The notes under the pieces: generated by a model
Seen by the model: only the letters and a program-made list of their open reading frames with translations
What the model was told of the DNA's origin: nothing
Databases searched by the model: none
Source of the DNA: Sphingomonas tagetis
GTDB lineage: Bacteria > Pseudomonadota > Alphaproteobacteria > Sphingomonadales > Sphingomonadaceae
DNA: 64,000 nt
Direction of reading: 5' to 3'
NCBI RefSeq assembly: GCF_024211275.1
Contig: NZ_JAMLDX010000002.1
Location: 124,001 to 188,000 of the forward strand
Program-made: the position numbers and the translations under genes
Shown here: piece after piece, positions 1 through 64,000 of the stretch
Layout: each line of letters begins with the position of its first letter
Position numbering within the stretch: position 1 is the first letter of the stretch

Positions 1-658
1 TGAAGAACTTGACCGTACCGGTCGCCTTCTCACCGGTCAGCTGGCGCTGCGGCCCGCCGCGGTCGCCGCCGCCGAAGCCGCCACCCGGGCCGCCGCGATC
101 GCCACGATCCTCACGCGGCGCACGCTCCTGCACCGGCAACGGCTCGCCTTCGATCTTGAGGTCGGTCGCCGAGATGCGTCCGCCGCGATCGACCAGCGTG
201 AAGCCCAGCGGCTGACCTTCGGCCAGACCGGTCAGACCGGCCTGCTCGACTGCGCTGATGTGAACGAACACGTCCTCGCCGCCATCGTCGCGAACGACGA
301 AGCCGAAGCCCTTCTGACCGTTGAAGAACTTGACCACGCCAGTGCCTTCGCCAACGACCTGTGGGGGCATGCCGCCACCGCCGCCGCCGCGACCGCCGCC
401 GAAGCCGCCGCCACCACCACCGCCGCCGCCGAAGCCACCACCGCCGCCACCGCCGCGGTAACCACCGCCACCGCCGCCGCCGCCGAAGCCGCCACCGCCG
501 CCAAAGCCGCCACGGTCACCGAAACCGCCGCCGCCAAAGCCGCCGCGATCACCACCGCCAAAGCTGCTGCCGCCGCCAAACTCGTCGCCGCCGAAACCGT
601 CGCGCTTGTCTCTGCCGCGCCCGCCGCGATCACCGCGGCGCCCTCGATCAAAACTCAT
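1..658 (-). CDS. Cold shock protein with glycine-rich N-terminus and two cold-shock domains (partial, C-terminus outside window)
   Basis: A nucleic-acid-binding cold shock protein read from ATG at 658 down past the left edge. The first ~95 residues are almost only Gly, Arg, Phe and Asp (FGGG and RGG-like repeats). A cold-shock domain follows with GTGVVKFFNGQKGFGFV (RNP1 KGFGFV) and DVFVHIS (RNP2). A second Arg/Gly/Pro-rich linker leads to KATGTVKFF, the beginning of a second cold-shock domain cut by the window edge. Double-domain CspA-family proteins are common in alphaproteobacteria; they act as RNA chaperones in the cytoplasm. The long Gly-rich head is the unusual part. Other frames here are open only because of the repetitive GC-rich code. 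Confidence 0.85.
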   Translation of the reverse strand, partial: MSFDRGRRGDRGGRGRDKRDGFGGDEFGGGSSFGGGDRGGFGGGGFGDRGGFGGGGGFGGGGGGGGYRGGGGGGGFGGGGGGGGGFGGGRGGGGGGMPPQVVGEGTGVVKFFNGQKGFGFVVRDDGGEDVFVHISAVEQAGLTGLAEGQPLGFTLVDRGGRISATDLKIEGEPLPVQERAPREDRGDRGGPGGGFGGGDRGGPQRQLTGEKATGTVKFF

Positions 659-863
659 TGCCCTGTTCGTCTTCCCGGTCGCCCAACTTCACTCCGAAAA
701 CCATACGCTGGACGAGGGCGCAGGCATTCAGGCGCTCCAACGGGACGCCTACAGAATCAGGTCATAACCGAGAAAAGATCAATGCGCGAACATTTTCGTC
801 GCGATTTTGCGCTCGTTCCGGCCGATACTTGCGTCTGTCACGCAGTAGCGGCATTTCGGCAAC

Positions 864-1667
864 ATGGACATCACAACGTTGCTTGCCGACCCGGCCGCCT
901 GGGCCGCCCTTCTTACCCTGATCGTGATGGAGGTGGTGCTCGGCATCGACAACCTCATCTTCATCTCGATCCTGACCAACAAGCTGCCCGAGCATCAGCA
1001 GCAAAAGGCCCGCCGCATCGGCATCGGGCTCGCGCTGGTGATGCGCATCCTGCTGCTGTCGATGATCTGGGTGATCGTCTCGCTCACCGCGCCGGTGTTC
1101 GATCTCGGCCTGCAGGGCGCGCCCGGCGCGCATGGCGAACCGAGCTTCGAGACGGCCTTTTCATGGCGCGACCTGATCCTGATCGCAGGCGGGCTGTTCC
1201 TCGTGTGGAAGGCGACCAAGGAAATCCACCACACGATCGACCCGGTGCCGAGCGACGACGAACTACTCGACAAGAAGCAGGTCGCGACGCTCAACTTCGG
1301 CTCGGCGATCTTCCAGATCATCCTGCTCGACATGGTGTTCTCGGTCGACTCGATCCTGACCGCGGTCGGCATGACCGACGAGATCGCGATCATGGTCACC
1401 GCCGTGATCGTCACCGTCGGCGTGATGCTCGTCGCCGCCGATCCGCTCGCCAATTTCATCAAGCGCAACCCGACGGTGGTGATGCTCGCGCTCGGTTTCC
1501 TGCTGATGATCGGCGCGGTGCTGATCGCTGACGGCTTCGGCGTGCATGTGCCCAAGGGCTATATCTACGCCGCGATGGCGTTCTCGGCACTGGTCGAATC
1601 GCTCAACATGATCGCGCGCCGCTCCAAGACGAAGCGCGACGGCGGCACGCCGCCTACGAGCCATTGA
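864..1667 (+). CDS. TerC family integral membrane protein
   Basis: A 267-residue polytopic inner-membrane protein. The first segment holds the TerC motif VLGIDNLIF (residues ~28-36), and a second acidic intramembrane motif, VFSVDSI, lies in the middle, giving the typical two-half TerC arrangement. About seven hydrophobic segments are visible. TerC proteins have been linked to tellurite resistance and metal (Mn) export; the substrate here cannot be told. There is no CBS or CorC-type domain after the membrane part, so it is the short form. It stands alone, divergent from the cold shock gene across a 205-base gap and followed after 30 bases by an exonuclease gene. Confidence 0.88.
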
Positions 1668-1697
1668 GCGTTCACACTTAAACCGCTAGGCGGGCGC

Positions 1698-2318
1698 ATG
1701 GCCGTTTACCTGCACGAAGAAGACCTGCCCGCCGACGTGTTCGCCCCGGGCGCCGACATCGCCGTCGACACCGAGACGATGGGGCTGCTGACGCCGCGCG
1801 ACCGGCTGTGCGTGGTGCAGCTGTCGGACGGCGGCGCGGACGAGCATCTCGTGCGCTTTTCGCCCGGCAGCGACTATGCCGCGCCGAACCTCAAGGCGCT
1901 GCTCGCCGACCCATCGCGGGTGAAGCTCTATCATTTCGGACGCTTCGATCTCGCTGCGATCCGTCACTATCTCGGCGTTACTGCCGCGCCGGTCTATTGC
2001 ACCAAGATCGCCTCGCGGCTGGTGCGCACCTATACCGACCGCCACGGCCTCAAGGACCTGGTGCGCGAACTGCTGGGGCAGGAAATTTCGAAGCAACAGC
2101 AGTCGTCCGACTGGGGCGGCCCGGTGCTCTCCGACGCGCAGAAGGACTATGCCGCGTCGGACGTGCGCTACCTCCACGCGATGCGCGAGGAACTCGACCG
2201 CCGCCTTGCCCGCGAAGGCCGCACGGCGCTGGCCAAGGCCTGTTTCGATTTTCTGCCACATCGCGCCGAACTGGATCTCGCCGGCTGGCCGGAGGTTGAC
2301 ATCTTCGCGCATGCGTAA
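1698..2318 (+). CDS. Ribonuclease D-like 3'-5' exonuclease (short form without HRDC domains)
   Basis: A 206-residue DEDDy exonuclease. ExoI is DTETMGL (Asp24 and Glu26), ExoII lies in YHFGRFDLAAI, and ExoIII is YAASDVRYLHAM with the Tyr and Asp of the DEDDy type. E. coli RNase D is about 375 residues with HRDC domains; this protein is only the catalytic domain, as is usual for the sphingomonad homologue. Expected role: trimming of tRNA and other RNA 3' ends in the cytoplasm using two metal ions. The gene is followed by a palindromic repeat that separates it from lptC. Confidence 0.88.
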   Translation: MAVYLHEEDLPADVFAPGADIAVDTETMGLLTPRDRLCVVQLSDGGADEHLVRFSPGSDYAAPNLKALLADPSRVKLYHFGRFDLAAIRHYLGVTAAPVYCTKIASRLVRTYTDRHGLKDLVRELLGQEISKQQQSSDWGGPVLSDAQKDYAASDVRYLHAMREELDRRLAREGRTALAKACFDFLPHRAELDLAGWPEVDIFAHA

Positions 2319-2330
2319 GTTGTTCGAATC

Positions 2331-2403
2331 CCGGCACCGGCCCGCTCCCCCACCCGGCCACCCAACGCCAGTATCCTACGGGTGGCCGGGTGGGGGAGCG
2401 GGC
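2331..2403. repeat. Dispersed palindromic repeat, copy 1 (between the exonuclease gene and lptC)
   Basis: A perfect 24-base inverted repeat: the left arm at 2340-2363 (begins GCCCGCTCCCCCACCCGG) pairs with the right arm at 2380-2403 around a 16-base loop. The left arm, its flank CCGGCACCG and the loop word CAGTATCCT recur at 36082-36161, so it is a dispersed element rather than a lone terminator. The RNA could fold into a very stable hairpin and may act as a terminator for the upstream gene. Confidence 0.8.
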
Positions 2404-2488
2404 GGAGCGGCCAAAGGCTCCGACGATGCGAAGCATCGGTGGACAGGCAGCGGAGGGCGGTGCCGCTTCCTCGCTTGCGAGCACAAGA

Positions 2489-3130
2489 ATGTCTGAGATC
2501 GCGGTCCAGGAACGTTCGCGCCGCAAGCACTGGGCGCGGCCGGGCGGCAGCCACGATCATATCGTGCGCACGCTGCTGATGGTGCTGCCGGCCGGAATCG
2601 GCGTGCTCGGCGCATTCCTGGTGATGGCGCCGCTGTTTATGGGCGGCGACGTGTCGTTCGTGCTCGACAAGAACAAGGTCGATGTCGCGAGCGAGCGGCT
2701 GCGCATCCAGTCGGCGCGCTATCGCGGCGCCGACGCCAAGGGCCAGCCCTTCGTGCTGCAAGCCGGGTCGGCGGTGCAGAAGAGTTCGGCCGAGCCGGTC
2801 GTCCAGCTCAGCGACCTCACCGCGGGCATCCGTTTGTCCGACGGCCCGGCCGAGGTCCGCGCCGAACGCGGCCGCTACAATATGGACAGCGAGCAGGTCG
2901 CCGTGGACGGTCCGATCGCCTTCCGCACCAGCGACGGCTATCGCCTCGACACGCGCGATTCGACGATCGACCTCAAGACCCGCCGGCTCACCGGCACGGG
3001 CAATATCGACGGCAGCACGCCGCTCGGCAACTTCCGCGGCAACAAGATGACCGCCGATCTGGACAAGCGCACGGTCCGCATCGACGGCAATGCCCGCTTG
3101 CGGATCGATCCCAAGCGCGCAAATAGGTGA
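2489..3130 (+). CDS. lptC: LPS export ABC transporter periplasmic protein LptC
   Basis: A bitopic inner-membrane protein of the Lpt bridge that takes LPS from LptB2FG to LptA. I start it at the ATG at 2489 (MSEIAVQERSRRKHW), giving 213 residues. An in-frame ATG at 2390 would add 33 residues encoded by the palindromic repeat, which is unlikely to be coding. One transmembrane helix is seen at residues ~28-50 (VLPAGIGVLGAFLVMAPLF), then an all-beta OstA-like periplasmic domain. Its stop overlaps or touches the lptA start, and lptA, lptB and rpoN follow, the standard alphaproteobacterial order. Confidence 0.88.
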   Translation: MSEIAVQERSRRKHWARPGGSHDHIVRTLLMVLPAGIGVLGAFLVMAPLFMGGDVSFVLDKNKVDVASERLRIQSARYRGADAKGQPFVLQAGSAVQKSSAEPVVQLSDLTAGIRLSDGPAEVRAERGRYNMDSEQVAVDGPIAFRTSDGYRLDTRDSTIDLKTRRLTGTGNIDGSTPLGNFRGNKMTADLDKRTVRIDGNARLRIDPKRANR

Positions 3131-3132
3131 TC

Positions 3133-3678
3133 ATGTCCCGCCCGCTCGCAATCGGCCTGTTCGCCGCCATCACCACCACCGCCACGCTTGCCGGTTCGGC
3201 GATGGGCCAGTCGCGTCACGATACCAGTGCGCCGATCGACTTCGCCGCGCAGAGCATCGAGCTGCAGGACCGCGCGAATCGCGCCATCCTGTCGGGCGGC
3301 GTCCGCATCACCCAGGCCAATATGACGCTGACCGCCGCGCGCGTGACGGTGAGCTATACCGGTCAGGTGATCAGCGGCTCGCCTTCGGTCTCGCGCTTCG
3401 ATGCCTCGGGCGGCGTCACCGTGTCGCGGCCCGACCAGACCGCGCGCGCGCAGTATGGCGTGTACGACATCAACCGACGCGTGATCACCATGCTCGGCGG
3501 GGTCACGCTGACGCAGGGCGCCAACACCGTGAGTGGCGGGCGGCTGACGATCAATCTCGACACGGGCCGCGCCTCGATCGACGGCTCGGGGGTCGGCACC
3601 ACGCGCGCGCCCGATGGCAGCGTGATCCGCTCGGGCGGCCGCGTGACCGGCCGCTTCACCGTGCCCAAGCGCGACTGA
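3133..3678 (+). CDS. lptA: LPS transport periplasmic protein LptA (OstA family)
   Basis: A periplasmic beta-jellyroll protein that forms the LPS bridge to the outer membrane. It has a signal peptide (residues ~1-25, ending near SAMGQ) and then an OstA/LptA domain rich in short strands (SIELQDRANRAILSGGVRI). I chose ATG at 3133 (about 181 residues); a GTG at 3127 that overlaps the lptC stop codon would add two residues, and AGGTGA lies just upstream of the ATG. Tightly coupled to lptC and followed after 107 bases by lptB. Confidence 0.87.
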   Translation: MSRPLAIGLFAAITTTATLAGSAMGQSRHDTSAPIDFAAQSIELQDRANRAILSGGVRITQANMTLTAARVTVSYTGQVISGSPSVSRFDASGGVTVSRPDQTARAQYGVYDINRRVITMLGGVTLTQGANTVSGGRLTINLDTGRASIDGSGVGTTRAPDGSVIRSGGRVTGRFTVPKRD

Positions 3679-3785
3679 TCGGCACGCGCCCCGCTCGCTT
3701 CGTCGTTTTTCGCCATGCATGAAACTTGCCAAGTGACGCGCATGCAAGGATTCGCTAACCACTTCGTGCGAGCAGGGAAGGCAAT

Positions 3786-4562
<777 letters not shown>

Positions 4563-4565
4563 CCC

Positions 4566-6071
4566 ATGTCACTCGCGCCACGCCTCGATCTAAGGCAGTC
4601 GCAATCACTGGTGATGACGCCGCAGTTGCAGCAGGCGATCAAGCTGCTGGCGCTGTCGAACCTCGAAATCGAGACCTTCATTGCCGAGGAGATCGAGCGC
4701 AATCCGCTGCTCGATACGAGCGGCGGCGAGGATGAGCGCGGCGCGCCCGACGCGGAACCCGAACTGCAAGCCGAGCGCGACGGGCCAGCCGATTCCAGCG
4801 AGCTGCTCGACGGCGGCGCGACGACCGGTGAACCCTCGCTGGACGTCGATTTCTCTACCGAAACCTTCCATCACGACAGCGCCTCGGATTCGATCGGCGG
4901 CCTCGATGGCGGTCTCGGCATGGGCGGAACCGGCGGCGGCGGAAGTTCGGCGGACGACGGGCCGGACTTCGACAGCTTCTCCGCCCCCGACCTCAGCCTC
5001 GCCGATCACCTGACCGCACAGGCCGGAGCGAGCATCGCCGGGCCGGACCTGTTCATCGCGCAGCACATCATCGACCAGATCGACGAAGCGGGTTACGTGA
5101 CCGCGCCATTGCTCGACATGGCGACGCGGCTCGGCGTTTCGCTGGCCCGGGTCGAGGCGGTGCTGGCGATCATCCAGACCTTCGACCCGACCGGTGTCGG
5201 CGCGCGCGACCTCGCCGAATGCCTGACGCTGCAAGCGAAGGAGGCCGACCGCTACGACCCGTGCATGGCCGCGCTGATCGCCAATCTCGACCTGCTCGCG
5301 CGCGGCGAGCTGGGTCGGCTCAAGCGCATCTGCAGCGTCGATGACGAGGATATGGCGGACATGATCCGCGAGCTGCGCAACTACGATCCCAAGCCCGGCT
5401 GCCGCTATGGCGGCGAGCCGGTGCCCGCGGTCACGCCCGACATCTTCGTCGCGCCGCGCGGCCAGGGCTGGGCGGTCGAACTCAACAGCGCCACCCTGCC
5501 CCGCGTACTGGTCAACCGCGCTTATTATGCCGAGGTGTCGGCAGGCCCGCAGGACAAGTCGAGCAAGGCGTGGCTGTCCGACATGCTCGCCAGCGCCAAC
5601 TGGCTGGTCAAAGCACTCGACCAGCGCCAGCGCACGATCATCAAGGTCGCGAGCGAGATCGTGAAGCAGCAGGAAGCCTTTTTCCGCAACGGCGTGTCGC
5701 ATCTCAAGCCGTTGACCCTGCGGCAGATCGCCGACGCGATCGAAATGCATGAATCCACCGTCAGCCGCGTCACCTCGAACAAATATCTCAGCTGCGCGCG
5801 CGGGATGTTCGAGTTGAAATACTTCTTCACCTCGGCGATCCAGTCGTCCGAAGGCGGCGACGCGGTGTCGGCCGAAGCGGTCAAGAGCGCGATCCGCACG
5901 CTGATCCAGGCCGAGGACGCCAGGAAGATCCTGTCCGACGACACGCTGGTCGACATGCTCAACGCCAAGGGCTTCGACATCGCGCGGCGCACGGTGGCGA
6001 AATACCGCGAGGCGATGGGGATCGGCAGCTCGGTCCAGCGCCGCCGGCAAAAGGCGCTGGAGGGGGCTTAG
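4566..6071 (+). CDS. rpoN: RNA polymerase sigma-54 factor RpoN
   Basis: A 501-residue alternative sigma factor. Region I is the Gln/Leu-rich start ([20 protein letters not shown]), followed by a long acidic, Gly-rich region II (~50-150), the core-binding domain, a helix-turn-helix ([18 protein letters not shown], near 380) and the C-terminal RpoN box [10 protein letters not shown] near 475, which reads the -24 promoter element. It needs AAA+ activators, none of which lie in this window. Location after lptB is conserved in alphaproteobacteria. Its last three bases overlap the convergent DUF2200 gene. Confidence 0.95.
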
Positions 6072-6430
6072 CTCTCCGCCGGCTTGCGCAAGATCTTCGC
6101 CATCGCCTTGCCCTTGGCGAGTTCATCGATCAGCTTGTCGAGATAGCGCAGCTCACGCATCAGCGGCTCCTCGATATTCTCGACGCGAATGCCGCAAACG
6201 ACGCCAGTGATCAGCGACCGCGCCGGGTTGAGCGCCGGGGCCTGCGCGAAGAAATCCTGAAACGTCGTCTTCTTCTCGAAATGATCCTCCAGCGCCGCCT
6301 GACTGTACCCGGTCAGCCAGCGGAAGATCTCATCGACCTCCGCCTTCGTGCGCCCCTTCTTCTCCGCCTTGGCGATATAGTGCGGATAGACGCTCGCGAC
6401 GCTGATCGAATAGATGCGATGACCGGTCAT
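6068..6430 (-). CDS. DUF2200 domain protein
   Basis: A 120-residue soluble protein starting at ATG 6430 ([19 protein letters not shown]). The body matches the DUF2200 family: [19 protein letters not shown], then IFRWLTGY, and a lysine-rich C-terminus. Family function is unknown to me. It converges on rpoN, overlapping its stop by three bases, and is divergent from dapB with 81 bases between the start codons. A longer upstream frame exists but runs antisense through dapB and is rejected. Confidence 0.82.
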
Positions 6431-6511
6431 GATGGCTCGCACTATATCCGACGATATCGCAGACCGAAATCGGCTGTTGCGGTTTCCCACATCCAGCGCC
6501 AAGCAGCGGCG

Positions 6512-7240
6512 ATGAGCAGCATCGGCATCTATGGCAGCCAGGGGCGTATGGGCCTCGCGATCCAGGACATCCTCGCGAGCGAAGGCGTGCGCTATGCCGG
6601 CGGTGCGGACGCCAGCGACGATCCTGTGCCGGTGGCGCAGGCCGCCGACGCGCTGGTCGACTTCTCCTCGCCCGCCGCGCTCGAATCGCATCTTGCCGCG
6701 GCGCGCGCCGCGGGCACGCCGATCGTGATCGGCACGACCGGCATCAACGCGCAGCATCACGCGCTGATCGACGACGCGGCGCGCGACATCGCCGTGTTGC
6801 AGACCGGCAATACCTCGCTCGGCGTGGTGCTGCTCGCGCGGCTGGTGCGCGAAGCGGCGGCACGGCTCGGGCCGGACTGGGACATCGAGATCGTCGAGGC
6901 GCATCACCGCCACAAGCTCGACGCGCCGTCGGGCACCGCGCTGATGCTCGGCGAAGCGGCTGCGGCGGGCCGCGAGGTCGCGCTGGGCGAGGTCCGCGTG
7001 GCCGACCGCGCGGGCCTGAGCGGCGCACGCGCAGAAGGCACGATCGGCTTCGCCTCGATCCGCGGCGGCAGCATCGTTGGCGACCACCACGTGATCTTCG
7101 CCGGCGCCGGCGAGCGGATCGAGCTGGCGCATCTGGCGCAGGAACGCGCGATCTTCGCGCGCGGCGCGGTCAAGGCGGCGCTGTGGCTCGCGAAGCAGCC
7201 CGCCGGGCGCTACACCATGGATGCGGTACTCGGCCTTTGA
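6512..7240 (+). CDS. dapB: 4-hydroxy-tetrahydrodipicolinate reductase DapB
   Basis: Lysine/diaminopimelate biosynthesis enzyme, 242 residues from the ATG at 6512. The Rossmann loop is [10 protein letters not shown] (residues 5-14), the active-site stretch is [15 protein letters not shown] with the catalytic His pair and the Lys, and GDHHVIFAG is in the C-terminal part. Slightly shorter than the E. coli enzyme (273), as in other sphingomonads. An open frame continues upstream to 6281 but overlaps the divergent DUF2200 gene, so it was not used. Its TGA overlaps the TTG start of nth, suggesting translational coupling. Confidence 0.93.
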
Positions 7241-7899
7241 AGAGGGGAGACGTCTTCCATTTCTTCGAGCGGCTCGCCGCGGCCAATCCGCATCCCGAGA
7301 CCGAGCTCGAATCGGTCAACGACTATACCTTGCTGGTCGCGGTGGTGCTGTCGGCGCAGGCGACCGACGCCGGGGTCAACAAGGCCACCCGCCGCCTGTT
7401 CGCCGAGGTCGATACCCCCGAGAAAATGGTCGCGCTGGGCGAGGACGAGCTCAAGCAACACATCAAGACGATCGGCCTGTTCAATACCAAGGCGAAGAAC
7501 GTCATCGCCCTGTCGCAGGCGCTGATCGCCGATCATGGCGGCAAGGTGCCCGCCGACCGCGACGCGCTGGAAAAGCTGCCCGGCGTCGGCCGCAAGACCG
7601 CCAATGTCGTAATGAACGTCGCGTTCGGAGCGGAGACCTTTGCGGTCGACACGCACATCTTCCGCATCGGCAACCGTACCGGCCTCGCCCCGGGCAAGAC
7701 CCCGCTCGCGGTCGAGAAGCAGCTCGAGAAGAAGGTCCCCCAGCCGTTCCGCGTCCACGCGCATCACTGGCTGATCCTGCATGGCCGCTATGTCTGCAAG
7801 GCGCGCACGCCCGAATGCTGGCGCTGCATCGTTGCCGACCTGTGTGCATACAAGCCCAAAACGCCGCCGCCGAAGAACTGGAAAGACCCCGCCGTTTAG
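7237..7899 (+). CDS. nth: Endonuclease III (bifunctional DNA glycosylase/AP lyase)
   Basis: Base-excision repair enzyme removing oxidised pyrimidines, 220 residues. The helix-hairpin-helix [12 protein letters not shown] carries the catalytic Lys, and the catalytic Asp is in [11 protein letters not shown]. Four C-terminal cysteines (C-X6-C-X2-C-X5-C, within [16 protein letters not shown]) form the 4Fe-4S cluster. I use the TTG at 7237 (then [12 protein letters not shown]), which overlaps the dapB stop; the only upstream in-frame option lies inside dapB. The TTG start should give low translation unless coupled. Confidence 0.9.
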
Positions 7900-7941
7900 C
7901 GCTGGCGCGGCGCGTTCGCCTTTGCTAGTCGCGATCGCCAC

Positions 7942-8018
7942 GCACCCGTAGCTCAGCTGGATAGAGTACTGCCCTCCGAAGGCAGGGGTCACAGGTTCGA
8001 ATCCTGTCGGGTGCGCCA
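7942..8018 (+). tRNA. tRNA-Arg (anticodon CCG)
   Basis: A 77-base cloverleaf. The acceptor stem GCACCCG (7942-7948) pairs with CGGGTGC (8008-8014), followed by discriminator G and an encoded CCA (8016-8018). The D-arm contains AGCTCAGCTGGAT, the anticodon loop is CTCCGAA (CCG, reads CGG), and the T-arm contains GGTTCGAATCC. It stands between nth and the DUF485 gene, about 40 bases after nth. Confidence 0.97.
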
Positions 8019-8107
8019 TTACCCTTCTCTTTGCTTGCGAGCCGCGCCAAGGTGCGGCACCAAGCCACCCGCCGAACAGGCGGATTAATATGATAAAAGG
8101 GGGAGTG

Positions 8108-8434
8108 ATGGCAGATCAGGAAGTGCTGGAGCGTGTCGCAAGCGATCCGCGCTACGTGCCGCTGGTGCGCGAGCGCACGCGGTTTGCCTGGACGCTGTCG
8201 GCGGTCGTGGTCGGGCTGTTCATGGCGTTCATCCTGGTCATCGCGCTCGACAAGGCGCTGCTGGCGACGCCGGTCGGCGGGCTGGTCGCGACCTGGGGCA
8301 TTCCGGTGGGGCTCGGTCTCATCCTGCTCGCCATCGCCTCGATCGCGCTGTTCACGCGGCGCGCCAACCGGCGCTGGGACCCGGTGATGGCCGCCATCCT
8401 GTCGGACGCCGTCGCGAAGGATGCAGCCAAGTGA
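8108..8434 (+). CDS. DUF485 domain inner-membrane protein
   Basis: A small protein of 108 residues starting at the ATG at 8108 behind a purine-rich AAGGGGGAG; an ATG at 8090 would add six residues. Two hydrophobic helices are seen ([19 protein letters not shown] and [16 protein letters not shown]), with the DUF485 beginning [19 protein letters not shown]485 proteins are regularly encoded just before acetate/cation symporters of the ActP type, as in E. coli yjcH-actP, and probably assist the transporter. The stop overlaps the GTG start of actP (GTGA). Confidence 0.88.
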
Positions 8435-10134
8435 ACCGCCTCTATTTCGGCCTCACCGCGCTGTTCGTGCTGATCGCCACCCCGGCGCTGGCGGATGCCC
8501 TCACCGGGCAGACCCAGCAGCAACCGCTCAACTGGATCGCGATCGCGATGTTCGCGGCCTTCGCGACGCTGACCATCTTCATCACCCGCTGGGCTGCGCG
8601 GCGCACGCGCACCGCATCGGATTTCTACACCGCGGGCGGCGGCATTTCGGGCTTCCAGAACGGGCTCGCCATCGCCGGCGACTTCATGTCGGCGGCGTCG
8701 TTCCTCGGTATTTCGGCGCAGATCTACACCGACGGCTATGACGGGCTGATCTACTCGATCGGCTTCCTGATGGGCTGGCCGATCATCTCGTTCCTGATCG
8801 CGGAAAAGCTGCGCAACCTCGGCCGTTTCACCTTTGCCGACGTCGCCTCGTTCCGCTTCGCGCAGGGGCCGGTGCGCAGCTTCGCCGCGATCAGCACCTT
8901 GCTCATCGTCGCCTTCTACCTGATCGCGCAGATGGTCGGCGCGGGGCAGCTGATCAAATTGCTGTTCGGCCTGCCCTATCCGGTCGCGGTGGTGCTCGTC
9001 GGCGTGCTGATGATCATCTACGTACTGGTCGGCGGCATGACCGCCACCACCTGGATCCAGATCTGCAAGGCGGTGATGCTGCTCGCCGGCGCGAGCTTCA
9101 TCGCATTGTCGGTGCTGTGGCAGTTCGGCTTCTCGCTCGACGCCTTGTTCGCGCGCGCGGTCGAGGTGAAGACCAGCCTCGCGCTCGACAAGGGCATGGC
9201 GCCAGCCGAGGCGGCGGCGAAGGGCGCCGCGATCATGGGTCCGGGCAGCTTCATCAAGGACCCGATTTCCGCCGTTTCGTTCGGCCTCGCGTTGCTGCTC
9301 GGCACCGCCGGCCTGCCGCACATCCTGATGCGCTTCTTCACCGTTCCGGACGCCAAGGAGGCGCGCAAGTCGGTGCTATGGGCGACCACCTGGATCGGCT
9401 ATTTCTATATCCTGACCTTCGTCATCGGCTTCGGCGCGATCGTGATGGTCGCGACCGATGGACGCTACCAAGACGGTGCGGGCGCGCTGCTCGGCGGGGT
9501 CAACATGGCCGCGATCCACCTCAGCCACGCGGTCGGCGGCGACCTGTTCCTCGGCTTCATTTCGGCCGTGGCGTTCGCGACGATCCTGGCGGTCGTCGCC
9601 GGGCTGACGCTGTCAGGCGCGTCGGCGGTCAGCCATGACCTTTACGCTTCGGTGTGGAAGCACGGCACGGCGACCTCCGCCGACGAGTTGCGGGTCTCGC
9701 GGATCACCACGCTGACGCTGGGCGTGGTCGCGGTGCTGCTCGGCATCCTGTTCGAGAAGCAGAATGTCGCCTTCATGGTCAGCCTCGCCTTCGCGCTGGC
9801 TGCCTCGGGCAATGTGCCCGCGCTGATCCTGTCGCTCTACTGGAAGGATTGCACCGGACGCGGCGTGATGGTCGGCGGGCTGCTCGGTCTGCTCTCGGCC
9901 TTCATCCTGACCCTGTTGTCGCCGACGGTATGGACGACGACCTTCGGGCTGGGCGACGCGCCCTTCCCTTATTCGTCGCCCGCGATCATCTCGGTGCCGC
10001 TCGGTTTCATCGGCATCTGGCTGGTGTCGCTGCTCGACCGTTCGGCCAATGCGGCGGAAGAACGCGCCCGCTTCCGCGATCAGCAGATCCAGTCGGAGAC
10101 GGGGATCGGCGCCTTCGCCGCATCCGATCACTGA
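8431..10134 (+). CDS. actP: Cation/acetate symporter ActP (sodium:solute symporter family)
   Basis: A 567-residue inner-membrane transporter with an N-terminal signal-like helix ([14 protein letters not shown]) and about 13 membrane segments. SSS-family features include [20 protein letters not shown] and [15 protein letters not shown] near residues 50-95, as in ActP. Expected role: sodium- or proton-driven uptake of acetate and other short carboxylates. It starts with GTG at 8431 overlapping the DUF485 stop. Its stop codon abuts the left end of a palindromic element. Confidence 0.9.
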
Positions 10135-10400
10135 GGGTCCAAACTCAATTGGAACGAGGTCGAGACGGAGCGGAATTTGGTGTTGGGCTAGGAGCAAGGA
10201 GGGAGCGATGCTGAAGCATCGTGACCGACGCGCGACGACGCCCGGCGCCAAATTCCGCCCGCCGCTGCGCGGTTGCCCATGGAAGGCCGCCGAGCTGCGT
10301 CGCTTGCTTGCGCGTAGCTTCAGCTACGCGGCTGCGCCGCCCTCCTTGTCGGCGGCCTTCCATGGGCAATCGATCCTCGTTCCAATTGAGTTTGGACCCT
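10134..10400. repeat. 267-bp nested palindromic element with 26-base terminal inverted repeats (MITE-like)
   Basis: The ends at 10134-10159 (begins AGGGTCCAAACTCAATTGG) and 10375-10400 are perfect inverted repeats of 26 bases. Inside lie a GCGGAATTTGG / CCAAATTCCGC pair, a 19-base pair at 10273-10291 and 10351-10369, and a small hairpin GCGTAGCTTCAGCTACGC. No transposase is encoded. The element fills the gap between the convergent actP and aldo/keto reductase genes and borders the pectin region. It could be a non-autonomous mobile repeat or a very strong bidirectional terminator. No target-site duplication is obvious. Confidence 0.8.
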
Positions 10401-10405
10401 AAGCG

Positions 10406-11404
10406 TCAGGCGGGAACCGGCGCGTCCTCTCGGATCAGGTCCGCCTGTCTGAGTTCGGCCCACAGGGCAGCAGGGATCGGCTGCGCCATCAGCGCAATCG
10501 CCTGATCGACCTGTGCGGCCGAGCCCATGCCCGGCACGACCGAGGCGACCTGCGGGTGCGCGAGCGGGAATTGCAGCGCCGCCGCCGCCAGCTGGACGCC
10601 ATGGCGCGCGCAAATGTCCTCGATCGAGCCGACGCGCTCGACGATCTCGGGGAACGCAGGCTCGTAGTTGAAATTGGGGATCGCCCCGCCGTGGCGCACG
10701 CCCTTGGCGAGGATGCCGGAGTTGTAGGGACCGGCAATCACCAGCTGCACCCCACGCGCCGTACATCGCGGCAGCAAATCGTCGAGCGGATCCTGTTCGA
10801 GCAACGTGTAGCGGCCCGCGAGCATGATGATGTCGATGTCGCCAGCGTTCAGCATCTCGATGCAGACGGCAGTCTCGTTGACGCCAAGCCCGATCGCACG
10901 GACCGCACCTGAATCGCGCAGCTCGCGCATCGCCCGGTAGCCGCCATCGAGGAACTCGCGGAACAGCGCGGGATGCGCGTCGCCATGCGCGAAGCTGCCG
11001 ATATCGTGCGCGTAGAGAATGTCGATGCGGTCGCGGCGGAGGCGCTTCAGACTGCCCTCATAGGAGCGCATCACGGCATCGTAGCTGTAATCGAACACGC
11101 TCTCATAGGGCTCGGGCGACACGAATGCCTGGCGCACAGCCGACAAATCGGCATCGGGCCGCGGAGCGAGGCGGCGGCCCACCTTGGTCGAGATTATCGC
11201 AGTCTGCGCGGCGTCGAGCTCGGCCAGCGCGGCCCCCAGCCGCTTTTCGCTCAGGCCGAAGCCATAATGCGGCGCAGTGTCGAAATAGCGGATACCGGCG
11301 TCCCATGCCCGCTCGACCACCGTGCGTGCCTGATCGTCGGGGACCTCGCGATAGAGATTGCCGATCGACGCCGCGCCGAAGGCGAGATCGCCCAGTTGCA
11401 TCAT
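10406..11404 (-). CDS. Aldo/keto reductase, L-fucose (D-threo-aldose) 1-dehydrogenase-like
   Basis: A 332-residue NAD(P)-dependent TIM-barrel oxidoreductase. AKR signatures: GIRYFDTAPHYGFGLSEKRL (Asp and catalytic Tyr), IISTKVGR (Lys) and DILYAHDI (His). The overall pattern resembles D-threo-aldose/L-fucose dehydrogenases that oxidise free sugars at C1 to lactones. It is the second gene of a two-gene unit: its ATG at 11404 overlaps the TGA of the GH28 gene. With the divergent SDR at 13075 this suggests oxidation of a 6-deoxysugar released from pectin. The substrate (L-fucose, 2-O-methyl fucose or L-galactose) is not determined by sequence. Confidence 0.78.
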   Translation of the reverse strand: MMQLGDLAFGAASIGNLYREVPDDQARTVVERAWDAGIRYFDTAPHYGFGLSEKRLGAALAELDAAQTAIISTKVGRRLAPRPDADLSAVRQAFVSPEPYESVFDYSYDAVMRSYEGSLKRLRRDRIDILYAHDIGSFAHGDAHPALFREFLDGGYRAMRELRDSGAVRAIGLGVNETAVCIEMLNAGDIDIIMLAGRYTLLEQDPLDDLLPRCTARGVQLVIAGPYNSGILAKGVRHGGAIPNFNYEPAFPEIVERVGSIEDICARHGVQLAAAALQFPLAHPQVASVVPGMGSAAQVDQAIALMAQPIPAALWAELRQADLIREDAPVPA

Positions 11405-13014
11405 GCCCGCACCCGCACGTCGCCGATCGCGATTCCGCTGCTGTCCTTTGCCGATACCGCGGCGTCGCGCGGCTTGCTCGACATGAGGCCATCGATCAGC
11501 GCGCCCTGCACATTACGCAGCGCGATGGTCGGCCGCGCATCGGCCTTCTCGACCGCAAAGCTGCAATCCCTGACCGTCAGCCGCTTTGCATGCCGCGCCC
11601 ACAGGCCATGCGCCGGAAGGGTCTTGAGATAGCCGACCTCAAGGCTCGTCTCACGGCGATATTCGGGGTCGCGCGCCACGTCCGCCGCCGTACCACCGCC
11701 AGCCGAGGTCACGTCGACGCCACGGAAGGTCACGTCCTCGACCGGTCCGTCGGCGATTCCCTCGACCCCGCAGGGATAGCGCGGATCGACGCCCGAGGCC
11801 TGCACATCGTCGAACCGCACGCGGCGGATCTTGCCGACCGGCGTTCCCCTGGGCGCGCGCATCCGTGCGCCATGGTGGACGAACAGCGGCGCGTTGACCG
11901 GATCACGCAGCGTGATCCCGCTCACCACCACATCCTCCATCGTCCCGCCGTCGACGATGCCGACAAGGATGCCGCGGCTGTTGGTGCAGATACAGTCGCT
12001 GATGCGGACATTGCGGAACCCGCCGACCGTCTCGGTTCCCATCTTGATCCGCCCCAGCACGCCGCCGCCCTCGATATTGTAATCGGACTTGCGATAGCTG
12101 CCGTCGAGCAGCGACCCCATCAGATAGCCGCTGGTCTTGCACCCCTGCACCAATATGTCCTCGCAGATCACCGGCCGGCCGAGCGCATAGCTGCTCTTGA
12201 GCACGATCGCGTCATCCTTGGGCGCGTTGACGGTGCAGTTGGTGACGCGCACGTCACGGCAGCAATCGACATCGATCCCGTCGCGGTCGGTGTCGATCAC
12301 CACATTGTCGATGGCCATATTGGTGCAGCCATGCGCGATGATGCCGAAATGCCCGCCCTGCAGGATGGTGAAATCGCGCAGTTGCACGTTGCGGCAATCG
12401 CGCAGGCCGATCGCGCGGTTGCCGCGCCCGACCATCGCCGCCTCCTTGGGATTGCGCAGCACCAGTTCCCTGGGGCTGATCCCCAGCGCCATCGCCGACT
12501 GGAAATTCTCATGCTTCCACCAGCGGTCGTTCGGCCCGTCGCGATCGAGGCCCACACCGTGCAGCATGCCCGGGCCGATCACCCCGATATTCGACGCGCC
12601 ATCGGCATAGATCAGGCTGTTGTGGACATGCGTGATCCCGAAGTCCTGGAACTGCTCTTCCATATAGTTTTCGGGCGGATCGTAGTTGCGGCCATGCGTG
12701 TCGGGGTCGGCCGCCTCGATCACTGCGCCTGCGGACAGCGCCAGCGTGATGTTGTCGACCAGCCGAATCGAGAAACTGAGATAGCGACCCGGCGGCACGA
12801 GCACGACGCCCCCGCCGCGCTTCGCCGCGGCCTTGATCGCGCGATTGATCGCCGGGCTGTCGATCGCCTTGCCATCGCCGCGCGCGCCGTGCTGACGAAC
12901 ATTCTCGACACCGCCGCCGGTCAGCGCCGATTGCGCAGCCGCCGGACTGCCGAGCAGCAATGCGAGGAGTCCGAGGGTGGAGCGCCGATCAAGGCTTGCA
13001 TGAGGCTCAAACAT
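11401..13014 (-). CDS. GH28-family glycoside hydrolase (polygalacturonase-like), exported; paralogue 1
   Basis: A 537-residue parallel beta-helix enzyme with an N-terminal signal (RRSTLGLLALLLGSPAAAQ). The early domain has GARGDGKAIDSPAINRAI, typical of GH28. The catalytic region reads DRDGIDVDCC and NAPKDDAIVLKS (the Asp residues of GH28), with AHGCTN and RIKMGTE matching the GHG and RIK motifs in modified form. Expected substrates are pectin galacturonides, including unsaturated or rhamnogalacturonan ends. It is strongly similar along its length to the gene at 20840-22459. Its start overlaps the motif GTATGATGAATTATG, and no clear ribosome binding site precedes the ATG. Confidence 0.87.
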   Translation of the reverse strand: MFEPHASLDRRSTLGLLALLLGSPAAAQSALTGGGVENVRQHGARGDGKAIDSPAINRAIKAAAKRGGGVVLVPPGRYLSFSIRLVDNITLALSAGAVIEAADPDTHGRNYDPPENYMEEQFQDFGITHVHNSLIYADGASNIGVIGPGMLHGVGLDRDGPNDRWWKHENFQSAMALGISPRELVLRNPKEAAMVGRGNRAIGLRDCRNVQLRDFTILQGGHFGIIAHGCTNMAIDNVVIDTDRDGIDVDCCRDVRVTNCTVNAPKDDAIVLKSSYALGRPVICEDILVQGCKTSGYLMGSLLDGSYRKSDYNIEGGGVLGRIKMGTETVGGFRNVRISDCICTNSRGILVGIVDGGTMEDVVVSGITLRDPVNAPLFVHHGARMRAPRGTPVGKIRRVRFDDVQASGVDPRYPCGVEGIADGPVEDVTFRGVDVTSAGGGTAADVARDPEYRRETSLEVGYLKTLPAHGLWARHAKRLTVRDCSFAVEKADARPTIALRNVQGALIDGLMSSKPRDAAVSAKDSSGIAIGDVRVRA

Positions 13015-13030
13015 AATTCATCATACGAAT
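13011..13030. promoter_or_regulatory. Putative GntR/FCD operator between GH28 paralogue 1 and the SDR gene
   Basis: The stretch CATAATTCATCATACGAAT recurs as CATAATTCATCATACAAC upstream of GH28 paralogue 2 (22483-22503). The shared 14-15 bases are AT-rich in GC-rich surroundings and lie at a divergent promoter, as expected of a regulator site. The binder is probably one of the two FCD regulators in the window; this is inference. Confidence 0.5.
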
Positions 13031-13074
13031 GTTCGCGAGCATGTCCATGCCGCATTACCCCTTGGGAGAGTATG

Positions 13075-13803
13075 ATGGGCCGTCTGGAAGGCAAGATCGC
13101 ACTGGTGACCGCTGCGGGCCAGGGCATCGGCCGGGCCACCGCCGAAGCATTCGTGCGCGAAGGCGCCCGGGTGATCGCCACCGACGTCCGCGCCGAGGCG
13201 CTCGAGGGTCTCGAAGGCGCCGAAACGCGCGAACTCGACGTGACCGACAAGGACGCGGTGAAGACGATCGCTGCCGACTATCCCGAGCTCAACGTGCTCT
13301 ACAATTGCGCGGGCGTCGTCCATGCCGGCACGATCCTCGATTGCGAAGAAGACCAGTGGGACTTCGCCTATTCGCTTAACGTCACCGCGCAATATCGCAT
13401 GATCCGCGCCGTGCTGCCCAACATGATCGCGCGCGGCGGGGGCTCGATCATCAACATGTCCTCGGTCTGCTCCAGCATCAAGGCGGTGCCCAACCGCTTC
13501 GCCTATGGCGCGACCAAGGCCGCGGTGATCGGGATCACCAAGTCGGTCGCGATCGATTATGTGACCAGCGGCATCCGCTGCAACGCGATCTGCCCCGGCA
13601 CGGTCGAGACGCCGTCGCTGATCCAGCGGCTGCACGACACCGGCGATTTCGAGAAAGCCTATGCCGAATTCACCGCGCGCCAGGCGATGGGCCGCTTCGG
13701 CCGCCCGAGCGAGCTGGCGGCGCTCGCCGTCTATCTCGCCTCGGACGAGAGCGCCTTCACCACCGGCACCGTCAACGTGATCGACGGCGGCTGGGTGAAC
13801 TGA
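13075..13803 (+). CDS. SDR family oxidoreductase, 2-keto-3-deoxy-L-fuconate dehydrogenase-like
   Basis: A 242-residue classical SDR. The NAD-binding loop is TAAGQGIGRA (residues ~11-20), the active site has NMSSVCSS and YGATKAAV (Ser, Tyr, Lys), and it ends in VIDGGWVN. The sequences MGRLEGKIALVTAAGQGIG, DCEEDQWDF and the PGTVETPSLIQRL region closely resemble the DHRS6 group, which includes bacterial 2-keto-3-deoxy-L-fuconate dehydrogenases. I start at the second ATG (13075), better spaced from GGGAG; an ATG at 13072 adds one residue. It leads a plus-strand unit with the beta-helix, ThuA and GH78 genes. Confidence 0.82.
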   Translation: MGRLEGKIALVTAAGQGIGRATAEAFVREGARVIATDVRAEALEGLEGAETRELDVTDKDAVKTIAADYPELNVLYNCAGVVHAGTILDCEEDQWDFAYSLNVTAQYRMIRAVLPNMIARGGGSIINMSSVCSSIKAVPNRFAYGATKAAVIGITKSVAIDYVTSGIRCNAICPGTVETPSLIQRLHDTGDFEKAYAEFTARQAMGRFGRPSELAALAVYLASDESAFTTGTVNVIDGGWVN

Positions 13804-13828
13804 CAAGATCGAACTGGAGAGGGTAGAA

Positions 13829-15814
13829 ATGATCGCACGGACGCTGGCGCTGGCCGCCGCGCTGCTGAGCGCTTCCACTGCGATGGCGCAGGTGACGGTG
13901 CATGTCGCGCCCGCCGGCGACGACCGCAATCCGGGCACCCAGGCGAAACCCGTCCGCAGCCTCGAACGCGCGCAGGCGCTGGTCCGCGCGAAGAACGCCA
14001 GGGACGACGTCACCGTCATCCTCGCCGACGGCAGCTACAAGCTGACCGCCCCGCTGATCTTCCGCCGCGCCGATGGCGGCCTCAATGGCCGGAAGGTCGA
14101 ATGGCGCGCGGCCGATGGCGCCAAGCCGGTCATTTCCTCCGGCATCGAAGTCGCCGGCTTTACGCTCCACGACGAGAAGGAGCGCATCTACGTCGCCGCC
14201 ACCCCCAAGGGTCTCGACACCCGCCAGATCTGGGTCAACGGCACCGTCGCCGAACGCCCGTGGATCGAGCTCAGATCCTCCGACGTGAAGTTCGGCGCCA
14301 GCGGCTTCGAGATCACCAACCCCAAATACGCTTATATCGGCAAGCTCGCCCGCCCCGACCGGCTCGAGCTGGAAGCGACTGGCTTCTTCACCGACCGCTA
14401 TTCGCCGGTGAAGTCGATCGACGGCACGCGCATCACGATGCAGCAGCCGGCCTGGGACAACAACACATGGGGCTATGACACGATCAGCAAGCCGATCTTC
14501 CCCGAGGATTCGCGCCTGTTTCTGGTCAACGCGCTGGAGTTCATCGGCAAGACCAACGACTGGCACGCGCGCTATCACCAGTGGGTGATCGATCCGCAGG
14601 CGGGCAAGCTCTACCTTCGCACCGGCATCGACGAGGACATCAGGGACCTCAAGGTCGTCGTCCCTACGCTCGAAACATTGGTCTCGATCAGCGGCACCCC
14701 TGCCGCGCCGGTCGAGCGCCTCACCTTCCGCGGCCTGACCTTCGCGCACAGTTCCTGGATGGGGCCGAGCAAACCGACTGGCTATGCCAATCAGCAGAGC
14801 GGCTCCTACCTCAGCGACGCCTCCCCGATCCGACCCAAGGACGCATGGGAAAAGTGCGGCTGGGGCTGTGTCGAGTTCGAATCGATGCGCCTCAAATGGC
14901 ACCAGATGCCCGCCGCGGTGCAGGTTTCCGCCGCGCGTGACGTGACGTTCGAAGGCAACGAGTTCACCCAACTCGGCCAGATCGCGCTCGGCATCGGCAA
15001 CGAGCCCCACGCTCATCTGACCGGCATCGGCCTCGCCACCAGCAACATCCGCGTCGCACGCAACCGCTTCAGCACGCTCTCGGGCGGGGCGATCATGGCC
15101 GGCGGCGTCCGCACCGACGCGCATCATCCGGCCGACCCCAACCTCATCAACCGCAACCTGGTGATCGAGGACAACACCGTCGTCACCGTCAGCCAGGACT
15201 ATAAGGACAACGCCGCGATCCTCACGACGTACATCGACGGCGCGAAGATCCTGCACAACGACATCAGCGACGCCCCCTATGACGCGATCGCGGTCGGCTG
15301 GGGCTGGGGCTATAACGACGCCGGCGGCAACCCGAATTACGACGAGAACGCCAAGGGCTATGTCCACAACCCGAAGTTCACGACGCCCACCACGCTGCGC
15401 AACACGCTGGTCGAGGGCAACCGCATCCATGGCGTGAAGCTGTGGTACGAGGATGGCGGCGCGATCTACAATCTGTCGGCCAATCCCAATTCGGTGATCC
15501 GCAACAACCACATCTTCGACATCTCGAACCGCATCGCGATCTATCTCGACGAAGGTAGCAAGCACTTCACCGTGACCGGCAACGTCGTCGAGACCGGCGG
15601 CAAGTGGCTCAACATCAACACTGCCGGCAAGATGTATGCGCGCAAGATCTCGACCGACAACCGCGCGTCCGGCAACTGGCACAATTCGATGTCGACCGGC
15701 GGACGCTGGCTGCCCGAGATCGGCAATGACGCGCGCGGCAATTTCCTGGTCCCCGACCGCAACTGGCCGGCCGAGGCGCGCAAGGTGATCGAGGCCGCAG
15801 GGCCGAGGAAGTAG
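13829..15814 (+). CDS. Secreted right-handed parallel beta-helix carbohydrate-active enzyme (GH141-like candidate)
   Basis: A 661-residue protein with a signal peptide (ALAAALLSASTAMAQ) and then VHVAPAGDDRNPGTQAKPVR, a beginning shared by many beta-helix CAZymes. The middle to C-terminal part is a repeated N/D-rich beta-helix (DVTFEGNEF, NIRVARNRFS, GAKILHNDISDAPYDAIAVG). The layout fits GH141, whose Bacteroides member removes 2-O-methyl-L-fucose from RG-II; a lyase or epimerase fold relative is possible. It is co-directional with an SDR of fuconate type upstream and ThuA and GH78 downstream, which supports side-chain trimming of pectin. Confidence 0.7.
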   Translation: MIARTLALAAALLSASTAMAQVTVHVAPAGDDRNPGTQAKPVRSLERAQALVRAKNARDDVTVILADGSYKLTAPLIFRRADGGLNGRKVEWRAADGAKPVISSGIEVAGFTLHDEKERIYVAATPKGLDTRQIWVNGTVAERPWIELRSSDVKFGASGFEITNPKYAYIGKLARPDRLELEATGFFTDRYSPVKSIDGTRITMQQPAWDNNTWGYDTISKPIFPEDSRLFLVNALEFIGKTNDWHARYHQWVIDPQAGKLYLRTGIDEDIRDLKVVVPTLETLVSISGTPAAPVERLTFRGLTFAHSSWMGPSKPTGYANQQSGSYLSDASPIRPKDAWEKCGWGCVEFESMRLKWHQMPAAVQVSAARDVTFEGNEFTQLGQIALGIGNEPHAHLTGIGLATSNIRVARNRFSTLSGGAIMAGGVRTDAHHPADPNLINRNLVIEDNTVVTVSQDYKDNAAILTTYIDGAKILHNDISDAPYDAIAVGWGWGYNDAGGNPNYDENAKGYVHNPKFTTPTTLRNTLVEGNRIHGVKLWYEDGGAIYNLSANPNSVIRNNHIFDISNRIAIYLDEGSKHFTVTGNVVETGGKWLNINTAGKMYARKISTDNRASGNWHNSMSTGGRWLPEIGNDARGNFLVPDRNWPAEARKVIEAAGPRK

Positions 15815-15818
15815 CCCG

Positions 15819-16661
15819 GTGATCCTGCGCAACCTGATCGCCCTCGCCGCGCTGGCTGCGCAAGTCACGCCCTACACCCCGCCACCGCGCGACCCGCGCA
15901 ACTGGCCGACGCCGGTGATGGATTCCGTACCGCCAGCACTGCCCAGGCTGCGGCCCGGCGCGGTGCTGGTCCTCTCCAAGACCAACGGCTTCCGCGACCC
16001 CCAGCAGATCGCCGCCGCGAAGACCGTCCTGACGACGCTCGTCCGCAGCCAGAGCCGCGACGTGTTCGAGACCGAGAACGCTGCGATCGTCAATCCGCAA
16101 GACCTCGCCCGCTTTTCGGCGATCGTGTTCAACTCGACGAGCGGCGACATCTTCACCCCCGCCCAGCGCGCCGCGTTCAGATCGTGGGTCGAGCGCGGCG
16201 GTGGCGTGGTGCTGCTCCACGGCGCGGGCGGCGATCCCGACTATGCCTGGCGCTGGTGGCCCGAAACGCTGATCGGCGCGCAGTTCATCGGCCATACCGG
16301 CCGCCCCAAACAGTTCCAGCAGGCGACGATCGAAGTGGATCGCAGCCATCCAGCGACGCGAAGCCTCCCCGCCAAATGGGTGCGAACTGAGGAATGGTAT
16401 TCGTTCGACCGTATCCCCACCGGCCACGGCACCCGCATCCTCGCGACGGTCGATGAGACGAGCTACGATCCCTTCCCCGAACGCGTGCGCATGGGCAAGC
16501 CGCACCCGATCGTCTGGGCTCGGTGCATCGGCCGCGGGCGCATGTTCTTCTCGTCGCTCGGCCACAAGGCGGAAACCTATGCCGAGCCGCTGCATCAGAC
16601 ATTGATCGCCGGCGCGATCCGCTGGGCAGTGCGGCGCGAAGCCAGGGGCTGCGGGAGATGA
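15819..16661 (+). CDS. ThuA domain protein (trehalose-utilization-like, DJ-1/GATase fold)
   Basis: A 280-residue protein from a GTG start four bases after the beta-helix gene, with a hydrophobic N-terminus (LRNLIALAALAAQV) that may be a short signal peptide. The ThuA body is clear: VLVLSKTNGFRD, FSAIVFNSTSGDIFTPAQ, FRSWVERGGGVVLLHGAG and PIVWARCIGRGRMFFSSLGH near the end. ThuA domains are common in polysaccharide-use clusters, but their reaction is generally unknown. The stop overlaps the ATG of the GH78 gene (ATGA), implying coupled translation. Confidence 0.85.
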   Translation: MILRNLIALAALAAQVTPYTPPPRDPRNWPTPVMDSVPPALPRLRPGAVLVLSKTNGFRDPQQIAAAKTVLTTLVRSQSRDVFETENAAIVNPQDLARFSAIVFNSTSGDIFTPAQRAAFRSWVERGGGVVLLHGAGGDPDYAWRWWPETLIGAQFIGHTGRPKQFQQATIEVDRSHPATRSLPAKWVRTEEWYSFDRIPTGHGTRILATVDETSYDPFPERVRMGKPHPIVWARCIGRGRMFFSSLGHKAETYAEPLHQTLIAGAIRWAVRREARGCGR

Positions 16662-19600
16662 CGATGAAGCGGATCAACCGGCGGCACGTCCTGCAAGGCG
16701 CGGGCGTCGCCGGCGCCACGCTCGTCGCCGCCGCCGCCGCGCTCGCCCCCGGTGCACTCGACGTCACCGGGCTGAAGGCACAAGGCCTGACCAATCCGAT
16801 CGGAATCGACGACCGCGCCCCGCATCTGTCGTGGCGCCTCGAAAGCCGCGACCGAAATGTCTGCCAGACACATTACCGGATCGAGGCCGCCAGCACCCTC
16901 GAATTGCTCCGTGCCGGCCAGCCAGACCTGTGGGACAGCGGCGAAGTCGCCAGCGCCGCATCGCTCGACATCCCCTATGCCGGCAAGCCGCTCACCTCGC
17001 GCCGCATCGTCCATTGGCGAGTCACCGTCCGCGACGCGCGCGGCCGCGCCGCCACCAGCCAGCCCGCGCGCTGGGAAATGGCGCTGCTCGACCGCGGCGA
17101 CTGGCAAGCCCGATGGATCGCCGCCGAGACACCGCTCGCGAAAGCCGATCGCGAAGCCGGCTTGCTGTGGGTCCGCGGCGACCGCTCAAAGGACAAGACC
17201 CCCCGCTATTTCCGCCTCGCCTTCGACCTGCCCAAGGCCGGGCCGGTGACCCTCATCTCGGTCTGCAACTTCCCCGCCACGCTCTGGATCGATGGCGAAC
17301 AAATCCACCGCGGCCCCAATCGCGACACGCGCTCGGGCTCCGAGCCGCCTGCCGTCACCACGCACGACCTGCCCGCCGGTCGCCACGTGATCGCCGTCGC
17401 GGTCAAGGACCCGCGCGGCTTCAACGAGCGCAAGCTGAAGGAATGCGCGACGGCGCTGCTGGTCCGCGCTGGCGACCGGCACATCACCACCAGCGGCGCG
17501 CGCACCACGCTCAATGCGCCCCAAGGCTGGCAGGCCACCGCATTTAACGACAGCCAATGGCCGCTCGCCGAGCCCAGCAAATACCAGCTCCAGGCCTTTC
17601 CCGGCTGCGGCGCCTTCCTCCTCCGGCGCGACTTCACCGCGTCCAAACCCATTGCCCGCGCCCGCCTCTATGCCACCTCGCTCGGCGCGTTCGAGGCGGA
17701 GATCAACGGCCGCCGCGTCGGCGACGCGCTGCTGACGCCGGAGAGCACCGACTATCGCGATACCGTCCTCTACCGCGCCTATGACGTGACCGCGCTGCTG
17801 CGTCCCGGCGCGAACGCGATCGGCGCCATGGTCACCGATGGCTGGTATGGCAGCTTCCACGGCCTCGCCGGCCGCTTCGCCTTCGGCCCGCCGCCGCTGC
17901 GGCTCATTGCCCAACTTGAGCTGACCTATATCGACGGCTCCACCCAGATCGTCGCCACCGACGACAATTGGCGCCTGTCCGAAGCCGCCCCGGTGGTGAA
18001 GGCCGAAATCTACTATGGCGAGGACTATGACGCCCGCCGCGAGCAACGCGGCTGGTCGTCGCCCGGCTTCGACCCCAGCGGCTGGCGCCCCGCTCAGATC
18101 GGCGCCGCCCCGCCATGCGAGGTCAAGGCGAACGCCGGCCCGCCGCTCCGCCGCGTCCGCACCGTGCCGCTCAAGTCGGTCAGGCAGGTCGGCCCGGACG
18201 CCTACACGCTCGACTTCGGCCAGAATTTCGCCGGCTGGATCCGCATCAAGGCAAAGGGCGAGGCAGGGCGCAAGCTCACCCTGCGCTTCGCCGAAATCCT
18301 GAACCCCGACGGCAGCGTCAGCCGCAAGAATCTGCGCACCGCCGAAGCCACCAACAGCTACACCTTCCGCGGCGATGCCCCCCCCGAAAGCTACGAACCC
18401 CGCTTCACCTATTTCGGCTTCCGCTATGCCGAACTGACCGGCCTCGGCCGCGCGCCGACCGCCGACGAGTTCGAAGGCGTCGTCGTCTCCAGCGACCTCG
18501 GCGAGACAAGCCTGCTGCGCGTCGATGACCCGATCATCACCGGCCTGTGGCGCAACACGCTGTGGAGCCAGCGCAGCAACTTCTTCGGTATCCCGACCGA
18601 TTGCCCGCAGCGCGACGAGCGGCTTGGCTGGACCGGCGACGCGATGGTGTTCTGGGACGCCGCCGCGTTCAACATGGACGTCGCCGCCTTCACTCGCCGC
18701 TATCTGCGCGACATGCGCGACGCGCAGGGACCGAAAGGCGAATATCCCGACTATGCCCCCTCGGGCTGGCGCGACTATTCGAACGGCACCTCGCCCGGCT
18801 GGGCCGATGCCGGGGTGATCCTGCCCTGGACGGTGTGGCAGCGCTATGGCGACACCGCGATCATCGGTGAACATTGGGCGTCGATGACCCGCTATCTCGA
18901 CTATCTCCGCGCCAACAATCCCGACCTGGTCTGGCGGACCAAGCGCGGCTATGACTATGGCGACTGGGTCGCGTTCGACGCGAAGGAAGCGGGCGACGAA
19001 ACCACGCCCAAGGCTCTGATCGCCACCGCGATGTGGCAGCGGTCCGCCGCGAAGCTCGCCGACATGGCGGCCGCCACCGGCCGCACCGCCGACGCGAAGA
19101 CCTATGCCGCACTGGCCGCCGATATCGCCCGCGCCTTCCAGCGTGAGTTCGTCCGCTCCGACGGCAGCGTCGGCAACGGCTCGCATTGCGGCTACATTCT
19201 CGCGCTGCATTTCGGGCTGGTGCCGGACAAGCTGCGCAGCGCCGCTGCAACCAGGCTCGCCGCCGATATCCGCCGCCGCGGCACGCTGATCTCGACCGGT
19301 TTCCTCGGCACCCCCTTCAGCCTCGACGCGCTCGCCGACACTGGCCACGCCAGCCTCGTCTACGACTTGCTGTTGCGCACCGAACTCCCCTCCTGGGGCC
19401 ATATGATCAAGGCCGGCGCGACCACGATCTGGGAGCGCTGGAACGCCGACACCAGCAATGCTGAGATGAACTCGTACAATCACTATGCGCTCGGCGCGGT
19501 GAACGGCTTCGTCTTCCGCCGCATCGCCGGGATCGACCCGCTCGCGCCCGGCTTCGCCCGCTGGCGCTTCGATCCGGTGCTCGATCCGCGCGTACCCACG

Positions 19601-19858
19601 GGCGGCGCACGCTACGACAGCGCGATGGGGCGGATCGAGACCGCGTGGGCGCTTCGCCCCGATGGCAGCTTCACCGCGCAGCTTCATGTGCCGGCCAACA
19701 CGATCGCCGAACTCCACCTCCCCGCCACGTCTCCCGATCGCGTGCGCGAAAGCGGGCAGCCACTCGCACGACGAACCGGGATCGCCATTCAGGGCATCCG
19801 AAACGGTCGCCTCGTGATCGAAGCAGGCTCCGGCAATTATCGTTTCGACACCGCCTGA
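16658..19858 (+). CDS. GH78 alpha-L-rhamnosidase, Tat-exported
   Basis: A 1066-residue enzyme removing terminal alpha-L-rhamnose. The N-terminus NRRHVLQGAGVAGATLVAAAA is a twin-arginine signal. Next come the beta-sandwich domains (DYRDTVLYRAYDVTALLRPG, LDFGQNFAGWIRIKA) and the (alpha/alpha)6 barrel with QRDERLGWTGDAMVFWD (general acid Glu) and WERWNADTSNAEMNSYNHY (second Glu). Starts at ATG 16658 overlapping the ThuA stop; a second ATG at 16664 is possible. It is the last gene of the unit begun at 13075. A second rhamnosidase at 46950 lacks a signal, so the two act in different compartments. Confidence 0.92.
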   Translation: MTMKRINRRHVLQGAGVAGATLVAAAAALAPGALDVTGLKAQGLTNPIGIDDRAPHLSWRLESRDRNVCQTHYRIEAASTLELLRAGQPDLWDSGEVASAASLDIPYAGKPLTSRRIVHWRVTVRDARGRAATSQPARWEMALLDRGDWQARWIAAETPLAKADREAGLLWVRGDRSKDKTPRYFRLAFDLPKAGPVTLISVCNFPATLWIDGEQIHRGPNRDTRSGSEPPAVTTHDLPAGRHVIAVAVKDPRGFNERKLKECATALLVRAGDRHITTSGARTTLNAPQGWQATAFNDSQWPLAEPSKYQLQAFPGCGAFLLRRDFTASKPIARARLYATSLGAFEAEINGRRVGDALLTPESTDYRDTVLYRAYDVTALLRPGANAIGAMVTDGWYGSFHGLAGRFAFGPPPLRLIAQLELTYIDGSTQIVATDDNWRLSEAAPVVKAEIYYGEDYDARREQRGWSSPGFDPSGWRPAQIGAAPPCEVKANAGPPLRRVRTVPLKSVRQVGPDAYTLDFGQNFAGWIRIKAKGEAGRKLTLRFAEILNPDGSVSRKNLRTAEATNSYTFRGDAPPESYEPRFTYFGFRYAELTGLGRAPTADEFEGVVVSSDLGETSLLRVDDPIITGLWRNTLWSQRSNFFGIPTDCPQRDERLGWTGDAMVFWDAAAFNMDVAAFTRRYLRDMRDAQGPKGEYPDYAPSGWRDYSNGTSPGWADAGVILPWTVWQRYGDTAIIGEHWASMTRYLDYLRANNPDLVWRTKRGYDYGDWVAFDAKEAGDETTPKALIATAMWQRSAAKLADMAAATGRTADAKTYAALAADIARAFQREFVRSDGSVGNGSHCGYILALHFGLVPDKLRSAAATRLAADIRRRGTLISTGFLGTPFSLDALADTGHASLVYDLLLRTELPSWGHMIKAGATTIWERWNADTSNAEMNSYNHYALGAVNGFVFRRIAGIDPLAPGFARWRFDPVLDPRVPTGGARYDSAMGRIETAWALRPDGSFTAQLHVPANTIAELHLPATSPDRVRESGQPLARRTGIAIQGIRNGRLVIEAGSGNYRFDTA

Positions 19859-19939
19859 CCGGATCGCGCTAACACACGTCAAGACCGGGAACCCTTGCCC
19901 CTTCTCCTATGTTTTCCAGGCCAATAGGAGATATCTTTC

Positions 19940-20836
19940 ATGGCAACCCGGTTCATTCGCGGCGATGCGCCCGCGGAATCGCAGTTTCTCACCCCGAGCT
20001 TCCAGCGCGGTCTGGCGCATTGGAATCACGAGCGGCTTTCACCCGGCTTTCCCGCCGCCGACTGGCAGCGGACCCTCGACCGCGACGTCCGCATGCAGCG
20101 GCTGGAAGGCGCGTTCCTTGAGGAATTGCGCGCGCAGGTGATCGACGAAGCCGCCACCGCGCCGACCGATCCGGATGGGTTCATGCTGTGGTTCGAAGGC
20201 CTGATGGAGACCGGTCCCGGCCAGGGCGACCCGCTCTTCCCCTGGCTCCGCGACACCGCCGATATCGACCAGTTCCGCTGGTTCTTCGAACAGGAAGCCG
20301 CGGGCGAAGCCGGGTTCGACGATCTCGTCGCGATGACTCAGGTCAAGCTGCCCACCCGCCCCAAGCTCGAGCTTGCGCGCAATTACTGGGACGAAATGGG
20401 CCACGGCACGCAGATCGGCATGCACGGCCCGATGCTCGACGCGCTGGTTGAGACGCTCAAGGTCGATCCGTCGATCGAGCGCACGGTGTGGGAGAGCCTG
20501 TGCCTCGCCAATGCGATGACCGCGATGGCGTCCACGCGCCGTTATGCCTGGCATTCGGTCGGCGCGCTCGGCGTGATCGAGCTCACCGCGCCGGGGCGTT
20601 CGGCGATGGTCGCCGATGGCCTCAAACGGCTCGGCTTCTCGGGCAAGGAGCGACGATATTTCTCGGTCCATGCCGTGCTCGACGTCAAGCACAGCGCCGC
20701 CTGGAACAAGGAAGCGATCCGGCCCGCGGTCGAGGAGGACCCGAAGCGCGCCACGGCCATCGCGGAAGGCGCGCTGATCCGCCTGTACTGCGGCGCACGC
20801 TGCTTCGACGCCTATCGCGGCATGCTCTGGGGATAG
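19940..20836 (+). CDS. Iron-containing redox enzyme family protein (heme-oxygenase-like diiron fold)
   Basis: A 298-residue soluble protein preceded by AATAGGAGATA. It has the all-helical heme-oxygenase-like pattern with acidic/His helices: DQFRWFFEQEAAGE, LARNYWDEMGHGTQIGMHG, RRYAWHSVGALGVIELT and YFSVHAVLDVKHS. These Glu/His positions are what diiron HDO enzymes use as ligands. Such enzymes carry out N-oxygenation, desaturation or C-C cleavage in other systems; no substrate can be assigned here. It stands alone between GH78 and GH28 and converges on GH28 paralogue 2 with three bases between stops. Its link to pectin use is unclear. Confidence 0.8.
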   Translation: MATRFIRGDAPAESQFLTPSFQRGLAHWNHERLSPGFPAADWQRTLDRDVRMQRLEGAFLEELRAQVIDEAATAPTDPDGFMLWFEGLMETGPGQGDPLFPWLRDTADIDQFRWFFEQEAAGEAGFDDLVAMTQVKLPTRPKLELARNYWDEMGHGTQIGMHGPMLDALVETLKVDPSIERTVWESLCLANAMTAMASTRRYAWHSVGALGVIELTAPGRSAMVADGLKRLGFSGKERRYFSVHAVLDVKHSAAWNKEAIRPAVEEDPKRATAIAEGALIRLYCGARCFDAYRGMLWG

Positions 20837-20839
20837 CGG

Positions 20840-22459
20840 TCAGGCCGACGTCGCGACCGACCCCACCGTCACGTTGCGGCTTCCCGCACTCGCCCGCACC
20901 GCGCCCGCGCGCGGCTTTGGCGAGGCGAGCCGATCGATGACCGCGCCATTCACATTTTCGAGCACGGCCGCCGGGCGGGCGTCAGGCGTAGCGGTATCGA
21001 ACCCGCAATCGACGACGCTCAAATTGCGGACATGCCGCGCGTACAAGCCATGCGCCGGCAGCGTTCCCATGAAGCTCGGCTCGAGGCTCGAATTGCGCCG
21101 CTCCGGCACCTCGCGCGCAGCGTCTGCCGGCGTCCCGCCGCCCGCCGCGGTCACGTTGACGCCGCGAAAGCTCACATCCTCGATGATCCCGTCGGCGATG
21201 CCGACCACGCCGCACGGATATTCCATCCGCGCGCCCGACACCTGGATATCGGTGAAGCGCACCCGCCGCACCCTGGCCACCCCCGCACCCTTCGGCGCCC
21301 GGTTGCGCGCGGACAGGCGCAGGAAGATCGGATGGTTGACCGGATTGACGAGGTTGATGTCGCGGAAGGTCACGTCCTCCAGCACCCCGCCGTCGATCGC
21401 GCCCAATTGCAGCCCGCGCGAGTTTTCGCAGATGCAGTCGGCAATCAGCACGTTGCGGAATCCCGCGACCGAGTCCGTCCCCAGCTTGATCCGCCCGAGC
21501 ACGCCGACCTTGTCGGTCGAGACATAGGGCGAGCGCTGGTACGTCCCGTCGAGAACCGACCCCAGCAGATAGCCGCTGGTCTTGCAGCCGATCACCTGCA
21601 CGTCCTCGCACAGGCGCGGTTCCTGCAGGCCATAGCTGCTCTTGAGGCAGATCGCGTCGTCCTTGGGCGCGTTGACCACGCAATTGGTCACGCGCACGTC
21701 GCGGCAGCAATCGACGTCGATGCCGTCGCGGTCGGTATCGACCGTCAGCCCGTCGATCCGCAAATTGGTACAGCCGATCGCATAGCAGGCGAAATGCCCG
21801 CCCTGCAGGATCGAGAAATCCTTGAGCAGTATGTTGCGGCAGCGCGTCAGCCCGATCGCCTTGTTGCCGCGCCCCTCATATTTCATCTCTTCAGGATTGG
21901 CGCGGCGGGCCTCATCCGGCGTCATCCCGCGCTCGCGCGGCGACTTCCAGCCGGGGACGCCATGCCAGCCCTGTGCCGGCCCCTCGCGGTCGAGGCCCAG
22001 CCCGTGCAGCAACCCCTGTCCGATAATCGCGATGTCGCTGACGCCGTCGCCATAGATCAGGCTGTTGTGAAAATGCGCGAGGCCATAATCGACGAACTGC
22101 TCCTCATAGACGCCCTCGGGCAAGTCATACCGGCCCTTGTGCCGGTCCGGGCTCGCCGCCTCGATCACCGAACCCGGCATCAGCACGAGCGTGATGTGAC
22201 TCTTGAGCCGGATCGAGAAGCACAGATACCGCCCCGGAGGCACCACGATCGTCCCGCCGCCCTTCGCGCTCGCAGCCTCGATCGCGCGGTTGAAGGCAGG
22301 CGAATCCACCGCCCTGCCATCGCCCTTCGCGCCATAGTCGCGGACATTGTGGAAGCCCGTCAGCGATCCTGTCGCGCGCACCGGCATCGCGCCGGCTGCC
22401 ATCGCCACACCGAACCCGGCCATCGCGGCACGCCTGCTGAACTCGGCACGCTCCAGCAT
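20840..22459 (-). CDS. GH28-family glycoside hydrolase (polygalacturonase-like), exported; paralogue 2
   Basis: A 539-residue beta-helix enzyme. I start at the ATG at 22459 (MLERAEFSRRAAMAGFG) because AGGAGGCGGA lies directly in front; the frame is open 31 codons further but across the operator region. The N-terminus with SRRAAMAGFGVAMAAGAMPVRA looks like a Tat/Sec signal. Catalytic region as in paralogue 1: DRDGIDVDCCRDVRVTNC and NAPKDDAICLKSSYGL, then GRIKLGTDSV. Long identical blocks show gene duplication with the gene at 11401-13014. Downstream of the seven-gene operon but with its own promoter region. Confidence 0.87.
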   Translation of the reverse strand: MLERAEFSRRAAMAGFGVAMAAGAMPVRATGSLTGFHNVRDYGAKGDGRAVDSPAFNRAIEAASAKGGGTIVVPPGRYLCFSIRLKSHITLVLMPGSVIEAASPDRHKGRYDLPEGVYEEQFVDYGLAHFHNSLIYGDGVSDIAIIGQGLLHGLGLDREGPAQGWHGVPGWKSPRERGMTPDEARRANPEEMKYEGRGNKAIGLTRCRNILLKDFSILQGGHFACYAIGCTNLRIDGLTVDTDRDGIDVDCCRDVRVTNCVVNAPKDDAICLKSSYGLQEPRLCEDVQVIGCKTSGYLLGSVLDGTYQRSPYVSTDKVGVLGRIKLGTDSVAGFRNVLIADCICENSRGLQLGAIDGGVLEDVTFRDINLVNPVNHPIFLRLSARNRAPKGAGVARVRRVRFTDIQVSGARMEYPCGVVGIADGIIEDVSFRGVNVTAAGGGTPADAAREVPERRNSSLEPSFMGTLPAHGLYARHVRNLSVVDCGFDTATPDARPAAVLENVNGAVIDRLASPKPRAGAVRASAGSRNVTVGSVATSA

Positions 22460-22482
22460 TCCGCCTCCTGTCATTATCCTTA

Positions 22483-22506
22483 TTGTTGTATGATGAATTA
22501 TGTCGC
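22483..22506. promoter_or_regulatory. Putative GntR/FCD operator upstream of GH28 paralogue 2
   Basis: TTGTTGTATGATGAATTATG, an AT-rich island 24-45 bases upstream of the chosen start codon. On the other strand it reads CATAATTCATCATACAAC, nearly the same as the motif at 13011-13030 near GH28 paralogue 1. Also related to TTGTA-type sites at 29302, 30705 and 33227. Confidence 0.5.
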
Positions 22507-22526
22507 GGTGGCGCGCAACCTGTATG

Positions 22527-23327
22527 TCAGGTTTTTGCGTTTCGCATTTCATCGAGCTGCACCGTCAGATCGGCGCGTGCCGGCATTTCGCGCAGGATCG
22601 CGCGCGTAATCCGCTCATAATGTGCGATGAAGCGGCCGATTGCCTGGTCGTCCATCGCCAGCCCAGGATCGCGGCCATCGGCGGCAAGCCGATCGCGCAA
22701 CTCATGCTCCTGTTGCGTTCGCCATGCGCGCACGACCTCGAAGCCCGGCGCGGCGAGCAGCACCAACCGGTCGATCCGCGCAAACAGCGATTGATAGGGT
22801 CCAGCGAGCGCAGCGTTGACGGCGCGGCGCCAGACGCCGTCTTCGTCTTCTTCGCGTTCGAGATCGTTGACCGGCGTCACGAGTTCGACGCCGTCTTCCG
22901 CAGCCGCACCCACGCACCAGCCCTCGAAGATCAGCAAGTCGAGCGGCCCGTCCACGCGCTCACCCCGCGCCAGCGGCTCGTCGCTGGCCTTGTCGAAGCG
23001 CGGCAGTTCGAACGACAAGCCCGCCTTCGCAGCATCGAGAATTGCGCAGCCCCGCTCCACGTCATGCGTGAGCGGCACGCCGCGCGTCGCGAGCAATGGA
23101 TGCACCGCACGCGCCAGTTCTGCACGCGCCGCCTTGCCCAGATAAAGGTCATCCAGCGACAGCGTAGCAACGCACAGACCCTGTCCCGCGAACCGCTCGA
23201 GCAGCGCATTCGCAAGCGTCGATTTGCCGCTGCCCTGCGAGCCGCACACCCCCAGAATCAGCGGGCACGGACCCTCGTCCAGCCAGCGCGTCACCGCATC
23301 GGCAACGATCTCAAGCGATGCGGTCAA
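22527..23327 (-). CDS. D-glycerate 3-kinase (GLYK/PRK-like P-loop kinase)
   Basis: A 266-residue P-loop kinase: GVCGSQGSGKSTLANALL (Walker A, residues ~26-43), LDDLYLGKAAR and LPRFDKASDEP, ILIFEGW-like FEGWCVGA, and the closing DQAIGRFIAHYERITR are typical of plant/yeast-type glycerate kinases of the PRK superfamily. The expected reaction is D-glycerate to 3-phosphoglycerate. It begins with TTG at 23327 (a GTG 12 codons on is an alternative) and overlaps the end of the hydroxyacid dehydrogenase gene by 17 bases. Last gene of the seven-gene operon, feeding its product to lower glycolysis. Confidence 0.83.
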   Translation of the reverse strand: MTASLEIVADAVTRWLDEGPCPLILGVCGSQGSGKSTLANALLERFAGQGLCVATLSLDDLYLGKAARAELARAVHPLLATRGVPLTHDVERGCAILDAAKAGLSFELPRFDKASDEPLARGERVDGPLDLLIFEGWCVGAAAEDGVELVTPVNDLEREEDEDGVWRRAVNAALAGPYQSLFARIDRLVLLAAPGFEVVRAWRTQQEHELRDRLAADGRDPGLAMDDQAIGRFIAHYERITRAILREMPARADLTVQLDEMRNAKT

Positions 23328-24267
23328 ACGGCTCGCGCCCGGCGAAGAAGGCGTCGAGATTGTCGGCCACCTTCATCCCCATCGCCTCGCGCGTCTCCAG
23401 CGTCGCCGAGCCGAGATGCGGGAGCAGCACGGCGTTCGGCAGGCTGGTCAACGCCGCCTCGACCGCCGGCTCGCGCTCGTACACGTCGAGCCCCGCCGCG
23501 GCGATGACGCCGTCGCGTAACGCCACCGCCAATGCCGCCTCATCGATCAGCGTCCCGCGCCCGGTATTCACCAGCACCGCATCGCGCTTCATCGTCTGCA
23601 ATGCCGCCGCATCGATCATGTGCCGCGTCGCCGAGCCCCCGGGCGCATGCAGCGACACGACATCGGACACGCGCAGCAAGCTCTCTAGCGTCGAATGATA
23701 GGCATCCGGCGCGACATCGTCCGCACGGCTGCGGCTGTGCACGACCACCGTCATCCCGAACGCCACCGCGCGTTCCGCCACCGCGCGCGCGATCCGGCCA
23801 TAGCCGACCAGCCCCAGCACCTTGCCGCGCAGCGACCGCCCGAGCAGATGCGTCGGCCGCCAGCCGCTCCATTCGCCGGCGCGCAGCTCGCGCTCGCCCT
23901 CGCCCGCGCGCCGCGTCGCCATCAGGATCAGCGCCATCGCGATATCGGCGGTCGCGTCGGTCAGCACGTCGGGCGTGTTGGTGATGGCCACCCCCGCCTC
24001 GCGAGCGGCATCGAGATCGATATGCTCGAAGCCCGCGCCATAGTTGCCGATGATCCGCGCCCGGCGGTCCTCGGTCAGGATGACCTCGCGCGGTATCTTG
24101 TCGGTCACCGTTGGGCACAGCGCGTCATGTTCGCGCATCGCCACCGCCAATGCCGCCGCGTCCAGCGGCACGTCGGCCTCGTTCAACGTCACGTCATAGC
24201 TCGCCGCCAGCCGCGCCTCGACGGCTTCGGGCCAGCGGCGGGTGAGCAGGATCTTCGGCTTGGTCAC
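23311..24267 (-). CDS. D-2-hydroxyacid dehydrogenase (glyoxylate/hydroxypyruvate reductase-like)
   Basis: A 318-residue NAD(P)-linked enzyme from a GTG start. The Rossmann motif is LGLVGYGRIARAVAERA, and the catalytic set is Arg in VLVNTGRGTLIDE, Glu in DVYEREP and His in LLPHLGSATLETR. The early segment NYGAGFEHIDLDAA resembles the GhrB/glyoxylate reductase group. Expected reaction: hydroxypyruvate to D-glycerate or glyoxylate to glycolate. It follows enoyl-CoA hydratase by nine bases and overlaps the glycerate kinase start, so hydroxypyruvate to glycerate to 3-phosphoglycerate is a sensible pair of steps. Confidence 0.85.
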   Translation of the reverse strand: MTKPKILLTRRWPEAVEARLAASYDVTLNEADVPLDAAALAVAMREHDALCPTVTDKIPREVILTEDRRARIIGNYGAGFEHIDLDAAREAGVAITNTPDVLTDATADIAMALILMATRRAGEGERELRAGEWSGWRPTHLLGRSLRGKVLGLVGYGRIARAVAERAVAFGMTVVVHSRSRADDVAPDAYHSTLESLLRVSDVVSLHAPGGSATRHMIDAAALQTMKRDAVLVNTGRGTLIDEAALAVALRDGVIAAAGLDVYEREPAVEAALTSLPNAVLLPHLGSATLETREAMGMKVADNLDAFFAGREPFDRIA

Positions 24268-24276
24268 GCGACTACC

Positions 24277-25047
24277 CTAGCGCCGCCGGAACACCGGCGC
24301 ACGCTTCTCGGCAAAAGCCGCTCGGCCTTCCTTCGCATCCTCGGTCGCGAAGCAGATCGCCTGCAAGTCCCGCTCATATTCGATCGCCTTGTCCCACGGC
24401 ATGGTATGCGACGCGCGCAGGTTGAGCTTCGCCGTTTCCGCTGCAATCGGTGCCCGCGACGCGATCGTCGCCGCAATCTCCTGCGCGCGGGACAGCAGCG
24501 CGTCGGGCGCCACCACCTCGCTCACCAGCCCCCAGGCCAGCGCCTGCTCGGCCGAAACCATATCCCCGGTCAGCAGCATCAGCGCTGCATTCGAAGGCCC
24601 AGCGGCATAGGTCAGCCCCGCCGCCATCCCGCCGCCGCCGATCCAGCCCAGCTTGATCTCCGGCGCCGCAAACCGCGCATTGGTGCTGGCGATGCGGATA
24701 TCCGCCGCCATCGCCGTCTCCAGCCCGCCGCCCAGCGCATAACCGTTGACCGCTGCGATCACCGGCTTGCGGCAGGCGCGCAGCGCATCGCAATAATCGT
24801 CGCGATTCCTGAAGTCCCATGGCGTCGCATAGCCATCGAGCGTGGTGATGTCGGACCCGGCCGAGAACGCCTTCTCCCCGGCCCCGGTGATCACCACGCA
24901 GCGCACCGCGTCGCTGCCATTGCACTCGCTGACCGCCGCGATCAGCGCCGCCGCCATTTCGGGCGTCAACGCATTGAGCTTGGCCGGGCGGTTGAGGGTG
25001 ATGGTGGCGACATGGTCGGCCACGGTGAACAGCAGATCGTCGGTCAT
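24277..25047 (-). CDS. Enoyl-CoA hydratase/isomerase (crotonase) family protein
   Basis: A 256-residue crotonase. Features: VATITLNRPAKLNAL, GEKAFSAGSDI (oxyanion-hole strand), AVNGYALGGGLETAMAADI and FAAPEIKLGWIGGGG, retaining both Glu residues used by hydratases (in GGGLE and APEI). The substrate is a CoA ester, presumably made by the CoA transferase two genes upstream. The ATG at 25047 overlaps the TGA of the solute-binding-like gene. A longer frame upstream lies antisense/in another frame of that gene and is not used. Could also be a retro-aldol or dehydratase variant of the fold. Confidence 0.87.
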   Translation of the reverse strand: MTDDLLFTVADHVATITLNRPAKLNALTPEMAAALIAAVSECNGSDAVRCVVITGAGEKAFSAGSDITTLDGYATPWDFRNRDDYCDALRACRKPVIAAVNGYALGGGLETAMAADIRIASTNARFAAPEIKLGWIGGGGMAAGLTYAAGPSNAALMLLTGDMVSAEQALAWGLVSEVVAPDALLSRAQEIAATIASRAPIAAETAKLNLRASHTMPWDKAIEYERDLQAICFATEDAKEGRAAFAEKRAPVFRRR

Positions 25048-26156
25048 GTCTCGGCTCCGGCCGGGTGATGGGTGCGGTAAAGGGCTTCGATATCGTCGAG
25101 CACGGGATCCGCGGTTTCGCCGGACAGCAGCGCAGCGCGCAGCCGCGCCGACGCCGCTGTCTGGAAGGCGATGGCGCCGTCGTGCCGCGGGCGCAGTAAA
25201 GCGGCCTCGACCGTCGCCAGCGTGTCGGCGAAGAAATTGCCTGTCGCCGCGTTCACCGCCGCATCCTGCCAAGCCGAACGCAGCGCCGGCTGCCCGTCAT
25301 GCTGCGGAATGAAGCCGCGCTGCACCGCGTCCGACATCAGCCAGCGCAGATGATCGAGCAGTGCCGGCGTCACCTCGCACCGCCTGGACACGGCGATCCC
25401 GGTGCCGCCGAGCGTCGATCCGATCCGCCCGCCCGGCCCGGCCGGCGCATCGGCAAACCCGACACCACGCGTCGCATAATTCACATAGCCATATATCAGC
25501 GGGCACAGGTCGATCCCCTCGCCGCGCTCGATCGCGCCCAGCATCGCGATCGGGTTCAACCCCTGCGCCCGCACGGTCACGTCGCCGGTCAGCGCCGCCA
25601 TCAGCGCAAAGGCTTCGCGCGCAATCGCTCGATCAACGAAGTCGTCGCCCGCACGCCCTGCGCCGAGCGCCCCACAGATCGACTGAAAACTCAGGATCGT
25701 ATGCGGCCCGGCCAGCGACAGCGCGACCTTATGCTGCGCAGCAAAGTCCGGCAATTCGGTCCAGTTTGCCGGTGGCCTCGCTATCGTATCACGCCGATAC
25801 GCCATCACCTGCGTCGCCGCATCGAGCGGCAGCGCCCAGTGCCTTCCAGAATAGTGATAGCTCGCAAGCGAAGGCCCCGCGACCGCCGCCCGCCACGCCG
25901 CGATCTCGTCCGCGCCGAACAAATCCTCGACCGGCATCAGGCAATCGCCCGCCACCGCTTCACCGACATGCGGATGATCCAGCACGACCAGATCATAGCG
26001 CGCGCAAAGGTCCGCGATCGGATGCGATTCGAACCCCTCCAGCGGCTGCTTCTCCCACGCGATCAACACATCCCCCGCACGCGCCGCCGCAGCCGCCAGC
26101 GCATTGTACCCGCGCGGATGGTCCCAGGTCAGCCCGCGATAGCTCGGCGCGCTCAT
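25044..26156 (-). CDS. Solute-binding-protein-like protein without signal peptide
   Basis: A 370-residue protein with the fold signature of family 1 extracellular sugar-binding proteins: DLVVLDHPHVGEA, LPLDAATQVMAYRRD, PPANWTELPDF, FVDRAIAREAFALM, and the C-terminal DAVNAATGNFF-like region. However, it begins MSAPSYRGLTWDHPRGYNAL, with no hydrophobic signal, and no ABC permease or ATPase gene lies in the window. It overlaps the CoA transferase stop and the crotonase start by four bases each, so it is made in fixed ratio with cytoplasmic enzymes. It probably binds a sugar acid or CoA-pathway intermediate in the cytoplasm. Function unknown. Confidence 0.72.
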   Translation of the reverse strand: MSAPSYRGLTWDHPRGYNALAAAAARAGDVLIAWEKQPLEGFESHPIADLCARYDLVVLDHPHVGEAVAGDCLMPVEDLFGADEIAAWRAAVAGPSLASYHYSGRHWALPLDAATQVMAYRRDTIARPPANWTELPDFAAQHKVALSLAGPHTILSFQSICGALGAGRAGDDFVDRAIAREAFALMAALTGDVTVRAQGLNPIAMLGAIERGEGIDLCPLIYGYVNYATRGVGFADAPAGPGGRIGSTLGGTGIAVSRRCEVTPALLDHLRWLMSDAVQRGFIPQHDGQPALRSAWQDAAVNAATGNFFADTLATVEAALLRPRHDGAIAFQTAASARLRAALLSGETADPVLDDIEALYRTHHPAGAET

Positions 26157-27346
26157 CCGTGCTGCTTGACCACGCCCGCACCGATCAGCTTGTCGATCGC
26201 CGCCGCGTCCAGTCCCGCTTCCTCCAGCACCTCGCGGCTATGCTCACCCACCAAAGGCGCGCCGCGCTCGATCGTCGACGGCGTCTTGGAAAAGCGGATC
26301 GGGAAGCCCGGCACCTTCACCCGCCCCTCGGTGCGGTGATCATACTCCACGAAGGTGCCGTTGTGCTTGATCTGCGCATCATCGACCAGATCGGCATAGC
26401 CATAGACCGGCCCCGCCCAGATATCGCGCGCCAGCATCGCCTCCAGCCACTCGGCGCTGGTCCGCTTCACCAGATTCTCGCGCACCTTGGCGAAAATCTC
26501 GTCGCGCAGCCGCCAGCCGTCGCGCTGGTCCTCCAGCCCCTCGAAGAACGGATCGCCGAACAGCTCGGCCAGCTTGGCATAGGACGCCATCGCCAGCGTG
26601 ATATAACCGTCCGCGGTCGCGAACACGCCATAGGGCGAGCGGATATAGCTGTGCGCATGCGGCTCGGCCGAGCGGCCCTGCGGCACGCCGCCGACGGTGA
26701 ACACCGACAATTCCTGCATCTGGATCGTGGTGATCGCGTCGAGCATGTTGACCTGTACCAGCTGCCCCTCGCCGGTGCGTTCGCGATGGAACAGCGCGGC
26801 CAGCGCGCCCTCGAACGCCGAATAGGCGGTGATCGCGTCGACCAGATACTGCCCCGCGGCCGAGGGCGGGGCGCCATCCACACCCGCCGACATCATCGCC
26901 CCCGACATGCCCTGCAACAGCAGGTCCTGCCCCGGATGAAAACGATACGGCCCATCCTCGCCATAGCCCGACATCGAGACATAGATCAGCTTCGGGTTGA
27001 TCGCCGACAGCGTCGCATAATCCACCCCCAGCCGCTCGGCGACGCCGGGGCGGTAGTTCTGCAGGAACACGTCGGCGTCCTTGACCAGCTCGAGCAGCAG
27101 CGCCTTGCCTTCGGGCGCCTTGAGGTCGATCGCCAGCGACCGCTTGTTGCGGTTGAGCGACAGGAACGACACGCACACCTCATTGCCCGCCGCGCCGCCT
27201 GCCGGGGCATGGCGCTGCCACTCGCCGGTAACCGGCTCGACCTTGACCACATCGGCGCCCATGTCGCCCATGCGCTGCGCCGCGAACGGCCCGGCCATCG
27301 CGATCGAGCAATCGAGCACGCGGATGCCGCTCAGGATATTCTGCAC
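26153..27346 (-). CDS. CaiB/BaiF family III CoA transferase
   Basis: A 397-residue enzyme from a GTG start. It has the class III pattern: GIRVLDCSIAMAGPFAAQ, MGADVVKVEP, LNRNKRSLAIDLK, LIYVSMSGYGEDGPY and FHRERTGEGQLVQVNMLDA. The last contains the catalytic Asp (Asp203) that carries the acyl-anhydride intermediate. It transfers CoA between carboxylic acids; acceptor unknown. Placed between an SDR (10-base gap) and the solute-binding-like gene (4-base overlap). Finding this enzyme in a pectin locus suggests that a sugar acid is activated to a CoA ester before dehydration. Confidence 0.88.
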   Translation of the reverse strand: MQNILSGIRVLDCSIAMAGPFAAQRMGDMGADVVKVEPVTGEWQRHAPAGGAAGNEVCVSFLSLNRNKRSLAIDLKAPEGKALLLELVKDADVFLQNYRPGVAERLGVDYATLSAINPKLIYVSMSGYGEDGPYRFHPGQDLLLQGMSGAMMSAGVDGAPPSAAGQYLVDAITAYSAFEGALAALFHRERTGEGQLVQVNMLDAITTIQMQELSVFTVGGVPQGRSAEPHAHSYIRSPYGVFATADGYITLAMASYAKLAELFGDPFFEGLEDQRDGWRLRDEIFAKVRENLVKRTSAEWLEAMLARDIWAGPVYGYADLVDDAQIKHNGTFVEYDHRTEGRVKVPGFPIRFSKTPSTIERGAPLVGEHSREVLEEAGLDAAAIDKLIGAGVVKQHG

Positions 27347-27356
27347 TTTTCGTCCT

Positions 27357-28112
27357 TTAATTCATTGTCCAGCCGCCGTTTACGTGCAGCGTCTGCCCGG
27401 TGACGAAACCGGACTCGTCGCTCGCGAAAAAGGCGATGGCGTTGGCGATGTCATGGGCATTGCCGCGGCGCTTGATCGACTGCGCGTCGAGCACCATGCG
27501 GTTATAGCCCTCAGGGTCGGGGTGGATTTTCTCGGCGTCGGTCGGGAAGGCACCGGGGGCGATTGCGTTGACCGTCACCCCATAGGGGCCGAATTCACGC
27601 GCCCAGGCCCGCGTCAGCCCGACCAGCGCCATCTTCGACGCCACGTAAGGCGACAAATTCGCCCAGCCGCCCGACAGCGTGATGCTCGACACGTTGATGA
27701 TCCGCCCGAAACCCTTGGCCCGCATCCCCGGCAGCGCCGCCTGCACCGCGACGATGCCGGCGTCGACATTGACGCGCTGCACCGCCTGATGCTCCTCGAT
27801 CAAATAGTCCTCGAACGGCTTGGACGGATAGATCGCGGCATTGTTGATCACCACGTCGAACCCGCCGGCACGCTCGATCAGCCCGTCCAGCGTCGCGCGG
27901 AAGCCGGCGAGATCGGACAGGTCGGCGGTCGAGACGATCAGTTCGCCTTTGGCGCCGTTGCCTTTTTTTGGCGCCGCCGCCTGCAACGCCGCAACCTTGG
28001 TCAGGTCATTGTCGATCGCCACCACGCTCGCGCCGCGCTCGAGCAGCAGCAGCGTGGTATCGAGCCCCAGCCCGCCAGCGGCGCCGGTGTAGAGGACCAC
28101 CCGCCCCTTCAC
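27357..28112 (-). CDS. SDR family oxidoreductase
   Basis: A 251-residue classical SDR with GTG start. NAD(P) motif TGAAGGLGLDT, NNAA motif VVINNAAIYPSKPF, active site NVSSITLSG and YVASKMALVG, and C-terminal GFVTGQTLHVNGGWTMN. It overlaps the DUF4432 stop by four bases and is second in the seven-gene operon, so it probably oxidises the free sugar or its acid before CoA transfer. Sequence alone does not say which sugar; D-apiose, D-galacturonate derivatives or deoxysugars are all open. Confidence 0.85.
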   Translation of the reverse strand: MKGRVVLYTGAAGGLGLDTTLLLLERGASVVAIDNDLTKVAALQAAAPKKGNGAKGELIVSTADLSDLAGFRATLDGLIERAGGFDVVINNAAIYPSKPFEDYLIEEHQAVQRVNVDAGIVAVQAALPGMRAKGFGRIINVSSITLSGGWANLSPYVASKMALVGLTRAWAREFGPYGVTVNAIAPGAFPTDAEKIHPDPEGYNRMVLDAQSIKRRGNAHDIANAIAFFASDESGFVTGQTLHVNGGWTMN

Positions 28113-29287
28113 TTGGCCGCTCCGATCGGCGGAAACACACCCGACGGGGCGGGATACTCATCGGCCGGCTGCGTCACGACGCCCTCGATCCGCGCCACCG
28201 CATCGGCGACCGCTTCGGCATCCGGCAGCACGCGAAACACGCTGTCGTAACGCCGCTCATCGCCATGCTCGAGCCAGATCAGCTCGCCGCGCTCGCGCGC
28301 GAAATCCTTGCCCATGACATGGTTGGTCGAAGGCTCGATCCCCACCGCATAATGGCCGGCATGAAGGTTTTGCCACTCGAACATTGCCGGGAACTGGTCC
28401 TTGCGCGTCTCGACCTCGAACCCGAAACCGAGCGCCTCATTGACCAACGCCACGTTGACCTTGCCGGCGGCATCGGCGGCCATGTCATGCTGCCACACCT
28501 GCTCGTGGAAATTGACGATCGGCGCCGGCAGCGTGCGATAGCCCACACCCTGCTCGCGATACTTGCCCTCATGCGCCGCCCAGATCACGTCGCGGACCGG
28601 CGCGACATAGCGCGACCCCTCCGCCACCACCGGATGGCTGACATTGATGTGGTAGCAATACATATGCGGCGTGCGGTAAAAGCCGTGATTGACCACGCGG
28701 TCGGTCAGCCGGATCTCGTTGCCGCCGACATCCGCCTCGATCCGGCGGATCAGATGAAGATCCTCGCCGAACACCGTCGATTGCTGAACGATGCCCTCGG
28801 CCCACAGCACGCATTCGTCGCCGTCCCACGTCTCGCCATAGCCGGTCAGCTTCGCGGGAATCGTCCCCACGCGCCCATGCAGCGATGACGACACCTTCTC
28901 GCGCGGGCCGTAGAAATAATGCCCCGCCGGATCGTCATGCATGAACAGCACATGGTCGAGCCCGCAGGTAATCAGCAGGCCGGACATCGACCGGAACCAG
29001 CCCAGCCCGCCCTCGCCCTCATAATCATGCAACCCCGGATGCCGGAACCCCGACGGCGAGTGCCACCCCACCGCGCGCCCATTATGCTCGCACTCGGCGA
29101 TATCCATCGCGCGGTCGACCAGCACCGTGAAGCGCAGCCCCGATCCGGTGCGGAACTCGAGCTGCCGCACCCCGCGCTCGACTCCGTCGCCGAGCGTCGA
29201 GAGCCGCACGCCGGCAAATTGCGACAGGGAACCCGACCGCGCGGCAAGCTCGCGCCGGGCGATACGTTCGCCATATAGGTCAGGCAC
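28109..29287 (-). CDS. DUF4432 family protein (aldose-epimerase-like beta-sandwich)
   Basis: A 392-residue protein resembling galactose mutarotase-fold proteins of DUF4432. Seen are FRTGSGLRFTVLVDRAMDIAEC, GWHSPSGFRHPGLHDYEGEG, HGRVGTIPAK, MYCYHINVSHPVV, and EPSTNHVMGKDFARERGEL. In this family the His/Glu residues would handle anomeric chemistry; it is likely a sugar epimerase or mutarotase acting on the pathway substrate. First gene of the operon, about 90 bases from the divergent mutarotase start. No signal peptide, so cytoplasmic. Confidence 0.8.
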   Translation of the reverse strand: MPDLYGERIARRELAARSGSLSQFAGVRLSTLGDGVERGVRQLEFRTGSGLRFTVLVDRAMDIAECEHNGRAVGWHSPSGFRHPGLHDYEGEGGLGWFRSMSGLLITCGLDHVLFMHDDPAGHYFYGPREKVSSSLHGRVGTIPAKLTGYGETWDGDECVLWAEGIVQQSTVFGEDLHLIRRIEADVGGNEIRLTDRVVNHGFYRTPHMYCYHINVSHPVVAEGSRYVAPVRDVIWAAHEGKYREQGVGYRTLPAPIVNFHEQVWQHDMAADAAGKVNVALVNEALGFGFEVETRKDQFPAMFEWQNLHAGHYAVGIEPSTNHVMGKDFARERGELIWLEHGDERRYDSVFRVLPDAEAVADAVARIEGVVTQPADEYPAPSGVFPPIGAAK

Positions 29288-29301
29288 CCATCCGCTCCAT
29301 C

Positions 29302-29328
29302 TTATGTTGTAAGACGTATGATGTTTAA
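29302..29328. promoter_or_regulatory. Putative GntR/FCD operator between the DUF4432 operon and the mutarotase gene
   Basis: AT-rich island TTATGTTGTAAGACGTATGA in the 88-base divergent gap. It contains the TTGTA half-site and GTATGATG word seen near both GH28 genes. Position suggests a shared operator for the divergent promoters; which regulator binds is inference. Confidence 0.45.
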
Positions 29329-29375
29329 GGCAGGATGGGGCACCGCGTCAATCGATGCGATTGGAGATTGTCGAA

Positions 29376-29732
29376 ATGCCGCTCATCCGCCGCTGCTTCG
29401 CCGTCGATCTGCACGACGATCCCGAGCGGATCGCCGCCTATCGCAAATGGCACGAACCCGGCGGTCCGCCCGCCGCCGTCAACACCGCGATCCGCGCGGA
29501 TGGGGTTGAGTCGCTCGAAATCTGGTGGGCTGGCGACCGGCTGTTCATGGTGATGGAGCAGGACCCCGCCCGTGCGCCCGATCCTGAGACCAAACGTGCC
29601 CGCGACACCGCCGATCCCGACGTCGCCGCATGGGACGCGCTGATGGCGGGGTTTCAGAAGTCATTGCCGTTCGCACCCAATCAGACCTGGGTCGAGCTGG
29701 ACAGAATCTATTCGCTGGGCGAGCAGCCCTAA
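29376..29732 (+). CDS. L-rhamnose mutarotase family protein
   Basis: A 118-residue ferredoxin-like alpha/beta protein of the RhaM family, begun at the ATG at 29376 behind TTGGAG; an ATG at 29355 would add seven residues. Motifs: RRCFAVDLHDDPERIAAYRKWHE, SLEIWWAGDRLFMVMEQD and the Trp/Phe-rich end with PFAPNQTWVELDRIYSL. These proteins interconvert alpha and beta anomers of L-rhamnose or L-fucose in the cytoplasm, supplying the form used by the sugar dehydrogenase. Single gene opposite to the DUF4432 operon and convergent with the GntR gene. Confidence 0.85.
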   Translation: MPLIRRCFAVDLHDDPERIAAYRKWHEPGGPPAAVNTAIRADGVESLEIWWAGDRLFMVMEQDPARAPDPETKRARDTADPDVAAWDALMAGFQKSLPFAPNQTWVELDRIYSLGEQP

Positions 29733-29746
29733 AACCCACCCAACCC

Positions 29747-29853
29747 GTCACCCCGGCCTTGTGCCGGGGTCCACCAAGCCGCTTGTCGTGCCCGCTGAGC
29801 CTCCACGGGCAATGCCTGCCGCCCGGTGGACCCCGGCACAAGGCCGGGGTGAC
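29747..29853. repeat. Perfect 29-base inverted repeat, hairpin between convergent genes
   Basis: Left arm 29747-29775 (begins GTCACCCCGGCCTTGTGCC) and right arm 29825-29853 are exact reverse complements with a 49-base loop. It lies between the convergent mutarotase and GntR genes and could stop transcription both ways. The sequence type is one I associate with dispersed repeats of sphingomonad genomes (from memory). Confidence 0.8.
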
Positions 29854-29872
29854 GAGGGAAGTTCAAGGGCGA

Positions 29873-30607
29873 TCAACCCCGCGGCTGCGCCCTGCGCTTG
29901 TCCCACGACCCGGCGATATGCTCCCGCATCGCCGCCGACGCGCCATCCGCATCCCCGGCCGCGATCGCCTCATACACCTTGCGATGCGCCTCCTGCGTCG
30001 CCCGGACATGCTCGACCGACAGCTTGCCCGAATAGCCGTGGGTGCGCAGCGCTTCGGACTGGATGCCGTCGATGATCGCCTTGCTCAGCCGGTCGCCGGA
30101 CATGCGCATGATGATGTCGTGGAACTTGAGGTCCTCATGGACATAGGCCGAGGGCATCGCCACCAGCCCCTCCAGCTTCTCGATCTGCGCGGTCAGCTCG
30201 GCGACCGACTCGGGCGTCACATTCGCAGCCGCCTTCGCCGCCATCGCCGATTCCAGCAACGTGCGCACCTCCGACAGATTGTCGAGATAACGCAGCCCCT
30301 CTTCGCCCTGGAACAGTGCCGACAGGATCATCGGGTCGAGCATGTTCCACGCCCGCCCGTCGCGCACGATCGTGCCGCGCCCCTGCTGCGAGACCACCAG
30401 CCCCTTTTCGGTCAGCGCCGTCGTCGCCTCGCGCACCACGGTGCGGCTGACATCGTACATGTCGCACAGCATGTTCTCGGGCGGCAGCGCGGTGCCGATC
30501 GGATACGTGCCCATCACGATCGCGTTCACCAGATCCTCGACCACCGCGGTCGACAGGCGCGGGCGTCGGCGGACGCGTTGCGGGGCGGCGGCAGCTTCGT
30601 CGTTCAT
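29873..30607 (-). CDS. GntR family transcriptional regulator, FadR/FCD subfamily (regulator 1)
   Basis: A 244-residue regulator. The winged helix lies at residues ~25-80 (GTALPPENMLCDMYDVSRTV, VREATTALTEKGLVV, QGRGTIV), and the all-helical FCD effector domain follows with the metal-binding His/Asp pattern (VHEDLKFHDIIMRMSGD, HVRATQEAHRKVYEAI). FCD regulators usually bind small carboxylates or sugar acids such as galacturonate or gluconate. It is divergent from the enolase-superfamily gene, with an AT-rich palindrome-like site in between, so it probably controls itself, that unit and possibly the GH28 genes. Confidence 0.88.
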   Translation of the reverse strand: MNDEAAAAPQRVRRRPRLSTAVVEDLVNAIVMGTYPIGTALPPENMLCDMYDVSRTVVREATTALTEKGLVVSQQGRGTIVRDGRAWNMLDPMILSALFQGEEGLRYLDNLSEVRTLLESAMAAKAAANVTPESVAELTAQIEKLEGLVAMPSAYVHEDLKFHDIIMRMSGDRLSKAIIDGIQSEALRTHGYSGKLSVEHVRATQEAHRKVYEAIAAGDADGASAAMREHIAGSWDKRRAQPRG

Positions 30608-30704
30608 TCGCTTCTCTCGTTCTCGCCTTCTTGCGCCACGGATGGAACCGCAACCGCCGCAGCGTCAAGTCTCGGCAGCAACTGGGGGCTTGCGGATTTG
30701 GATA

Positions 30705-30725
30705 GATCATACATAATACAACTGG
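30705..30725. promoter_or_regulatory. Putative operator of FCD regulator 1
   Basis: GATCATACATAATACAACTG lies in the 161-base divergent gap between regulator 1 and the enolase-superfamily gene. On the other strand it reads TTGTATTATGTATG, two TTGTA-like half-sites, related to motifs at 13011, 22483, 29302 and 33227. Confidence 0.5.
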
Positions 30726-30768
30726 ACAGACAGGCGGCACGGCGCCTGGCGAGGGGATGCCGACGCGC

Positions 30769-31920
30769 ATGAAGATCACTGGTTATCGCAGCCTGACGAC
30801 GACGCACGACTGGGGCCGCCCGGTCGGCGATGTGAACGGCGTCGTGGCGTGCGGGATCACCGAGGTGCCGATCCTGATCCTCGAAACCGACGGCGGACTG
30901 ACCGGCATCGGCCTGGGCCAGCATGCGGATGTCGACCGCGTCTTCCCCGCTGTGGAAGGCAAGGATCCGCGCGCGGTCACCGCGCTCTACGATTCGATGC
31001 TCGCCCATGTCTTCAAGAGCGGCCATGCCGGCGCGACCTATGGCGCGATCGCCGCGGTCGACATGGCGCTGTGGGACCTGAAAGCCAAGATGGCGGACGA
31101 ACCGCTGTGGCGCACGCTCGGCGCGCTCGACCGTTTCGTGCCGGGCTATGCCTCGGGCCTGTGCTACGGGCTCGACGACGATGCCTTCGCCACCCATTAT
31201 CGCGGCTGGGCGGAGCGCGGCTTCGCATCGGCCAAGATCAAGGGCGGCAAGGATGTTGCGCGCGATATCGAACGGCTGCTCGCGGCGCGCGACATCCTCT
31301 CGGCCAACACCTCGCGTCCGGCGATGATGCTCGACGTCAATGAAGCGTGGAACGCCAAGCAGGCGATCCGCCACCTCGCCGAGATCGAGAAGCAGCTCGA
31401 CCTCACCTGGATCGAGGAGCCGGTGCGGCGCTGGGATGCTGCTGGTCTCGCGCGCATCTCGCGCGCATCTCGCGCGGCGGTCGCGACGGGCGAGAATCTG
31501 ACTGGCCTCGATCAGTTCGCGCCATTGTTCGATGCGAAGGCGGTCGATGTCGTCCAGACCGGCAGCGTGTGGGGCATCACGCATTTGCTGCGCGTCGCCG
31601 CAGCGGCGCATTCGCGCGACCTGCCCGTGTCGCCGGTCGGCTATGACTGCAATCCGTGCGCGCATGCCGCGGCGGCGCTGCCCAACATGATCGGGCTCGA
31701 GGTGCAGGACGTGAACTGGCCCGCCGGCCTCACGGTCGATCAGCAGATCGGCGACGGCGGCATCCGCCTCGGCGACGCCCCGGGGCTCGGCATCGAGCTC
31801 GACGAGGCGGCATTGACCAACGCCACTGCCGGGGGCTGGAACAGCAATGGCGGCCCGCATAAGCGCTCGCGCAAGGCTGGCCTCAGGCTGGTCCCCGACG
31901 GGCCGCTCGCCGCCGAATAA
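30769..31920 (+). CDS. Enolase-superfamily (mandelate racemase/muconate lactonizing) enzyme, probable sugar-acid dehydratase
   Basis: A 383-residue enzyme (from ATG 30769; an ATG at 30757 adds four residues). Barrel features: FASAKIKGGKDV with a KxK pair, MLDVNEAW (metal Asp), LTWIEEPVRRW (metal Glu) and VATGENLTG (third Glu). In place of the usual His near the C-terminal end of the barrel the sequence is SPVGYDCNPCAHAAA, so the general acid-base partner may differ. Likely dehydrates an aldonic/uronic acid or racemises it. Divergent from FCD regulator 1 and followed after 35 bases by an MFS transporter, making a plausible transport-plus-catabolism pair. Confidence 0.82.
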   Translation: MKITGYRSLTTTHDWGRPVGDVNGVVACGITEVPILILETDGGLTGIGLGQHADVDRVFPAVEGKDPRAVTALYDSMLAHVFKSGHAGATYGAIAAVDMALWDLKAKMADEPLWRTLGALDRFVPGYASGLCYGLDDDAFATHYRGWAERGFASAKIKGGKDVARDIERLLAARDILSANTSRPAMMLDVNEAWNAKQAIRHLAEIEKQLDLTWIEEPVRRWDAAGLARISRASRAAVATGENLTGLDQFAPLFDAKAVDVVQTGSVWGITHLLRVAAAAHSRDLPVSPVGYDCNPCAHAAAALPNMIGLEVQDVNWPAGLTVDQQIGDGGIRLGDAPGLGIELDEAALTNATAGGWNSNGGPHKRSRKAGLRLVPDGPLAAE

Positions 31921-31955
31921 GAAGACGCAAAGCAGAACAAGACCACTGGAGAGCA

Positions 31956-33218
31956 ATGATGGCCACGGCCGCAGCGACCACCCCGTCCTATGTGCTCGGC
32001 CCGCAGCGCATGAAGCTGCAGCTGTCGCTGATGGTCAATTTCTTCCTGCTGATGGCGCTCTACAGTGGCGTGCTCGGCGTGCTCCTGCCCAACCAGATCG
32101 CCGAGCTCGACGAAGGGTCTAAAGCCAACAACCTCGCCCTCATCTTCTTCATCACCTCGATCTTCTCGACGCTCACCACCCCGATCGCCGGCGCGCTGTC
32201 GGACCGCACGCGCAGCCGCTGGGGCCGCCGCTCGCCGTGGATCGCAATCGCCTCGCTGATCGGTTCGCTCGCGCTGTTTGGCGTGTCGTGGATGACCAGC
32301 TTCTGGTCGCTGATGGTGCTGTGGGTGATGGCGGCGGTCGCCTATAATTCGATGCAGCCCGCGATGACGACGCTGATCGCCGACCGCTTCGCGCCGGAGA
32401 CGCGCGGCGGCGTATCGGGGATCGTCGGCGCGGGCATGACCGCCGGCCTCACCGCCGGCACCGTCGTCGCCGGCTATCTCGCGGGCGAACGCGTGCTCGC
32501 CTATGGCCTGTTCGCCGGCGCCATCGCCGCCTCCTGCCTCGCCTTCGTCGCGCTCAACCGCGAGCCGCCGAGCGACGCCCTGCCCCGCCGCCCGATCCAT
32601 TGGGGTGAGTTCCTCAAGGGCTTCTGGATCAGCCCGCGCGAGCATCCCGATTTCGCCTGGGCCTTCGCCAGCCGCTTCTTCATCTATATGGGCTATCAGG
32701 CGGTCGCGGCGTATCTGCTCTACATCCTGCGCGACTATATCGGTCTCGGGAACGCCGAGTCGAATATCGCCATCGCCAACATGGCGATCGTCACGTTGAT
32801 CTGTCTGGTCGCATCCTCGCTCATTTCCGGCTGGCTCTCCGACAAGTTCCAGGCGCGCAAGCCGTTCGTGATTCTCGGCAGCCTGATCATGGGCTGCGCG
32901 ATGGTCGCCCCGCTGGCGCTGCCCAACATGCAGGGCATGTGGATCTATGCCGCGATCATCGGCGTCGGCTACGGCATGTTCATGTCGATCGACATGGCGC
33001 TGATGACTCAGGTGCTGCCCAAGAGCGCGCTGGGCGACGAGGGCAAGGACCTCGGCATCCTCACCACCGCGGTCAACATCCCGCAGATCATCAGCCCGGT
33101 GATGGCCGCGGTGCTGCTCAGCGCGTTCGGCAACGATTACCGCACGATCTTCTGGGCGGCGGTGATCTTCGTGTTCGGCTCGGCGATCTGCGTCTTTCCG
33201 ATCAAGTCGGTGCGCTAA
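31956..33218 (+). CDS. MFS transporter
   Basis: A 420-residue inner-membrane permease with about 12 helices. The cytoplasmic loop ALSDRTRSRWGRRSPWI after helix 2-3 is the MFS signature A region, similar to the sugar:cation (GPH-like) side of the superfamily. It has two six-helix halves separated by a soluble loop (NREPPSDALPRRPIHWGE). Behind GGAGAGCA and co-directional with the enolase-superfamily enzyme, so it probably imports the corresponding sugar acid or oligosaccharide from the periplasm after passage through the TonB receptor encoded next. Confidence 0.85.
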   Translation: MMATAAATTPSYVLGPQRMKLQLSLMVNFFLLMALYSGVLGVLLPNQIAELDEGSKANNLALIFFITSIFSTLTTPIAGALSDRTRSRWGRRSPWIAIASLIGSLALFGVSWMTSFWSLMVLWVMAAVAYNSMQPAMTTLIADRFAPETRGGVSGIVGAGMTAGLTAGTVVAGYLAGERVLAYGLFAGAIAASCLAFVALNREPPSDALPRRPIHWGEFLKGFWISPREHPDFAWAFASRFFIYMGYQAVAAYLLYILRDYIGLGNAESNIAIANMAIVTLICLVASSLISGWLSDKFQARKPFVILGSLIMGCAMVAPLALPNMQGMWIYAAIIGVGYGMFMSIDMALMTQVLPKSALGDEGKDLGILTTAVNIPQIISPVMAAVLLSAFGNDYRTIFWAAVIFVFGSAICVFPIKSVR

Positions 33219-33226
33219 TCCGCAAA

Positions 33227-33252
33227 CTTGTAATACATGTTATGTCATTTGA
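33227..33252. promoter_or_regulatory. AT-rich operator-like motif upstream of the TonB-dependent receptor
   Basis: ACTTGTAATACATGTTATGT in the 93-base gap before the receptor gene. It has the TTGTA half-site and an ATACATGT core like the site near regulator 1. A short hairpin CCAGCGTCCAACGCTGG follows at about 33253-33270. The regulator is presumed to be FCD regulator 1. Confidence 0.4.
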
Positions 33253-33311
33253 CTCCAGCGTCCAACGCTGGCATTAGTCACACTAATCAATATTTCTTGG
33301 AGGGGATTCCC

Positions 33312-36074
33312 ATGCGGCAACGTCTCGTATTTCGCCGTTCACTGTTTCTCGCTGCTGCTGGCAGCGCGCTGATCACCGCGCCGGCACTGGCGCAGGACAC
33401 GCCCGCCGCCGCCCCGGCGGAGGAAGAGGAGGCGATCGTCGTCACCGGCATCCGCGCTGCGGAGCGCGCCGCGATCGACATCAAGCGCAACTCGGTCTCG
33501 GTGGTCGATTCGATCGTCGCCGAGGATCTCGGCAAGCTGCCCGACCAGAATGTCGCCGAATCGCTCCAGCGCATCACCGGCGTGACGATCGAGCGCAACC
33601 GCGGCGAAGGCCGCTTCGTCACCGTTCGCGGCTTCGGGCCCAAGTTCAACGCGGTCACCGTCAACGGCCGCACGCTCGCCACCGACAATAACGGCCGCGA
33701 ATTCTCGTTCGACGTGATCCCGTCGGAGGTCATCTCGGGCGCCGACGTGTACAAGTCGCCGCAGGCGAACTTCATGGGCTCGTCGATCGGCGCGACGATC
33801 AACGTCAAGACGCTGCGTCCGCTCGACCAGAAGGAAGGCTTCAAGGTCGCCGCTTCGGCCACCGGCATGTATTCGGAACTGGCGAAGAGCTGGAACCCGG
33901 AATTCTCCGGCGTCGCCAGCTGGAAGAATGAATCCGGCAGCTTCGGCGTCGCGCTCGCCGGCGTCTATTCCGAGCAGGAAAGCCGCTACGACGAATTCAC
34001 CATCGGCGCGGGCCATGTGAAGCGCGGCAGCCTCGCCGCCAACGCCGCCGCCGGCCGCCCCGCCAACGAATATTGGTTCGGCCGACTCGCCGCGGGCGTG
34101 ACGCCGTTCACCGGCGTCGATGCTCCGTCGAACCTGTCGCCCTTCTTCTTCGAACGCGACCTGACGCGCTGGGCCGTCAACGGCTCGGTGCAGATGCGCC
34201 CGAGCGAGACGCTGACCGTCACGGTCGACACGCTCTATTCGCGCGCGCGCTTCCGCGAGCAGCAGACCGGCCTCGCCTATGACTTCTCCGGCGGCACGCT
34301 GGCCGAGCATGTCGTGTCGGGCGGCAGCATCGTCAACGGCGTGCAGACCGGCGGCAAGACGCTGTACCAGCGCGTCACCGGCGGCTTCGTCGATCAGATC
34401 ATCCAGTATGACGACCGCAACGTGACCACCGACCAGTTCGGCATCAACATCGACTGGAACCCTACCGACACGCTGCGCGTCCGCCTCGACGGCTCGGTCT
34501 CCGACGCGCGCCGCCGCGGCAAGGAGAACAACCTCTTCACCACCATCCGCCGCAAGAATATCGACTATTCCTACGATCGGCGCAGCGGCAGCCCGATCTA
34601 CGACTACACGCTGTCCAGCCCCAACTATGCCAACGCGGCGACCAGCTCGCAGGGCATCACCGCGCATTATTACATCTGGGGCGGCGGTTCGAACATCGAC
34701 GACGAGATCGAGGAATATAAGGCAGACGTCGAATGGAACCCGGGCAAGGGCGACCTGACCTTCTATGCCGGCCTGTTCAAGCAGAGCCGCATCAAGACGA
34801 TCACCGCCGACGAAATGCCGTTCGGTGAGCAATGCGCCTATTGCGGATCGGACCGCGTCCTTCCCGCCGCCCTGTTCTCGCCCACCAACCGCAACTTCTT
34901 CGAGGGCAGCGGCGGCAACATCTTGCGCGACTGGGTGATCTACGACCCGCGCGCGCTGGTGCTTCAGGTCGATCAGTTCGCGACCGCCGACGGCCGCACC
35001 TTCAACCCGGCCACGCCGTCGGCCTCGGCTTCGTCGCAGGTCAACGAGAAGGTCTGGGGCGGCTATCTCATGGCGTCGCTCGACACCGAAGTCGGCGGCC
35101 TGCCGCTCGCGGTGAATGTCGGCCTGCGTTACGAGGATACCGACTATACCTCGGCCGGCGCCTCGCGCACCATCCTCAGCGCCGTCCCGAACGGTCAGGG
35201 CCAGAACATCATCACCGTCTCGCCGATCGTCCCGGTCAGCTTCCGCGGCAAGTATCGCGACTGGCTGCCCTCGCTCAACGCGCGGCTCAACCTGACCGAC
35301 GACCTGCTGGTCCGCATCGCCGCGTCGAAGGTGATGACGCGCCCGACGCTGTCGGACCTGTCGCCGCGCCAGACGATCCAGACCAACCCCGGCAACGAGA
35401 CGATCCGCCGCGGCAACCCCGACCTTCAGCCGTTCCGCGCGAACCAGGTCGAGGGCGGCGTCGAATGGTATTTCGCCCCCGGCTCGCTGATCTCGGCGGC
35501 GGCGTTCTACAAGGACATCCAGTCCTTCGTGACGCTGACGACCTCACCCCAGCGCGTCGACCAGGTCACCTTCCAGGTCACCGTGCCCAGCAACGGCGCC
35601 GGTGCGGTCGTGAAGGGCTTCGAGATCGGCTATCGCCAGTCGTTCGACAACTGGCTGCCCGCCCCGTTCGACGGCTTCGGCGTGCAGGCGAGCTACAACT
35701 TCACCGACTCGAACGCAGAATATCGCAACGCGGTCGCCAACGTGACGTTCGGGCTCGAGGGGCTGTCGAAGAACTCGTACAGCCTCGTCGGCTTCTACGA
35801 GAAATACGGCCTCACCGCACGCGTCGCCTACACCTATCGCGACAACTTCCTGCAGATCGCGTCGGGCCGTAACGGCGAGCCGGAATATTTCGACGCCTAT
35901 GGCCAGCTCGATGTCGGCGTTTCCTACGACATCACGAAGAACTTCACGGTCTTCGCCGATGCGGTGAACCTCAACAATGCCAAGGAGTTCATCTACTCGG
36001 TGAGCGAAGACCGCACCAAGGAATACCGCACCACCGGCCGACGTATCTCGGCCGGCGTCAGAACGCGCTTCTGA
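33312..36074 (+). CDS. TonB-dependent outer-membrane receptor
   Basis: A 920-residue receptor beginning at ATG 33312 behind TTGGAGGGG. A signal peptide (SLFLAAAGSALITAPALAQ) is followed by a TonB box region (EEAIVVTGIRA), the plug (KLPDQNVAESLQRITGVTIERN, VTVRGFGPKFNAVTVNGRT, SIGATINVKTLRPL) and a long beta-barrel ending in an aromatic residue (ISAGVRTRF). The QRITG...GRTLA type is that of sphingomonad/Caulobacter oligosaccharide receptors. Expected role: energised uptake of pectin oligosaccharides. It is the only such receptor in the window. A repeat and a terminator follow. Confidence 0.93.
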   Translation: MRQRLVFRRSLFLAAAGSALITAPALAQDTPAAAPAEEEEAIVVTGIRAAERAAIDIKRNSVSVVDSIVAEDLGKLPDQNVAESLQRITGVTIERNRGEGRFVTVRGFGPKFNAVTVNGRTLATDNNGREFSFDVIPSEVISGADVYKSPQANFMGSSIGATINVKTLRPLDQKEGFKVAASATGMYSELAKSWNPEFSGVASWKNESGSFGVALAGVYSEQESRYDEFTIGAGHVKRGSLAANAAAGRPANEYWFGRLAAGVTPFTGVDAPSNLSPFFFERDLTRWAVNGSVQMRPSETLTVTVDTLYSRARFREQQTGLAYDFSGGTLAEHVVSGGSIVNGVQTGGKTLYQRVTGGFVDQIIQYDDRNVTTDQFGINIDWNPTDTLRVRLDGSVSDARRRGKENNLFTTIRRKNIDYSYDRRSGSPIYDYTLSSPNYANAATSSQGITAHYYIWGGGSNIDDEIEEYKADVEWNPGKGDLTFYAGLFKQSRIKTITADEMPFGEQCAYCGSDRVLPAALFSPTNRNFFEGSGGNILRDWVIYDPRALVLQVDQFATADGRTFNPATPSASASSQVNEKVWGGYLMASLDTEVGGLPLAVNVGLRYEDTDYTSAGASRTILSAVPNGQGQNIITVSPIVPVSFRGKYRDWLPSLNARLNLTDDLLVRIAASKVMTRPTLSDLSPRQTIQTNPGNETIRRGNPDLQPFRANQVEGGVEWYFAPGSLISAAAFYKDIQSFVTLTTSPQRVDQVTFQVTVPSNGAGAVVKGFEIGYRQSFDNWLPAPFDGFGVQASYNFTDSNAEYRNAVANVTFGLEGLSKNSYSLVGFYEKYGLTARVAYTYRDNFLQIASGRNGEPEYFDAYGQLDVGVSYDITKNFTVFADAVNLNNAKEFIYSVSEDRTKEYRTTGRRISAGVRTRF

Positions 36075-36081
36075 TGTAGCG

Positions 36082-36161
36082 CGGCACCGGCCCGCTCCCC
36101 CACCCGGCCACCCACGTCAGTATCCTTGATGGGTGGTCGGGTAGGGAGCGGGCCGGCACCG
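36082..36161. repeat. Dispersed palindromic repeat, copy 2 (after the TonB receptor gene)
   Basis: An imperfect inverted repeat: left arm near 36082-36113 (CGGCACCGGCCCGCTCCCCC...) and right arm near 36130-36161, with the loop word CAGTATCCT. The left arm and loop are nearly identical to 2331-2376, more than 40 bases apart from one or two changes, while the right arm has diverged. Confidence 0.75.
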
Positions 36162-36227
36162 CAACCGGTTCGGCTTGCCGAACCAACAAAGGCACCCCCC
36201 TTCGCTCCCTCCCCGGAGCGAAAATCT

Positions 36228-36271
36228 GCGCCCCGGCACGCCGCAACACGTGCCGGGGCGCCTCCTTTTTC
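36228..36271 (+). terminator. Rho-independent terminator after the TonB receptor gene
   Basis: GCGCCCCGGCAC (36228-36239) pairs with GTGCCGGGGCGC (36250-36261) around a 10-base loop and is followed by CTCCTTTTTC. It lies about 155 bases after the receptor stop and before FCD regulator 2. Confidence 0.75.
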
Positions 36272-36292
36272 GGACGTCCGAATTTGCCGGAT

Positions 36293-36311
36293 GGAAAAGT
36301 AGTATTTTTCC
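36293..36311. promoter_or_regulatory. Operator-like inverted repeat upstream of FCD regulator 2
   Basis: GGAAAAGTAGTATTTTTCC has 6-base arms (GGAAAA / TTTTCC) around a 7-base core and contains TAGTAT, shared with AT-rich motifs before GH127 (37103) and before GH140 (55210). It may be an autoregulatory site of regulator 2. Confidence 0.5.
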
Positions 36312-36350
36312 CCGCATAAGAGCGCGAACAGCCACGATCGGACGCGACGC

Positions 36351-37076
36351 TTGAAGCAGATCCCCGAACTCAAGGGCAGCCGGCGCGACATGATGCGCGG
36401 CGTTGCGCGCTCCAGCCACGACCAGGTCGCACGCGTGCTCGGCACCGAGATCCTGTCGGGCGAGCTCGAACCGGGCACCAAGCTCGCCGAGGACGACATG
36501 CTCGCGCGTTTCGAAATCTCGCGGACCGTGCTGCGCGAGGTGAACAAGACGCTCAAGGCCAAGGGCTTCATCGCCGCCAAGCCGCGCGTCGGCACCACCG
36601 TGCTCGACAGCACGCACTGGAATTATTTCGACGCCGACGTGCTGGCGTGGAAGGTCGAGCAGGGCCTCGATCTCGGCTTCCTCACCGATCTCGCCGAAGT
36701 GCGCATCGCGATCGGCGCCGCCGCCGCGCGCGCCGCGGCGACCCGCCGCACCGAAGAAGATCTCGCCGCGATCCGCGACAGCCTCACCGCCATGCGCGCC
36801 GCCGGCAACCGCGACGCCTTCGCCGCCGCCGATCTCGACTTCCGCAAGGCAATCGCACGCGCGTCGGGCAATGCGCTGATGAGCTCGCTCACTGGCGTGA
36901 TCGAGACCACGCTGACCGCGTCGTTCCAGATGCGCCAGCCCGCCGCGAAAGGCGATCCGGACCTGCTCGGCCATGACGAGCTCGCCGCGGCGATCGAGTC
37001 CGGGGACGGCGACCGCGCTGCCCGCGCCATGCGCACGCTGATCGGCGAAGGCTTTGCACGCGGCGGCCTTGCTTGA
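36351..37076 (+). CDS. GntR family transcriptional regulator, FadR/FCD subfamily (regulator 2)
   Basis: A 241-residue regulator, read here from TTG at 36351; an ATG at 36390 (MMRGVARSSHDQ) would give a shorter form that keeps the DNA-binding domain. Winged helix: LEPGTKLAEDDMLARFEISR, TVLREVNKTLKAKGFI, RVGTTVLD. The FCD domain follows (DLDFRKAIARASGN, FQMRQPAAKGDPDLLGHDEL) with metal-binding positions. Placed right before GH127, RLP and DUF1537 genes on the same strand, it probably controls them and responds to a sugar acid of that pathway. Confidence 0.85.
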   Translation: MKQIPELKGSRRDMMRGVARSSHDQVARVLGTEILSGELEPGTKLAEDDMLARFEISRTVLREVNKTLKAKGFIAAKPRVGTTVLDSTHWNYFDADVLAWKVEQGLDLGFLTDLAEVRIAIGAAAARAAATRRTEEDLAAIRDSLTAMRAAGNRDAFAAADLDFRKAIARASGNALMSSLTGVIETTLTASFQMRQPAAKGDPDLLGHDELAAAIESGDGDRAARAMRTLIGEGFARGGLA

Positions 37077-37102
37077 TTTCAGAGGCGCGATTGCGCCGCT
37101 CG

Positions 37103-37122
37103 AATAATAATACTATTATATT
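37103..37122. promoter_or_regulatory. Operator/promoter-like AT-rich motif upstream of GH127
   Basis: AATAATAATACTATTATATT in a 100-base gap. On the other strand it contains AATAGTATTAT, close to AATAGTATGAT upstream of the GH140 operon (55210-55230) and to TAGTAT in front of regulator 2. This suggests a common regulator for both operons. Confidence 0.5.
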
Positions 37123-37176
37123 CTGACTATCGGCAAGGGTGCCCGAATCGCGCCCGGCCGCAGGAGGGATCGAGCG

Positions 37177-39003
37177 ATGACCGAAGCAGTTTCGCGGCGC
37201 CATTTCATGCACTGCGCCGCCTGTGCCACCACTGCCGCCAGCGTCGGCGCGCTACCGGCCAGTGCGCTCGCCGCCCAATATACCGGCACCCGCGCGTCCG
37301 GCCCCGGCGGCAAGGAGGCGATGCGCGAATTCCCCTATGGCGCGGTCAAGCTCACCGGCGGCCGCATCAAGCGCCAGTTCGATCACATCCATTCGCACTT
37401 CCTCGCGCTCGACAATGACCGCATCCTCAAGGTCTTCCGCCAGAATGCCGGCCTCCCCGCCCCCGGCCCCGACATGGGTGGCTGGTATGACCGTGACGGC
37501 TTCGTCGCCGGGCTGACGCTGGGCCAGTACATCTCCGGCCTCGCGCGCTATGGCGCGGCGACCGGCGACCAGCAGGCACATGACAAGGTCAAATTGCTGG
37601 TCAGCGAATGGGGCAAGGCGATGGTCGCCGCGACCAATCCCTATGCCGGCCCCAGGGCGCAGGCGCAGTGGGCCGCCTATGTCATGGACAAGTACGTCGT
37701 CGGGCTGATCGACGCCTATCGCCTGTCCGGTGTCGAGCAGGCCAGGTCGCTGCTGCCGATCATCATCGAAAAGTGCCGCCCGTACATCTCGCCCGTCTCG
37801 CGCGACCGCATCGGCAAGACCGAGCCGCCCTATGACGAGACCTATGTCCTCTCGGAAAACCTGTTCCACGTCGCCGAGATCACCGGCGACAAGAAGTATC
37901 ACGACATGGCCGTCCACTATATGCTGGACAAGGAGTGGTTCGATCCGCTGGCCGCCGGCCAGGACGTCTTGCCCACCAAGCACGCCTATAGCCACACGAT
38001 CGGCAACGCTTCGGGCGCGCAGGCCTATCTCCACCTCGGCGACGACAAATACCGCAAGGCGCTGATCAACGCGTGGAAGTTCATGGAGCCGCAGCGCTTC
38101 GCCAGCGGCGGCTGGGGGCCGGAGGAGCAATTCGTGGTCCACGGCCAGGGCAATCTCGCCAAGAGCCTCAAGACCTCAAAGGCGCACTTCGAGACCCCGT
38201 GCGGCGCCTTCGCCGACCTGAAGCTCGCCCGCTACCTCATCCGCTTCACCGGCGACGCGCAATATGGCGACGGACTCGAGCGCACGCTGTACAACACGAT
38301 GCTCGCCACCCGCCTGCCCGACAGCGACGGCGGCTATCCCTATTATTCGGACTACGGCGCGAAGGGCGAAAAGCGCTATTACCACCAGAAATGGCCATGC
38401 TGCTCGGGCACGCTGGTTCAAGGCGTCGCCGACTATGTCCTCAACGCCTATTTCCACGATGACAATGACTTGCTGGTCAACCTCTACACCCCGTCCGAAG
38501 TGAAGTGGGACCGTCCCGGCGGCGCGGTCGAGATCGTGCAGGAAACCGACTATCCGGTCGCCGACACGGTCAAGCTCAAGGTGCGCAAGGCCGGCAATGG
38601 CCGCTTCGGCCTCAAGCTGCGCATTCCCGCCTGGACCAGGGATGCGACGCTGACCATCAATGGCAAGCGCATGCCCACGGTACCCGGCCAGCTCGCCACG
38701 CTCACGCGGACGTGGAAGGCCGGCGACACGGTCGAACTGACCATCCCGCAGCCGCTGCGCACGCTTCCGATCGATCCGGAGAACCCCAATTTGCAGGCGG
38801 TGATGCGTGGTGCGGTGATGTATGTCGGCCTCAACCCGTGGGACGGCATCGACAAGGAAACGATCGCGCTCCCCGGCGCGCTCACGCCGATGCCGGGCCA
38901 CCCCGAATCCTATCGCGCCCGGGTCGGCGAGCGGAACCTGGTGTTCGTGCCATACTATGCGGTCGATACCGAGCGCACGACGACCTACTTCAAGACGGCG
39001 TAA
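37177..39003 (+). CDS. GH127-family glycoside hydrolase (DUF1680), Tat-exported
   Basis: A 608-residue protein with a twin-arginine-type signal (VSRRHFMHCAACATTAASVGA). The (alpha/alpha)6 body follows, with DMGGWYDRDGFVAG, HFETPCGAFADLK (Glu and Cys) and KWPCCSGTL (the Cys-Cys pair holding zinc, one being the nucleophile in GH127). Family activities are beta-L-arabinofuranosidase and, in an RG-II-degrading Bacteroides, aceric acid removal (from memory). It is translated just ahead of the RLP (one base between stop and start), tying glycan cleavage to sugar catabolism. GH146 is a neighbouring alternative. Confidence 0.85.
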   Translation: MTEAVSRRHFMHCAACATTAASVGALPASALAAQYTGTRASGPGGKEAMREFPYGAVKLTGGRIKRQFDHIHSHFLALDNDRILKVFRQNAGLPAPGPDMGGWYDRDGFVAGLTLGQYISGLARYGAATGDQQAHDKVKLLVSEWGKAMVAATNPYAGPRAQAQWAAYVMDKYVVGLIDAYRLSGVEQARSLLPIIIEKCRPYISPVSRDRIGKTEPPYDETYVLSENLFHVAEITGDKKYHDMAVHYMLDKEWFDPLAAGQDVLPTKHAYSHTIGNASGAQAYLHLGDDKYRKALINAWKFMEPQRFASGGWGPEEQFVVHGQGNLAKSLKTSKAHFETPCGAFADLKLARYLIRFTGDAQYGDGLERTLYNTMLATRLPDSDGGYPYYSDYGAKGEKRYYHQKWPCCSGTLVQGVADYVLNAYFHDDNDLLVNLYTPSEVKWDRPGGAVEIVQETDYPVADTVKLKVRKAGNGRFGLKLRIPAWTRDATLTINGKRMPTVPGQLATLTRTWKAGDTVELTIPQPLRTLPIDPENPNLQAVMRGAVMYVGLNPWDGIDKETIALPGALTPMPGHPESYRARVGERNLVFVPYYAVDTERTTTYFKTA

Positions 39004-39004
39004 G

Positions 39005-40267
39005 ATGAGCCGGGTCACCGCCACCTACGAGATCGAAACCGCCTTCCCGCTGGCGCAGGCCGCAGCGACGATGGCCGGCGAGCAATCCACCGGAACCTTC
39101 GTCCGGGTGCCCGGCGAGACCGACGAACTGCGCGAGGCCCACGCCGCGCGTGTCGAACAACTGGTCGAGCTGGGCGACGTCGCCGAACCTTCGCTCCCCG
39201 GCGCGGGCACGCCGAAGAATTGGGACGGCAAGCGCCGCCGCGCCCGCGTCGTCCTGTCCTGGCCGATTTCCAATTTCGGCCTCTCGCTCCCCAATTTGCT
39301 CGCGACGATCAACGGCAACCTGTCGGAGCTGAAGGCATTCTCCGGCCTGCGCCTTATCGACGTCACGCTGCCGCCGGAATTCCTCACCCGCTACCAAGGC
39401 CCGCAATTCGGGGTCGCCGGCACGCGCGAGCTGGCGGGGGTGTATGATCGCCCGATCATCGGCACGATCATCAAGCCCAGCGTCGGCCTTTCGCCGCAAG
39501 CCACCGCCGAACAGGTCCGCGTGCTGGTCGAGGCCGGGGTCGATTTCATCAAGGACGACGAGTTGCAGGCCGACGGCCCGCACTGCCCGTTCGGCGAACG
39601 CGTCAGCGCGGTGATGCGCGTCATCAACGACCACGCCGAGCGCACCGGCAAGAAGGTGATGTTCGCCGCCAACCTCACCGGCGAGATCGACGAGATGCTC
39701 GCCCGCCACGATCATGTTCTCGCCAATGGCGGCACCTGCGTCATGGCGAGCATGAACTCGATCGGTCTGCCCGCGATGAAGGTTCTGCGCGCACATTCGC
39801 AGCTGCCGATCCACGGCCACCGCAATGGCTGGGGCATGCTCGGCCGCTCGCCCGCGATCGGCATGAGCTACATCGCCTTCCAGAAATTGTGGCGCCTCGC
39901 CGGCATCGACCACACCCATGTCAACGGCATCGACAACAAATTCTGCGAGAGCAACGAGAGCGTGATCGCATCCGCGCGCGAATGCCTGACGCCGATGTTC
40001 CCTGCCCCCCATCCGGGCTGCGAGATCATGCCGGTCTTCTCCTCTGGCCAGTCCGCCAAACAGGCCGCCCCGACCTTCGCCGCGCTCGGCAGCGTCGACT
40101 GCATGTTCGCCGCTGGCGGCGGCATCATGGCGCATCCCGGCGGCCCGGCAGCAGGCGTCCGCGCGCTGCAACAGGCGTGGCAGGCCGCGGTCGCCGGCGT
40201 CCCGGTCGAGCAGGCCGCGAACGACGCCCCCGAGCTCAAGGCGGCGCTCGGCGCGTTCGGCGGGTGA
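39005..40267 (+). CDS. RuBisCO-like protein, candidate 3-oxo-isoapionate-4-phosphate transcarboxylase/hydrolase or decarboxylase
   Basis: A 420-residue form IV RuBisCO homologue. Key residues are kept: Lys157 in TIIKPSVGLSP, Lys183-Asp185-Glu186 in FIKDDELQ (the carbamylated Lys and metal ligands), His272-Arg273 in IHGHRNGW, a Lys312 in GIDNKFCES at the loop-6 region, FSSGQS at 345-350 and GGGIMAHPGG at 371-380. It is followed by a DUF1537 kinase with GTGA overlap and preceded by GH127. RLP plus DUF1537 is the arrangement described for D-apiose catabolism. I infer OiaX or OiaC function. A MtnW-type enolase is less likely, as no methionine-salvage gene is nearby. Confidence 0.87.
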   Translation: MSRVTATYEIETAFPLAQAAATMAGEQSTGTFVRVPGETDELREAHAARVEQLVELGDVAEPSLPGAGTPKNWDGKRRRARVVLSWPISNFGLSLPNLLATINGNLSELKAFSGLRLIDVTLPPEFLTRYQGPQFGVAGTRELAGVYDRPIIGTIIKPSVGLSPQATAEQVRVLVEAGVDFIKDDELQADGPHCPFGERVSAVMRVINDHAERTGKKVMFAANLTGEIDEMLARHDHVLANGGTCVMASMNSIGLPAMKVLRAHSQLPIHGHRNGWGMLGRSPAIGMSYIAFQKLWRLAGIDHTHVNGIDNKFCESNESVIASARECLTPMFPAPHPGCEIMPVFSSGQSAKQAAPTFAALGSVDCMFAAGGGIMAHPGGPAAGVRALQQAWQAAVAGVPVEQAANDAPELKAALGAFGG

Positions 40268-41538
40268 CGCCGCTCTACGCCTTTATCGGCGATGATTTCA
40301 CCGGTTCGACCGATGTGCTCGAGCAGCTGGCGGAAGGCGGCGTGCCCGCCGTGCTGTTCCTGCGCCCGCCCGACGCGGAACTCCGCGCCCGCTTCCCCGA
40401 AGCCCGCGCCATCGGCATCGCCAGCGACGCGCGCAGCCGTTCACCCGAATGGATGGAGGCTCACCTGCCGGCGATGTTCGCGGCGCTGAGCGACGCGGCG
40501 CTCGTCCACTACAAGACCTGCTCGACCTTCGACAGCGCACCGCACACCGGCTCGATCGGCCGCGCGCTCGACATCGGTCTGCGCATCTTCGGCGGCCCCG
40601 CCGCGATCGTCGTCGCCGCGCCGCACCTGCGCCGCTACGTCGCGTTCGGCAATCTCTTCGCCGCGGCGGGCGAGCAGGTTCACCGCATCGACCGCCACCC
40701 CACCATGTCGCGCCACCCGGTTACCCCGATGCACGAAGCCGACCTGATCCGGCACCTCGCCGCGCAGACCGACGCCCGCATCGCGCTGGTCCCGCTCGAC
40801 CGCATCCAGTCCGGCGAAGCCGAAGCCGCATTCGATGCGGTCGCCAACGCCGATGCGGTGCTGTTCGACGGCACGACGTTCGACGATCTCGCCGCCACCG
40901 GTGCGATCCTGCGCAGCCGCAACGTCCGCTTCGCCGCCGGCAGCTCGGGCGTCACCCGCGCGCTGGTCCTCGACTGGCAGCGCAGCGGCGAGAGCGCGTC
41001 CGAACCCATGCTCCCGGCCGCCACCGAAACCGATCGCCTGCTCGTCGTCAGCGGCAGCTGCTCACCCGTCACCGCACGCCAGATCGCGCGCAGCACGAGC
41101 GACGGCTTCGCTGTGGCCCGTGCCGACGTCTCAGCGCTGGTCGAAGGGTCATCTGCCGAGGAAGTCCGCCTCGCCGACGCCGCGCTTGCCGCGCTCGCCT
41201 CCGGCAATCGCGCCGTCATCGCCTCCGCCGAAGGCCCGCTCGACACCGACGCGTCCGCTGCCGGCGAAAAGCTCGGGGCAGCGCTCGGCCGCATCACAAG
41301 CGACATCGTCCGCCGCGCGCGCCTCACTCGCGTGCTGTTCGCGGGCGGTGACACCTCCAGCCACGGCGTCGCGCAACTCGGCATCGACGCGCTGACCTGG
41401 GCCGCCCCGATCGAGCGCGGCGCGCCACTCGTCCGCGCCCATGCCGCCGACCCGGCGATCGACGGACTCGAACTGGTGCTCAAGGGCGGCCAGATGGGCG
41501 GCGACGATTTCTTCGAGGTGGTGCGCCGCGGCGGCTAA
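40264..41538 (+). CDS. DUF1537 four-carbon/sugar-acid kinase family protein (candidate 3-oxo-isoapionate kinase)
   Basis: A 424-residue kinase beginning with GTG that overlaps the RLP stop. N-terminal substrate domain: YAFIGDDFTGSTDVLEQLAEGG and HYKTCSTFDSAPHTGSIGRA. C-terminal nucleotide domain: LLVVSGSCSPVTARQI, VLFAGGDTSSHGVAQLG and LELVLKGGQMGGDDFF. Members phosphorylate threonate, erythronate, 3-oxo-tetronate and 3-oxo-isoapionate. Directly after an RLP, the last is the most likely. Its stop overlaps the stop of the convergent GH42 gene. Confidence 0.86.
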   Translation: MTPLYAFIGDDFTGSTDVLEQLAEGGVPAVLFLRPPDAELRARFPEARAIGIASDARSRSPEWMEAHLPAMFAALSDAALVHYKTCSTFDSAPHTGSIGRALDIGLRIFGGPAAIVVAAPHLRRYVAFGNLFAAAGEQVHRIDRHPTMSRHPVTPMHEADLIRHLAAQTDARIALVPLDRIQSGEAEAAFDAVANADAVLFDGTTFDDLAATGAILRSRNVRFAAGSSGVTRALVLDWQRSGESASEPMLPAATETDRLLVVSGSCSPVTARQIARSTSDGFAVARADVSALVEGSSAEEVRLADAALAALASGNRAVIASAEGPLDTDASAAGEKLGAALGRITSDIVRRARLTRVLFAGGDTSSHGVAQLGIDALTWAAPIERGAPLVRAHAADPAIDGLELVLKGGQMGGDDFFEVVRRGG

Positions 41539-43586
41539 CGCTGCAGCACCGCCACTCCTTCCTCCTTCAGCTCGACCGAGCGCACCGACCCGCCGCCCAG
41601 CACGTCGCGCATCGCCGCCGGCAGCGCCACCGTCCGTGCCTGCGTGCCATGGTTGATCAGGATGACGACCCGCCGCCCCTGCCCCTCGCGCGTCATCAGT
41701 TCGACATCCTCGGGCAGCGCGAAGTCCCGCTCCACCTTCGCCCCGGCCAGCGCGACATCGATCAGCCCCTTCATCACCGCATCGTCGATCAGCGCGCCGA
41801 TATAGGTGATCCGCCCCTTGCCCACCTTCCGGCTGATCGCCGCCGGCTTACCGTCGAGCCAGCCATTGGCCTTGCCATAGCTCAGCAAGACCTCGGCATC
41901 CTTCGCGCTCACCGACAGTTGCTCGGCCCACACCGACGCGGTTCCGCTACCGACCGCGACCGGCTCCAACAGCGCATAATATTGCTCGACCCGCCCGCCC
42001 AACAGCTCGGCCAGCAGCCCCGGCTGCCGCTGCATCTGCAACCGGTTATATTCGTCCTTCATCCCCGAGCGCGGCCCCAGAATCAGGTGCCCGCCGCCGC
42101 GCACATAGTCCGCCAGCCGCTTCGCCGTCGCTTCGGTGATGACGTTCAGGCTCGGCGCCACGACCAGCTTGTAGCCGGCCAGCGGTGCGCCCTCCGCCTC
42201 GACGATATCGACCGCACCCAGCGCGCGCTTCAACGGCTCGTAATAATCGAGCAGCACCTCGATCTGGTCGTAATCCTTGTGGTGCAGCTGGAAATCGATC
42301 GCCCAGCGGCTGGCATAATCCTGCAGCAGCGCGACCTGCGCCACCGGATGCGTCCCGGCGATCACCGGCGTCGCCCTCGCCATTTCGCGGCCGATCTGCG
42401 CGACTTCGGCATAGACCGGCAGCGGCGTGCCGTCCTGCCCGACCAGCGCGCCGTGCATCGTCTCCTGCCCGTTGCGCGCGTTGCGCCATTGCCAATAGAG
42501 GATGCCGTCCGATCCGTGGCCGATCGCCTGCCACGCCATCGCGCGCGTCTCGCCCGGGTGCAGCATGTTGCTGACCCCGGCCCAGTTCACATAGCCGGGC
42601 TGGATCTCCATCACCCAGAAATTCTTGCGCTTCCACCCGCGCACCAGATCGTGCGTCGCGCCGTTGCGAAACGGCTTGAGGTGGCCGCTCCCGACATAAT
42701 TGTCCCAGCTGGTGAAATCGAGGTCGCGGTTGGCGGCGTAGCGGTCGAAACGGTTCGCCCAGCCCAACCCGCCGAAATTGATCGTGATGAACTGCTTTGG
42801 CGCCGCATGTGCGCGGATCGCATCGAGCTGGTTGCGGTGGAACGCCACCCATTGCGCGGTGATGAAGCGCCGCATCTCCAGCATCCAGCCGGGATTGGCC
42901 TTGTCGCTGCTGAACGGCACCTGCTCCCACGCCGAATAGGCCTGCGACCAATATTGAGTCGTCCACGCCTCGTTGAGCTTGTCCAGCGTGCCATAGCGCT
43001 GCTTGAGCCACGCCACCCACGCTGCACGCGCTTCGGGATCATAGCTCTCGTCGATCGGCTCGTTGCCGATCTGCCAGCCGATGACATTGGGTTCCTTGCC
43101 CAGCGCCTGCGCCATCCGCCCGACGATCTCGCGGCAAAACATGCGATAACGCTGCGACGAGATCGAGAAATGCCGCCGCATCCCGTGCGCGACCGGCGTG
43201 CCGTCGCTCCTGATCTGAACCACATCGGGATATTTCGCGGTCATCCACGCTGGCGGCGTGTCGCTCGGCGTCCCGATCACGACGTTGATGTCGTATTTCG
43301 CCGCCAGCCGCACCGCGCGGACCAGCCAGTCGAGGTCGTACTGCCCCTCCGCCGGCTCCATCCGCGCCCAGCCATATTCGCCGATCCGCACGACGTTGGC
43401 GCCGTGCGCCTTCATCAGCCGCAAATCCTCTTCCCAGCGCGCCTCCGGCCATTGCTCGGGATACCAGGCCGAGCCGAGCCACAGCCGCTTGAATTGCTGC
43501 TGACCCGGCGGCGCATCGGTCTGCCCGGCCGCTGGCGACCCACCGGCCAGCAATGCCGCGGCGAGACATGACAGGATACGCTTCAC
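41535..43586 (-). CDS. GH42-family beta-galactosidase-like enzyme, exported
   Basis: A 683-residue enzyme with a signal peptide (LSCLAAALLAGGSPAAGQ). GH42 catalytic domain: WLGSAWYPEQWPEARWEEDL, VRIGEYGWARMEPAEGQ, VIGWQIGNEP (acid/base Glu) and KNFWVMEIQPGYVNW (nucleophile Glu). Trimerisation-like and beta domains follow. It probably removes beta-galactose (or alpha-L-arabinopyranose) from pectin side chains. Its GTG start overlaps the stop of the GH140 gene upstream, and it is the last gene of the long minus-strand operon. Confidence 0.88.
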   Translation of the reverse strand: MKRILSCLAAALLAGGSPAAGQTDAPPGQQQFKRLWLGSAWYPEQWPEARWEEDLRLMKAHGANVVRIGEYGWARMEPAEGQYDLDWLVRAVRLAAKYDINVVIGTPSDTPPAWMTAKYPDVVQIRSDGTPVAHGMRRHFSISSQRYRMFCREIVGRMAQALGKEPNVIGWQIGNEPIDESYDPEARAAWVAWLKQRYGTLDKLNEAWTTQYWSQAYSAWEQVPFSSDKANPGWMLEMRRFITAQWVAFHRNQLDAIRAHAAPKQFITINFGGLGWANRFDRYAANRDLDFTSWDNYVGSGHLKPFRNGATHDLVRGWKRKNFWVMEIQPGYVNWAGVSNMLHPGETRAMAWQAIGHGSDGILYWQWRNARNGQETMHGALVGQDGTPLPVYAEVAQIGREMARATPVIAGTHPVAQVALLQDYASRWAIDFQLHHKDYDQIEVLLDYYEPLKRALGAVDIVEAEGAPLAGYKLVVAPSLNVITEATAKRLADYVRGGGHLILGPRSGMKDEYNRLQMQRQPGLLAELLGGRVEQYYALLEPVAVGSGTASVWAEQLSVSAKDAEVLLSYGKANGWLDGKPAAISRKVGKGRITYIGALIDDAVMKGLIDVALAGAKVERDFALPEDVELMTREGQGRRVVILINHGTQARTVALPAAMRDVLGGGSVRSVELKEEGVAVLQR

Positions 43587-44980
43587 AAGGGCCGCCCCGC
43601 GGCTTCATCGTCGAGCACCAATGCCCAGTCATTGCCCGGCGCCGGCGTCCCCGGCGGGGTGAACAGCCGCTGGCCGCGATTGGCGACGCTGCCGATCAGC
43701 TGCGTCTTACCGGTGCGCGGATCGTACCAGGCGGCGCGCACGCGCATGCCGCTGATCTTGCCCAGCTGCACGCGGAACGGCGCGCCGGTATAGCTGTACG
43801 CGATGGCATAGCTCGACCCGCGCGTCGCCGCGACACGCTCGTAGCGCTTGCCGTTGCCGACGATCAGCGACTGGTCCGGCACCCGCTCGAGGAAGGGACG
43901 CGACAGGATCAGGTCCTTGAGGTGTCGCATCTGCGTGCCGCCCGGCGCATCCAGCGCCTCGTCCCACGACAATTTGGGCCAGTAAGCGTTCGCCTTCCCG
44001 CCGCGCATGAAGAACTGCATGACGCTGTTCTCGCCATAGCTGTGGCCGAACGCCCCGGCGAGCACCGACCACCACGCATAACGCCGCACATCCGCCGCCT
44101 GCCAGCGCGGCTCGGGTCCGCGATCCAGCCCATGCGGGATATTCTCGTAACTCGGTTCGCCATCGATCGTCGGCTTGGCCGGCGTGCGCGACAGATCGTC
44201 GGCGGTGTAGACCCAATTGTCCTCCCCGCGCGCATTGAGCTGCTGGTCCTGCGCATAGGTCTGATGACCCGACTGATACATGTTGAAGTCCAGCCAGTCG
44301 GCGCGATGAAACATCCATGACGAGCTTGCGCGGCCCGCCGGGTGGTAGGTCATCAGGTGTTCCGGATCGATCGCGCGGATCGTCTTGCCCAACGCATCCC
44401 AGGCATTGGGCGACAGCTCGGCATAGCGGTCGCCGCCATTCACCCAGATCAGGTTGCGCCTGCCCTTGTACCGCTCCGCCACAAAGCGGCCGATGACCGG
44501 CGCGGTGTCGGTGTTGAACAGCCGGAAATCTGCGAAATCGCCCCATACGGGCACCAGCGCGATGTAGAGACCATGCGCCGCCGCCCGATCGAACACCCAA
44601 TCGAGATGGTCCCAATAATCATACTCGCCGGGCTTGGCGTGGTCATTGCCGGGGGTGACGCGCGGACGCTTCAAATCGCCCTCGATCAGCGCCGCGCCGG
44701 CCACCGGGTTCGCCATTTCCGGCCGGTGCAGCATCATCACCTGAATGACGTTGTAGCCCTGCGCCGCGCGCTTGGCGAAATAGCGTTCGGTCGCCTCGCG
44801 ATCGAGCTTGGCGAGCAGCAGCCAGCCGGTGTCGCCGAGCCAGAAGAACGGCCTGCCGCCCGCTTCGAGGTATCGGCCATTGGCCGACACCTTGAGCGGC
44901 GGCGTGCGGTCCTGCGCGGCCGCGGGCGCAGCCAGCCCCGTGAACATCGCAACTGCGAGCGCCGATGTGATCCAACGCAT
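43583..44980 (-). CDS. GH140 apiosidase-like protein (DUF4038 + C-terminal beta domain), exported; copy 1
   Basis: A 465-residue protein with signal peptide (ALAVAMFTGLAAPAAAQ). The DUF4038/apiosidase catalytic domain covers residues ~35-350: [48 protein letters not shown] (catalytic Asp), [14 protein letters not shown] (catalytic Glu) and [14 protein letters not shown]. The C-terminal domain ([28 protein letters not shown]) is the small beta domain usual in the family. GH140 cleaves beta-D-apiose from the galacturonan backbone of RG-II. A similar copy lies at 53779-55152, and both are in one operon with L-rhamnose genes. Confidence 0.85.
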   Translation of the reverse strand: MRWITSALAVAMFTGLAAPAAAQDRTPPLKVSANGRYLEAGGRPFFWLGDTGWLLLAKLDREATERYFAKRAAQGYNVIQVMMLHRPEMANPVAGAALIEGDLKRPRVTPGNDHAKPGEYDYWDHLDWVFDRAAAHGLYIALVPVWGDFADFRLFNTDTAPVIGRFVAERYKGRRNLIWVNGGDRYAELSPNAWDALGKTIRAIDPEHLMTYHPAGRASSSWMFHRADWLDFNMYQSGHQTYAQDQQLNARGEDNWVYTADDLSRTPAKPTIDGEPSYENIPHGLDRGPEPRWQAADVRRYAWWSVLAGAFGHSYGENSVMQFFMRGGKANAYWPKLSWDEALDAPGGTQMRHLKDLILSRPFLERVPDQSLIVGNGKRYERVAATRGSSYAIAYSYTGAPFRVQLGKISGMRVRAAWYDPRTGKTQLIGSVANRGQRLFTPPGTPAPGNDWALVLDDEAAGRPL

Positions 44981-45015
44981 CCGATCTCTCCTGTCGGCCC
45001 GTTGTGAAGGCGAGG

Positions 45016-46269
45016 TCAGGCGAGTGCTGGCGCGGCCTTCTGGTCGAAGCCCTTTGAACTGTCGATCAACGCGAACAACAGCGCCGCGATCAGCACCATC
45101 GCTGCCACACCCTGCACCGGCACCGCATAGCTGCCAGTCCCGGCGATGATGTAGCCGATGATCACCGTGCAGATGAATCCGCCAAGATTGCCCGCCGTGT
45201 TCATGAACCCGGTCGCGACGCCGCCGTGGCGCCCGCCGATCGACATGCACATCGCCCAGGCGGCGGGCAGCATCAGGTCCATCACCGCGAACGCTGCGCC
45301 CGCCAGCACGACGATCGCCAGCTTGCCGGTCGCCACGCTCATTGCGAAGATCAGCGCTGCCGTGACCGTCAGGCAGATGCTGGTGATCAGCCGATAGGCG
45401 GTTTTGAACCCGATCCGTGCGCCCAGCCGGTCGCACAGCACGCCGCCGATCAGATTGCTGACGATGCCGAGCAGGAACGGGATCGAGCCGTACAGCCCCA
45501 TCTCCGCCACGGTGAATCCCGCACCCTTGACCAGCCAGGTCGGGAACCAGCCGAAGAAGAACCAGCTGCCGAACGCGTAGAAGCAATAGGCAAGGCTGAT
45601 CAGCCACAGCTGCGGCAGGCTGAGCAGCTTCTTCCACGGCGTACCGCTATGCCCGCCGCCCTCGTCGCTGCCGATCTCCGCCACTTCCTCAGGCGTGATG
45701 CCGGGCTGGTCCGCGGGGCGGTCATGATACCAGCGCCACCACAGCACCGCCCAGACCATGCCGATCACGCCCAGGATCGCGAAGACGGCCTGCCAGCCGA
45801 GATAAACGTTCATCGGCACCAGCAGCAGCGGCGCGAGCGCGCCGCCGAGCCGGCTCGCCGACCAGATCACCCCCTGCCCCCGCGCTCGCTCGTGCTTCGG
45901 CAGCCAGCGGTAGAGCACGCCCGACATATTCGGATAGGCGCCCGCCGCGCCGAGCCCGAACAGGAAGCGCGCGGTCGCGAGCTGCCAGAAGTTGCGGCAC
46001 AGCGCGGTGATCGCGGTGAAGAACGACCACCAGATGGTGATGCGCGTCAGCTCCTTGCGGTAGCCATGCTTGTCACCCATCGCGCCGGAAGGAATCTCGA
46101 ACACCGCATAGGCGATGACATAGGCGCTCAGCACCCAGCCCCATTGCTGCGGCGTGATCGCAAGGTCCTTCTGGATCGTCGGCCCGGTGACCGCGATCGC
46201 CATCCGGTCGATGAAGGTGATGACGGAAAGCCCCGCCAAAAAGCCGAGAACGACATGGCGCTTCTTCAT
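45016..46269 (-). CDS. MFS transporter, anion:cation symporter (hexuronate/organic acid) type
   Basis: A 417-residue permease with 12 predicted helices. The start (FLAGLSVITFIDRMAIAVTGP) and GAMGDKHGYRKELTRI loop match the ACS family (ExuT/GarP/RhmT-like). RhmT-type members import L-rhamnonate or other sugar acids. Its ATG overlaps the stop of the racemase-family gene (ATGA) and the GH140 gene follows after 35 bases. Likely imports a sugar or sugar acid made in the periplasm by the GH140/GH42/GH78 enzymes. Confidence 0.87.
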   Translation of the reverse strand: MKKRHVVLGFLAGLSVITFIDRMAIAVTGPTIQKDLAITPQQWGWVLSAYVIAYAVFEIPSGAMGDKHGYRKELTRITIWWSFFTAITALCRNFWQLATARFLFGLGAAGAYPNMSGVLYRWLPKHERARGQGVIWSASRLGGALAPLLLVPMNVYLGWQAVFAILGVIGMVWAVLWWRWYHDRPADQPGITPEEVAEIGSDEGGGHSGTPWKKLLSLPQLWLISLAYCFYAFGSWFFFGWFPTWLVKGAGFTVAEMGLYGSIPFLLGIVSNLIGGVLCDRLGARIGFKTAYRLITSICLTVTAALIFAMSVATGKLAIVVLAGAAFAVMDLMLPAAWAMCMSIGGRHGGVATGFMNTAGNLGGFICTVIIGYIIAGTGSYAVPVQGVAAMVLIAALLFALIDSSKGFDQKAAPALA

Positions 46270-46934
46270 TGCCCCAACCCCTTCAGCACTTCGGCCGCGC
46301 GCAACATGCCGAGTTCGGGGCTGGACAGCACCGGCGCCTTGACCGCGCCCTCGGGCAGCGCCGCGACGACGCGCGCCATCGATGCTTGCGCCAGCACGAT
46401 CGCATCGACATTGGCCATCGCGCCGGTCAGCGCCTCGCCGACGATGCGGTCATGGGTCGCGCCGTCGCCGGCCATCACCGCTTCGAACGCGCCTTCGCAA
46501 AGGTGCGGCGTCAGTTCGATCGCCTTGCCCTGCTCGGCGGCGACGCGGCGGACGAGGTCGGCGGTGGGATCGAGCGTGGTCGAGAGCGTCGCGACCACGC
46601 CGATCCGCGTCGCGCTCGCCACTGCCTGTTCGGCCATCGCGCGGTCGACGCGCAGCACGGGCTGGTCGTACAGTTCCGCCGCCATCTCGACCGCGCGCCC
46701 GATCGACGAGCATGTCACCATCGCCACGTCGCACCCGGCATCGAAGGTCGATCCGACCAGCCGGATCACCTGCCGCATCGTCGCTTTCTGCAGATGTCCG
46801 GCGGCGATCGTGTTCTTGATCGTGCTTTCATCGACGAAGTGGAGGATGCGGACGTCGGGCATCACCCGTGCCGCGATCTCGTTGAACACCGCCGCCAGCA
46901 TCGGCGAATTATGGACCAGTCCCAGCGTCGGCAT
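46266..46934 (-). CDS. Aspartate/glutamate racemase family protein
   Basis: A 222-residue two-domain protein. The family cysteine is in DVAMVTCSSIGRA (near residue 75), and the second site, which usually carries a Cys, reads ELTPHLCEGAFE, with a further DAIVLAQASMARV. It is similar to hydantoin racemase/maleate isomerase-like proteins. It sits between GH78 and the MFS gene within the rhamnose operon. Its substrate is unknown; a cofactor-free racemase or decarboxylase/isomerase of a sugar-derived acid would fit the context. Confidence 0.78.
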   Translation of the reverse strand: MPTLGLVHNSPMLAAVFNEIAARVMPDVRILHFVDESTIKNTIAAGHLQKATMRQVIRLVGSTFDAGCDVAMVTCSSIGRAVEMAAELYDQPVLRVDRAMAEQAVASATRIGVVATLSTTLDPTADLVRRVAAEQGKAIELTPHLCEGAFEAVMAGDGATHDRIVGEALTGAMANVDAIVLAQASMARVVAALPEGAVKAPVLSSPELGMLRAAEVLKGLGQ

Positions 46935-46949
46935 GGCGTTCCCTCTCCG

Positions 46950-49900
46950 TTATCTCATGAATTCGTAGGTGCCCGCGCCGATTTCGAAGCGCAGCACGCC
47001 GCTCTTTTCGCCTGAATCTTCAGGGACGCCCCGCCAGTTTCCTGCGGGCAGCTCGACCTCGGCAATGGCGTTGGCAGGCACGGTCAGCTTGAGCCGGTTT
47101 AGGCCGTTCGCGTCGCCGCCGGTCTCGGTCGCAATGGTGCCGACCAGCGACTCGTAGCTCGCCGATACGCGCCCGACTTGCGGCAGCCACACCGGCCGCA
47201 CCGCGATACGGCGAAAGCCGGGCGCGGCTGGCGCGATCCCGGCGAGGCGGCGCCAGAAGAAGCCGACCACCGCGCCGAACGCATAGTGATTGTAGCTGTT
47301 CATGCTGAGATCGCCGGTGTCGCCGTTCCACCGCTCCCACATCGTCGTCGCGCCCTGCTCGGGCATATAGCCCCAGCTCGGATAGCCGGTCTGGAGCATC
47401 AGCCCCGACACCTCGTCCCACAGCCCGGCATCGGCCAGCACGTCGAGCAGATAGGGCGTGCCGAGGAAGCCCGTCGACAGCTTCATGCCACGCCCGCGGG
47501 TCTCGTCGGCGAGGACCTGCGCGGCGGCGGCGCGGCGGTCGTCGGGAACGAGACCAAAAGCGAGCGAGAGCACCTGGCTCGTCTGGCTGCCATTGCCGCA
47601 AATGCCACTTTCGGACACGAACTCAGCCGCATAGGCCTCACCGATCGCCGCGCGTAACATGCGCCAGCACGCGGCGTCGCGCCCTGTCGCCTCCGCCATC
47701 TCGGCCATCAACTGCGCGCTCCACGCCCAATAAGCGGTCGCGCACAGGACGCGCGGCGTGGTCTCGTCGTCGGGCTTGATGGCATCGACCGAGAGCCAGT
47801 CGCCCAGGTCCAGGCCGCGGTCCTCGCGCCAGATATGGTCGGGATTGGACCGTGCGACAAAGGCCATCCATGCCTCCATCGCGGCCCAGTTCTCATCGAT
47901 CACCGCGGTATCGCCATAGCGCTGCCACAGCTGCCAGGGGAGGATGATCCCGGCCTCGCTCCACCCCGCCGTCACCACATCCGGGAACGACAAGGGCTGC
48001 GGCACGACAATCGGATAAGCACCGTCGTCACGCTGCGCGGCGCGGGCTTCCAGCAGGAAGCGGCGAATGAACGGATCGACCGCCATGTTGAACGCGGCGG
48101 CGTCGAGGAAGACCTGAATGTCGCCCATCCAGCCCATGCGCTCGTCGCGCTGCGGGCAATCTGTGGGCACCGCGAAGAAGTTCGAGCGCTGCGCCCACAA
48201 GGCATTGTTCGCGATCTGCTGGAGCAGCGGCGAATCCGGAAAGGACAGCGCACCGGTTTCAGCGCAGGCACTGTGCACGACCACGCCGACGACATCGTCG
48301 ATCGAGACCGCGGAGAAGGTCCCCTCCACTTCGACGTAGCGAAATCCGTGATAGGTGAAGCGAGGCTCGAACACCTCGTCTTCGCCGGTTCCGGCAAGAA
48401 TGAAAGTGTCGGTCGCGCGGGCAAGGCGGAGGTTGGCCTGATCGACCGTGCCGTCGGGATTGAGCAGCTCGGCGAATTTGAGGCGGATCGTCGTACCGGC
48501 GGGACCACGGGCGCGGAGCCTGACCCAGCCGGAGAAATTCTGGCCGAAATCGAGAACATGGCGGCCCGGTTTGGGCTCGCTGATCGACCGGGGTTCGAGG
48601 ACGCCCATGCGTTCGAGCGCGGGCGAGGTCTGGGCAATCAGTCGCGTGTTCGGGGCGACGCCGAGCGTGACGGCGCTCCATCCGCTGTCGTCGAAGCCGG
48701 GCGCATCCCAGCCGGACTGCACCATCCGCGCGTCGAACGTCTCGCCGTCATAGATCTCCGACTTGAGGATCGGCGAGGTCGCGATCTTCCAGTCGGGACC
48801 GGTGGTCACCCAGTCCTGCGTCCCGTCGGCGTAGTCCACCCGCAGCATCGCGCGAAAACGGCGCGGCGCAGGACCGAAGCCATAGCGCTCGATCCGCCAC
48901 CCAAATGGCGAAGCGTAAAAACCGTCAGCGACCGTCGCGCCCAGGACGTTCCCGCCCTGCGCGATCAGCGCGGTGACGTCGTAGCTCTGGTAGAGGATAT
49001 GACTCCGGGCGACGGTGATCTCCGGCGCGAGGATCGCGTCGGACACCGGCTGCCCGTTGATGCTCGCATCATAGGCGCCGAGCGCGGTGGCGTAGAGCCG
49101 CGCGGCGGCGACGGGCTTGGTCACCTCGAAGCCGGTGCGCAGCAGCATCGCGGGCTCGCTCGGGCGGGGATCGCCCTGCGCCCAGCTGGTGCTCGCGACG
49201 ACCGGCGCCCAGCCGCCCGCATCGAAACCGGTGTCAGTCCAGCCCGAAGGCGGATCGGCGAGCACGCGGAACGCCTTGCCCACGATCCGCTCGACGCTGC
49301 CGTCCGCGCGATGCAGCCGGATCAACGCGGCGAAGGCACCGCCATCGACCGGGAAGAAGCCCGTCGTATCCGCCTCGACCAGCGCGCAGACGCTGTTGCG
49401 CCCGGGCGTCACCTCGCCGTCATAAGCGCCGAGCGTCCCCCAGAAGGGCAGATAGGTGTCCCAGTCGAAATGCCAGTCGAGCGGCGATTTGGCGCCGTTC
49501 ACCCACACACCGCGCAGATGGTCCTTGCCCGCGATCAGCACCTCGGCGCGGACGAGATCGGCCGGCGCGTCGAAATCGAGCCGAAAGGCGTGCGGGCGCG
49601 CGTCGAGCGAGGTCTCGCCCCACACCCAATTCACCCCAGCGGCGCGATCGGCGGCGGCGAACGCGTCCTCGGCCTCGATCCACTCGCCGCGCCAGTCGTC
49701 CGGCGAGAGCAGCCCCGCTTCGAACCATGACGCGCCGGAACGGGCGGTGCCGTCGTCACTGGTGACTTCGACACTCCACCAGACCCGCTGCATCGAAGCG
49801 AGCGCGGGGCCGCCATAGGCGATGTCGAATGTCGCATCGCCGGCAACGGTGCCGCTGTCCCACAGCAAATCGTCTTCGCCGAGCGCGGTTTCGCCGACGG

Positions 49901-50024
49901 CGGCGCGGATGCGACAGGCAAGCTGCTTCGCCGCCCCCTCGATCCGCCACGACAGCCGCGGATGCCGCACCTCGGTGCCGAGCAGGTCAACCGTATATTC
50001 GGCGCGAAGATCAACGACACGCAC
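46950..50024 (-). CDS. GH78 alpha-L-rhamnosidase without signal peptide (cytoplasmic)
   Basis: A 1024-residue GH78 enzyme beginning with GTG at 50024 (MRVVDLRAEYTVDLLG) behind GGAGCTGTAGCC, with no export signal. N-terminal fibronectin/beta domains lead to VLDFGQNFSGWVRLRA and the barrel with QRDERMGWMGDIQVFLDAA and WERWNGDTGDLSMNSYNHY, which contain the two catalytic Glu residues. It should act on imported rhamnosides and release L-rhamnose directly to the oxidative pathway encoded on either side. Two bases after the lactonase stop, 15 bases before the racemase-family gene. Confidence 0.92.
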   Translation of the reverse strand: MRVVDLRAEYTVDLLGTEVRHPRLSWRIEGAAKQLACRIRAAVGETALGEDDLLWDSGTVAGDATFDIAYGGPALASMQRVWWSVEVTSDDGTARSGASWFEAGLLSPDDWRGEWIEAEDAFAAADRAAGVNWVWGETSLDARPHAFRLDFDAPADLVRAEVLIAGKDHLRGVWVNGAKSPLDWHFDWDTYLPFWGTLGAYDGEVTPGRNSVCALVEADTTGFFPVDGGAFAALIRLHRADGSVERIVGKAFRVLADPPSGWTDTGFDAGGWAPVVASTSWAQGDPRPSEPAMLLRTGFEVTKPVAAARLYATALGAYDASINGQPVSDAILAPEITVARSHILYQSYDVTALIAQGGNVLGATVADGFYASPFGWRIERYGFGPAPRRFRAMLRVDYADGTQDWVTTGPDWKIATSPILKSEIYDGETFDARMVQSGWDAPGFDDSGWSAVTLGVAPNTRLIAQTSPALERMGVLEPRSISEPKPGRHVLDFGQNFSGWVRLRARGPAGTTIRLKFAELLNPDGTVDQANLRLARATDTFILAGTGEDEVFEPRFTYHGFRYVEVEGTFSAVSIDDVVGVVVHSACAETGALSFPDSPLLQQIANNALWAQRSNFFAVPTDCPQRDERMGWMGDIQVFLDAAAFNMAVDPFIRRFLLEARAAQRDDGAYPIVVPQPLSFPDVVTAGWSEAGIILPWQLWQRYGDTAVIDENWAAMEAWMAFVARSNPDHIWREDRGLDLGDWLSVDAIKPDDETTPRVLCATAYWAWSAQLMAEMAEATGRDAACWRMLRAAIGEAYAAEFVSESGICGNGSQTSQVLSLAFGLVPDDRRAAAAQVLADETRGRGMKLSTGFLGTPYLLDVLADAGLWDEVSGLMLQTGYPSWGYMPEQGATTMWERWNGDTGDLSMNSYNHYAFGAVVGFFWRRLAGIAPAAPGFRRIAVRPVWLPQVGRVSASYESLVGTIATETGGDANGLNRLKLTVPANAIAEVELPAGNWRGVPEDSGEKSGVLRFEIGAGTYEFMR

Positions 50025-50026
50025 GG

Positions 50027-50938
50027 CTACAGCTCCATCCCCAACCGGTAGATTCGATTGGCATTGCCGCCGAACAGCGCGGCGCGTTCTTCGCCCGAAA
50101 AGTCCGCGGTGATCGCGTCATAGGCGTCGAAATGCTGGTCGAAGCTGCCGAACAATTTGTCGGTCGGGAAGTTGCTCGCGAACATCGAGCGATCGGTGCC
50201 GAACAGGTCGATCGTTTCCAGTACATAGGCCCGCGCCTGCTCCAGCGCCCAGGGCCGCCAGGTAAAGCCCATGCCCGAGATCTTCACCGCGACATTGGGC
50301 AGCCCGGCGAACGCCGCCATGCCGCGGCGCCATGTCTCCCACCCGTCCATATCGCCCGGGATCGCCATGCCGGTGTGGTTGAGAATCACCTGAGTCTCGG
50401 GATGCTTGGCGATCAGCGCCGCGAGATGCGCGAACTGGCCGGGATAAGCTTGCAGGTCGAAGCTCAGGCCAAACTTCTTGAGCAGCCCGAAACCGCGCAT
50501 CCACGCACTCGTCGTCGTCACATCGGCCGGCGAATAGCTGCGCGCGGGATCGGGGTGCCAGTTGATGATGTGGCGGATGCCGCGGACATTGGCATGCTCG
50601 ACATGCGCGGCGAGGAGGTTCTCGACCTGCGGATCATCGAGCGCGGCAAAGGCGACGATGCCGCTCGGCAGGCCCCGCTGATCCGCCATGGCCTGCAGCC
50701 ACTCCGTCTCCTTGAGCGCATCCGCCGGATCCGCCCCCGCATCGATATGCACGATCCCGCGCACATCCCATTTGCCCGCATCGGCGAGATAGGCGTCGAG
50801 CGGATAGTCGACCGCGATCGGCTCGACGCTGCCATTGGGATTGTCGCTGTCGAACGGCCCCGTCAGCCAGGGGTAGCGGATGTGCGCGAGGTCCCACAGG
50901 TGGACGTGCGGATCGACCAGAGGCGGACGGGTTGCCAT
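50027..50938 (-). CDS. Amidohydrolase family protein, probable L-rhamnono-1,4-lactonase
   Basis: A 303-residue TIM-barrel hydrolase of the amidohydrolase_2 group. Metal-binding start VDPHVHLWDL, RHIINWHPDP, VILNHTGMAIPG, VAVKISGMGF and MFASNFPTD (final Asp position) are typical of L-fucono/L-rhamnono-lactonases. Expected step: lactone to L-rhamnonate. It starts at ATG 50938, one base after the SDR stop. It belongs to a set with L-rhamnonate dehydratase, the SDR and the FAH hydrolase, matching steps two to five of the Sphingomonas non-phosphorylated L-rhamnose pathway. Confidence 0.85.
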   Translation of the reverse strand: MATRPPLVDPHVHLWDLAHIRYPWLTGPFDSDNPNGSVEPIAVDYPLDAYLADAGKWDVRGIVHIDAGADPADALKETEWLQAMADQRGLPSGIVAFAALDDPQVENLLAAHVEHANVRGIRHIINWHPDPARSYSPADVTTTSAWMRGFGLLKKFGLSFDLQAYPGQFAHLAALIAKHPETQVILNHTGMAIPGDMDGWETWRRGMAAFAGLPNVAVKISGMGFTWRPWALEQARAYVLETIDLFGTDRSMFASNFPTDKLFGSFDQHFDAYDAITADFSGEERAALFGGNANRIYRLGMEL

Positions 50939-50939
50939 A

Positions 50940-51701
50940 TCAGAAGGTGGTCCGGCCGCCCGACGTGTCGAAGGTCGAGGCGGTGGTGAAGCTGCATTCC
51001 TCGCTCGCCATGAAGCACACCATCGCGGCGCTTTCATGGACTTCGCCAAGGCGGCCCATCGGAATTTTCGAGCGCATATAATCGACCTGGCTCTGCGGCA
51101 GCTGATCGAGGATCGGGCTCTCGAACGTCGCCGGTGTCAGCGTGTTGGCGATGACGCCCTTGCCTGCCAGCTCCTTGCCGAGCGACTTGGTGAGGCCGAT
51201 CACCGCCGCCTTCGACGCGGAGTATGCGCTGGCGTTGGGGTTGCCTTCCTTGCCCGCGACCGAGGCGATGTTGACGATCCGGCCATAGCCCTGTTCCAGC
51301 ATCAGCGGCACGATCGCGCGGTTGCAATAGAACAGGCCGTTGACGTTGATGTCGAACACACGCAGCCAGCTGTCGATCGGGAATTCGTGCACCGGCACGG
51401 TGGCGCCGGTGATGCCCGCCGAGCAGACCAGAATGTCGACCTTGCCGAGCGCGGCGGCACTGGCCTTGGCAGCTGCCTCGACTGCCGCGAGGTCGGACAC
51501 GTCGAGTGCCTGAACATCGCTCGCGCCGACCTCGGCCTTCGCCGCAGCCAGCGTTTCAGGGTTGAGATCCCACAAAGCGACGCTGCCGCCCTCGGCGACG
51601 ATGCGCGCGGCGACCGCCTTGCCGAGGCCCGACGCGCCGCCGGTGATCACGGCGGTGCGGCCCGCGAACCGGCCTGCCCAGGAACTGACGGCGCCGCTCA
51701 C
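50940..51701 (-). CDS. SDR family oxidoreductase, probable L-2-keto-3-deoxyrhamnonate 4-dehydrogenase
   Basis: A 253-residue SDR from a GTG start that overlaps the FAH hydrolase stop. Motifs: TGGASGLGKAVAA, CSAGITGATVPVHEF, NIASVAGKEGNPNASAY and SASKAAVIGLTKSLGKEL; it ends with TSGGRTTF. In the L-rhamnose pathway this step makes 2,4-diketo-3-deoxy-L-rhamnonate, the substrate of the FAH enzyme encoded just upstream, which supports the assignment (LRA5-like). NAD-dependent and cytoplasmic. Confidence 0.83.
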   Translation of the reverse strand: MSGAVSSWAGRFAGRTAVITGGASGLGKAVAARIVAEGGSVALWDLNPETLAAAKAEVGASDVQALDVSDLAAVEAAAKASAAALGKVDILVCSAGITGATVPVHEFPIDSWLRVFDINVNGLFYCNRAIVPLMLEQGYGRIVNIASVAGKEGNPNASAYSASKAAVIGLTKSLGKELAGKGVIANTLTPATFESPILDQLPQSQVDYMRSKIPMGRLGEVHESAAMVCFMASEECSFTTASTFDTSGGRTTF

Positions 51702-52555
51702 TTGGCCGCATCCCATGCGACGAAGTCCTGGCGCTGTTGCCCGAGCTTCTCGATGCCGAGTTCGACCACGTCGCCGGCTTTCAGATACCAGGGCTCGGGC
51801 TTTTGGCCGAGGCCGACGCCCGGCGGGGTGCCGGTGGTGATCACGTCCCCCGGCAGCAGCGTCATGATCTGCGAGCAATAGGCGACGATCTGCGGCACGT
51901 TGAAGATCATCGTCGCGGTCGAGCCATTCTGTACCTTCTTGCCGTTGACGCTGAGCCACATCGACAGGTTGTGGACGTCGCCGACCTCGTCCTTCGTCAC
52001 CAGCCAGGGGCCGATCGGGCCAAAGGTCGGGAACCCCTTGCCCTTGTCCCAGGTCATGCCGCGCTCGGTCTGCCACTCGCGTTCGGACACGTCGTTGATC
52101 ACGCAATAGCCGGCGACATGATCGAGCGCCTGGTCTTCGGTGATGTTGTGCGCGGCGGTGCCGATCACGATACCGAGCTCGACCTCCCAGTCGGTCTTCC
52201 TGCTGCCCTTGGGGATGGTGACCGGGTCGTTCGGCCCCTGGATGCAGCTCACCCATTTGTTGAACACCACCGGCTCCTCGGGGATCGGCAGGTTCGATTC
52301 GGCGGCATGGTCGGCATAGTTGAGGCCGATCGCCACGAACTGCCGCGTGCCGGCGACGCACGGGCCATAGCGCACCTCGCCCTCGACCAGCTTGAGCGTC
52401 GCCGGATCGACCCCGGTGAGGTTGGCGAGCGTCTCGGGCGAGAGCGTCTTGCCGTCGATGTCGGCGACATAGTTGGAGAGGTCGCGGATGCGGCCATCGG
52501 CGTCGATCAGGCCGGGCTTCTCGGCACCCGGGGCGCCATAGCGGCAGAGCTTCAT
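51698..52555 (-). CDS. Fumarylacetoacetate hydrolase family protein, probable 2,4-diketo-3-deoxy-L-rhamnonate hydrolase
   Basis: A 285-residue FAH-fold hydrolase. Features: MKLCRYGAPGAEKPGLID, FVAIGLNYADHAAES, VVFNKWVSCIQGPND, KTDWEVELGIVIG (metal Glu residues), GYCVINDVSEREWQTERG and LLPGDVITTGTPPGVGLG. This close pattern is shared by LRA6, which cleaves the diketo acid to pyruvate and L-lactate, and by the fuconate counterpart. L-lactate can be used by LldD encoded at 59863-61002. It lies 18 bases after the L-rhamnonate dehydratase stop in the same operon. Confidence 0.87.
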   Translation of the reverse strand: MKLCRYGAPGAEKPGLIDADGRIRDLSNYVADIDGKTLSPETLANLTGVDPATLKLVEGEVRYGPCVAGTRQFVAIGLNYADHAAESNLPIPEEPVVFNKWVSCIQGPNDPVTIPKGSRKTDWEVELGIVIGTAAHNITEDQALDHVAGYCVINDVSEREWQTERGMTWDKGKGFPTFGPIGPWLVTKDEVGDVHNLSMWLSVNGKKVQNGSTATMIFNVPQIVAYCSQIMTLLPGDVITTGTPPGVGLGQKPEPWYLKAGDVVELGIEKLGQQRQDFVAWDAAK

Positions 52556-52573
52556 GGGTTCAGTCCTTTGGGT

Positions 52574-53782
52574 TCAATCGTTGGGATAGGGGCGGTGGAG
52601 CGCGATCTCGCGGTTGAGCTCGACCCCGAAGCCGGGCTTGTCGAGCTCGCTCGCGCGGATCTTGCCGTTGACGGGCACCGGCTCGCCGAGCAGCTGGGGC
52701 GCGAACATCGGTACCACTTCGGTGGGTCCCGGGTGCATCATCAGGAACTCGGCGAAGGGCGAGTTGTGGCGCGTGATCACGAAGTGATAGCTGTAGACGC
52801 TGCTGCCGTGCGGGACCATCATCACGCCGCGGCTGTCGGCATAGTTGGCGATCTTGATCAGCTCGGTCACGCCGCCGCACCAGCCGACATCGGGCTGGAT
52901 AATGTCGCAGCAGTCCATGTCCATCAGCATGCGAAAGCCCCAGCGCGTCGCCTCATGCTCGCCAGTGGTGACCAGCAGCCCTTTGGGCGCGTTCTTCTTG
53001 AGCGCGGCATAGCCCCAATAATCGTCGGGGCTGAGCGCCTCCTCGATCCATTTGAGGCCGCATTCATTGTACGCGCGATGCGCGAGGCGGGTGGCGTAAT
53101 CGAGGTCGAGGCTCATCCAGCAATCGAGCATCAGCCAGAAATCGTCGCCGCACCTGGCGCGCATGTCGGCGAGTTGCTCGATATTCTTCTGCAAGCCCTC
53201 CAGCCCCTCGGCCGGGCCGTGATGCAGCGGCAGCTTGCCGCCGATAAACCCCATCTCCTTCGCCAGATCGGGCCGCGCGCCGGTGGCATAGAATTGCAGC
53301 TCGTCGCGCACCGCGCCGCCGAGCATGTGATAGACCGGCTCGCCGCGCAGCTTGCCGAGCAGATCCCAGATCGCCAGATCGACGCCCGAGATGGCGTTCA
53401 CCACCAGGCCCTTGCGGCCATAATATTGCGACGAGAAGTACATCTGGTCCCAGATCTTCTCATACTCCGCCGGGCTGCGGCCGATCAGGAAGCGCGACAA
53501 ATGCTTCTCGACGATGAAACACGCCGGCTCGCCGCCAGTGGTCACCGCAAAGCCGATCGTGCCGTCCTCGGCCTCAAGCTCGACCACCAAAGTGCCGAGC
53601 ACATTGATGCCGAAGCTCTGCCGCGACTGCCGATACTCCGGATAGCGCGACATCGGCGTCGCGATATGATCGTCGATCCAGTGGCCTTCGCCCTGATCGT
53701 GATAGTCCGCACCGCCACCGCGCACCGTGTACGCCCGGACATGCTTGATCTTGGGAAGACCCGTGAAGGATTCCTTGGTCAT
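52574..53782 (-). CDS. rhmD: L-rhamnonate dehydratase
   Basis: A 402-residue enolase-superfamily dehydratase. The N-terminus ([40 protein letters not shown]) and [20 protein letters not shown] are diagnostic of RhmD. Also seen are [63 protein letters not shown] and [12 protein letters not shown] with the active-site His. The reaction is L-rhamnonate to 2-keto-3-deoxy-L-rhamnonate, Mg2+-dependent. The ATG at 53782 overlaps the GH140 stop (ATGA), so apiosidase and rhamnose catabolism are translationally coupled. Confidence 0.94.
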
Positions 53783-55152
53783 TTGTCGGTTCCATCGAGG
53801 ACGAGGACCCAGTCGTTGCCGGCCTTGGTTTCGCCGGGCGGGTCGAAGCGGCGCTCGCCGCGGTTGGCGAACGTCGCGATCGGCGTGAACGCGCCGTCGC
53901 GCGGCGAGTACCAGCTCGCCTTGACCTGACGGCCGGCGATCGCGCCGAGCTTCATCGTGAACGGGGCGCCGGTATAGCTGTAGGCGAAGGCGTAGGACTT
54001 GCCGCGGCTGGCGGCGACGCGGTCGTAGCGGGTGCCGTTGTCGCGGATCAGGCTCTGGTCCGGCACGCGTTCGAGCATCGGACGCGATTCGATCAGAGTG
54101 CGCAGATGGCGCATCTGGGTTGCGCCGGGCGCTTCGATCGCGGGTCGCCAGTGCAGATTGGGTTCGAAATTGGCGTCCTTCGATCCGGCCGCGAAGAACT
54201 GCATGATATGGTTCTCGCCATAGCTGTGGCCAAAGGCGCCGGCCATCACTGCCCACCAGCCGTAGCGGCGGACATCGGCGGCCTGCCAGCGCGGCTGGTT
54301 CTGCTCGTGCAGGCCGTGCGGGATGTTCTCGTAGCTCGGCTCGCCGTCGATCGTCGGCTTGGGCGGGGTGCGCGCGAGATCCTGTGCGACATAGCGCCAA
54401 TTATCCTCGGCGATCGCATTGGGGCCTTCCTGCGCATAGCTGCGGTGGCCCGACTGGAACATGTTGAAGTCGAGCCAGGGCGCCTCGTGCCACTGCCACG
54501 AGGAAGCGGTGCGGCCGATCGGGTGGAAGGTCATCAGCTGCCTTGGCGCGATCTTCTTGATCGTCGTGCCGAGCGCGTCCCACACCGCGCTGCGCATCTC
54601 GCTGCGGGTGTCGCCGCCGTTGAGCCAGACAATGTTGGGCGCCTTGCCATAGCGTTCCGCCATGAAGCGGGCATAGGTCGCGACATTCTTCTCGTTGAGC
54701 TGGCGCTCCATCGCCAGATCGCCCCAGGCGGGGACCATCGCGACATAGATGCCGTGCGCGGCGGCGCGCTCGACCACCCAGTCGAGATGGTCCCAATAGT
54801 CATACTCGCCGGCCTTGGCCGGGTCATTTCCGGGCGTCGTGCGCGGGCGGCCGGGATCGCCCTCGACCAAAGCGGGGGCGTCGTAGCGGTTCGTCATCTT
54901 GTTGGTGTGGAGGACCATCACCTGGATGACGTTGAAGCCCTGCCGCTGGCGCGTCGCGAGGTAGAAGTCGGTTTCTTCGCGGTTCAGGCGGCTGAGCAGC
55001 AGCCAGGCGGTATCGCCCATCCAGAAGAACGGCTTGCCCCCGGCCTCGAGATAGCGGTGGTTGGCCGAAACGGTGAGCGGCGGAGTCTGCGCCGATGCCG
55101 CGACGGGTGTCAGCGCCAGGGTGACGGCGAGCATGAGCTTGCGCGCGTTCAT
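53779..55152 (-). CDS. GH140 apiosidase-like protein (DUF4038 + C-terminal beta domain), exported; copy 2
   Basis: A 457-residue protein begun at ATG 55152 ([19 protein letters not shown], signal peptide). It has the same layout as copy 1: [48 protein letters not shown] (Asp), [14 protein letters not shown] (Glu), [14 protein letters not shown], then the C-terminal beta domain ([17 protein letters not shown]). First gene of the minus-strand operon that carries the rhamnose pathway, with an AT-rich operator-like motif about 60 bases upstream. In RG-II side chains A and B rhamnose is attached to apiose, which fits this linkage. Confidence 0.85.
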
Positions 55153-55209
55153 ACGATTCCACTCCCGAAATGCTGCCGGAATCTCATGCCGACGAACGGG
55201 CGATATTCT

Positions 55210-55230
55210 AAATATGATCATACTATTTGG
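55210..55230. promoter_or_regulatory. Operator-like motif upstream of the GH140/rhamnose operon
   Basis: AAATATGATCATACTATTTG; on the minus strand it reads AATAGTATGATCATATTT, containing the palindrome ATGATCAT and the word AATAGTAT shared with the site before GH127 (37103-37122). It overlaps the glcF stop codon and lies 58-78 bases before the GH140 start. Confidence 0.5.
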
Positions 55231-56509
55231 CAAGCGCTAGCGCGGCCGGCCGCGGCCCGCCCGTCGCCCAGTCGAGCAGTTCGATCGTATGGACGACCGG
55301 CGTACCCGAATAGCGGGCGATCTGCATCGCGCAGCCGACATTGCCAGTGGCGATGACATCGGCGCCGAGCTGGGCGATGTTCGCCGCTTTCCGCGCGCCG
55401 AGTTGCCCCGCGATCTCGGGCTGGAGGATATTGTAAGTGCCCGCCGAACCGCAGCAAAGATGCGCCTCGACCGGCGTTCGGACGGCGAAACCCGCCGCAG
55501 CCAGCAGCCGCTTAGGCGCTTCGGTGACTTTCTGGCCGTGCTGGAGCGAGCAGGCGGCATGATAGGCGACGGTAAGGCCGCGACCGTCGCCGCGCGGGAG
55601 ATCGGCTTCGATCAGCAGTTCGGAAATGTCCTTCGCCAGCGCCGACACCCGCGCCGCCTTCTCGGCATAAGCGGGGTCGTTCCGCAGCATGAAGCCATAG
55701 TCCTTGACCATCGTGCCGCAGCCCGAGGCGGTGACGACGATCGCGGCGAGGCCCTGCCCTTCGATCTCCCGCATCCAGGCGTCGACGTTGCGGCGCGCGG
55801 CGGCGAGGCTGTCGGACTCGCGGCCCATATGATGGACCAGCGCGCCGCAGCAACCTTCGCCGGGAGCGAACACCACGTCATAGCCGGCGCGGTTGAGCAG
55901 GCGGATCGCGGCGGCGCGGTATTCGGGCTTGAGGACCGGTTCGGCGCAGCCTTGCAGCAGGGCAACGCGGCCTTTGGCGCCGGGGACGGCGGCGTTCGAG
56001 GGGGGCGTTGCGGCGGGGATTCGCCGGGGCGCCATCGCCAGCATCGCGGCAAGCGGCTTCACGCCCGCAAACAGCGGCGCGAACGGGCGGCCAAGCTTCG
56101 CCAGCGTCAGCGCGGCGCGGAAGCGGCCGGGATAGGGCAGCACGGCCGCCAGCAGCCGCCGCACCGCACGCTCATGCCACGGGCGGCGGTAATTCTCATG
56201 GATGTACGCCCGCGCATGATCGACGAGGTGCATGTAATTCACACCCGACGGGCAGGTCGTCATGCACGACAGGCAGGAGAGGCAGCGGTCGACATGCTTG
56301 ACCGTCTCAGGCCCCGGCTCGCGCTGGTTCTCCAGCATGTCCTTGATCAGATAGAGGCGCCCGCGCGGGCTATCGAGCTCATCGCCGAGCAGCACATAGG
56401 TCGGGCAAGTCGCGGTGCAGAAACCGCAATGCACGCATTTGCGGATCACGCCTTCCGACGCGGCCATTGCGGGATCGGCGAGTTGTTCGGGCGAGAAGCG
56501 GGTCTGCAT
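55223..56509 (-). CDS. glcF: Glycolate oxidase iron-sulfur subunit GlcF
   Basis: A 428-residue subunit with two 4Fe-4S ferredoxin motifs near the N-terminus (CVHCGFCTATCPTY and CLSCLSCMTTCPSG) and two CCG-type domains (GEGCCGALVHHMGRES; LCCGSAGTYN). It passes electrons from the flavin subunits to the quinone pool. The gene starts right after the glcE stop. Present as the third gene of glcDEF, in the order D-E-F. GlcDEF oxidises glycolate to glyoxylate, and in some bacteria also D-lactate. Confidence 0.92.
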   Translation of the reverse strand: MQTRFSPEQLADPAMAASEGVIRKCVHCGFCTATCPTYVLLGDELDSPRGRLYLIKDMLENQREPGPETVKHVDRCLSCLSCMTTCPSGVNYMHLVDHARAYIHENYRRPWHERAVRRLLAAVLPYPGRFRAALTLAKLGRPFAPLFAGVKPLAAMLAMAPRRIPAATPPSNAAVPGAKGRVALLQGCAEPVLKPEYRAAAIRLLNRAGYDVVFAPGEGCCGALVHHMGRESDSLAAARRNVDAWMREIEGQGLAAIVVTASGCGTMVKDYGFMLRNDPAYAEKAARVSALAKDISELLIEADLPRGDGRGLTVAYHAACSLQHGQKVTEAPKRLLAAAGFAVRTPVEAHLCCGSAGTYNILQPEIAGQLGARKAANIAQLGADVIATGNVGCAMQIARYSGTPVVHTIELLDWATGGPRPAALALAK

Positions 56510-57604
56510 CTAGAAGCGCCCCGTTTCGAACACGCCATTGGGATCGAAGGCGCGGCGCACGCGGGCTTCGAGCGCGGCGAGCGCGGGTGGCTGTGGGTGC
56601 AGCGTGGGAACGGCCGCGCGCATCGCCGCATCGGCGCGGAAGATCATCGCGTGCCCGCCAGCAGCTTCAGCTGCGGTTCGGATCACAGCGGGATCGGCGT
56701 TGGTGGCGAGCCAGATCAGGCCACCCGCCCAATCGAACAGCCATGCCGCATGGGGTAGTGCCGATATCACGCCCGGCGCCTTGCCGGGCGCGACGATCAA
56801 CCGCCACAGCGGGCGATCGAGCGGCAGCGGGGCAGCGTCGCGGACAGCAGTCCACAGCGCGTCGGCGTCCTCGGCCGGCTCGAACTCAGGCAGCATCGCC
56901 GCGCGCGCCGCGATCGACTCCGTGAAACCGTCGAGCCGGATCGCGGTGACCGCCCCGCCCTGCCAATCCGGCAGATGCGCTGCGGCGGTGACTTCGGCTG
57001 CGGTGCCGAGCGCATAAGCCATTGCCGCGACCGCCTGTGCCGCATCGAGACCTCGGCGGATCAGCGTCCGTCGCGTGCGCGGTGCGGGCAGTACCTTTAG
57101 CGTGACTTCGGTCAGCGCGGCGAGCCGGCCCCAGCTGCCCGCCATCAGCTTGGGCAGGTCGTAGCCAGTGACGTTCTTGACCACCTTCGCGCCCGCGACG
57201 AACTTCTCGCCGCGGCCCGAGACCGCCGTGAAGCCGAGCAGATGATCGCGCACGCCGCCACGCGAAAGGCGGGCCGGGCCGGCCACGCCTGCGGCAATGA
57301 TGCCGCCGATCGTCGCCGCGCCTTCGCTGCCCAGCATCCGCGCGTGGTCGAAGGGATCGAAGGCGAGCATCTGGCCTTCGCCTGCCACCAGCGCCTCGAT
57401 CTCGGCGAGTGGCGTTCCGGCACCGACCGTCAGCACCAGCTCGGGCGGGTCGTAGTCGATCACGCCGGCAAAGCTGCGCATGTCGACGACTTGAGCCTCG
57501 CATGGCGCGCCGACCGTGTCCTTGGTTCCGCCCCCGCGCAGGCGGAGCTTTTCGCCTGCCGCGATCACCTCGCACAAGTCACCGATGGAAGCAGGCCGCA
57601 GCAT
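56510..57604 (-). CDS. glcE: Glycolate oxidase FAD-binding subunit GlcE
   Basis: A 364-residue short FAD-binding protein of the PCMH type: KLRLRGGGTKDT, LVLTVGAGTPLAEIE, LGSEGAATIGGIIAAGVAG, RGGVRDHLLGFTAVSGRGE and KNVTGYDLPKLMAGSWG. Much shorter than GlcD and lacking its C-terminal cap, as expected of GlcE. It overlaps the glcD stop by one base and abuts glcF. Confidence 0.92.
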   Translation of the reverse strand: MLRPASIGDLCEVIAAGEKLRLRGGGTKDTVGAPCEAQVVDMRSFAGVIDYDPPELVLTVGAGTPLAEIEALVAGEGQMLAFDPFDHARMLGSEGAATIGGIIAAGVAGPARLSRGGVRDHLLGFTAVSGRGEKFVAGAKVVKNVTGYDLPKLMAGSWGRLAALTEVTLKVLPAPRTRRTLIRRGLDAAQAVAAMAYALGTAAEVTAAAHLPDWQGGAVTAIRLDGFTESIAARAAMLPEFEPAEDADALWTAVRDAAPLPLDRPLWRLIVAPGKAPGVISALPHAAWLFDWAGGLIWLATNADPAVIRTAAEAAGGHAMIFRADAAMRAAVPTLHPQPPALAALEARVRRAFDPNGVFETGRF

Positions 57605-59097
57605 CAGAAGCGCGGCAAATCAGGAAATGGCACTTCGCCCCGATGGATGTGCATCCGGCCCAGTTCGGCACAACGGTGAAGCTCCGGAAAGACCTTGCCG
57701 GGGTTGAGCAGCAACTCGGGGTCGAACGCACATTTGACGCGCTGCTGCTGCGCCAGATCGGCCTCACTGAACATCACCGGCATCAGGTCGCGCTTCTCGA
57801 CGCCGACGCCATGCTCGCCGGTCAGCACCCCGCCCACCTCGACGCACAGCCGCAGGATATCGGCGCCGAACGCCTCTGCCGCCTCGAGCTGGCCGGGCTG
57901 GTTGGCGTCGTACAGGATCAGCGGATGGAGGTTACCGTCGCCGGCGTGGAAGACGTTGATCACGCCGAGGCCATATTGCCCGGACAGCTCGTTCATACGG
58001 TTGAGCACGTGCGGAAGGCGGCGACGCGGAATGGTCCCGTCCATGCAGTAATAATCGGGCGAAAGGCGGCCCGCCGCCGGGAACGCCGCCTTGCGCCCGG
58101 CCCAAAAGGCGATGCGCTCGGCCTCGTCCACCGAGGCACGGACCGAGACGGCGCCATTGGCAAGGGCGATGCGCTCGACCTCGCCGGAGAGATGCCCGCA
58201 TTCCGCGACGGGGCCGTCCAGCTCGACGATCAGCAACGCCTCGACGTCGAGCGGATAGCCGGCATGGACGAAATCCTCGGCGGCGTGGACGGCGGCGCGG
58301 TCCATCATCTCCATGCCCGCCGGGATGATGCCGGCAGCGATGACGTCGGCGACGCACTGGCCGGCGCTTTCGACGCTGGGGAAACCGATCAGCAGCGCCT
58401 GTGCGGTCTGCGGGCGCGGCAGGATTCGCACGGTGACTTCGGTGACCACGCCGAGCAGCCCTTCGGAGCCGACGATCACACCGAGCAAGTCGAGACCCGC
58501 GGGTTCGAGGCCGCGTCCGCCAAGCCGGATCACGTCGCCCTCCATCGTCACCAGTTCGACACCGAGGACGTTGTTGGTGGTGAGGCCATATTTGAGGCAG
58601 TGCACGCCGCCCGAATTTTCCGCGACATTGCCGCCGATCGTGCAGGCGATCTGGCTCGACGGATCGGGGGCATAGTAGAAACCCGCATCCTCGACCGCGC
58701 AGGTGATGGCGAGATTGGTGACGCCCGGCTGCACAACCGCGACGCGATCGGCATAGTCGATGTCGAGCACGCGGTTGAAGCGCGCCATGCCGAGCAGCAC
58801 CCCATCGGCAAGCGGCAACGCACCGCCCGACAGCGACGTGCCTGCACCGCGCGGCACCACCTTCACGCGATTGCCGTGGCACCAACGCAGGATCGCGGCG
58901 ACTTGCTCGACGGTTTCGGGCAGCACGCACACCATCGGCGGCTGGCGATAGGCGGTAAGGCCATCGCTCTCATAGGCGCGCAGCGATTCGATGTCGTCGA
59001 TCACGCCCTCGCCCGGCACGATCGCCCGCAGCGCCGCGACGATCTCCGCCCGCTTTGCCAGCGTGGCGGGATCGGGTGCGGGCATGACGAGCGACAT
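57604..59097 (-). CDS. glcD: Glycolate oxidase FAD-linked subunit GlcD
   Basis: A 497-residue FAD-linked oxidase. FAD domain: VKVVPRGAGTSLSGGALPLA, VAVVQPGVTNLAI, CTIGGNVAENSGGVHCLKYG and GSEGLLGVVTEVTVRILPRP. C-terminal domain: INVFHAGDGNLHPLILYD and TGEHGVGVEKRDLMP with the metal/active-site His residues. Catalytic subunit for glycolate (or D-lactate) oxidation at the membrane. It is 4 bases downstream of the SDR in one operon. In this context glycolate could come from D-apiose breakdown by the RLP. Confidence 0.92.
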   Translation of the reverse strand: MSLVMPAPDPATLAKRAEIVAALRAIVPGEGVIDDIESLRAYESDGLTAYRQPPMVCVLPETVEQVAAILRWCHGNRVKVVPRGAGTSLSGGALPLADGVLLGMARFNRVLDIDYADRVAVVQPGVTNLAITCAVEDAGFYYAPDPSSQIACTIGGNVAENSGGVHCLKYGLTTNNVLGVELVTMEGDVIRLGGRGLEPAGLDLLGVIVGSEGLLGVVTEVTVRILPRPQTAQALLIGFPSVESAGQCVADVIAAGIIPAGMEMMDRAAVHAAEDFVHAGYPLDVEALLIVELDGPVAECGHLSGEVERIALANGAVSVRASVDEAERIAFWAGRKAAFPAAGRLSPDYYCMDGTIPRRRLPHVLNRMNELSGQYGLGVINVFHAGDGNLHPLILYDANQPGQLEAAEAFGADILRLCVEVGGVLTGEHGVGVEKRDLMPVMFSEADLAQQQRVKCAFDPELLLNPGKVFPELHRCAELGRMHIHRGEVPFPDLPRF

Positions 59098-59101
59098 GGC
59101 G

Positions 59102-59866
59102 CTATTGCAGGTTCACGAAGGCGCCGCCGTCGACGAGCAGCGCGGCGCCGGTGACGTATGCAGCCATGTCGGAGGCGAGGAAGACGATCGGGCCGGCAAG
59201 GTCCTCGGATTCGCCCAGCCGCCCGAGCGGGATTCGCGCGGTCATGCGGTCGCGCTTGTCCTGATCGGCAAGGTCCTCCTTGTTGATCTCGGTCAGGATC
59301 GTGCCGGGCAGCACCGAATTGCAGCGAATGCCGTACTTGCCCAGCGCGATCGCAGCCGATTGCATCAGCGAATGCACGCCGGCCTTGGTCGGGGTGTAAT
59401 GGGTCTGGAATTCACCGCCGACCAGCGCCGAGATCGACGAGACCGCGACGATCGCCCCGCCCTGCCCCTGGCGGACCATCTGGTTGGCTGCGGCCTGCAC
59501 CATGTAATAGGCGCCATGCAGGTTGACGCGGAAGGTGCGGTCGACCGTCTCGACCGGCATGTCGAGAAAGGCGTGGAACGGGCAGATGCCGGCGTTGGAG
59601 ACCATCACATCGACGCGGCCGAACGCCTCGACCGCCTTGTTGACGAAATCGGTGGCGCTCTCAGGCAACGCCACGTCACCCTTCACCGCGAGCCCGCGCT
59701 GGCCCAGCGCCTCGATCTCGGCGACGCACGACGCCGCCTTGTCGTCGGACGAGGCATAGTTGATCGCGACGTTCGCGCCATGCTGCGCCGCGCCGATCGC
59801 CGCTGCGCGGCCGATACCGGTCGAGCCGCCGGTGACCAGCACCGTCTTGCCTTCGAGAAGCTTCAC
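59102..59866 (-). CDS. SDR family oxidoreductase, probable L-rhamnose 1-dehydrogenase
   Basis: A 254-residue SDR from GTG at 59866, overlapping the lldD stop. Motifs: [60 protein letters not shown] and [12 protein letters not shown]. Similar in style to LRA1-type L-rhamnose dehydrogenases of Sphingomonas and Azotobacter, which make L-rhamnono-lactone. It supplies the missing first step for the lactonase, dehydratase, SDR and FAH genes of the neighbouring operon. A different aldose dehydrogenase role (for example apiose) is possible. Confidence 0.8.
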
Positions 59867-61002
59867 TTGATTTCCTCTGCGAGAATGGAGCGGTCGATCG
59901 CGCCGATCGAGTTGACGCCGGTCAACGTCATCGCGACCCGCATTTCCCTGGCCATCAGGTCGAGCAGCTTGGTCACGCCCGCCTCGCCCTGCGCGGCGAG
60001 CGCGTAGAGCCACGCTCGCCCCAACAGCACGCCGTCCGCGCCGAGCGCGACCATTCGCACGACGTCGAGCCCGGTGCGGATGCCGCCATCGGCCAGCACG
60101 GTGAGCTTGTCACCCACCGCCTCGGCGATCGGTGGCAGCGCACGCGCGCTGGACAACACGCCGTCGAGCTGACGCCCGCCATGATTGGACACGACGATGC
60201 CGTTCGCGCCGATCGCGGCGGCCTCCCGCGCATCCTCGGGATCGAGAATGCCCTTGATGATCAGCGGGCGATCCCATTCGGACCGGATCCAGTCGAGATC
60301 CTTCCACACGATCGACGGATCGAAATTCTTGCCGAGCCAGCCCATATAGTCGTTGAGGCCGCTGTCCTTACCCAGCACCGGAAGCAGATTGCCGAGCGTG
60401 TGCGGGCGGCCGTGCACGCCGACATCCCACGCCCAGGCCGGCTTGCCCATCGCCTGAAGCACGCGGCGGATCGGGCCGCTGCGCCCGGACATGCCCGAAT
60501 GCGCGTCGCGATAGCGCGCGCCCGGGATCGGCATGTCGACGGTGAACACCATCGCCTCGGCGCCGCATGCCTTGGCGCGCGCGATCAGGTCGCGCATGAA
60601 GCCGCGATCGCGGATCACATAGAGCTGGAACCAGAACGGATCGGCCGCCTTGGCGACATCCTCGATCGTGCAGATCGAGACGGTCGAGAGGCAGGTCGGA
60701 ATGCCCGCCGCCTTGGCCGCGCGCGCCGCCTGCACCTCGCCGCGGCGCGCATACATGCCGCTGATGCCGACCGGACCGAGCGCGATGGGCAGCGCGACGT
60801 CGCGGCCGAAAAGGCTGGTGCTCAGGTCGACATTGGCGACGTCCTTGAGCACGCGCTGGCGCAGCGCGACCGACTGGAGATCGCTGACGTTGCGGGCGAG
60901 CGTCACCTCGTCATAGGCGCCGCCCGCGGCATAATCGAACAGGAAGCGCGGCAGGCGGCGCTTGGCCGCCGTCTGGAAATCATGCGACGAGGCGATGGTC
61001 AT
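59863..61002 (-). CDS. lldD: L-lactate dehydrogenase (FMN-dependent alpha-hydroxy acid dehydrogenase)
   Basis: A 379-residue FMN enzyme of the LldD type. Start [68 protein letters not shown] (Lys) and [14 protein letters not shown] (His and Arg at the active site), and [20 protein letters not shown]. It oxidises L-lactate to pyruvate and gives electrons to the respiratory chain. In this operon its substrate is explained by the FAH hydrolase, which releases L-lactate from L-rhamnose. ATG at 61002 overlaps the pectate lyase stop. Confidence 0.92.
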
Positions 61003-62330
61003 GCGGCGCCCTTTCCGGCGGCGGTCTCGTTCAGATATTCCTCCAAATTGCTGTAGCCGTCCCTGTCGCGGTCGGCTGCCCCGTCGGCGCGGGACGGATC
61101 GAGGTTGCGGGCGCGTTCCCAGGCATCGGGCATGCCGTCATTGTCGGTATCGGCGAGTGCGGCGCCGGACTTGAGCGCGGGCCAGCCACCGTCCTGCGCC
61201 TCATTATCGATGATGCGGCCCGTGCCCTCGCGCACGCCTTCGACGATCTTTAGGTCAACCGCATCCCGGACTTTCGACGCGCCGGCGCCTGCCAGCACGC
61301 GGTGATAGGCGCGGCGGGCAGGATCAGGGGTCACCGCGCCGACGTAGAGCGGGTCGGCGAGCCAATAGCCGGTGGGGATGTTGCCCTTGACCAGCGTCCG
61401 CTGATCGGCCGGAACCGCACCGTTCATGCTGTTGCCCGACCAATATGCGCGGGCGAGCTGGTTCTGCTCCTCGAACGCGAAATTGCCCTTGCTGTCGGGG
61501 CCGGCGAAATAGGCATTGTCGATGAAATTGTAGCGCGCGTGAGTCGAGACGTCGTAATTGTAACCGGCGCGGTCCTTGCCCCAATTATAGAAGACGTTGG
61601 AGCGGAACTCGAACACCGCGCCCTGATCGTCCTCGCTCGGCATCGAATAGTTGCCGGGGCGCGGCATGCGGTCGAGATGGTTGGCCCACAGATTATGGTG
61701 CCAGCTGATCTTCGCCCCGCGCGCAGCACGGACCAGGCTGCCAAAGCCATGCTCGCCCTTGTCGTGGTTCGACTTGCGCAGCGAATTGGCGATGATCGAC
61801 CATTGCACGGTCAGGTCCCACACGCCGTCGCCGGGCTTGTCGTAATGCGCGGAGGCCGACAGCGTCTCGTCGATCGACCAGCTCGCCGAGACATGGTCGA
61901 GGATGATGCGGCGGCCCTTGGTAACGGTCAGCGCATCCTGCTGCGTGCCCGAGGCGGCCCCCAAACGCGCGCGGATGTAGCGCACCACGACATCGTCGGC
62001 GGCGATATCGAGCGAGCGGTCGCGGATCGTGATGCCGTCGCCCGGCGCGGTCTGGCCGGCGATGGTGAGGCGGCCGTTGGTCACCTTGATATCGGTCTTG
62101 AGGGCGATCGTGCCCGACACGTTGAAAATCACCGTGCGGGGCCGGTCGGCCTCGAGCGCGGCGCGCAGGCTGCCGGGGCCGGCATCGTCGAGGTTGGTCA
62201 CGGCGATGACTCGCCCGCCGCGACCGCCCTCCGAATAGCGCCCCGCCCCCTCCGCACCGGGAAAGGCGAGCTGCTGCGCGGCGGCGGGTGCCGCGGCGCA
62301 GGTCAGCAGGAGGAGGGCGGAACGGATCAT
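60999..62330 (-). CDS. PL1-family pectate lyase with C-terminal calcium-binding repeat, exported
   Basis: A 443-residue secreted lyase. Signal peptide ([15 protein letters not shown]), then [20 protein letters not shown] and [17 protein letters not shown], the typical start of PL1-like lyases, and a parallel beta-helix with [28 protein letters not shown] and [17 protein letters not shown]. The C-terminus has [13 protein letters not shown] and [15 protein letters not shown], type-3-like calcium loops. Cleaves homogalacturonan by beta-elimination. One base overlap with the TIM-barrel gene and coupled to lldD. Confidence 0.88.
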
Positions 62331-63310
62331 CAGAAGGAGGTGAACAGGGCTTCACGCGCAAGCCGTAGCGCGGTGACGGCATCCTGCCGGTCCTGCGCGT
62401 CCTGCATCGCTTCGAAGTCGAGCTTGTCGAGCGCGCGCTCGATACCCTTGAGGAAGCTGATCGCGCCATTGGCGACTTCGATGCTGTCCTCGCGGAACGG
62501 GAACTGGTCGAGCTGCCACACGCCCTCCCACTTGTTCTTGCGCAGCGTGTAGAAGAATTCGAACAGCTCGATCGGGTGGACCGATCCGGCCATCAGATCG
62601 TCGTCCCAGCCGCGGAAATTGTCGTTCACGTCCATGCCGAACAGCCGGCCATGATCGATCGCGAGCTGCGCCGAATCCGCCGGGCTTTCGCCGCCGTACA
62701 GCGCATGGCCGAAGTCGAGCAGGATGCCGACGTTCGGAAGCCCCATCCGCTCGATGCCGAGCAGCGTGCGCGACACGCTGTCGTAGGACATATGGCAGCG
62801 CGGCTCGCGCGGCTTATATTCGATCACGAATTTGAGGTCGGGATTCTGGCTGGCAAGTTCGCCGATTCCCTCGACGCTCATCTGCCACAGCTTCTTGTGA
62901 TCGACCTGGAACGGATAGTCCCAGCCGTCCTGCCCGGGCCACAATTTTACATAGTCCGCGCCGAAATGGCGGACCACCTTGGCGGCATCGTTGCACATTT
63001 CGTTGGCGAGGCGGCGGACCCCTGCGTCGGGATTGGTGAAGGCGCCCTTGGCGAACTGACGCGTGTAGATTTCCGGCGTGATGCCGATCACCGAGAGGTT
63101 GTTGCGCTTGAGCGCTTCATCGACGCTCGCGAGCGACAGGCTGGGATCGACGAAGGGATAGTTGATGTCGACCACCGACAGGTCATCGACCTGGCCGGCA
63201 ATGTCGATCATCTCGATTAGCGACCGCGCGGGGCCATAGCCGTCGGTCGCATAGCGATCGACGAAGGTCGCGAAATGCCAGATCCCGGCCCCATATTTCT
63301 GATTGCTCAT
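62330..63310 (-). CDS. Sugar phosphate isomerase/epimerase-like TIM-barrel protein
   Basis: A 326-residue xylose-isomerase-like TIM barrel. Seen are [71 protein letters not shown] (Glu metal ligand), [15 protein letters not shown] (Asp/His), [15 protein letters not shown] and [14 protein letters not shown], giving the metal site of the family. It resembles L-rhamnose or D-apiose-type isomerases more than AP endonucleases. First enzyme gene after the DeoR regulator. The substrate is not clear; rhamnose, apiose or a keto intermediate are all possible. Confidence 0.8.
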
Positions 63311-63364
63311 TTCTGGTTGCTCACGTCTCGATCCCTATCGCGTTGGAAGGTGGGGGTTTCAAAT

Positions 63365-64000
63365 TCAGGCAATCAATATCTCGACACCTGCCGCTTCGAT
63401 CGCAGCGCGGTCTTCGGGCCGGATCGCGTCGTCGGTGACGAGCACATGGACAAGCTCGATCCCGCCCAGCGCGGAGAAGGAGCGCAGCCCGATCTTGCTC
63501 GAGTCGGCGACGAGGATGACCTTCTCCGCCGCCTCGATCATCGCGCGCTTGACCGGGATGTCGGACAGCGCGGGATAGGTCAGCCCGGCATCGAGATCGA
63601 TTGCGGCGGTCGCCAGGAACAGCTTCTGTACGAACAGCCCGCGGAAATAATCGGCCGAGCGCTCGCCCGAGAGCGAGAGCGTCGGCGCCTTGAAATGGCC
63701 GCCGGTCATGTGGACGTCGAAGCCCGGCTCGGCGCCGAGCATCAGCGCGATGTTGAGCGCGTTTGTGATCACGGTCATGTCGCGCCGGCCGATCAGCTGC
63801 GCCGCGACCTCGGTCGTGGTCGAGCCCGAATCGAGGATGATCGTCTCGCCGTCACCCGCCAGCGCGGCGGCGGCGCGGCCGATGCGTTGCTTGGCGTCCA
63901 TATTCTCGAGATGCTGCAGCGCCATCGCACGCACCTGCTGAGTCACCGACTTCAGGAACGCACCGCCATGCTCGCGCACGATATGGCCGTCCGCCTCGAG
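63365..64000 (-). CDS. DeoR family transcriptional regulator (partial, N-terminal HTH outside window)
   Basis: At least 211 residues of a DeoR regulator; the reading frame runs off the right edge, so the helix-turn-helix is missing from view. The visible part has DGHIVREHGGAFL, QRIGRAAAALAGDGETIILDSGSTTTEVA, VITNALNIALMLG, VHMTGGHFKAPTLSLSGE and LVADSSKIGLRSFSALG, the phosphosugar-binding DeoRC domain. It heads the operon of TIM-barrel protein, pectate lyase, lldD, SDR and glcDEF, 54 bases upstream of the next gene, and probably controls it. Effector probably a phosphorylated sugar intermediate. Confidence 0.9.
   Translation of the reverse strand, partial: LEADGHIVREHGGAFLKSVTQQVRAMALQHLENMDAKQRIGRAAAALAGDGETIILDSGSTTTEVAAQLIGRRDMTVITNALNIALMLGAEPGFDVHMTGGHFKAPTLSLSGERSADYFRGLFVQKLFLATAAIDLDAGLTYPALSDIPVKRAMIEAAEKVILVADSSKIGLRSFSALGGIELVHVLVTDDAIRPEDRAAIEAAGVEILIA

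Follow-up and report, generated by a model that had tools for sequence, protein, structure and literature searches.

What does a RuBisCO-like protein (RLP) do when its gene lies among glycosidase genes in a sphingomonad? The question is raised by a locus of Sphingomonas tagetis, analysed here within a window of 64,000 nucleotides (contig NZ_JAMLDX010000002.1, forward-strand positions 124,001 to 188,000; coordinates below are those of the window). The original prediction was that the locus frees apiose from glycans and degrades it through the RLP; a D-apiose catabolic pathway with an RLP is described in passages of two papers (PMC6302742, PMC11747546). We propose a broader reading, to which we give about an even chance: that the locus serves the utilisation of RG-II side chains, with the RLP and its kinase as a shared node, and that the branch remaining here enters this node through RAC, an Asp/Glu-racemase-fold protein.

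The RLP and its kinase

The RLP gene (39005..40267, + strand; PF00016 210 bits, PF02788 39 bits), the single RuBisCO-fold gene found by searching the window's genome, shares its last four bases with the start of a DUF1537 kinase gene (40264..41538, + strand; SBD_N 170 bits, NBD_C 109 bits). Upstream of the operon that these two form with a GH127-type glycosidase gene lies a GntR/FCD regulator (36351..37076, + strand; PF07729 79 bits, PF00392 51 bits), relatives of which are present in loci L004, L005 and L006. The nearest models are OiaX for the RLP (451.6 bits, its top NCBIfam match) and OiaK for the kinase (430.6 bits), both scores falling under cut-offs of 700; the OiaX cut-off is evidently narrow, since it is attained in 0 of 30 genomes, carriers of ApnL and ApnO included. 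At least 95% of 82 aligned RLP rows keep K183-D184-D185-E186 (KDDE), presumably the lysine/acid metal motif, and this RLP agrees with the apiose-group RLPs at most of the positions that set the VOC group apart, 12 of the 82 rows being left ungrouped in that comparison. The pair very probably performs chemistry of the OiaX/OiaK type. In their residues, RLPs from RAC loci resemble those from apiose-group loci so closely that any difference in substrate leaves little trace, which counts against a distinction of substrate between them.

We consider it extremely improbable that this protein is MtnW, the DK-MTP-1-P enolase of methionine salvage, or a sulfur-metabolism RLP akin to it: the weak similarity in its favour (199 and 151 bits, under the MtnW cut-offs of 409 and 513.6) is set against the OiaX score of 452 bits, the overlapping kinase gene and the glycosidase and sugar-catabolic neighbours in the examined loci. 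MtnW itself is rejected on the scores and the gene context. The RLP lies near the apiose RLPs, and the original assignment of RLP and kinase to 3-oxo-isoapionate chemistry is supported in that OiaX and OiaK are their nearest models.

Glycosidases and the L-rhamnose block

The locus contains genes for a GH127/GH146-clan glycosidase (37177..39003, + strand; PF07944 157 bits), a GH42 beta-galactosidase (41535..43586, - strand; PF02449 375 bits), a GH78 alpha-L-rhamnosidase (46950..50024, - strand; PF17389 358.5 bits) and two GH140 apiosidase-type enzymes, one at 43583..44980 (- strand, in an ORF reaching 45637, with the start as originally predicted; PF13204 337 bits) and the other at 53779..55152 (- strand, in an ORF reaching 55233; PF13204 360.5 bits). 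In the RG-II degradome of Bacteroides thetaiotaomicron, BT1012 is a GH140 enzyme and BT0996 a GH137 enzyme. The closest solved relatives of both GH140 proteins, at 399 and 406 bits, are 3kzs/5msy, which we take to be BT1012; with this and PF13204 scores over the cut-off, both can be placed in the apiosidase family from their sequences. The GH127-type enzyme is probably exported, its N-terminus appearing twin-arginine-like by eye, and E339, C342, C408 and C409 are invariant in its alignment. It scores 105 bits against the aceric acid hydrolase model NF049879 (cut-off 950) and is closer to GH146 arabinofuranosidases (198 bits) than to 5mqo, the structure of BT1003 (114 bits); its structural model gives a VIA-align Z of 34.0 for GH146 and 31.9 for BT_1003, a comparison that does not separate GH146, GH127 and BT1003.

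The oxidative L-rhamnose pathway runs through the ordered set LRA1-LRA6, and the window appears to encode it on the - strand. L-rhamnose 1-dehydrogenase (LRA1; 59102..59860, the matched part of ORF 59102-60013; NF053807 461 bits, cut-off 400), L-rhamnonate dehydratase (LRA3; 52574..53767, the matched part of ORF 52574-54400; NF011968 749 bits, cut-off 393) and the FMN-dependent L-lactate dehydrogenase LldD (59863..61002; NF008398 649 bits, cut-off 376) exceed their cut-offs. Candidates by family and position are, for LRA2, an amidohydrolase of sugar lactonase type (50027..51049; PF04909 136 bits; top NCBIfam match L-fuconolactonase, 95 bits, cut-off 400); for LRA5, an SDR dehydrogenase (50940..51674, the matched part of ORF 50940-52361; PF13561 177 bits); and for LRA6, a FAH-family hydrolase (51698..52555; PF01557 248 bits). 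Within this block lie, also on the - strand, glcF (55223..56509; NF008434 459.5 bits, cut-off 333), glcE (56510..57604; NF008439 304.6 bits, cut-off 284) and glcD (57604..59097; NF008408 708.5 bits, below the cut-off of 897). The GH140 genes, RLP, overlapping kinase and glcDEF are thus present as originally described; the genes for LRA1, LRA3, LldD, GH42, the GH127-type enzyme, GH78, RAC and the MFS transporter had not been listed, nor had the rhamnose block around glcDEF.

Apiose genes in this genome and its relatives

The D-apiose pathway described by Carter et al. in 2018 reportedly runs ApsD-ApnL-ApnO-OiaK-OiaX. Genome-wide profile searches of the window's genome (G000, 99.99% complete) found neither PF16896, which we take as the mark of the D-apionate oxidoisomerase ApnO, nor the D-apionolactonase ApnL (NF049900), and no D-apiose dehydrogenase ApsD was seen among the window genes scanned, its Gfo/Idh family being too broad for a genome-wide test. 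The same searches were positive elsewhere, PF16896 in 17 of 32 genomes and NF049900 in 12. The known apiose pathway is therefore incomplete in this organism, and we hold with considerable confidence that the ApnL/ApnO route is absent from it. The original prediction had noted that an apionate oxidoisomerase was not clearly seen, which the genome as a whole bears out; its larger claim, of apiose catabolism in this organism, we do not uphold.

Relatives give a different picture. Of 11 sphingomonad genomes, a number that includes the window's, five combine a single RLP with ApnO and ApnL, both on the RLP's contig and 14-29 kb away in four of the five; in the fifth (G295) ApnO lies 27 kb from the RLP and ApnL on another contig. 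Conversion of apiose to glycolate is well supported in those five, and our early idea that the clade of RLPs with RAC never meets apiose genes was wrong. PF16896 occurs in 10/10 apiose-group genomes and in 7/20 genomes with RAC; this comparison leaves out two VOC genomes (G318, G319) that have neither PF16896 nor NF049900, and the apiose group (L031, L032, L034, L035, L046, L051, L056, L057, L058 and L077) was assigned from neighbours and the tree. The predicted link of GH140 with the RLP is borne out, 9 of the 11 sphingomonad genomes carrying a GH140 gene (PF13204 above 330 bits) on the same contig as the RLP. Since 8 of 20 RAC genomes (G293, G294, G299, G301, G302, G304, G305 and G307) have neither PF16896 nor GH140 above 330 bits, the RLP is kept without either.

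Glycolate oxidase had been taken to match the glycolate-yielding version of the pathway. That part stands for the relatives: glcDEF adjoins ApnO in three of them (L087, L088, L089), by which the argument regained weight, and belongs to the GH140/RLP superlocus in 7/11 sphingomonad genomes, and both observations fit glycolate production. In the window, glcDEF is embedded among rhamnose genes whose pathway gives L-lactate as well, so that glcDEF alone is no proof of apiose use, and we discarded it as such.

Conserved companions of the RLP

RAC (46266..46934, - strand; PF01177 65.6 bits) overlaps the gene of an MFS transporter of the D-galactonate (sugar-acid) family type (45016..46269, - strand; PF07690 195.5 bits; top NCBIfam match TIGR00893, 239 bits, cut-off 395), the two genes meeting at 46266/46269. 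In a quick RLP tree the window's RLP belongs to a 30-row clade (SH-aLRT 99), apart from the VOC+TRAP clade that includes 3nwr. RAC, and no apiose gene, is the most regular companion of this clade: it is found in 28 of 30 rows (26 from locus clustering, with L006 and L009 added; L005 and L028 are on short contigs), alongside an MFS cluster in 27 and a GH127-type cluster in 25. Among 82 loci, GH78-type genes lie within about 10 kb in 26/34 RAC loci and 0/48 others, and GH127-cluster genes in 25/34 and 4/48, the nine RAC loci in which the latter were not seen within 10 kb counting against our proposal. The loci are kin to each other, so that Fisher p-values on these counts are no independent tests; L001 and L002, which represent the window itself, were excluded from the locus set, and three short kinases from the kinase set. 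RAC also accompanies RLPs more distant than this clade, and loci joining RAC to an RLP are spread over eight phyla: Pseudomonadota, Acidobacteriota, Bacteroidota, Verrucomicrobiota, Planctomycetota, Chloroflexota, Bacillota and one haloarchaeon. Sugar-type ABC clusters 12 and 15 are not restricted to apiose loci, and the transporter argument is weak because cluster 12 also turns up within the window's clade, at seven loci (L018, L023-L025, L027, L028, L037). The cluster 56 protein, for which a PDB search gave no result, is perhaps a divergent GH127-clan protein, its three-sequence profile matching A3 at 68% probability (E 5e-5) and A4 at 17%.

The predicted structure of RAC (pLDDT 95) has as its top Foldseek match the aspartate racemase 2dx7 (E 3.2e-8). 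The two catalytic cysteines of Asp/Glu racemases are not found in RAC: among 33 of 34 sequences aligned (the short L020 RAC was excluded), C75 is the single invariant cysteine, and the invariant Ser185 presumably occupies, without superposition, the site where the second is usual. We think it somewhat probable that RAC feeds the DUF1537 kinase. We know of no aldose-ketose isomerase with its fold, which counts against RAC as an isomerase; a xylose/rhamnose-isomerase-like TIM barrel (62330..63310, - strand; PF01261 65 bits), with copies 80-87% identical in five other sphingomonad loci, is an alternative candidate for that step.

A possible second substrate of the RLP node

In our proposal, the GH42, GH127-clan, GH78 and two GH140 enzymes would remove galactose, a furanose, rhamnose and apiose, as their families suggest. 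L-rhamnose would pass to pyruvate and L-lactate by the LRA route, with LldD oxidising the lactate. A sugar acid, imported by the MFS transporter, may be converted by RAC or the neighbouring sugar isomerase to a 3-keto acid with a carboxylated tertiary carbinol, which the kinase would phosphorylate and the RLP would split by RuBisCO-like chemistry, through decarboxylation or through transcarboxylation and hydrolysis. Kinase and RLP would so form a shared node for RG-II branched sugars: in relatives with ApnL and ApnO it would take 3-oxo-isoapionate from apiose and yield 3-phosphoglycerate and glycolate, the latter passing to GlcDEF, and in the window's organism, where these apiose enzymes are missing, the RAC branch would be left.

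Our likeliest candidate for the substrate of this branch, put forward tentatively, is aceric acid, or 3-C-carboxy-5-deoxy-L-xylose. As a ketose it has the 3-oxo-isoapionate skeleton with CHOH-CH3 replacing CH2OH, and it would yield 3-phosphoglycerate and L-lactate at the node. Equally tentative is the corollary that the RLP, kinase and RAC form an aceric acid pathway, the RLP being common to both RG-II branched sugars, apiose and aceric acid. No route of aceric acid catabolism was found in the literature searched, and none is known to us. The relatives lend the idea some weight. In the Chloroflexota, Verrucomicrobiota and Planctomycetota, four RAC loci match NF049879; L033 is the sole one over the cut-off (996.5 bits, gene directly upstream of the RLP), and L039, L044 and L047 reach 943, 899 and 894 bits. 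A match of 779 bits lies 20 kb from the RLP in G298, and one of 1196 bits elsewhere in the genome of G303. GH137-like proteins above 100 bits, whose top solved relatives are 5mt2/5mui (130 bits), occur in 16/20 RAC genomes and 0/10 apiose-group genomes. Against the aceric acid reading, the window's own GH127-type enzyme scores far below the NF049879 cut-off and is nearer GH146, and no GH137 protein was matched in the genome of the window. In Paenibacillaceae (30 of the 61 matches of one search fetched) NF049879 shows no tie to RAC, exceeding 700 bits in 1/51 RAC genomes and 2/244 others; matches at E <= 1e-60 occur in 212/295 genomes, none at the cut-off. Matches of 300-500 bits were rejected as aceric acid hydrolases and only scores above about 700 bits counted, because such GH127-clan matches are common in that family.

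That apiose freed by the GH140 enzymes is nonetheless turned here into glycolate and 3-phosphoglycerate, non-orthologous enzymes replacing ApnL and ApnO while other residues fall to RAC and the GH127-type enzyme, we regard as rather unlikely. It would draw on the two GH140 genes, which lie at distances of about 4 and 14 kb, on the five sphingomonads that combine ApnO and ApnL with a single RLP, and on a GH140-glcFED block that is alike in G290, with ApnO, and in G000 and G289, without it; the retention of two GH140 genes and glcDEF without ApnO is left unexplained by the RAC branch and counts against our proposal. Opposed to this apiose reading are the missing PF16896 and NF049900, the eight RAC genomes that retain the RLP without PF16896 or GH140, and the sugar-acid family of the transporter coupled to RAC. 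A further reading has the RLP and kinase act on an imported branched sugar acid from outside RG-II, for instance hamamelonate (2-carboxyarabinitol) or a 3-C-carboxy sugar in free form, with the glycosidases as mere neighbours. In its favour are the same transporter, its gene overlapping that of RAC, and another RLP group, which is accompanied by a VOC protein and by transporters of the TRAP or polar ABC type and lacks GH78 and GH127 cluster genes. The enrichment of GH78 and GH127-type genes around RAC and the GH137-like proteins in most RAC genomes make this improbable.

Under the proposed RG-II reading, the locus may hold a variant of the RLP/kinase type known from apiose breakdown, with two apiose-specific steps missing and a different partner enzyme, directed at a second rare sugar. 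Even if apiose were the only substrate, the locus would bring rhamnose oxidation and RLP chemistry together with enzymes of the apiosidase type, and the absence of ApnL and ApnO predicts a second, testable entry into the RLP node.

Comparison with known systems

With the D-apiose RLP pathway the window shares an RLP and DUF1537 kinase nearest OiaX and OiaK, in one operon and with most group residues; it differs in the absent ApnL and ApnO, in the genes next to the pair, which encode RAC, a sugar-acid-type MFS transporter and a GH127-clan glycosidase, and in the GH140 genes joined to the locus. The solved RLP 3nwr, of unassigned function, is the closest structure by sequence (415 bits), but it belongs to the VOC+TRAP clade and differs where the RAC and apiose groups agree. 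From the LRA pathway the window has LRA1 and LRA3 over cut-off, the lactonase, SDR, FAH hydrolase and LldD, and departs from it by glcDEF and one GH140 gene inside the block. The B. thetaiotaomicron RG-II degradome, as set out in PMC10850190, includes BT1003, a GH127 aceric acid hydrolase, together with GH137 and GH142. The window's GH140 genes are close to 3kzs/5msy, taken above as BT1012, and in relatives genes of the GH137-like and BT1003 types lie inside RAC loci or close by; in the window itself the GH127-clan enzyme is divergent and GH137 is without a match, and the window ties the glycosidases to monosaccharide catabolism by way of the RLP.

Results

Every gene named in the original prediction is present where it was placed: the RuBisCO-like protein (RLP, 39005-40267), the OiaK-like DUF1537 kinase (40264-41538) that overlaps it by four bases, two GH140 genes (43583-44980 and 53779-55152) and glcFED (55223-59097). 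No RuBisCO-fold gene other than the RLP was found in this genome, which is 99.99% complete. Absent from that prediction were a GH127/GH146-clan glycosidase gene ending one base before the RLP, a GH42, a GH78, a sugar-acid-type MFS transporter, a protein with the Asp/Glu racemase fold (RAC, 46266-46934) whose gene end overlaps the transporter gene start, and an L-rhamnose pathway. The last is assigned by model score for LRA1 (461 bits, cut-off 400), L-rhamnonate dehydratase (749, cut-off 393) and LldD (649, cut-off 376), and from family and gene order for the lactonase, SDR and FAH hydrolase; glcDEF sits within this oxidative L-rhamnose block.

The minus strand of the window also carries two beta-helix pectinase-like proteins (PF12708/GH28; 11401-13014 and 20840-22552), a pectate lyase PelZ-like protein (60999-62330; 141 bits of 840) and, at 23311-29287, a 2-hydroxyacid dehydrogenase, an enoyl-CoA hydratase, a solute-binding protein, a class III CoA-transferase, an SDR and a DUF4432 protein; CoA-transferase or binding-protein clusters (11, 18) also stand beside the RLP in the fetched loci L018, L023-L028, L037 and L062. 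Just past the window (L091:334-3724) lie three genes of clusters 37, 27 and 34, ABC-transporter-like from size and order and also grouped beside RLP loci in L021, L044, L047 and L053. About 8 kb past the window on the same contig (L091:7641-9770, G000:C12) there is a third, distant PF13204/DUF5060/DUF5605 protein (PF13204 71-74 bits), and several sphingomonads have similar low-scoring PF13204 matches no more than about 35 kb from the RLP.

Such RLPs are rare: at E <= 1e-60, a search of 289 genomes from the class found them in 2, one of which is the window's own. Among NCBIfam models OiaX scores highest (451.6 bits, against 250 for form III RuBisCO and 199 and 151 for MtnW), and the nearest solved structure is 3nwr (415 bits). 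From at least 574 RLP-relative loci we took the 80 best, added one further locus and the window, clustered their genes and annotated representatives; three kinds of neighbourhood emerged. The first contains an ApnO-type protein with PF16896, which we take as the mark of ApnO; it adjoins the ApnL model NF049900 in L031, L032, L057 and L058, and a Gfo/Idh protein too in L031 and L032. The second, to which 3nwr belongs, has a VOC protein and transporters of the TRAP or polar ABC type; 20 loci combine these transporters with RLP, DUF1537 and a 179-aa VOC protein (L055, L059-L061, L063, L066-L071, L073-L076, L078-L082), and 3nwr falls in their clade. The third, the window's, has RAC, in most cases together with GH78, a GH127-type gene and a transporter of the MFS or SBF type.

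In a tree of 84 rows built by a quick method, the window's RLP lies in a 30-row clade of the third kind (SH-aLRT 99), near the first. RAC loci occur on other branches too (Bacteroidota, Planctomycetota, Verrucomicrobiota, Chloroflexota, Bacillota and one haloarchaeon), and on the tree of the same rows the three contexts require at least four changes. The haloarchaeal locus (L049, Natronoglomus mannanivorans) holds, besides RLP, kinase and RAC, a GH2, a GH137-like gene and one of the GH29 cluster. RLPs of the first and third kinds differ at R43 and L232; because they share residues that differ in the second kind (S94, N97, E108, S159, W276, N307, N311, Q353 and others), they probably catalyze the same chemistry. 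A place for this RLP near the apiose kind, and not with MtnW, is supported by the best model, the far lower MtnW scores and the tree, but not by the OiaX cut-off of 700, which neither it nor the RLP of any of the 30 genomes examined reaches, including those with ApnL and ApnO.

RAC is the regular partner of this RLP. Within the 30-row clade it is found in 28 loci, with a GH127-type gene in 25 and the MFS cluster in 27; RAC in L006 and L009 was counted from a wider look, and the two loci without it (L005, L028) are on short contigs. Across all 82 loci RAC occurs in 34 (33 fetched and the window), and these hold GH127-cluster members in 25 cases against 4 of the 48 others, and GH78-type genes in 26 against 0 of 48, in loci of unequal length and with kinship ignored. 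Among Paenibacillaceae, 51 of 295 genomes carry RAC, and in 22 of 30 short loci examined RLP, RAC and cluster 56 are next to one another; in a few, an overlapping call displaced the RAC ORF, yet RAC is at the locus centre. A weak profile match to the GH127 clan and a common E-x-C ... CC pattern suggest that cluster 56 may be a divergent protein of that clan. A 574-577-aa family (L050:7535-9259, L053:8148-9872, L054:7476-9209) precedes RAC-RLP in most of these loci; the single member scanned matched nothing in Pfam, and the family is perhaps a divergent cysteine glycosidase of the GH127 clan. In four Paenibacillaceae loci (L098, L104, L111, L119) RAC adjoins another, longer protein, by eye a likely DUF1537 kinase, and is not directly beside the RLP.

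The predicted RAC fold is that of an Asp/Glu racemase (model pLDDT 95; best Foldseek match 2dx7, TM 0.77). The alignment has one invariant cysteine (C75) and an invariant serine (S185) at what we take to be the expected position of the second racemase cysteine, and such a single general base would be more fitting for an aldose-ketose isomerase than for a racemase. RAC may nevertheless not be the isomerase, since isomerase-like genes recur in the loci: a xylose-isomerase-like gene (62330-63310) is shared by 6 of the 11 sphingomonad loci, with the window included, and an L-fucose-isomerase-like gene is present in L019, L021, L044 and L047, with a distant one in L053. The transporter next to RAC is an MFS of the galactonate family or an SBF, and a ribose-type ABC adjoins ApnO in L087; this is only a hint, because seven loci in the clade of the window also have a sugar-type ABC (cluster 12).

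PF16896 and NF049900 had no match anywhere in the genome of the window's organism, whereas identical searches recovered them in 10 and 7, respectively, of the 10 genomes assigned to an apiose group from neighbours and tree; querying the organism's own genome with an ApnO-type protein produced a single 35% match, about 105 residues long. The apiose-catabolism part of the original prediction does not hold here in its known form: by gene complement, this organism is one with apiosidase-type genes and the RLP/kinase node, and with ApnO and ApnL missing. Among 20 RAC genomes, PF16896 occurs in 7 and ApnL in 5, and all five with both are sphingomonads. Both lie 14-29 kb from the RLP on its own contig in Novosphingobium flavum (G291), Sphingopyxis (G290) and two Hephaestia (G296, G297); Sphingomonas dw_22 (G295) has ApnO 27 kb away and ApnL on a different contig. 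Each of the five has a single RLP, and in G295, G296 and G297 glcD, 81-82% identical to the window's, directly adjoins ApnO. In these relatives, then, the RLP must serve apiose, if its chemistry does so at all, with glycolate as a likely product, in keeping with the original prediction. The superlocus includes glcDEF in 7 of 11 sphingomonads, namely all five with ApnO and ApnL and two of six without (the window and G289; Fisher p 0.06, kinship ignored); it was not found in the flanks of G292, G293, G294 and G300, which were covered for some 14 to 50 kb to each side of the RLP. Of the 11, 9 carry a GH140 above 330 bits on the same contig as the RLP.

Discussion

The observation behind the original prediction is confirmed, and its interpretation is supported in part. 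Two RLP activities have been described (PMC6302742), as have a five-enzyme apiose cluster with growth on D-apiose (PMC11747546), GH137, GH142 and the aceric acid hydrolase BT1003 in rhamnogalacturonan-II (RG-II) degradation (PMC10850190), and an Api-Rha base common to RG-II chains A and B (PMC12282258). The titles and abstract openings among the matches listed, which cover few subscription papers, link no RLP to RG-II glycosidases or aceric acid, and none found there combines rubisco-like with aceric acid.

We put forward a bold and testable proposal, that this RLP may have a second substrate beside apiose, aceric acid. In four loci the GH127-clan partner is of the aceric acid hydrolase type by NF049879 (cut-off 950): L033 (Chloroflexota; 996.5 bits, in the gene immediately upstream of the RLP), L039 (943), L044 (899) and L047 (894). 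All four are RAC loci (hypergeometric p 0.03, kinship ignored). Planctobacterium has a match of 779 bits 20 kb from the RLP; that of Olivibacter, with 1196 bits, is on a contig other than the RLP's. GH137-like proteins above 100 bits occur in 16 of 20 RAC genomes, two at just 111 and 113 bits, and in none of the 10 apiose-group genomes; nothing in the window matches GH137. Paenibacillaceae showed no association of NF049879 with RAC, though G328 has a gene of 738 bits 11 kb from RAC.

Aceric acid, 3-C-carboxy-5-deoxy-L-xylose, belongs to RG-II side chain B. By our derivation from the structures, its ketose, HOCH2-CO-C(OH)(COOH)-CHOH-CH3, would be 3-oxo-isoapionate with CHOH-CH3 replacing CH2OH, and because of this shared skeleton an isomerase, a kinase and an RLP would suffice, matching the trio observed; transcarboxylation and hydrolysis would then yield 3-phosphoglycerate and L-lactate. 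For the window itself the link is by analogy, since its GH127-type enzyme scores 105 of 950 bits for NF049879 and is nearer to GH146. Chain B runs Gal-AceA-Rha-Api, and the window's set of GH42, GH127, GH78 and GH140 matches that order.
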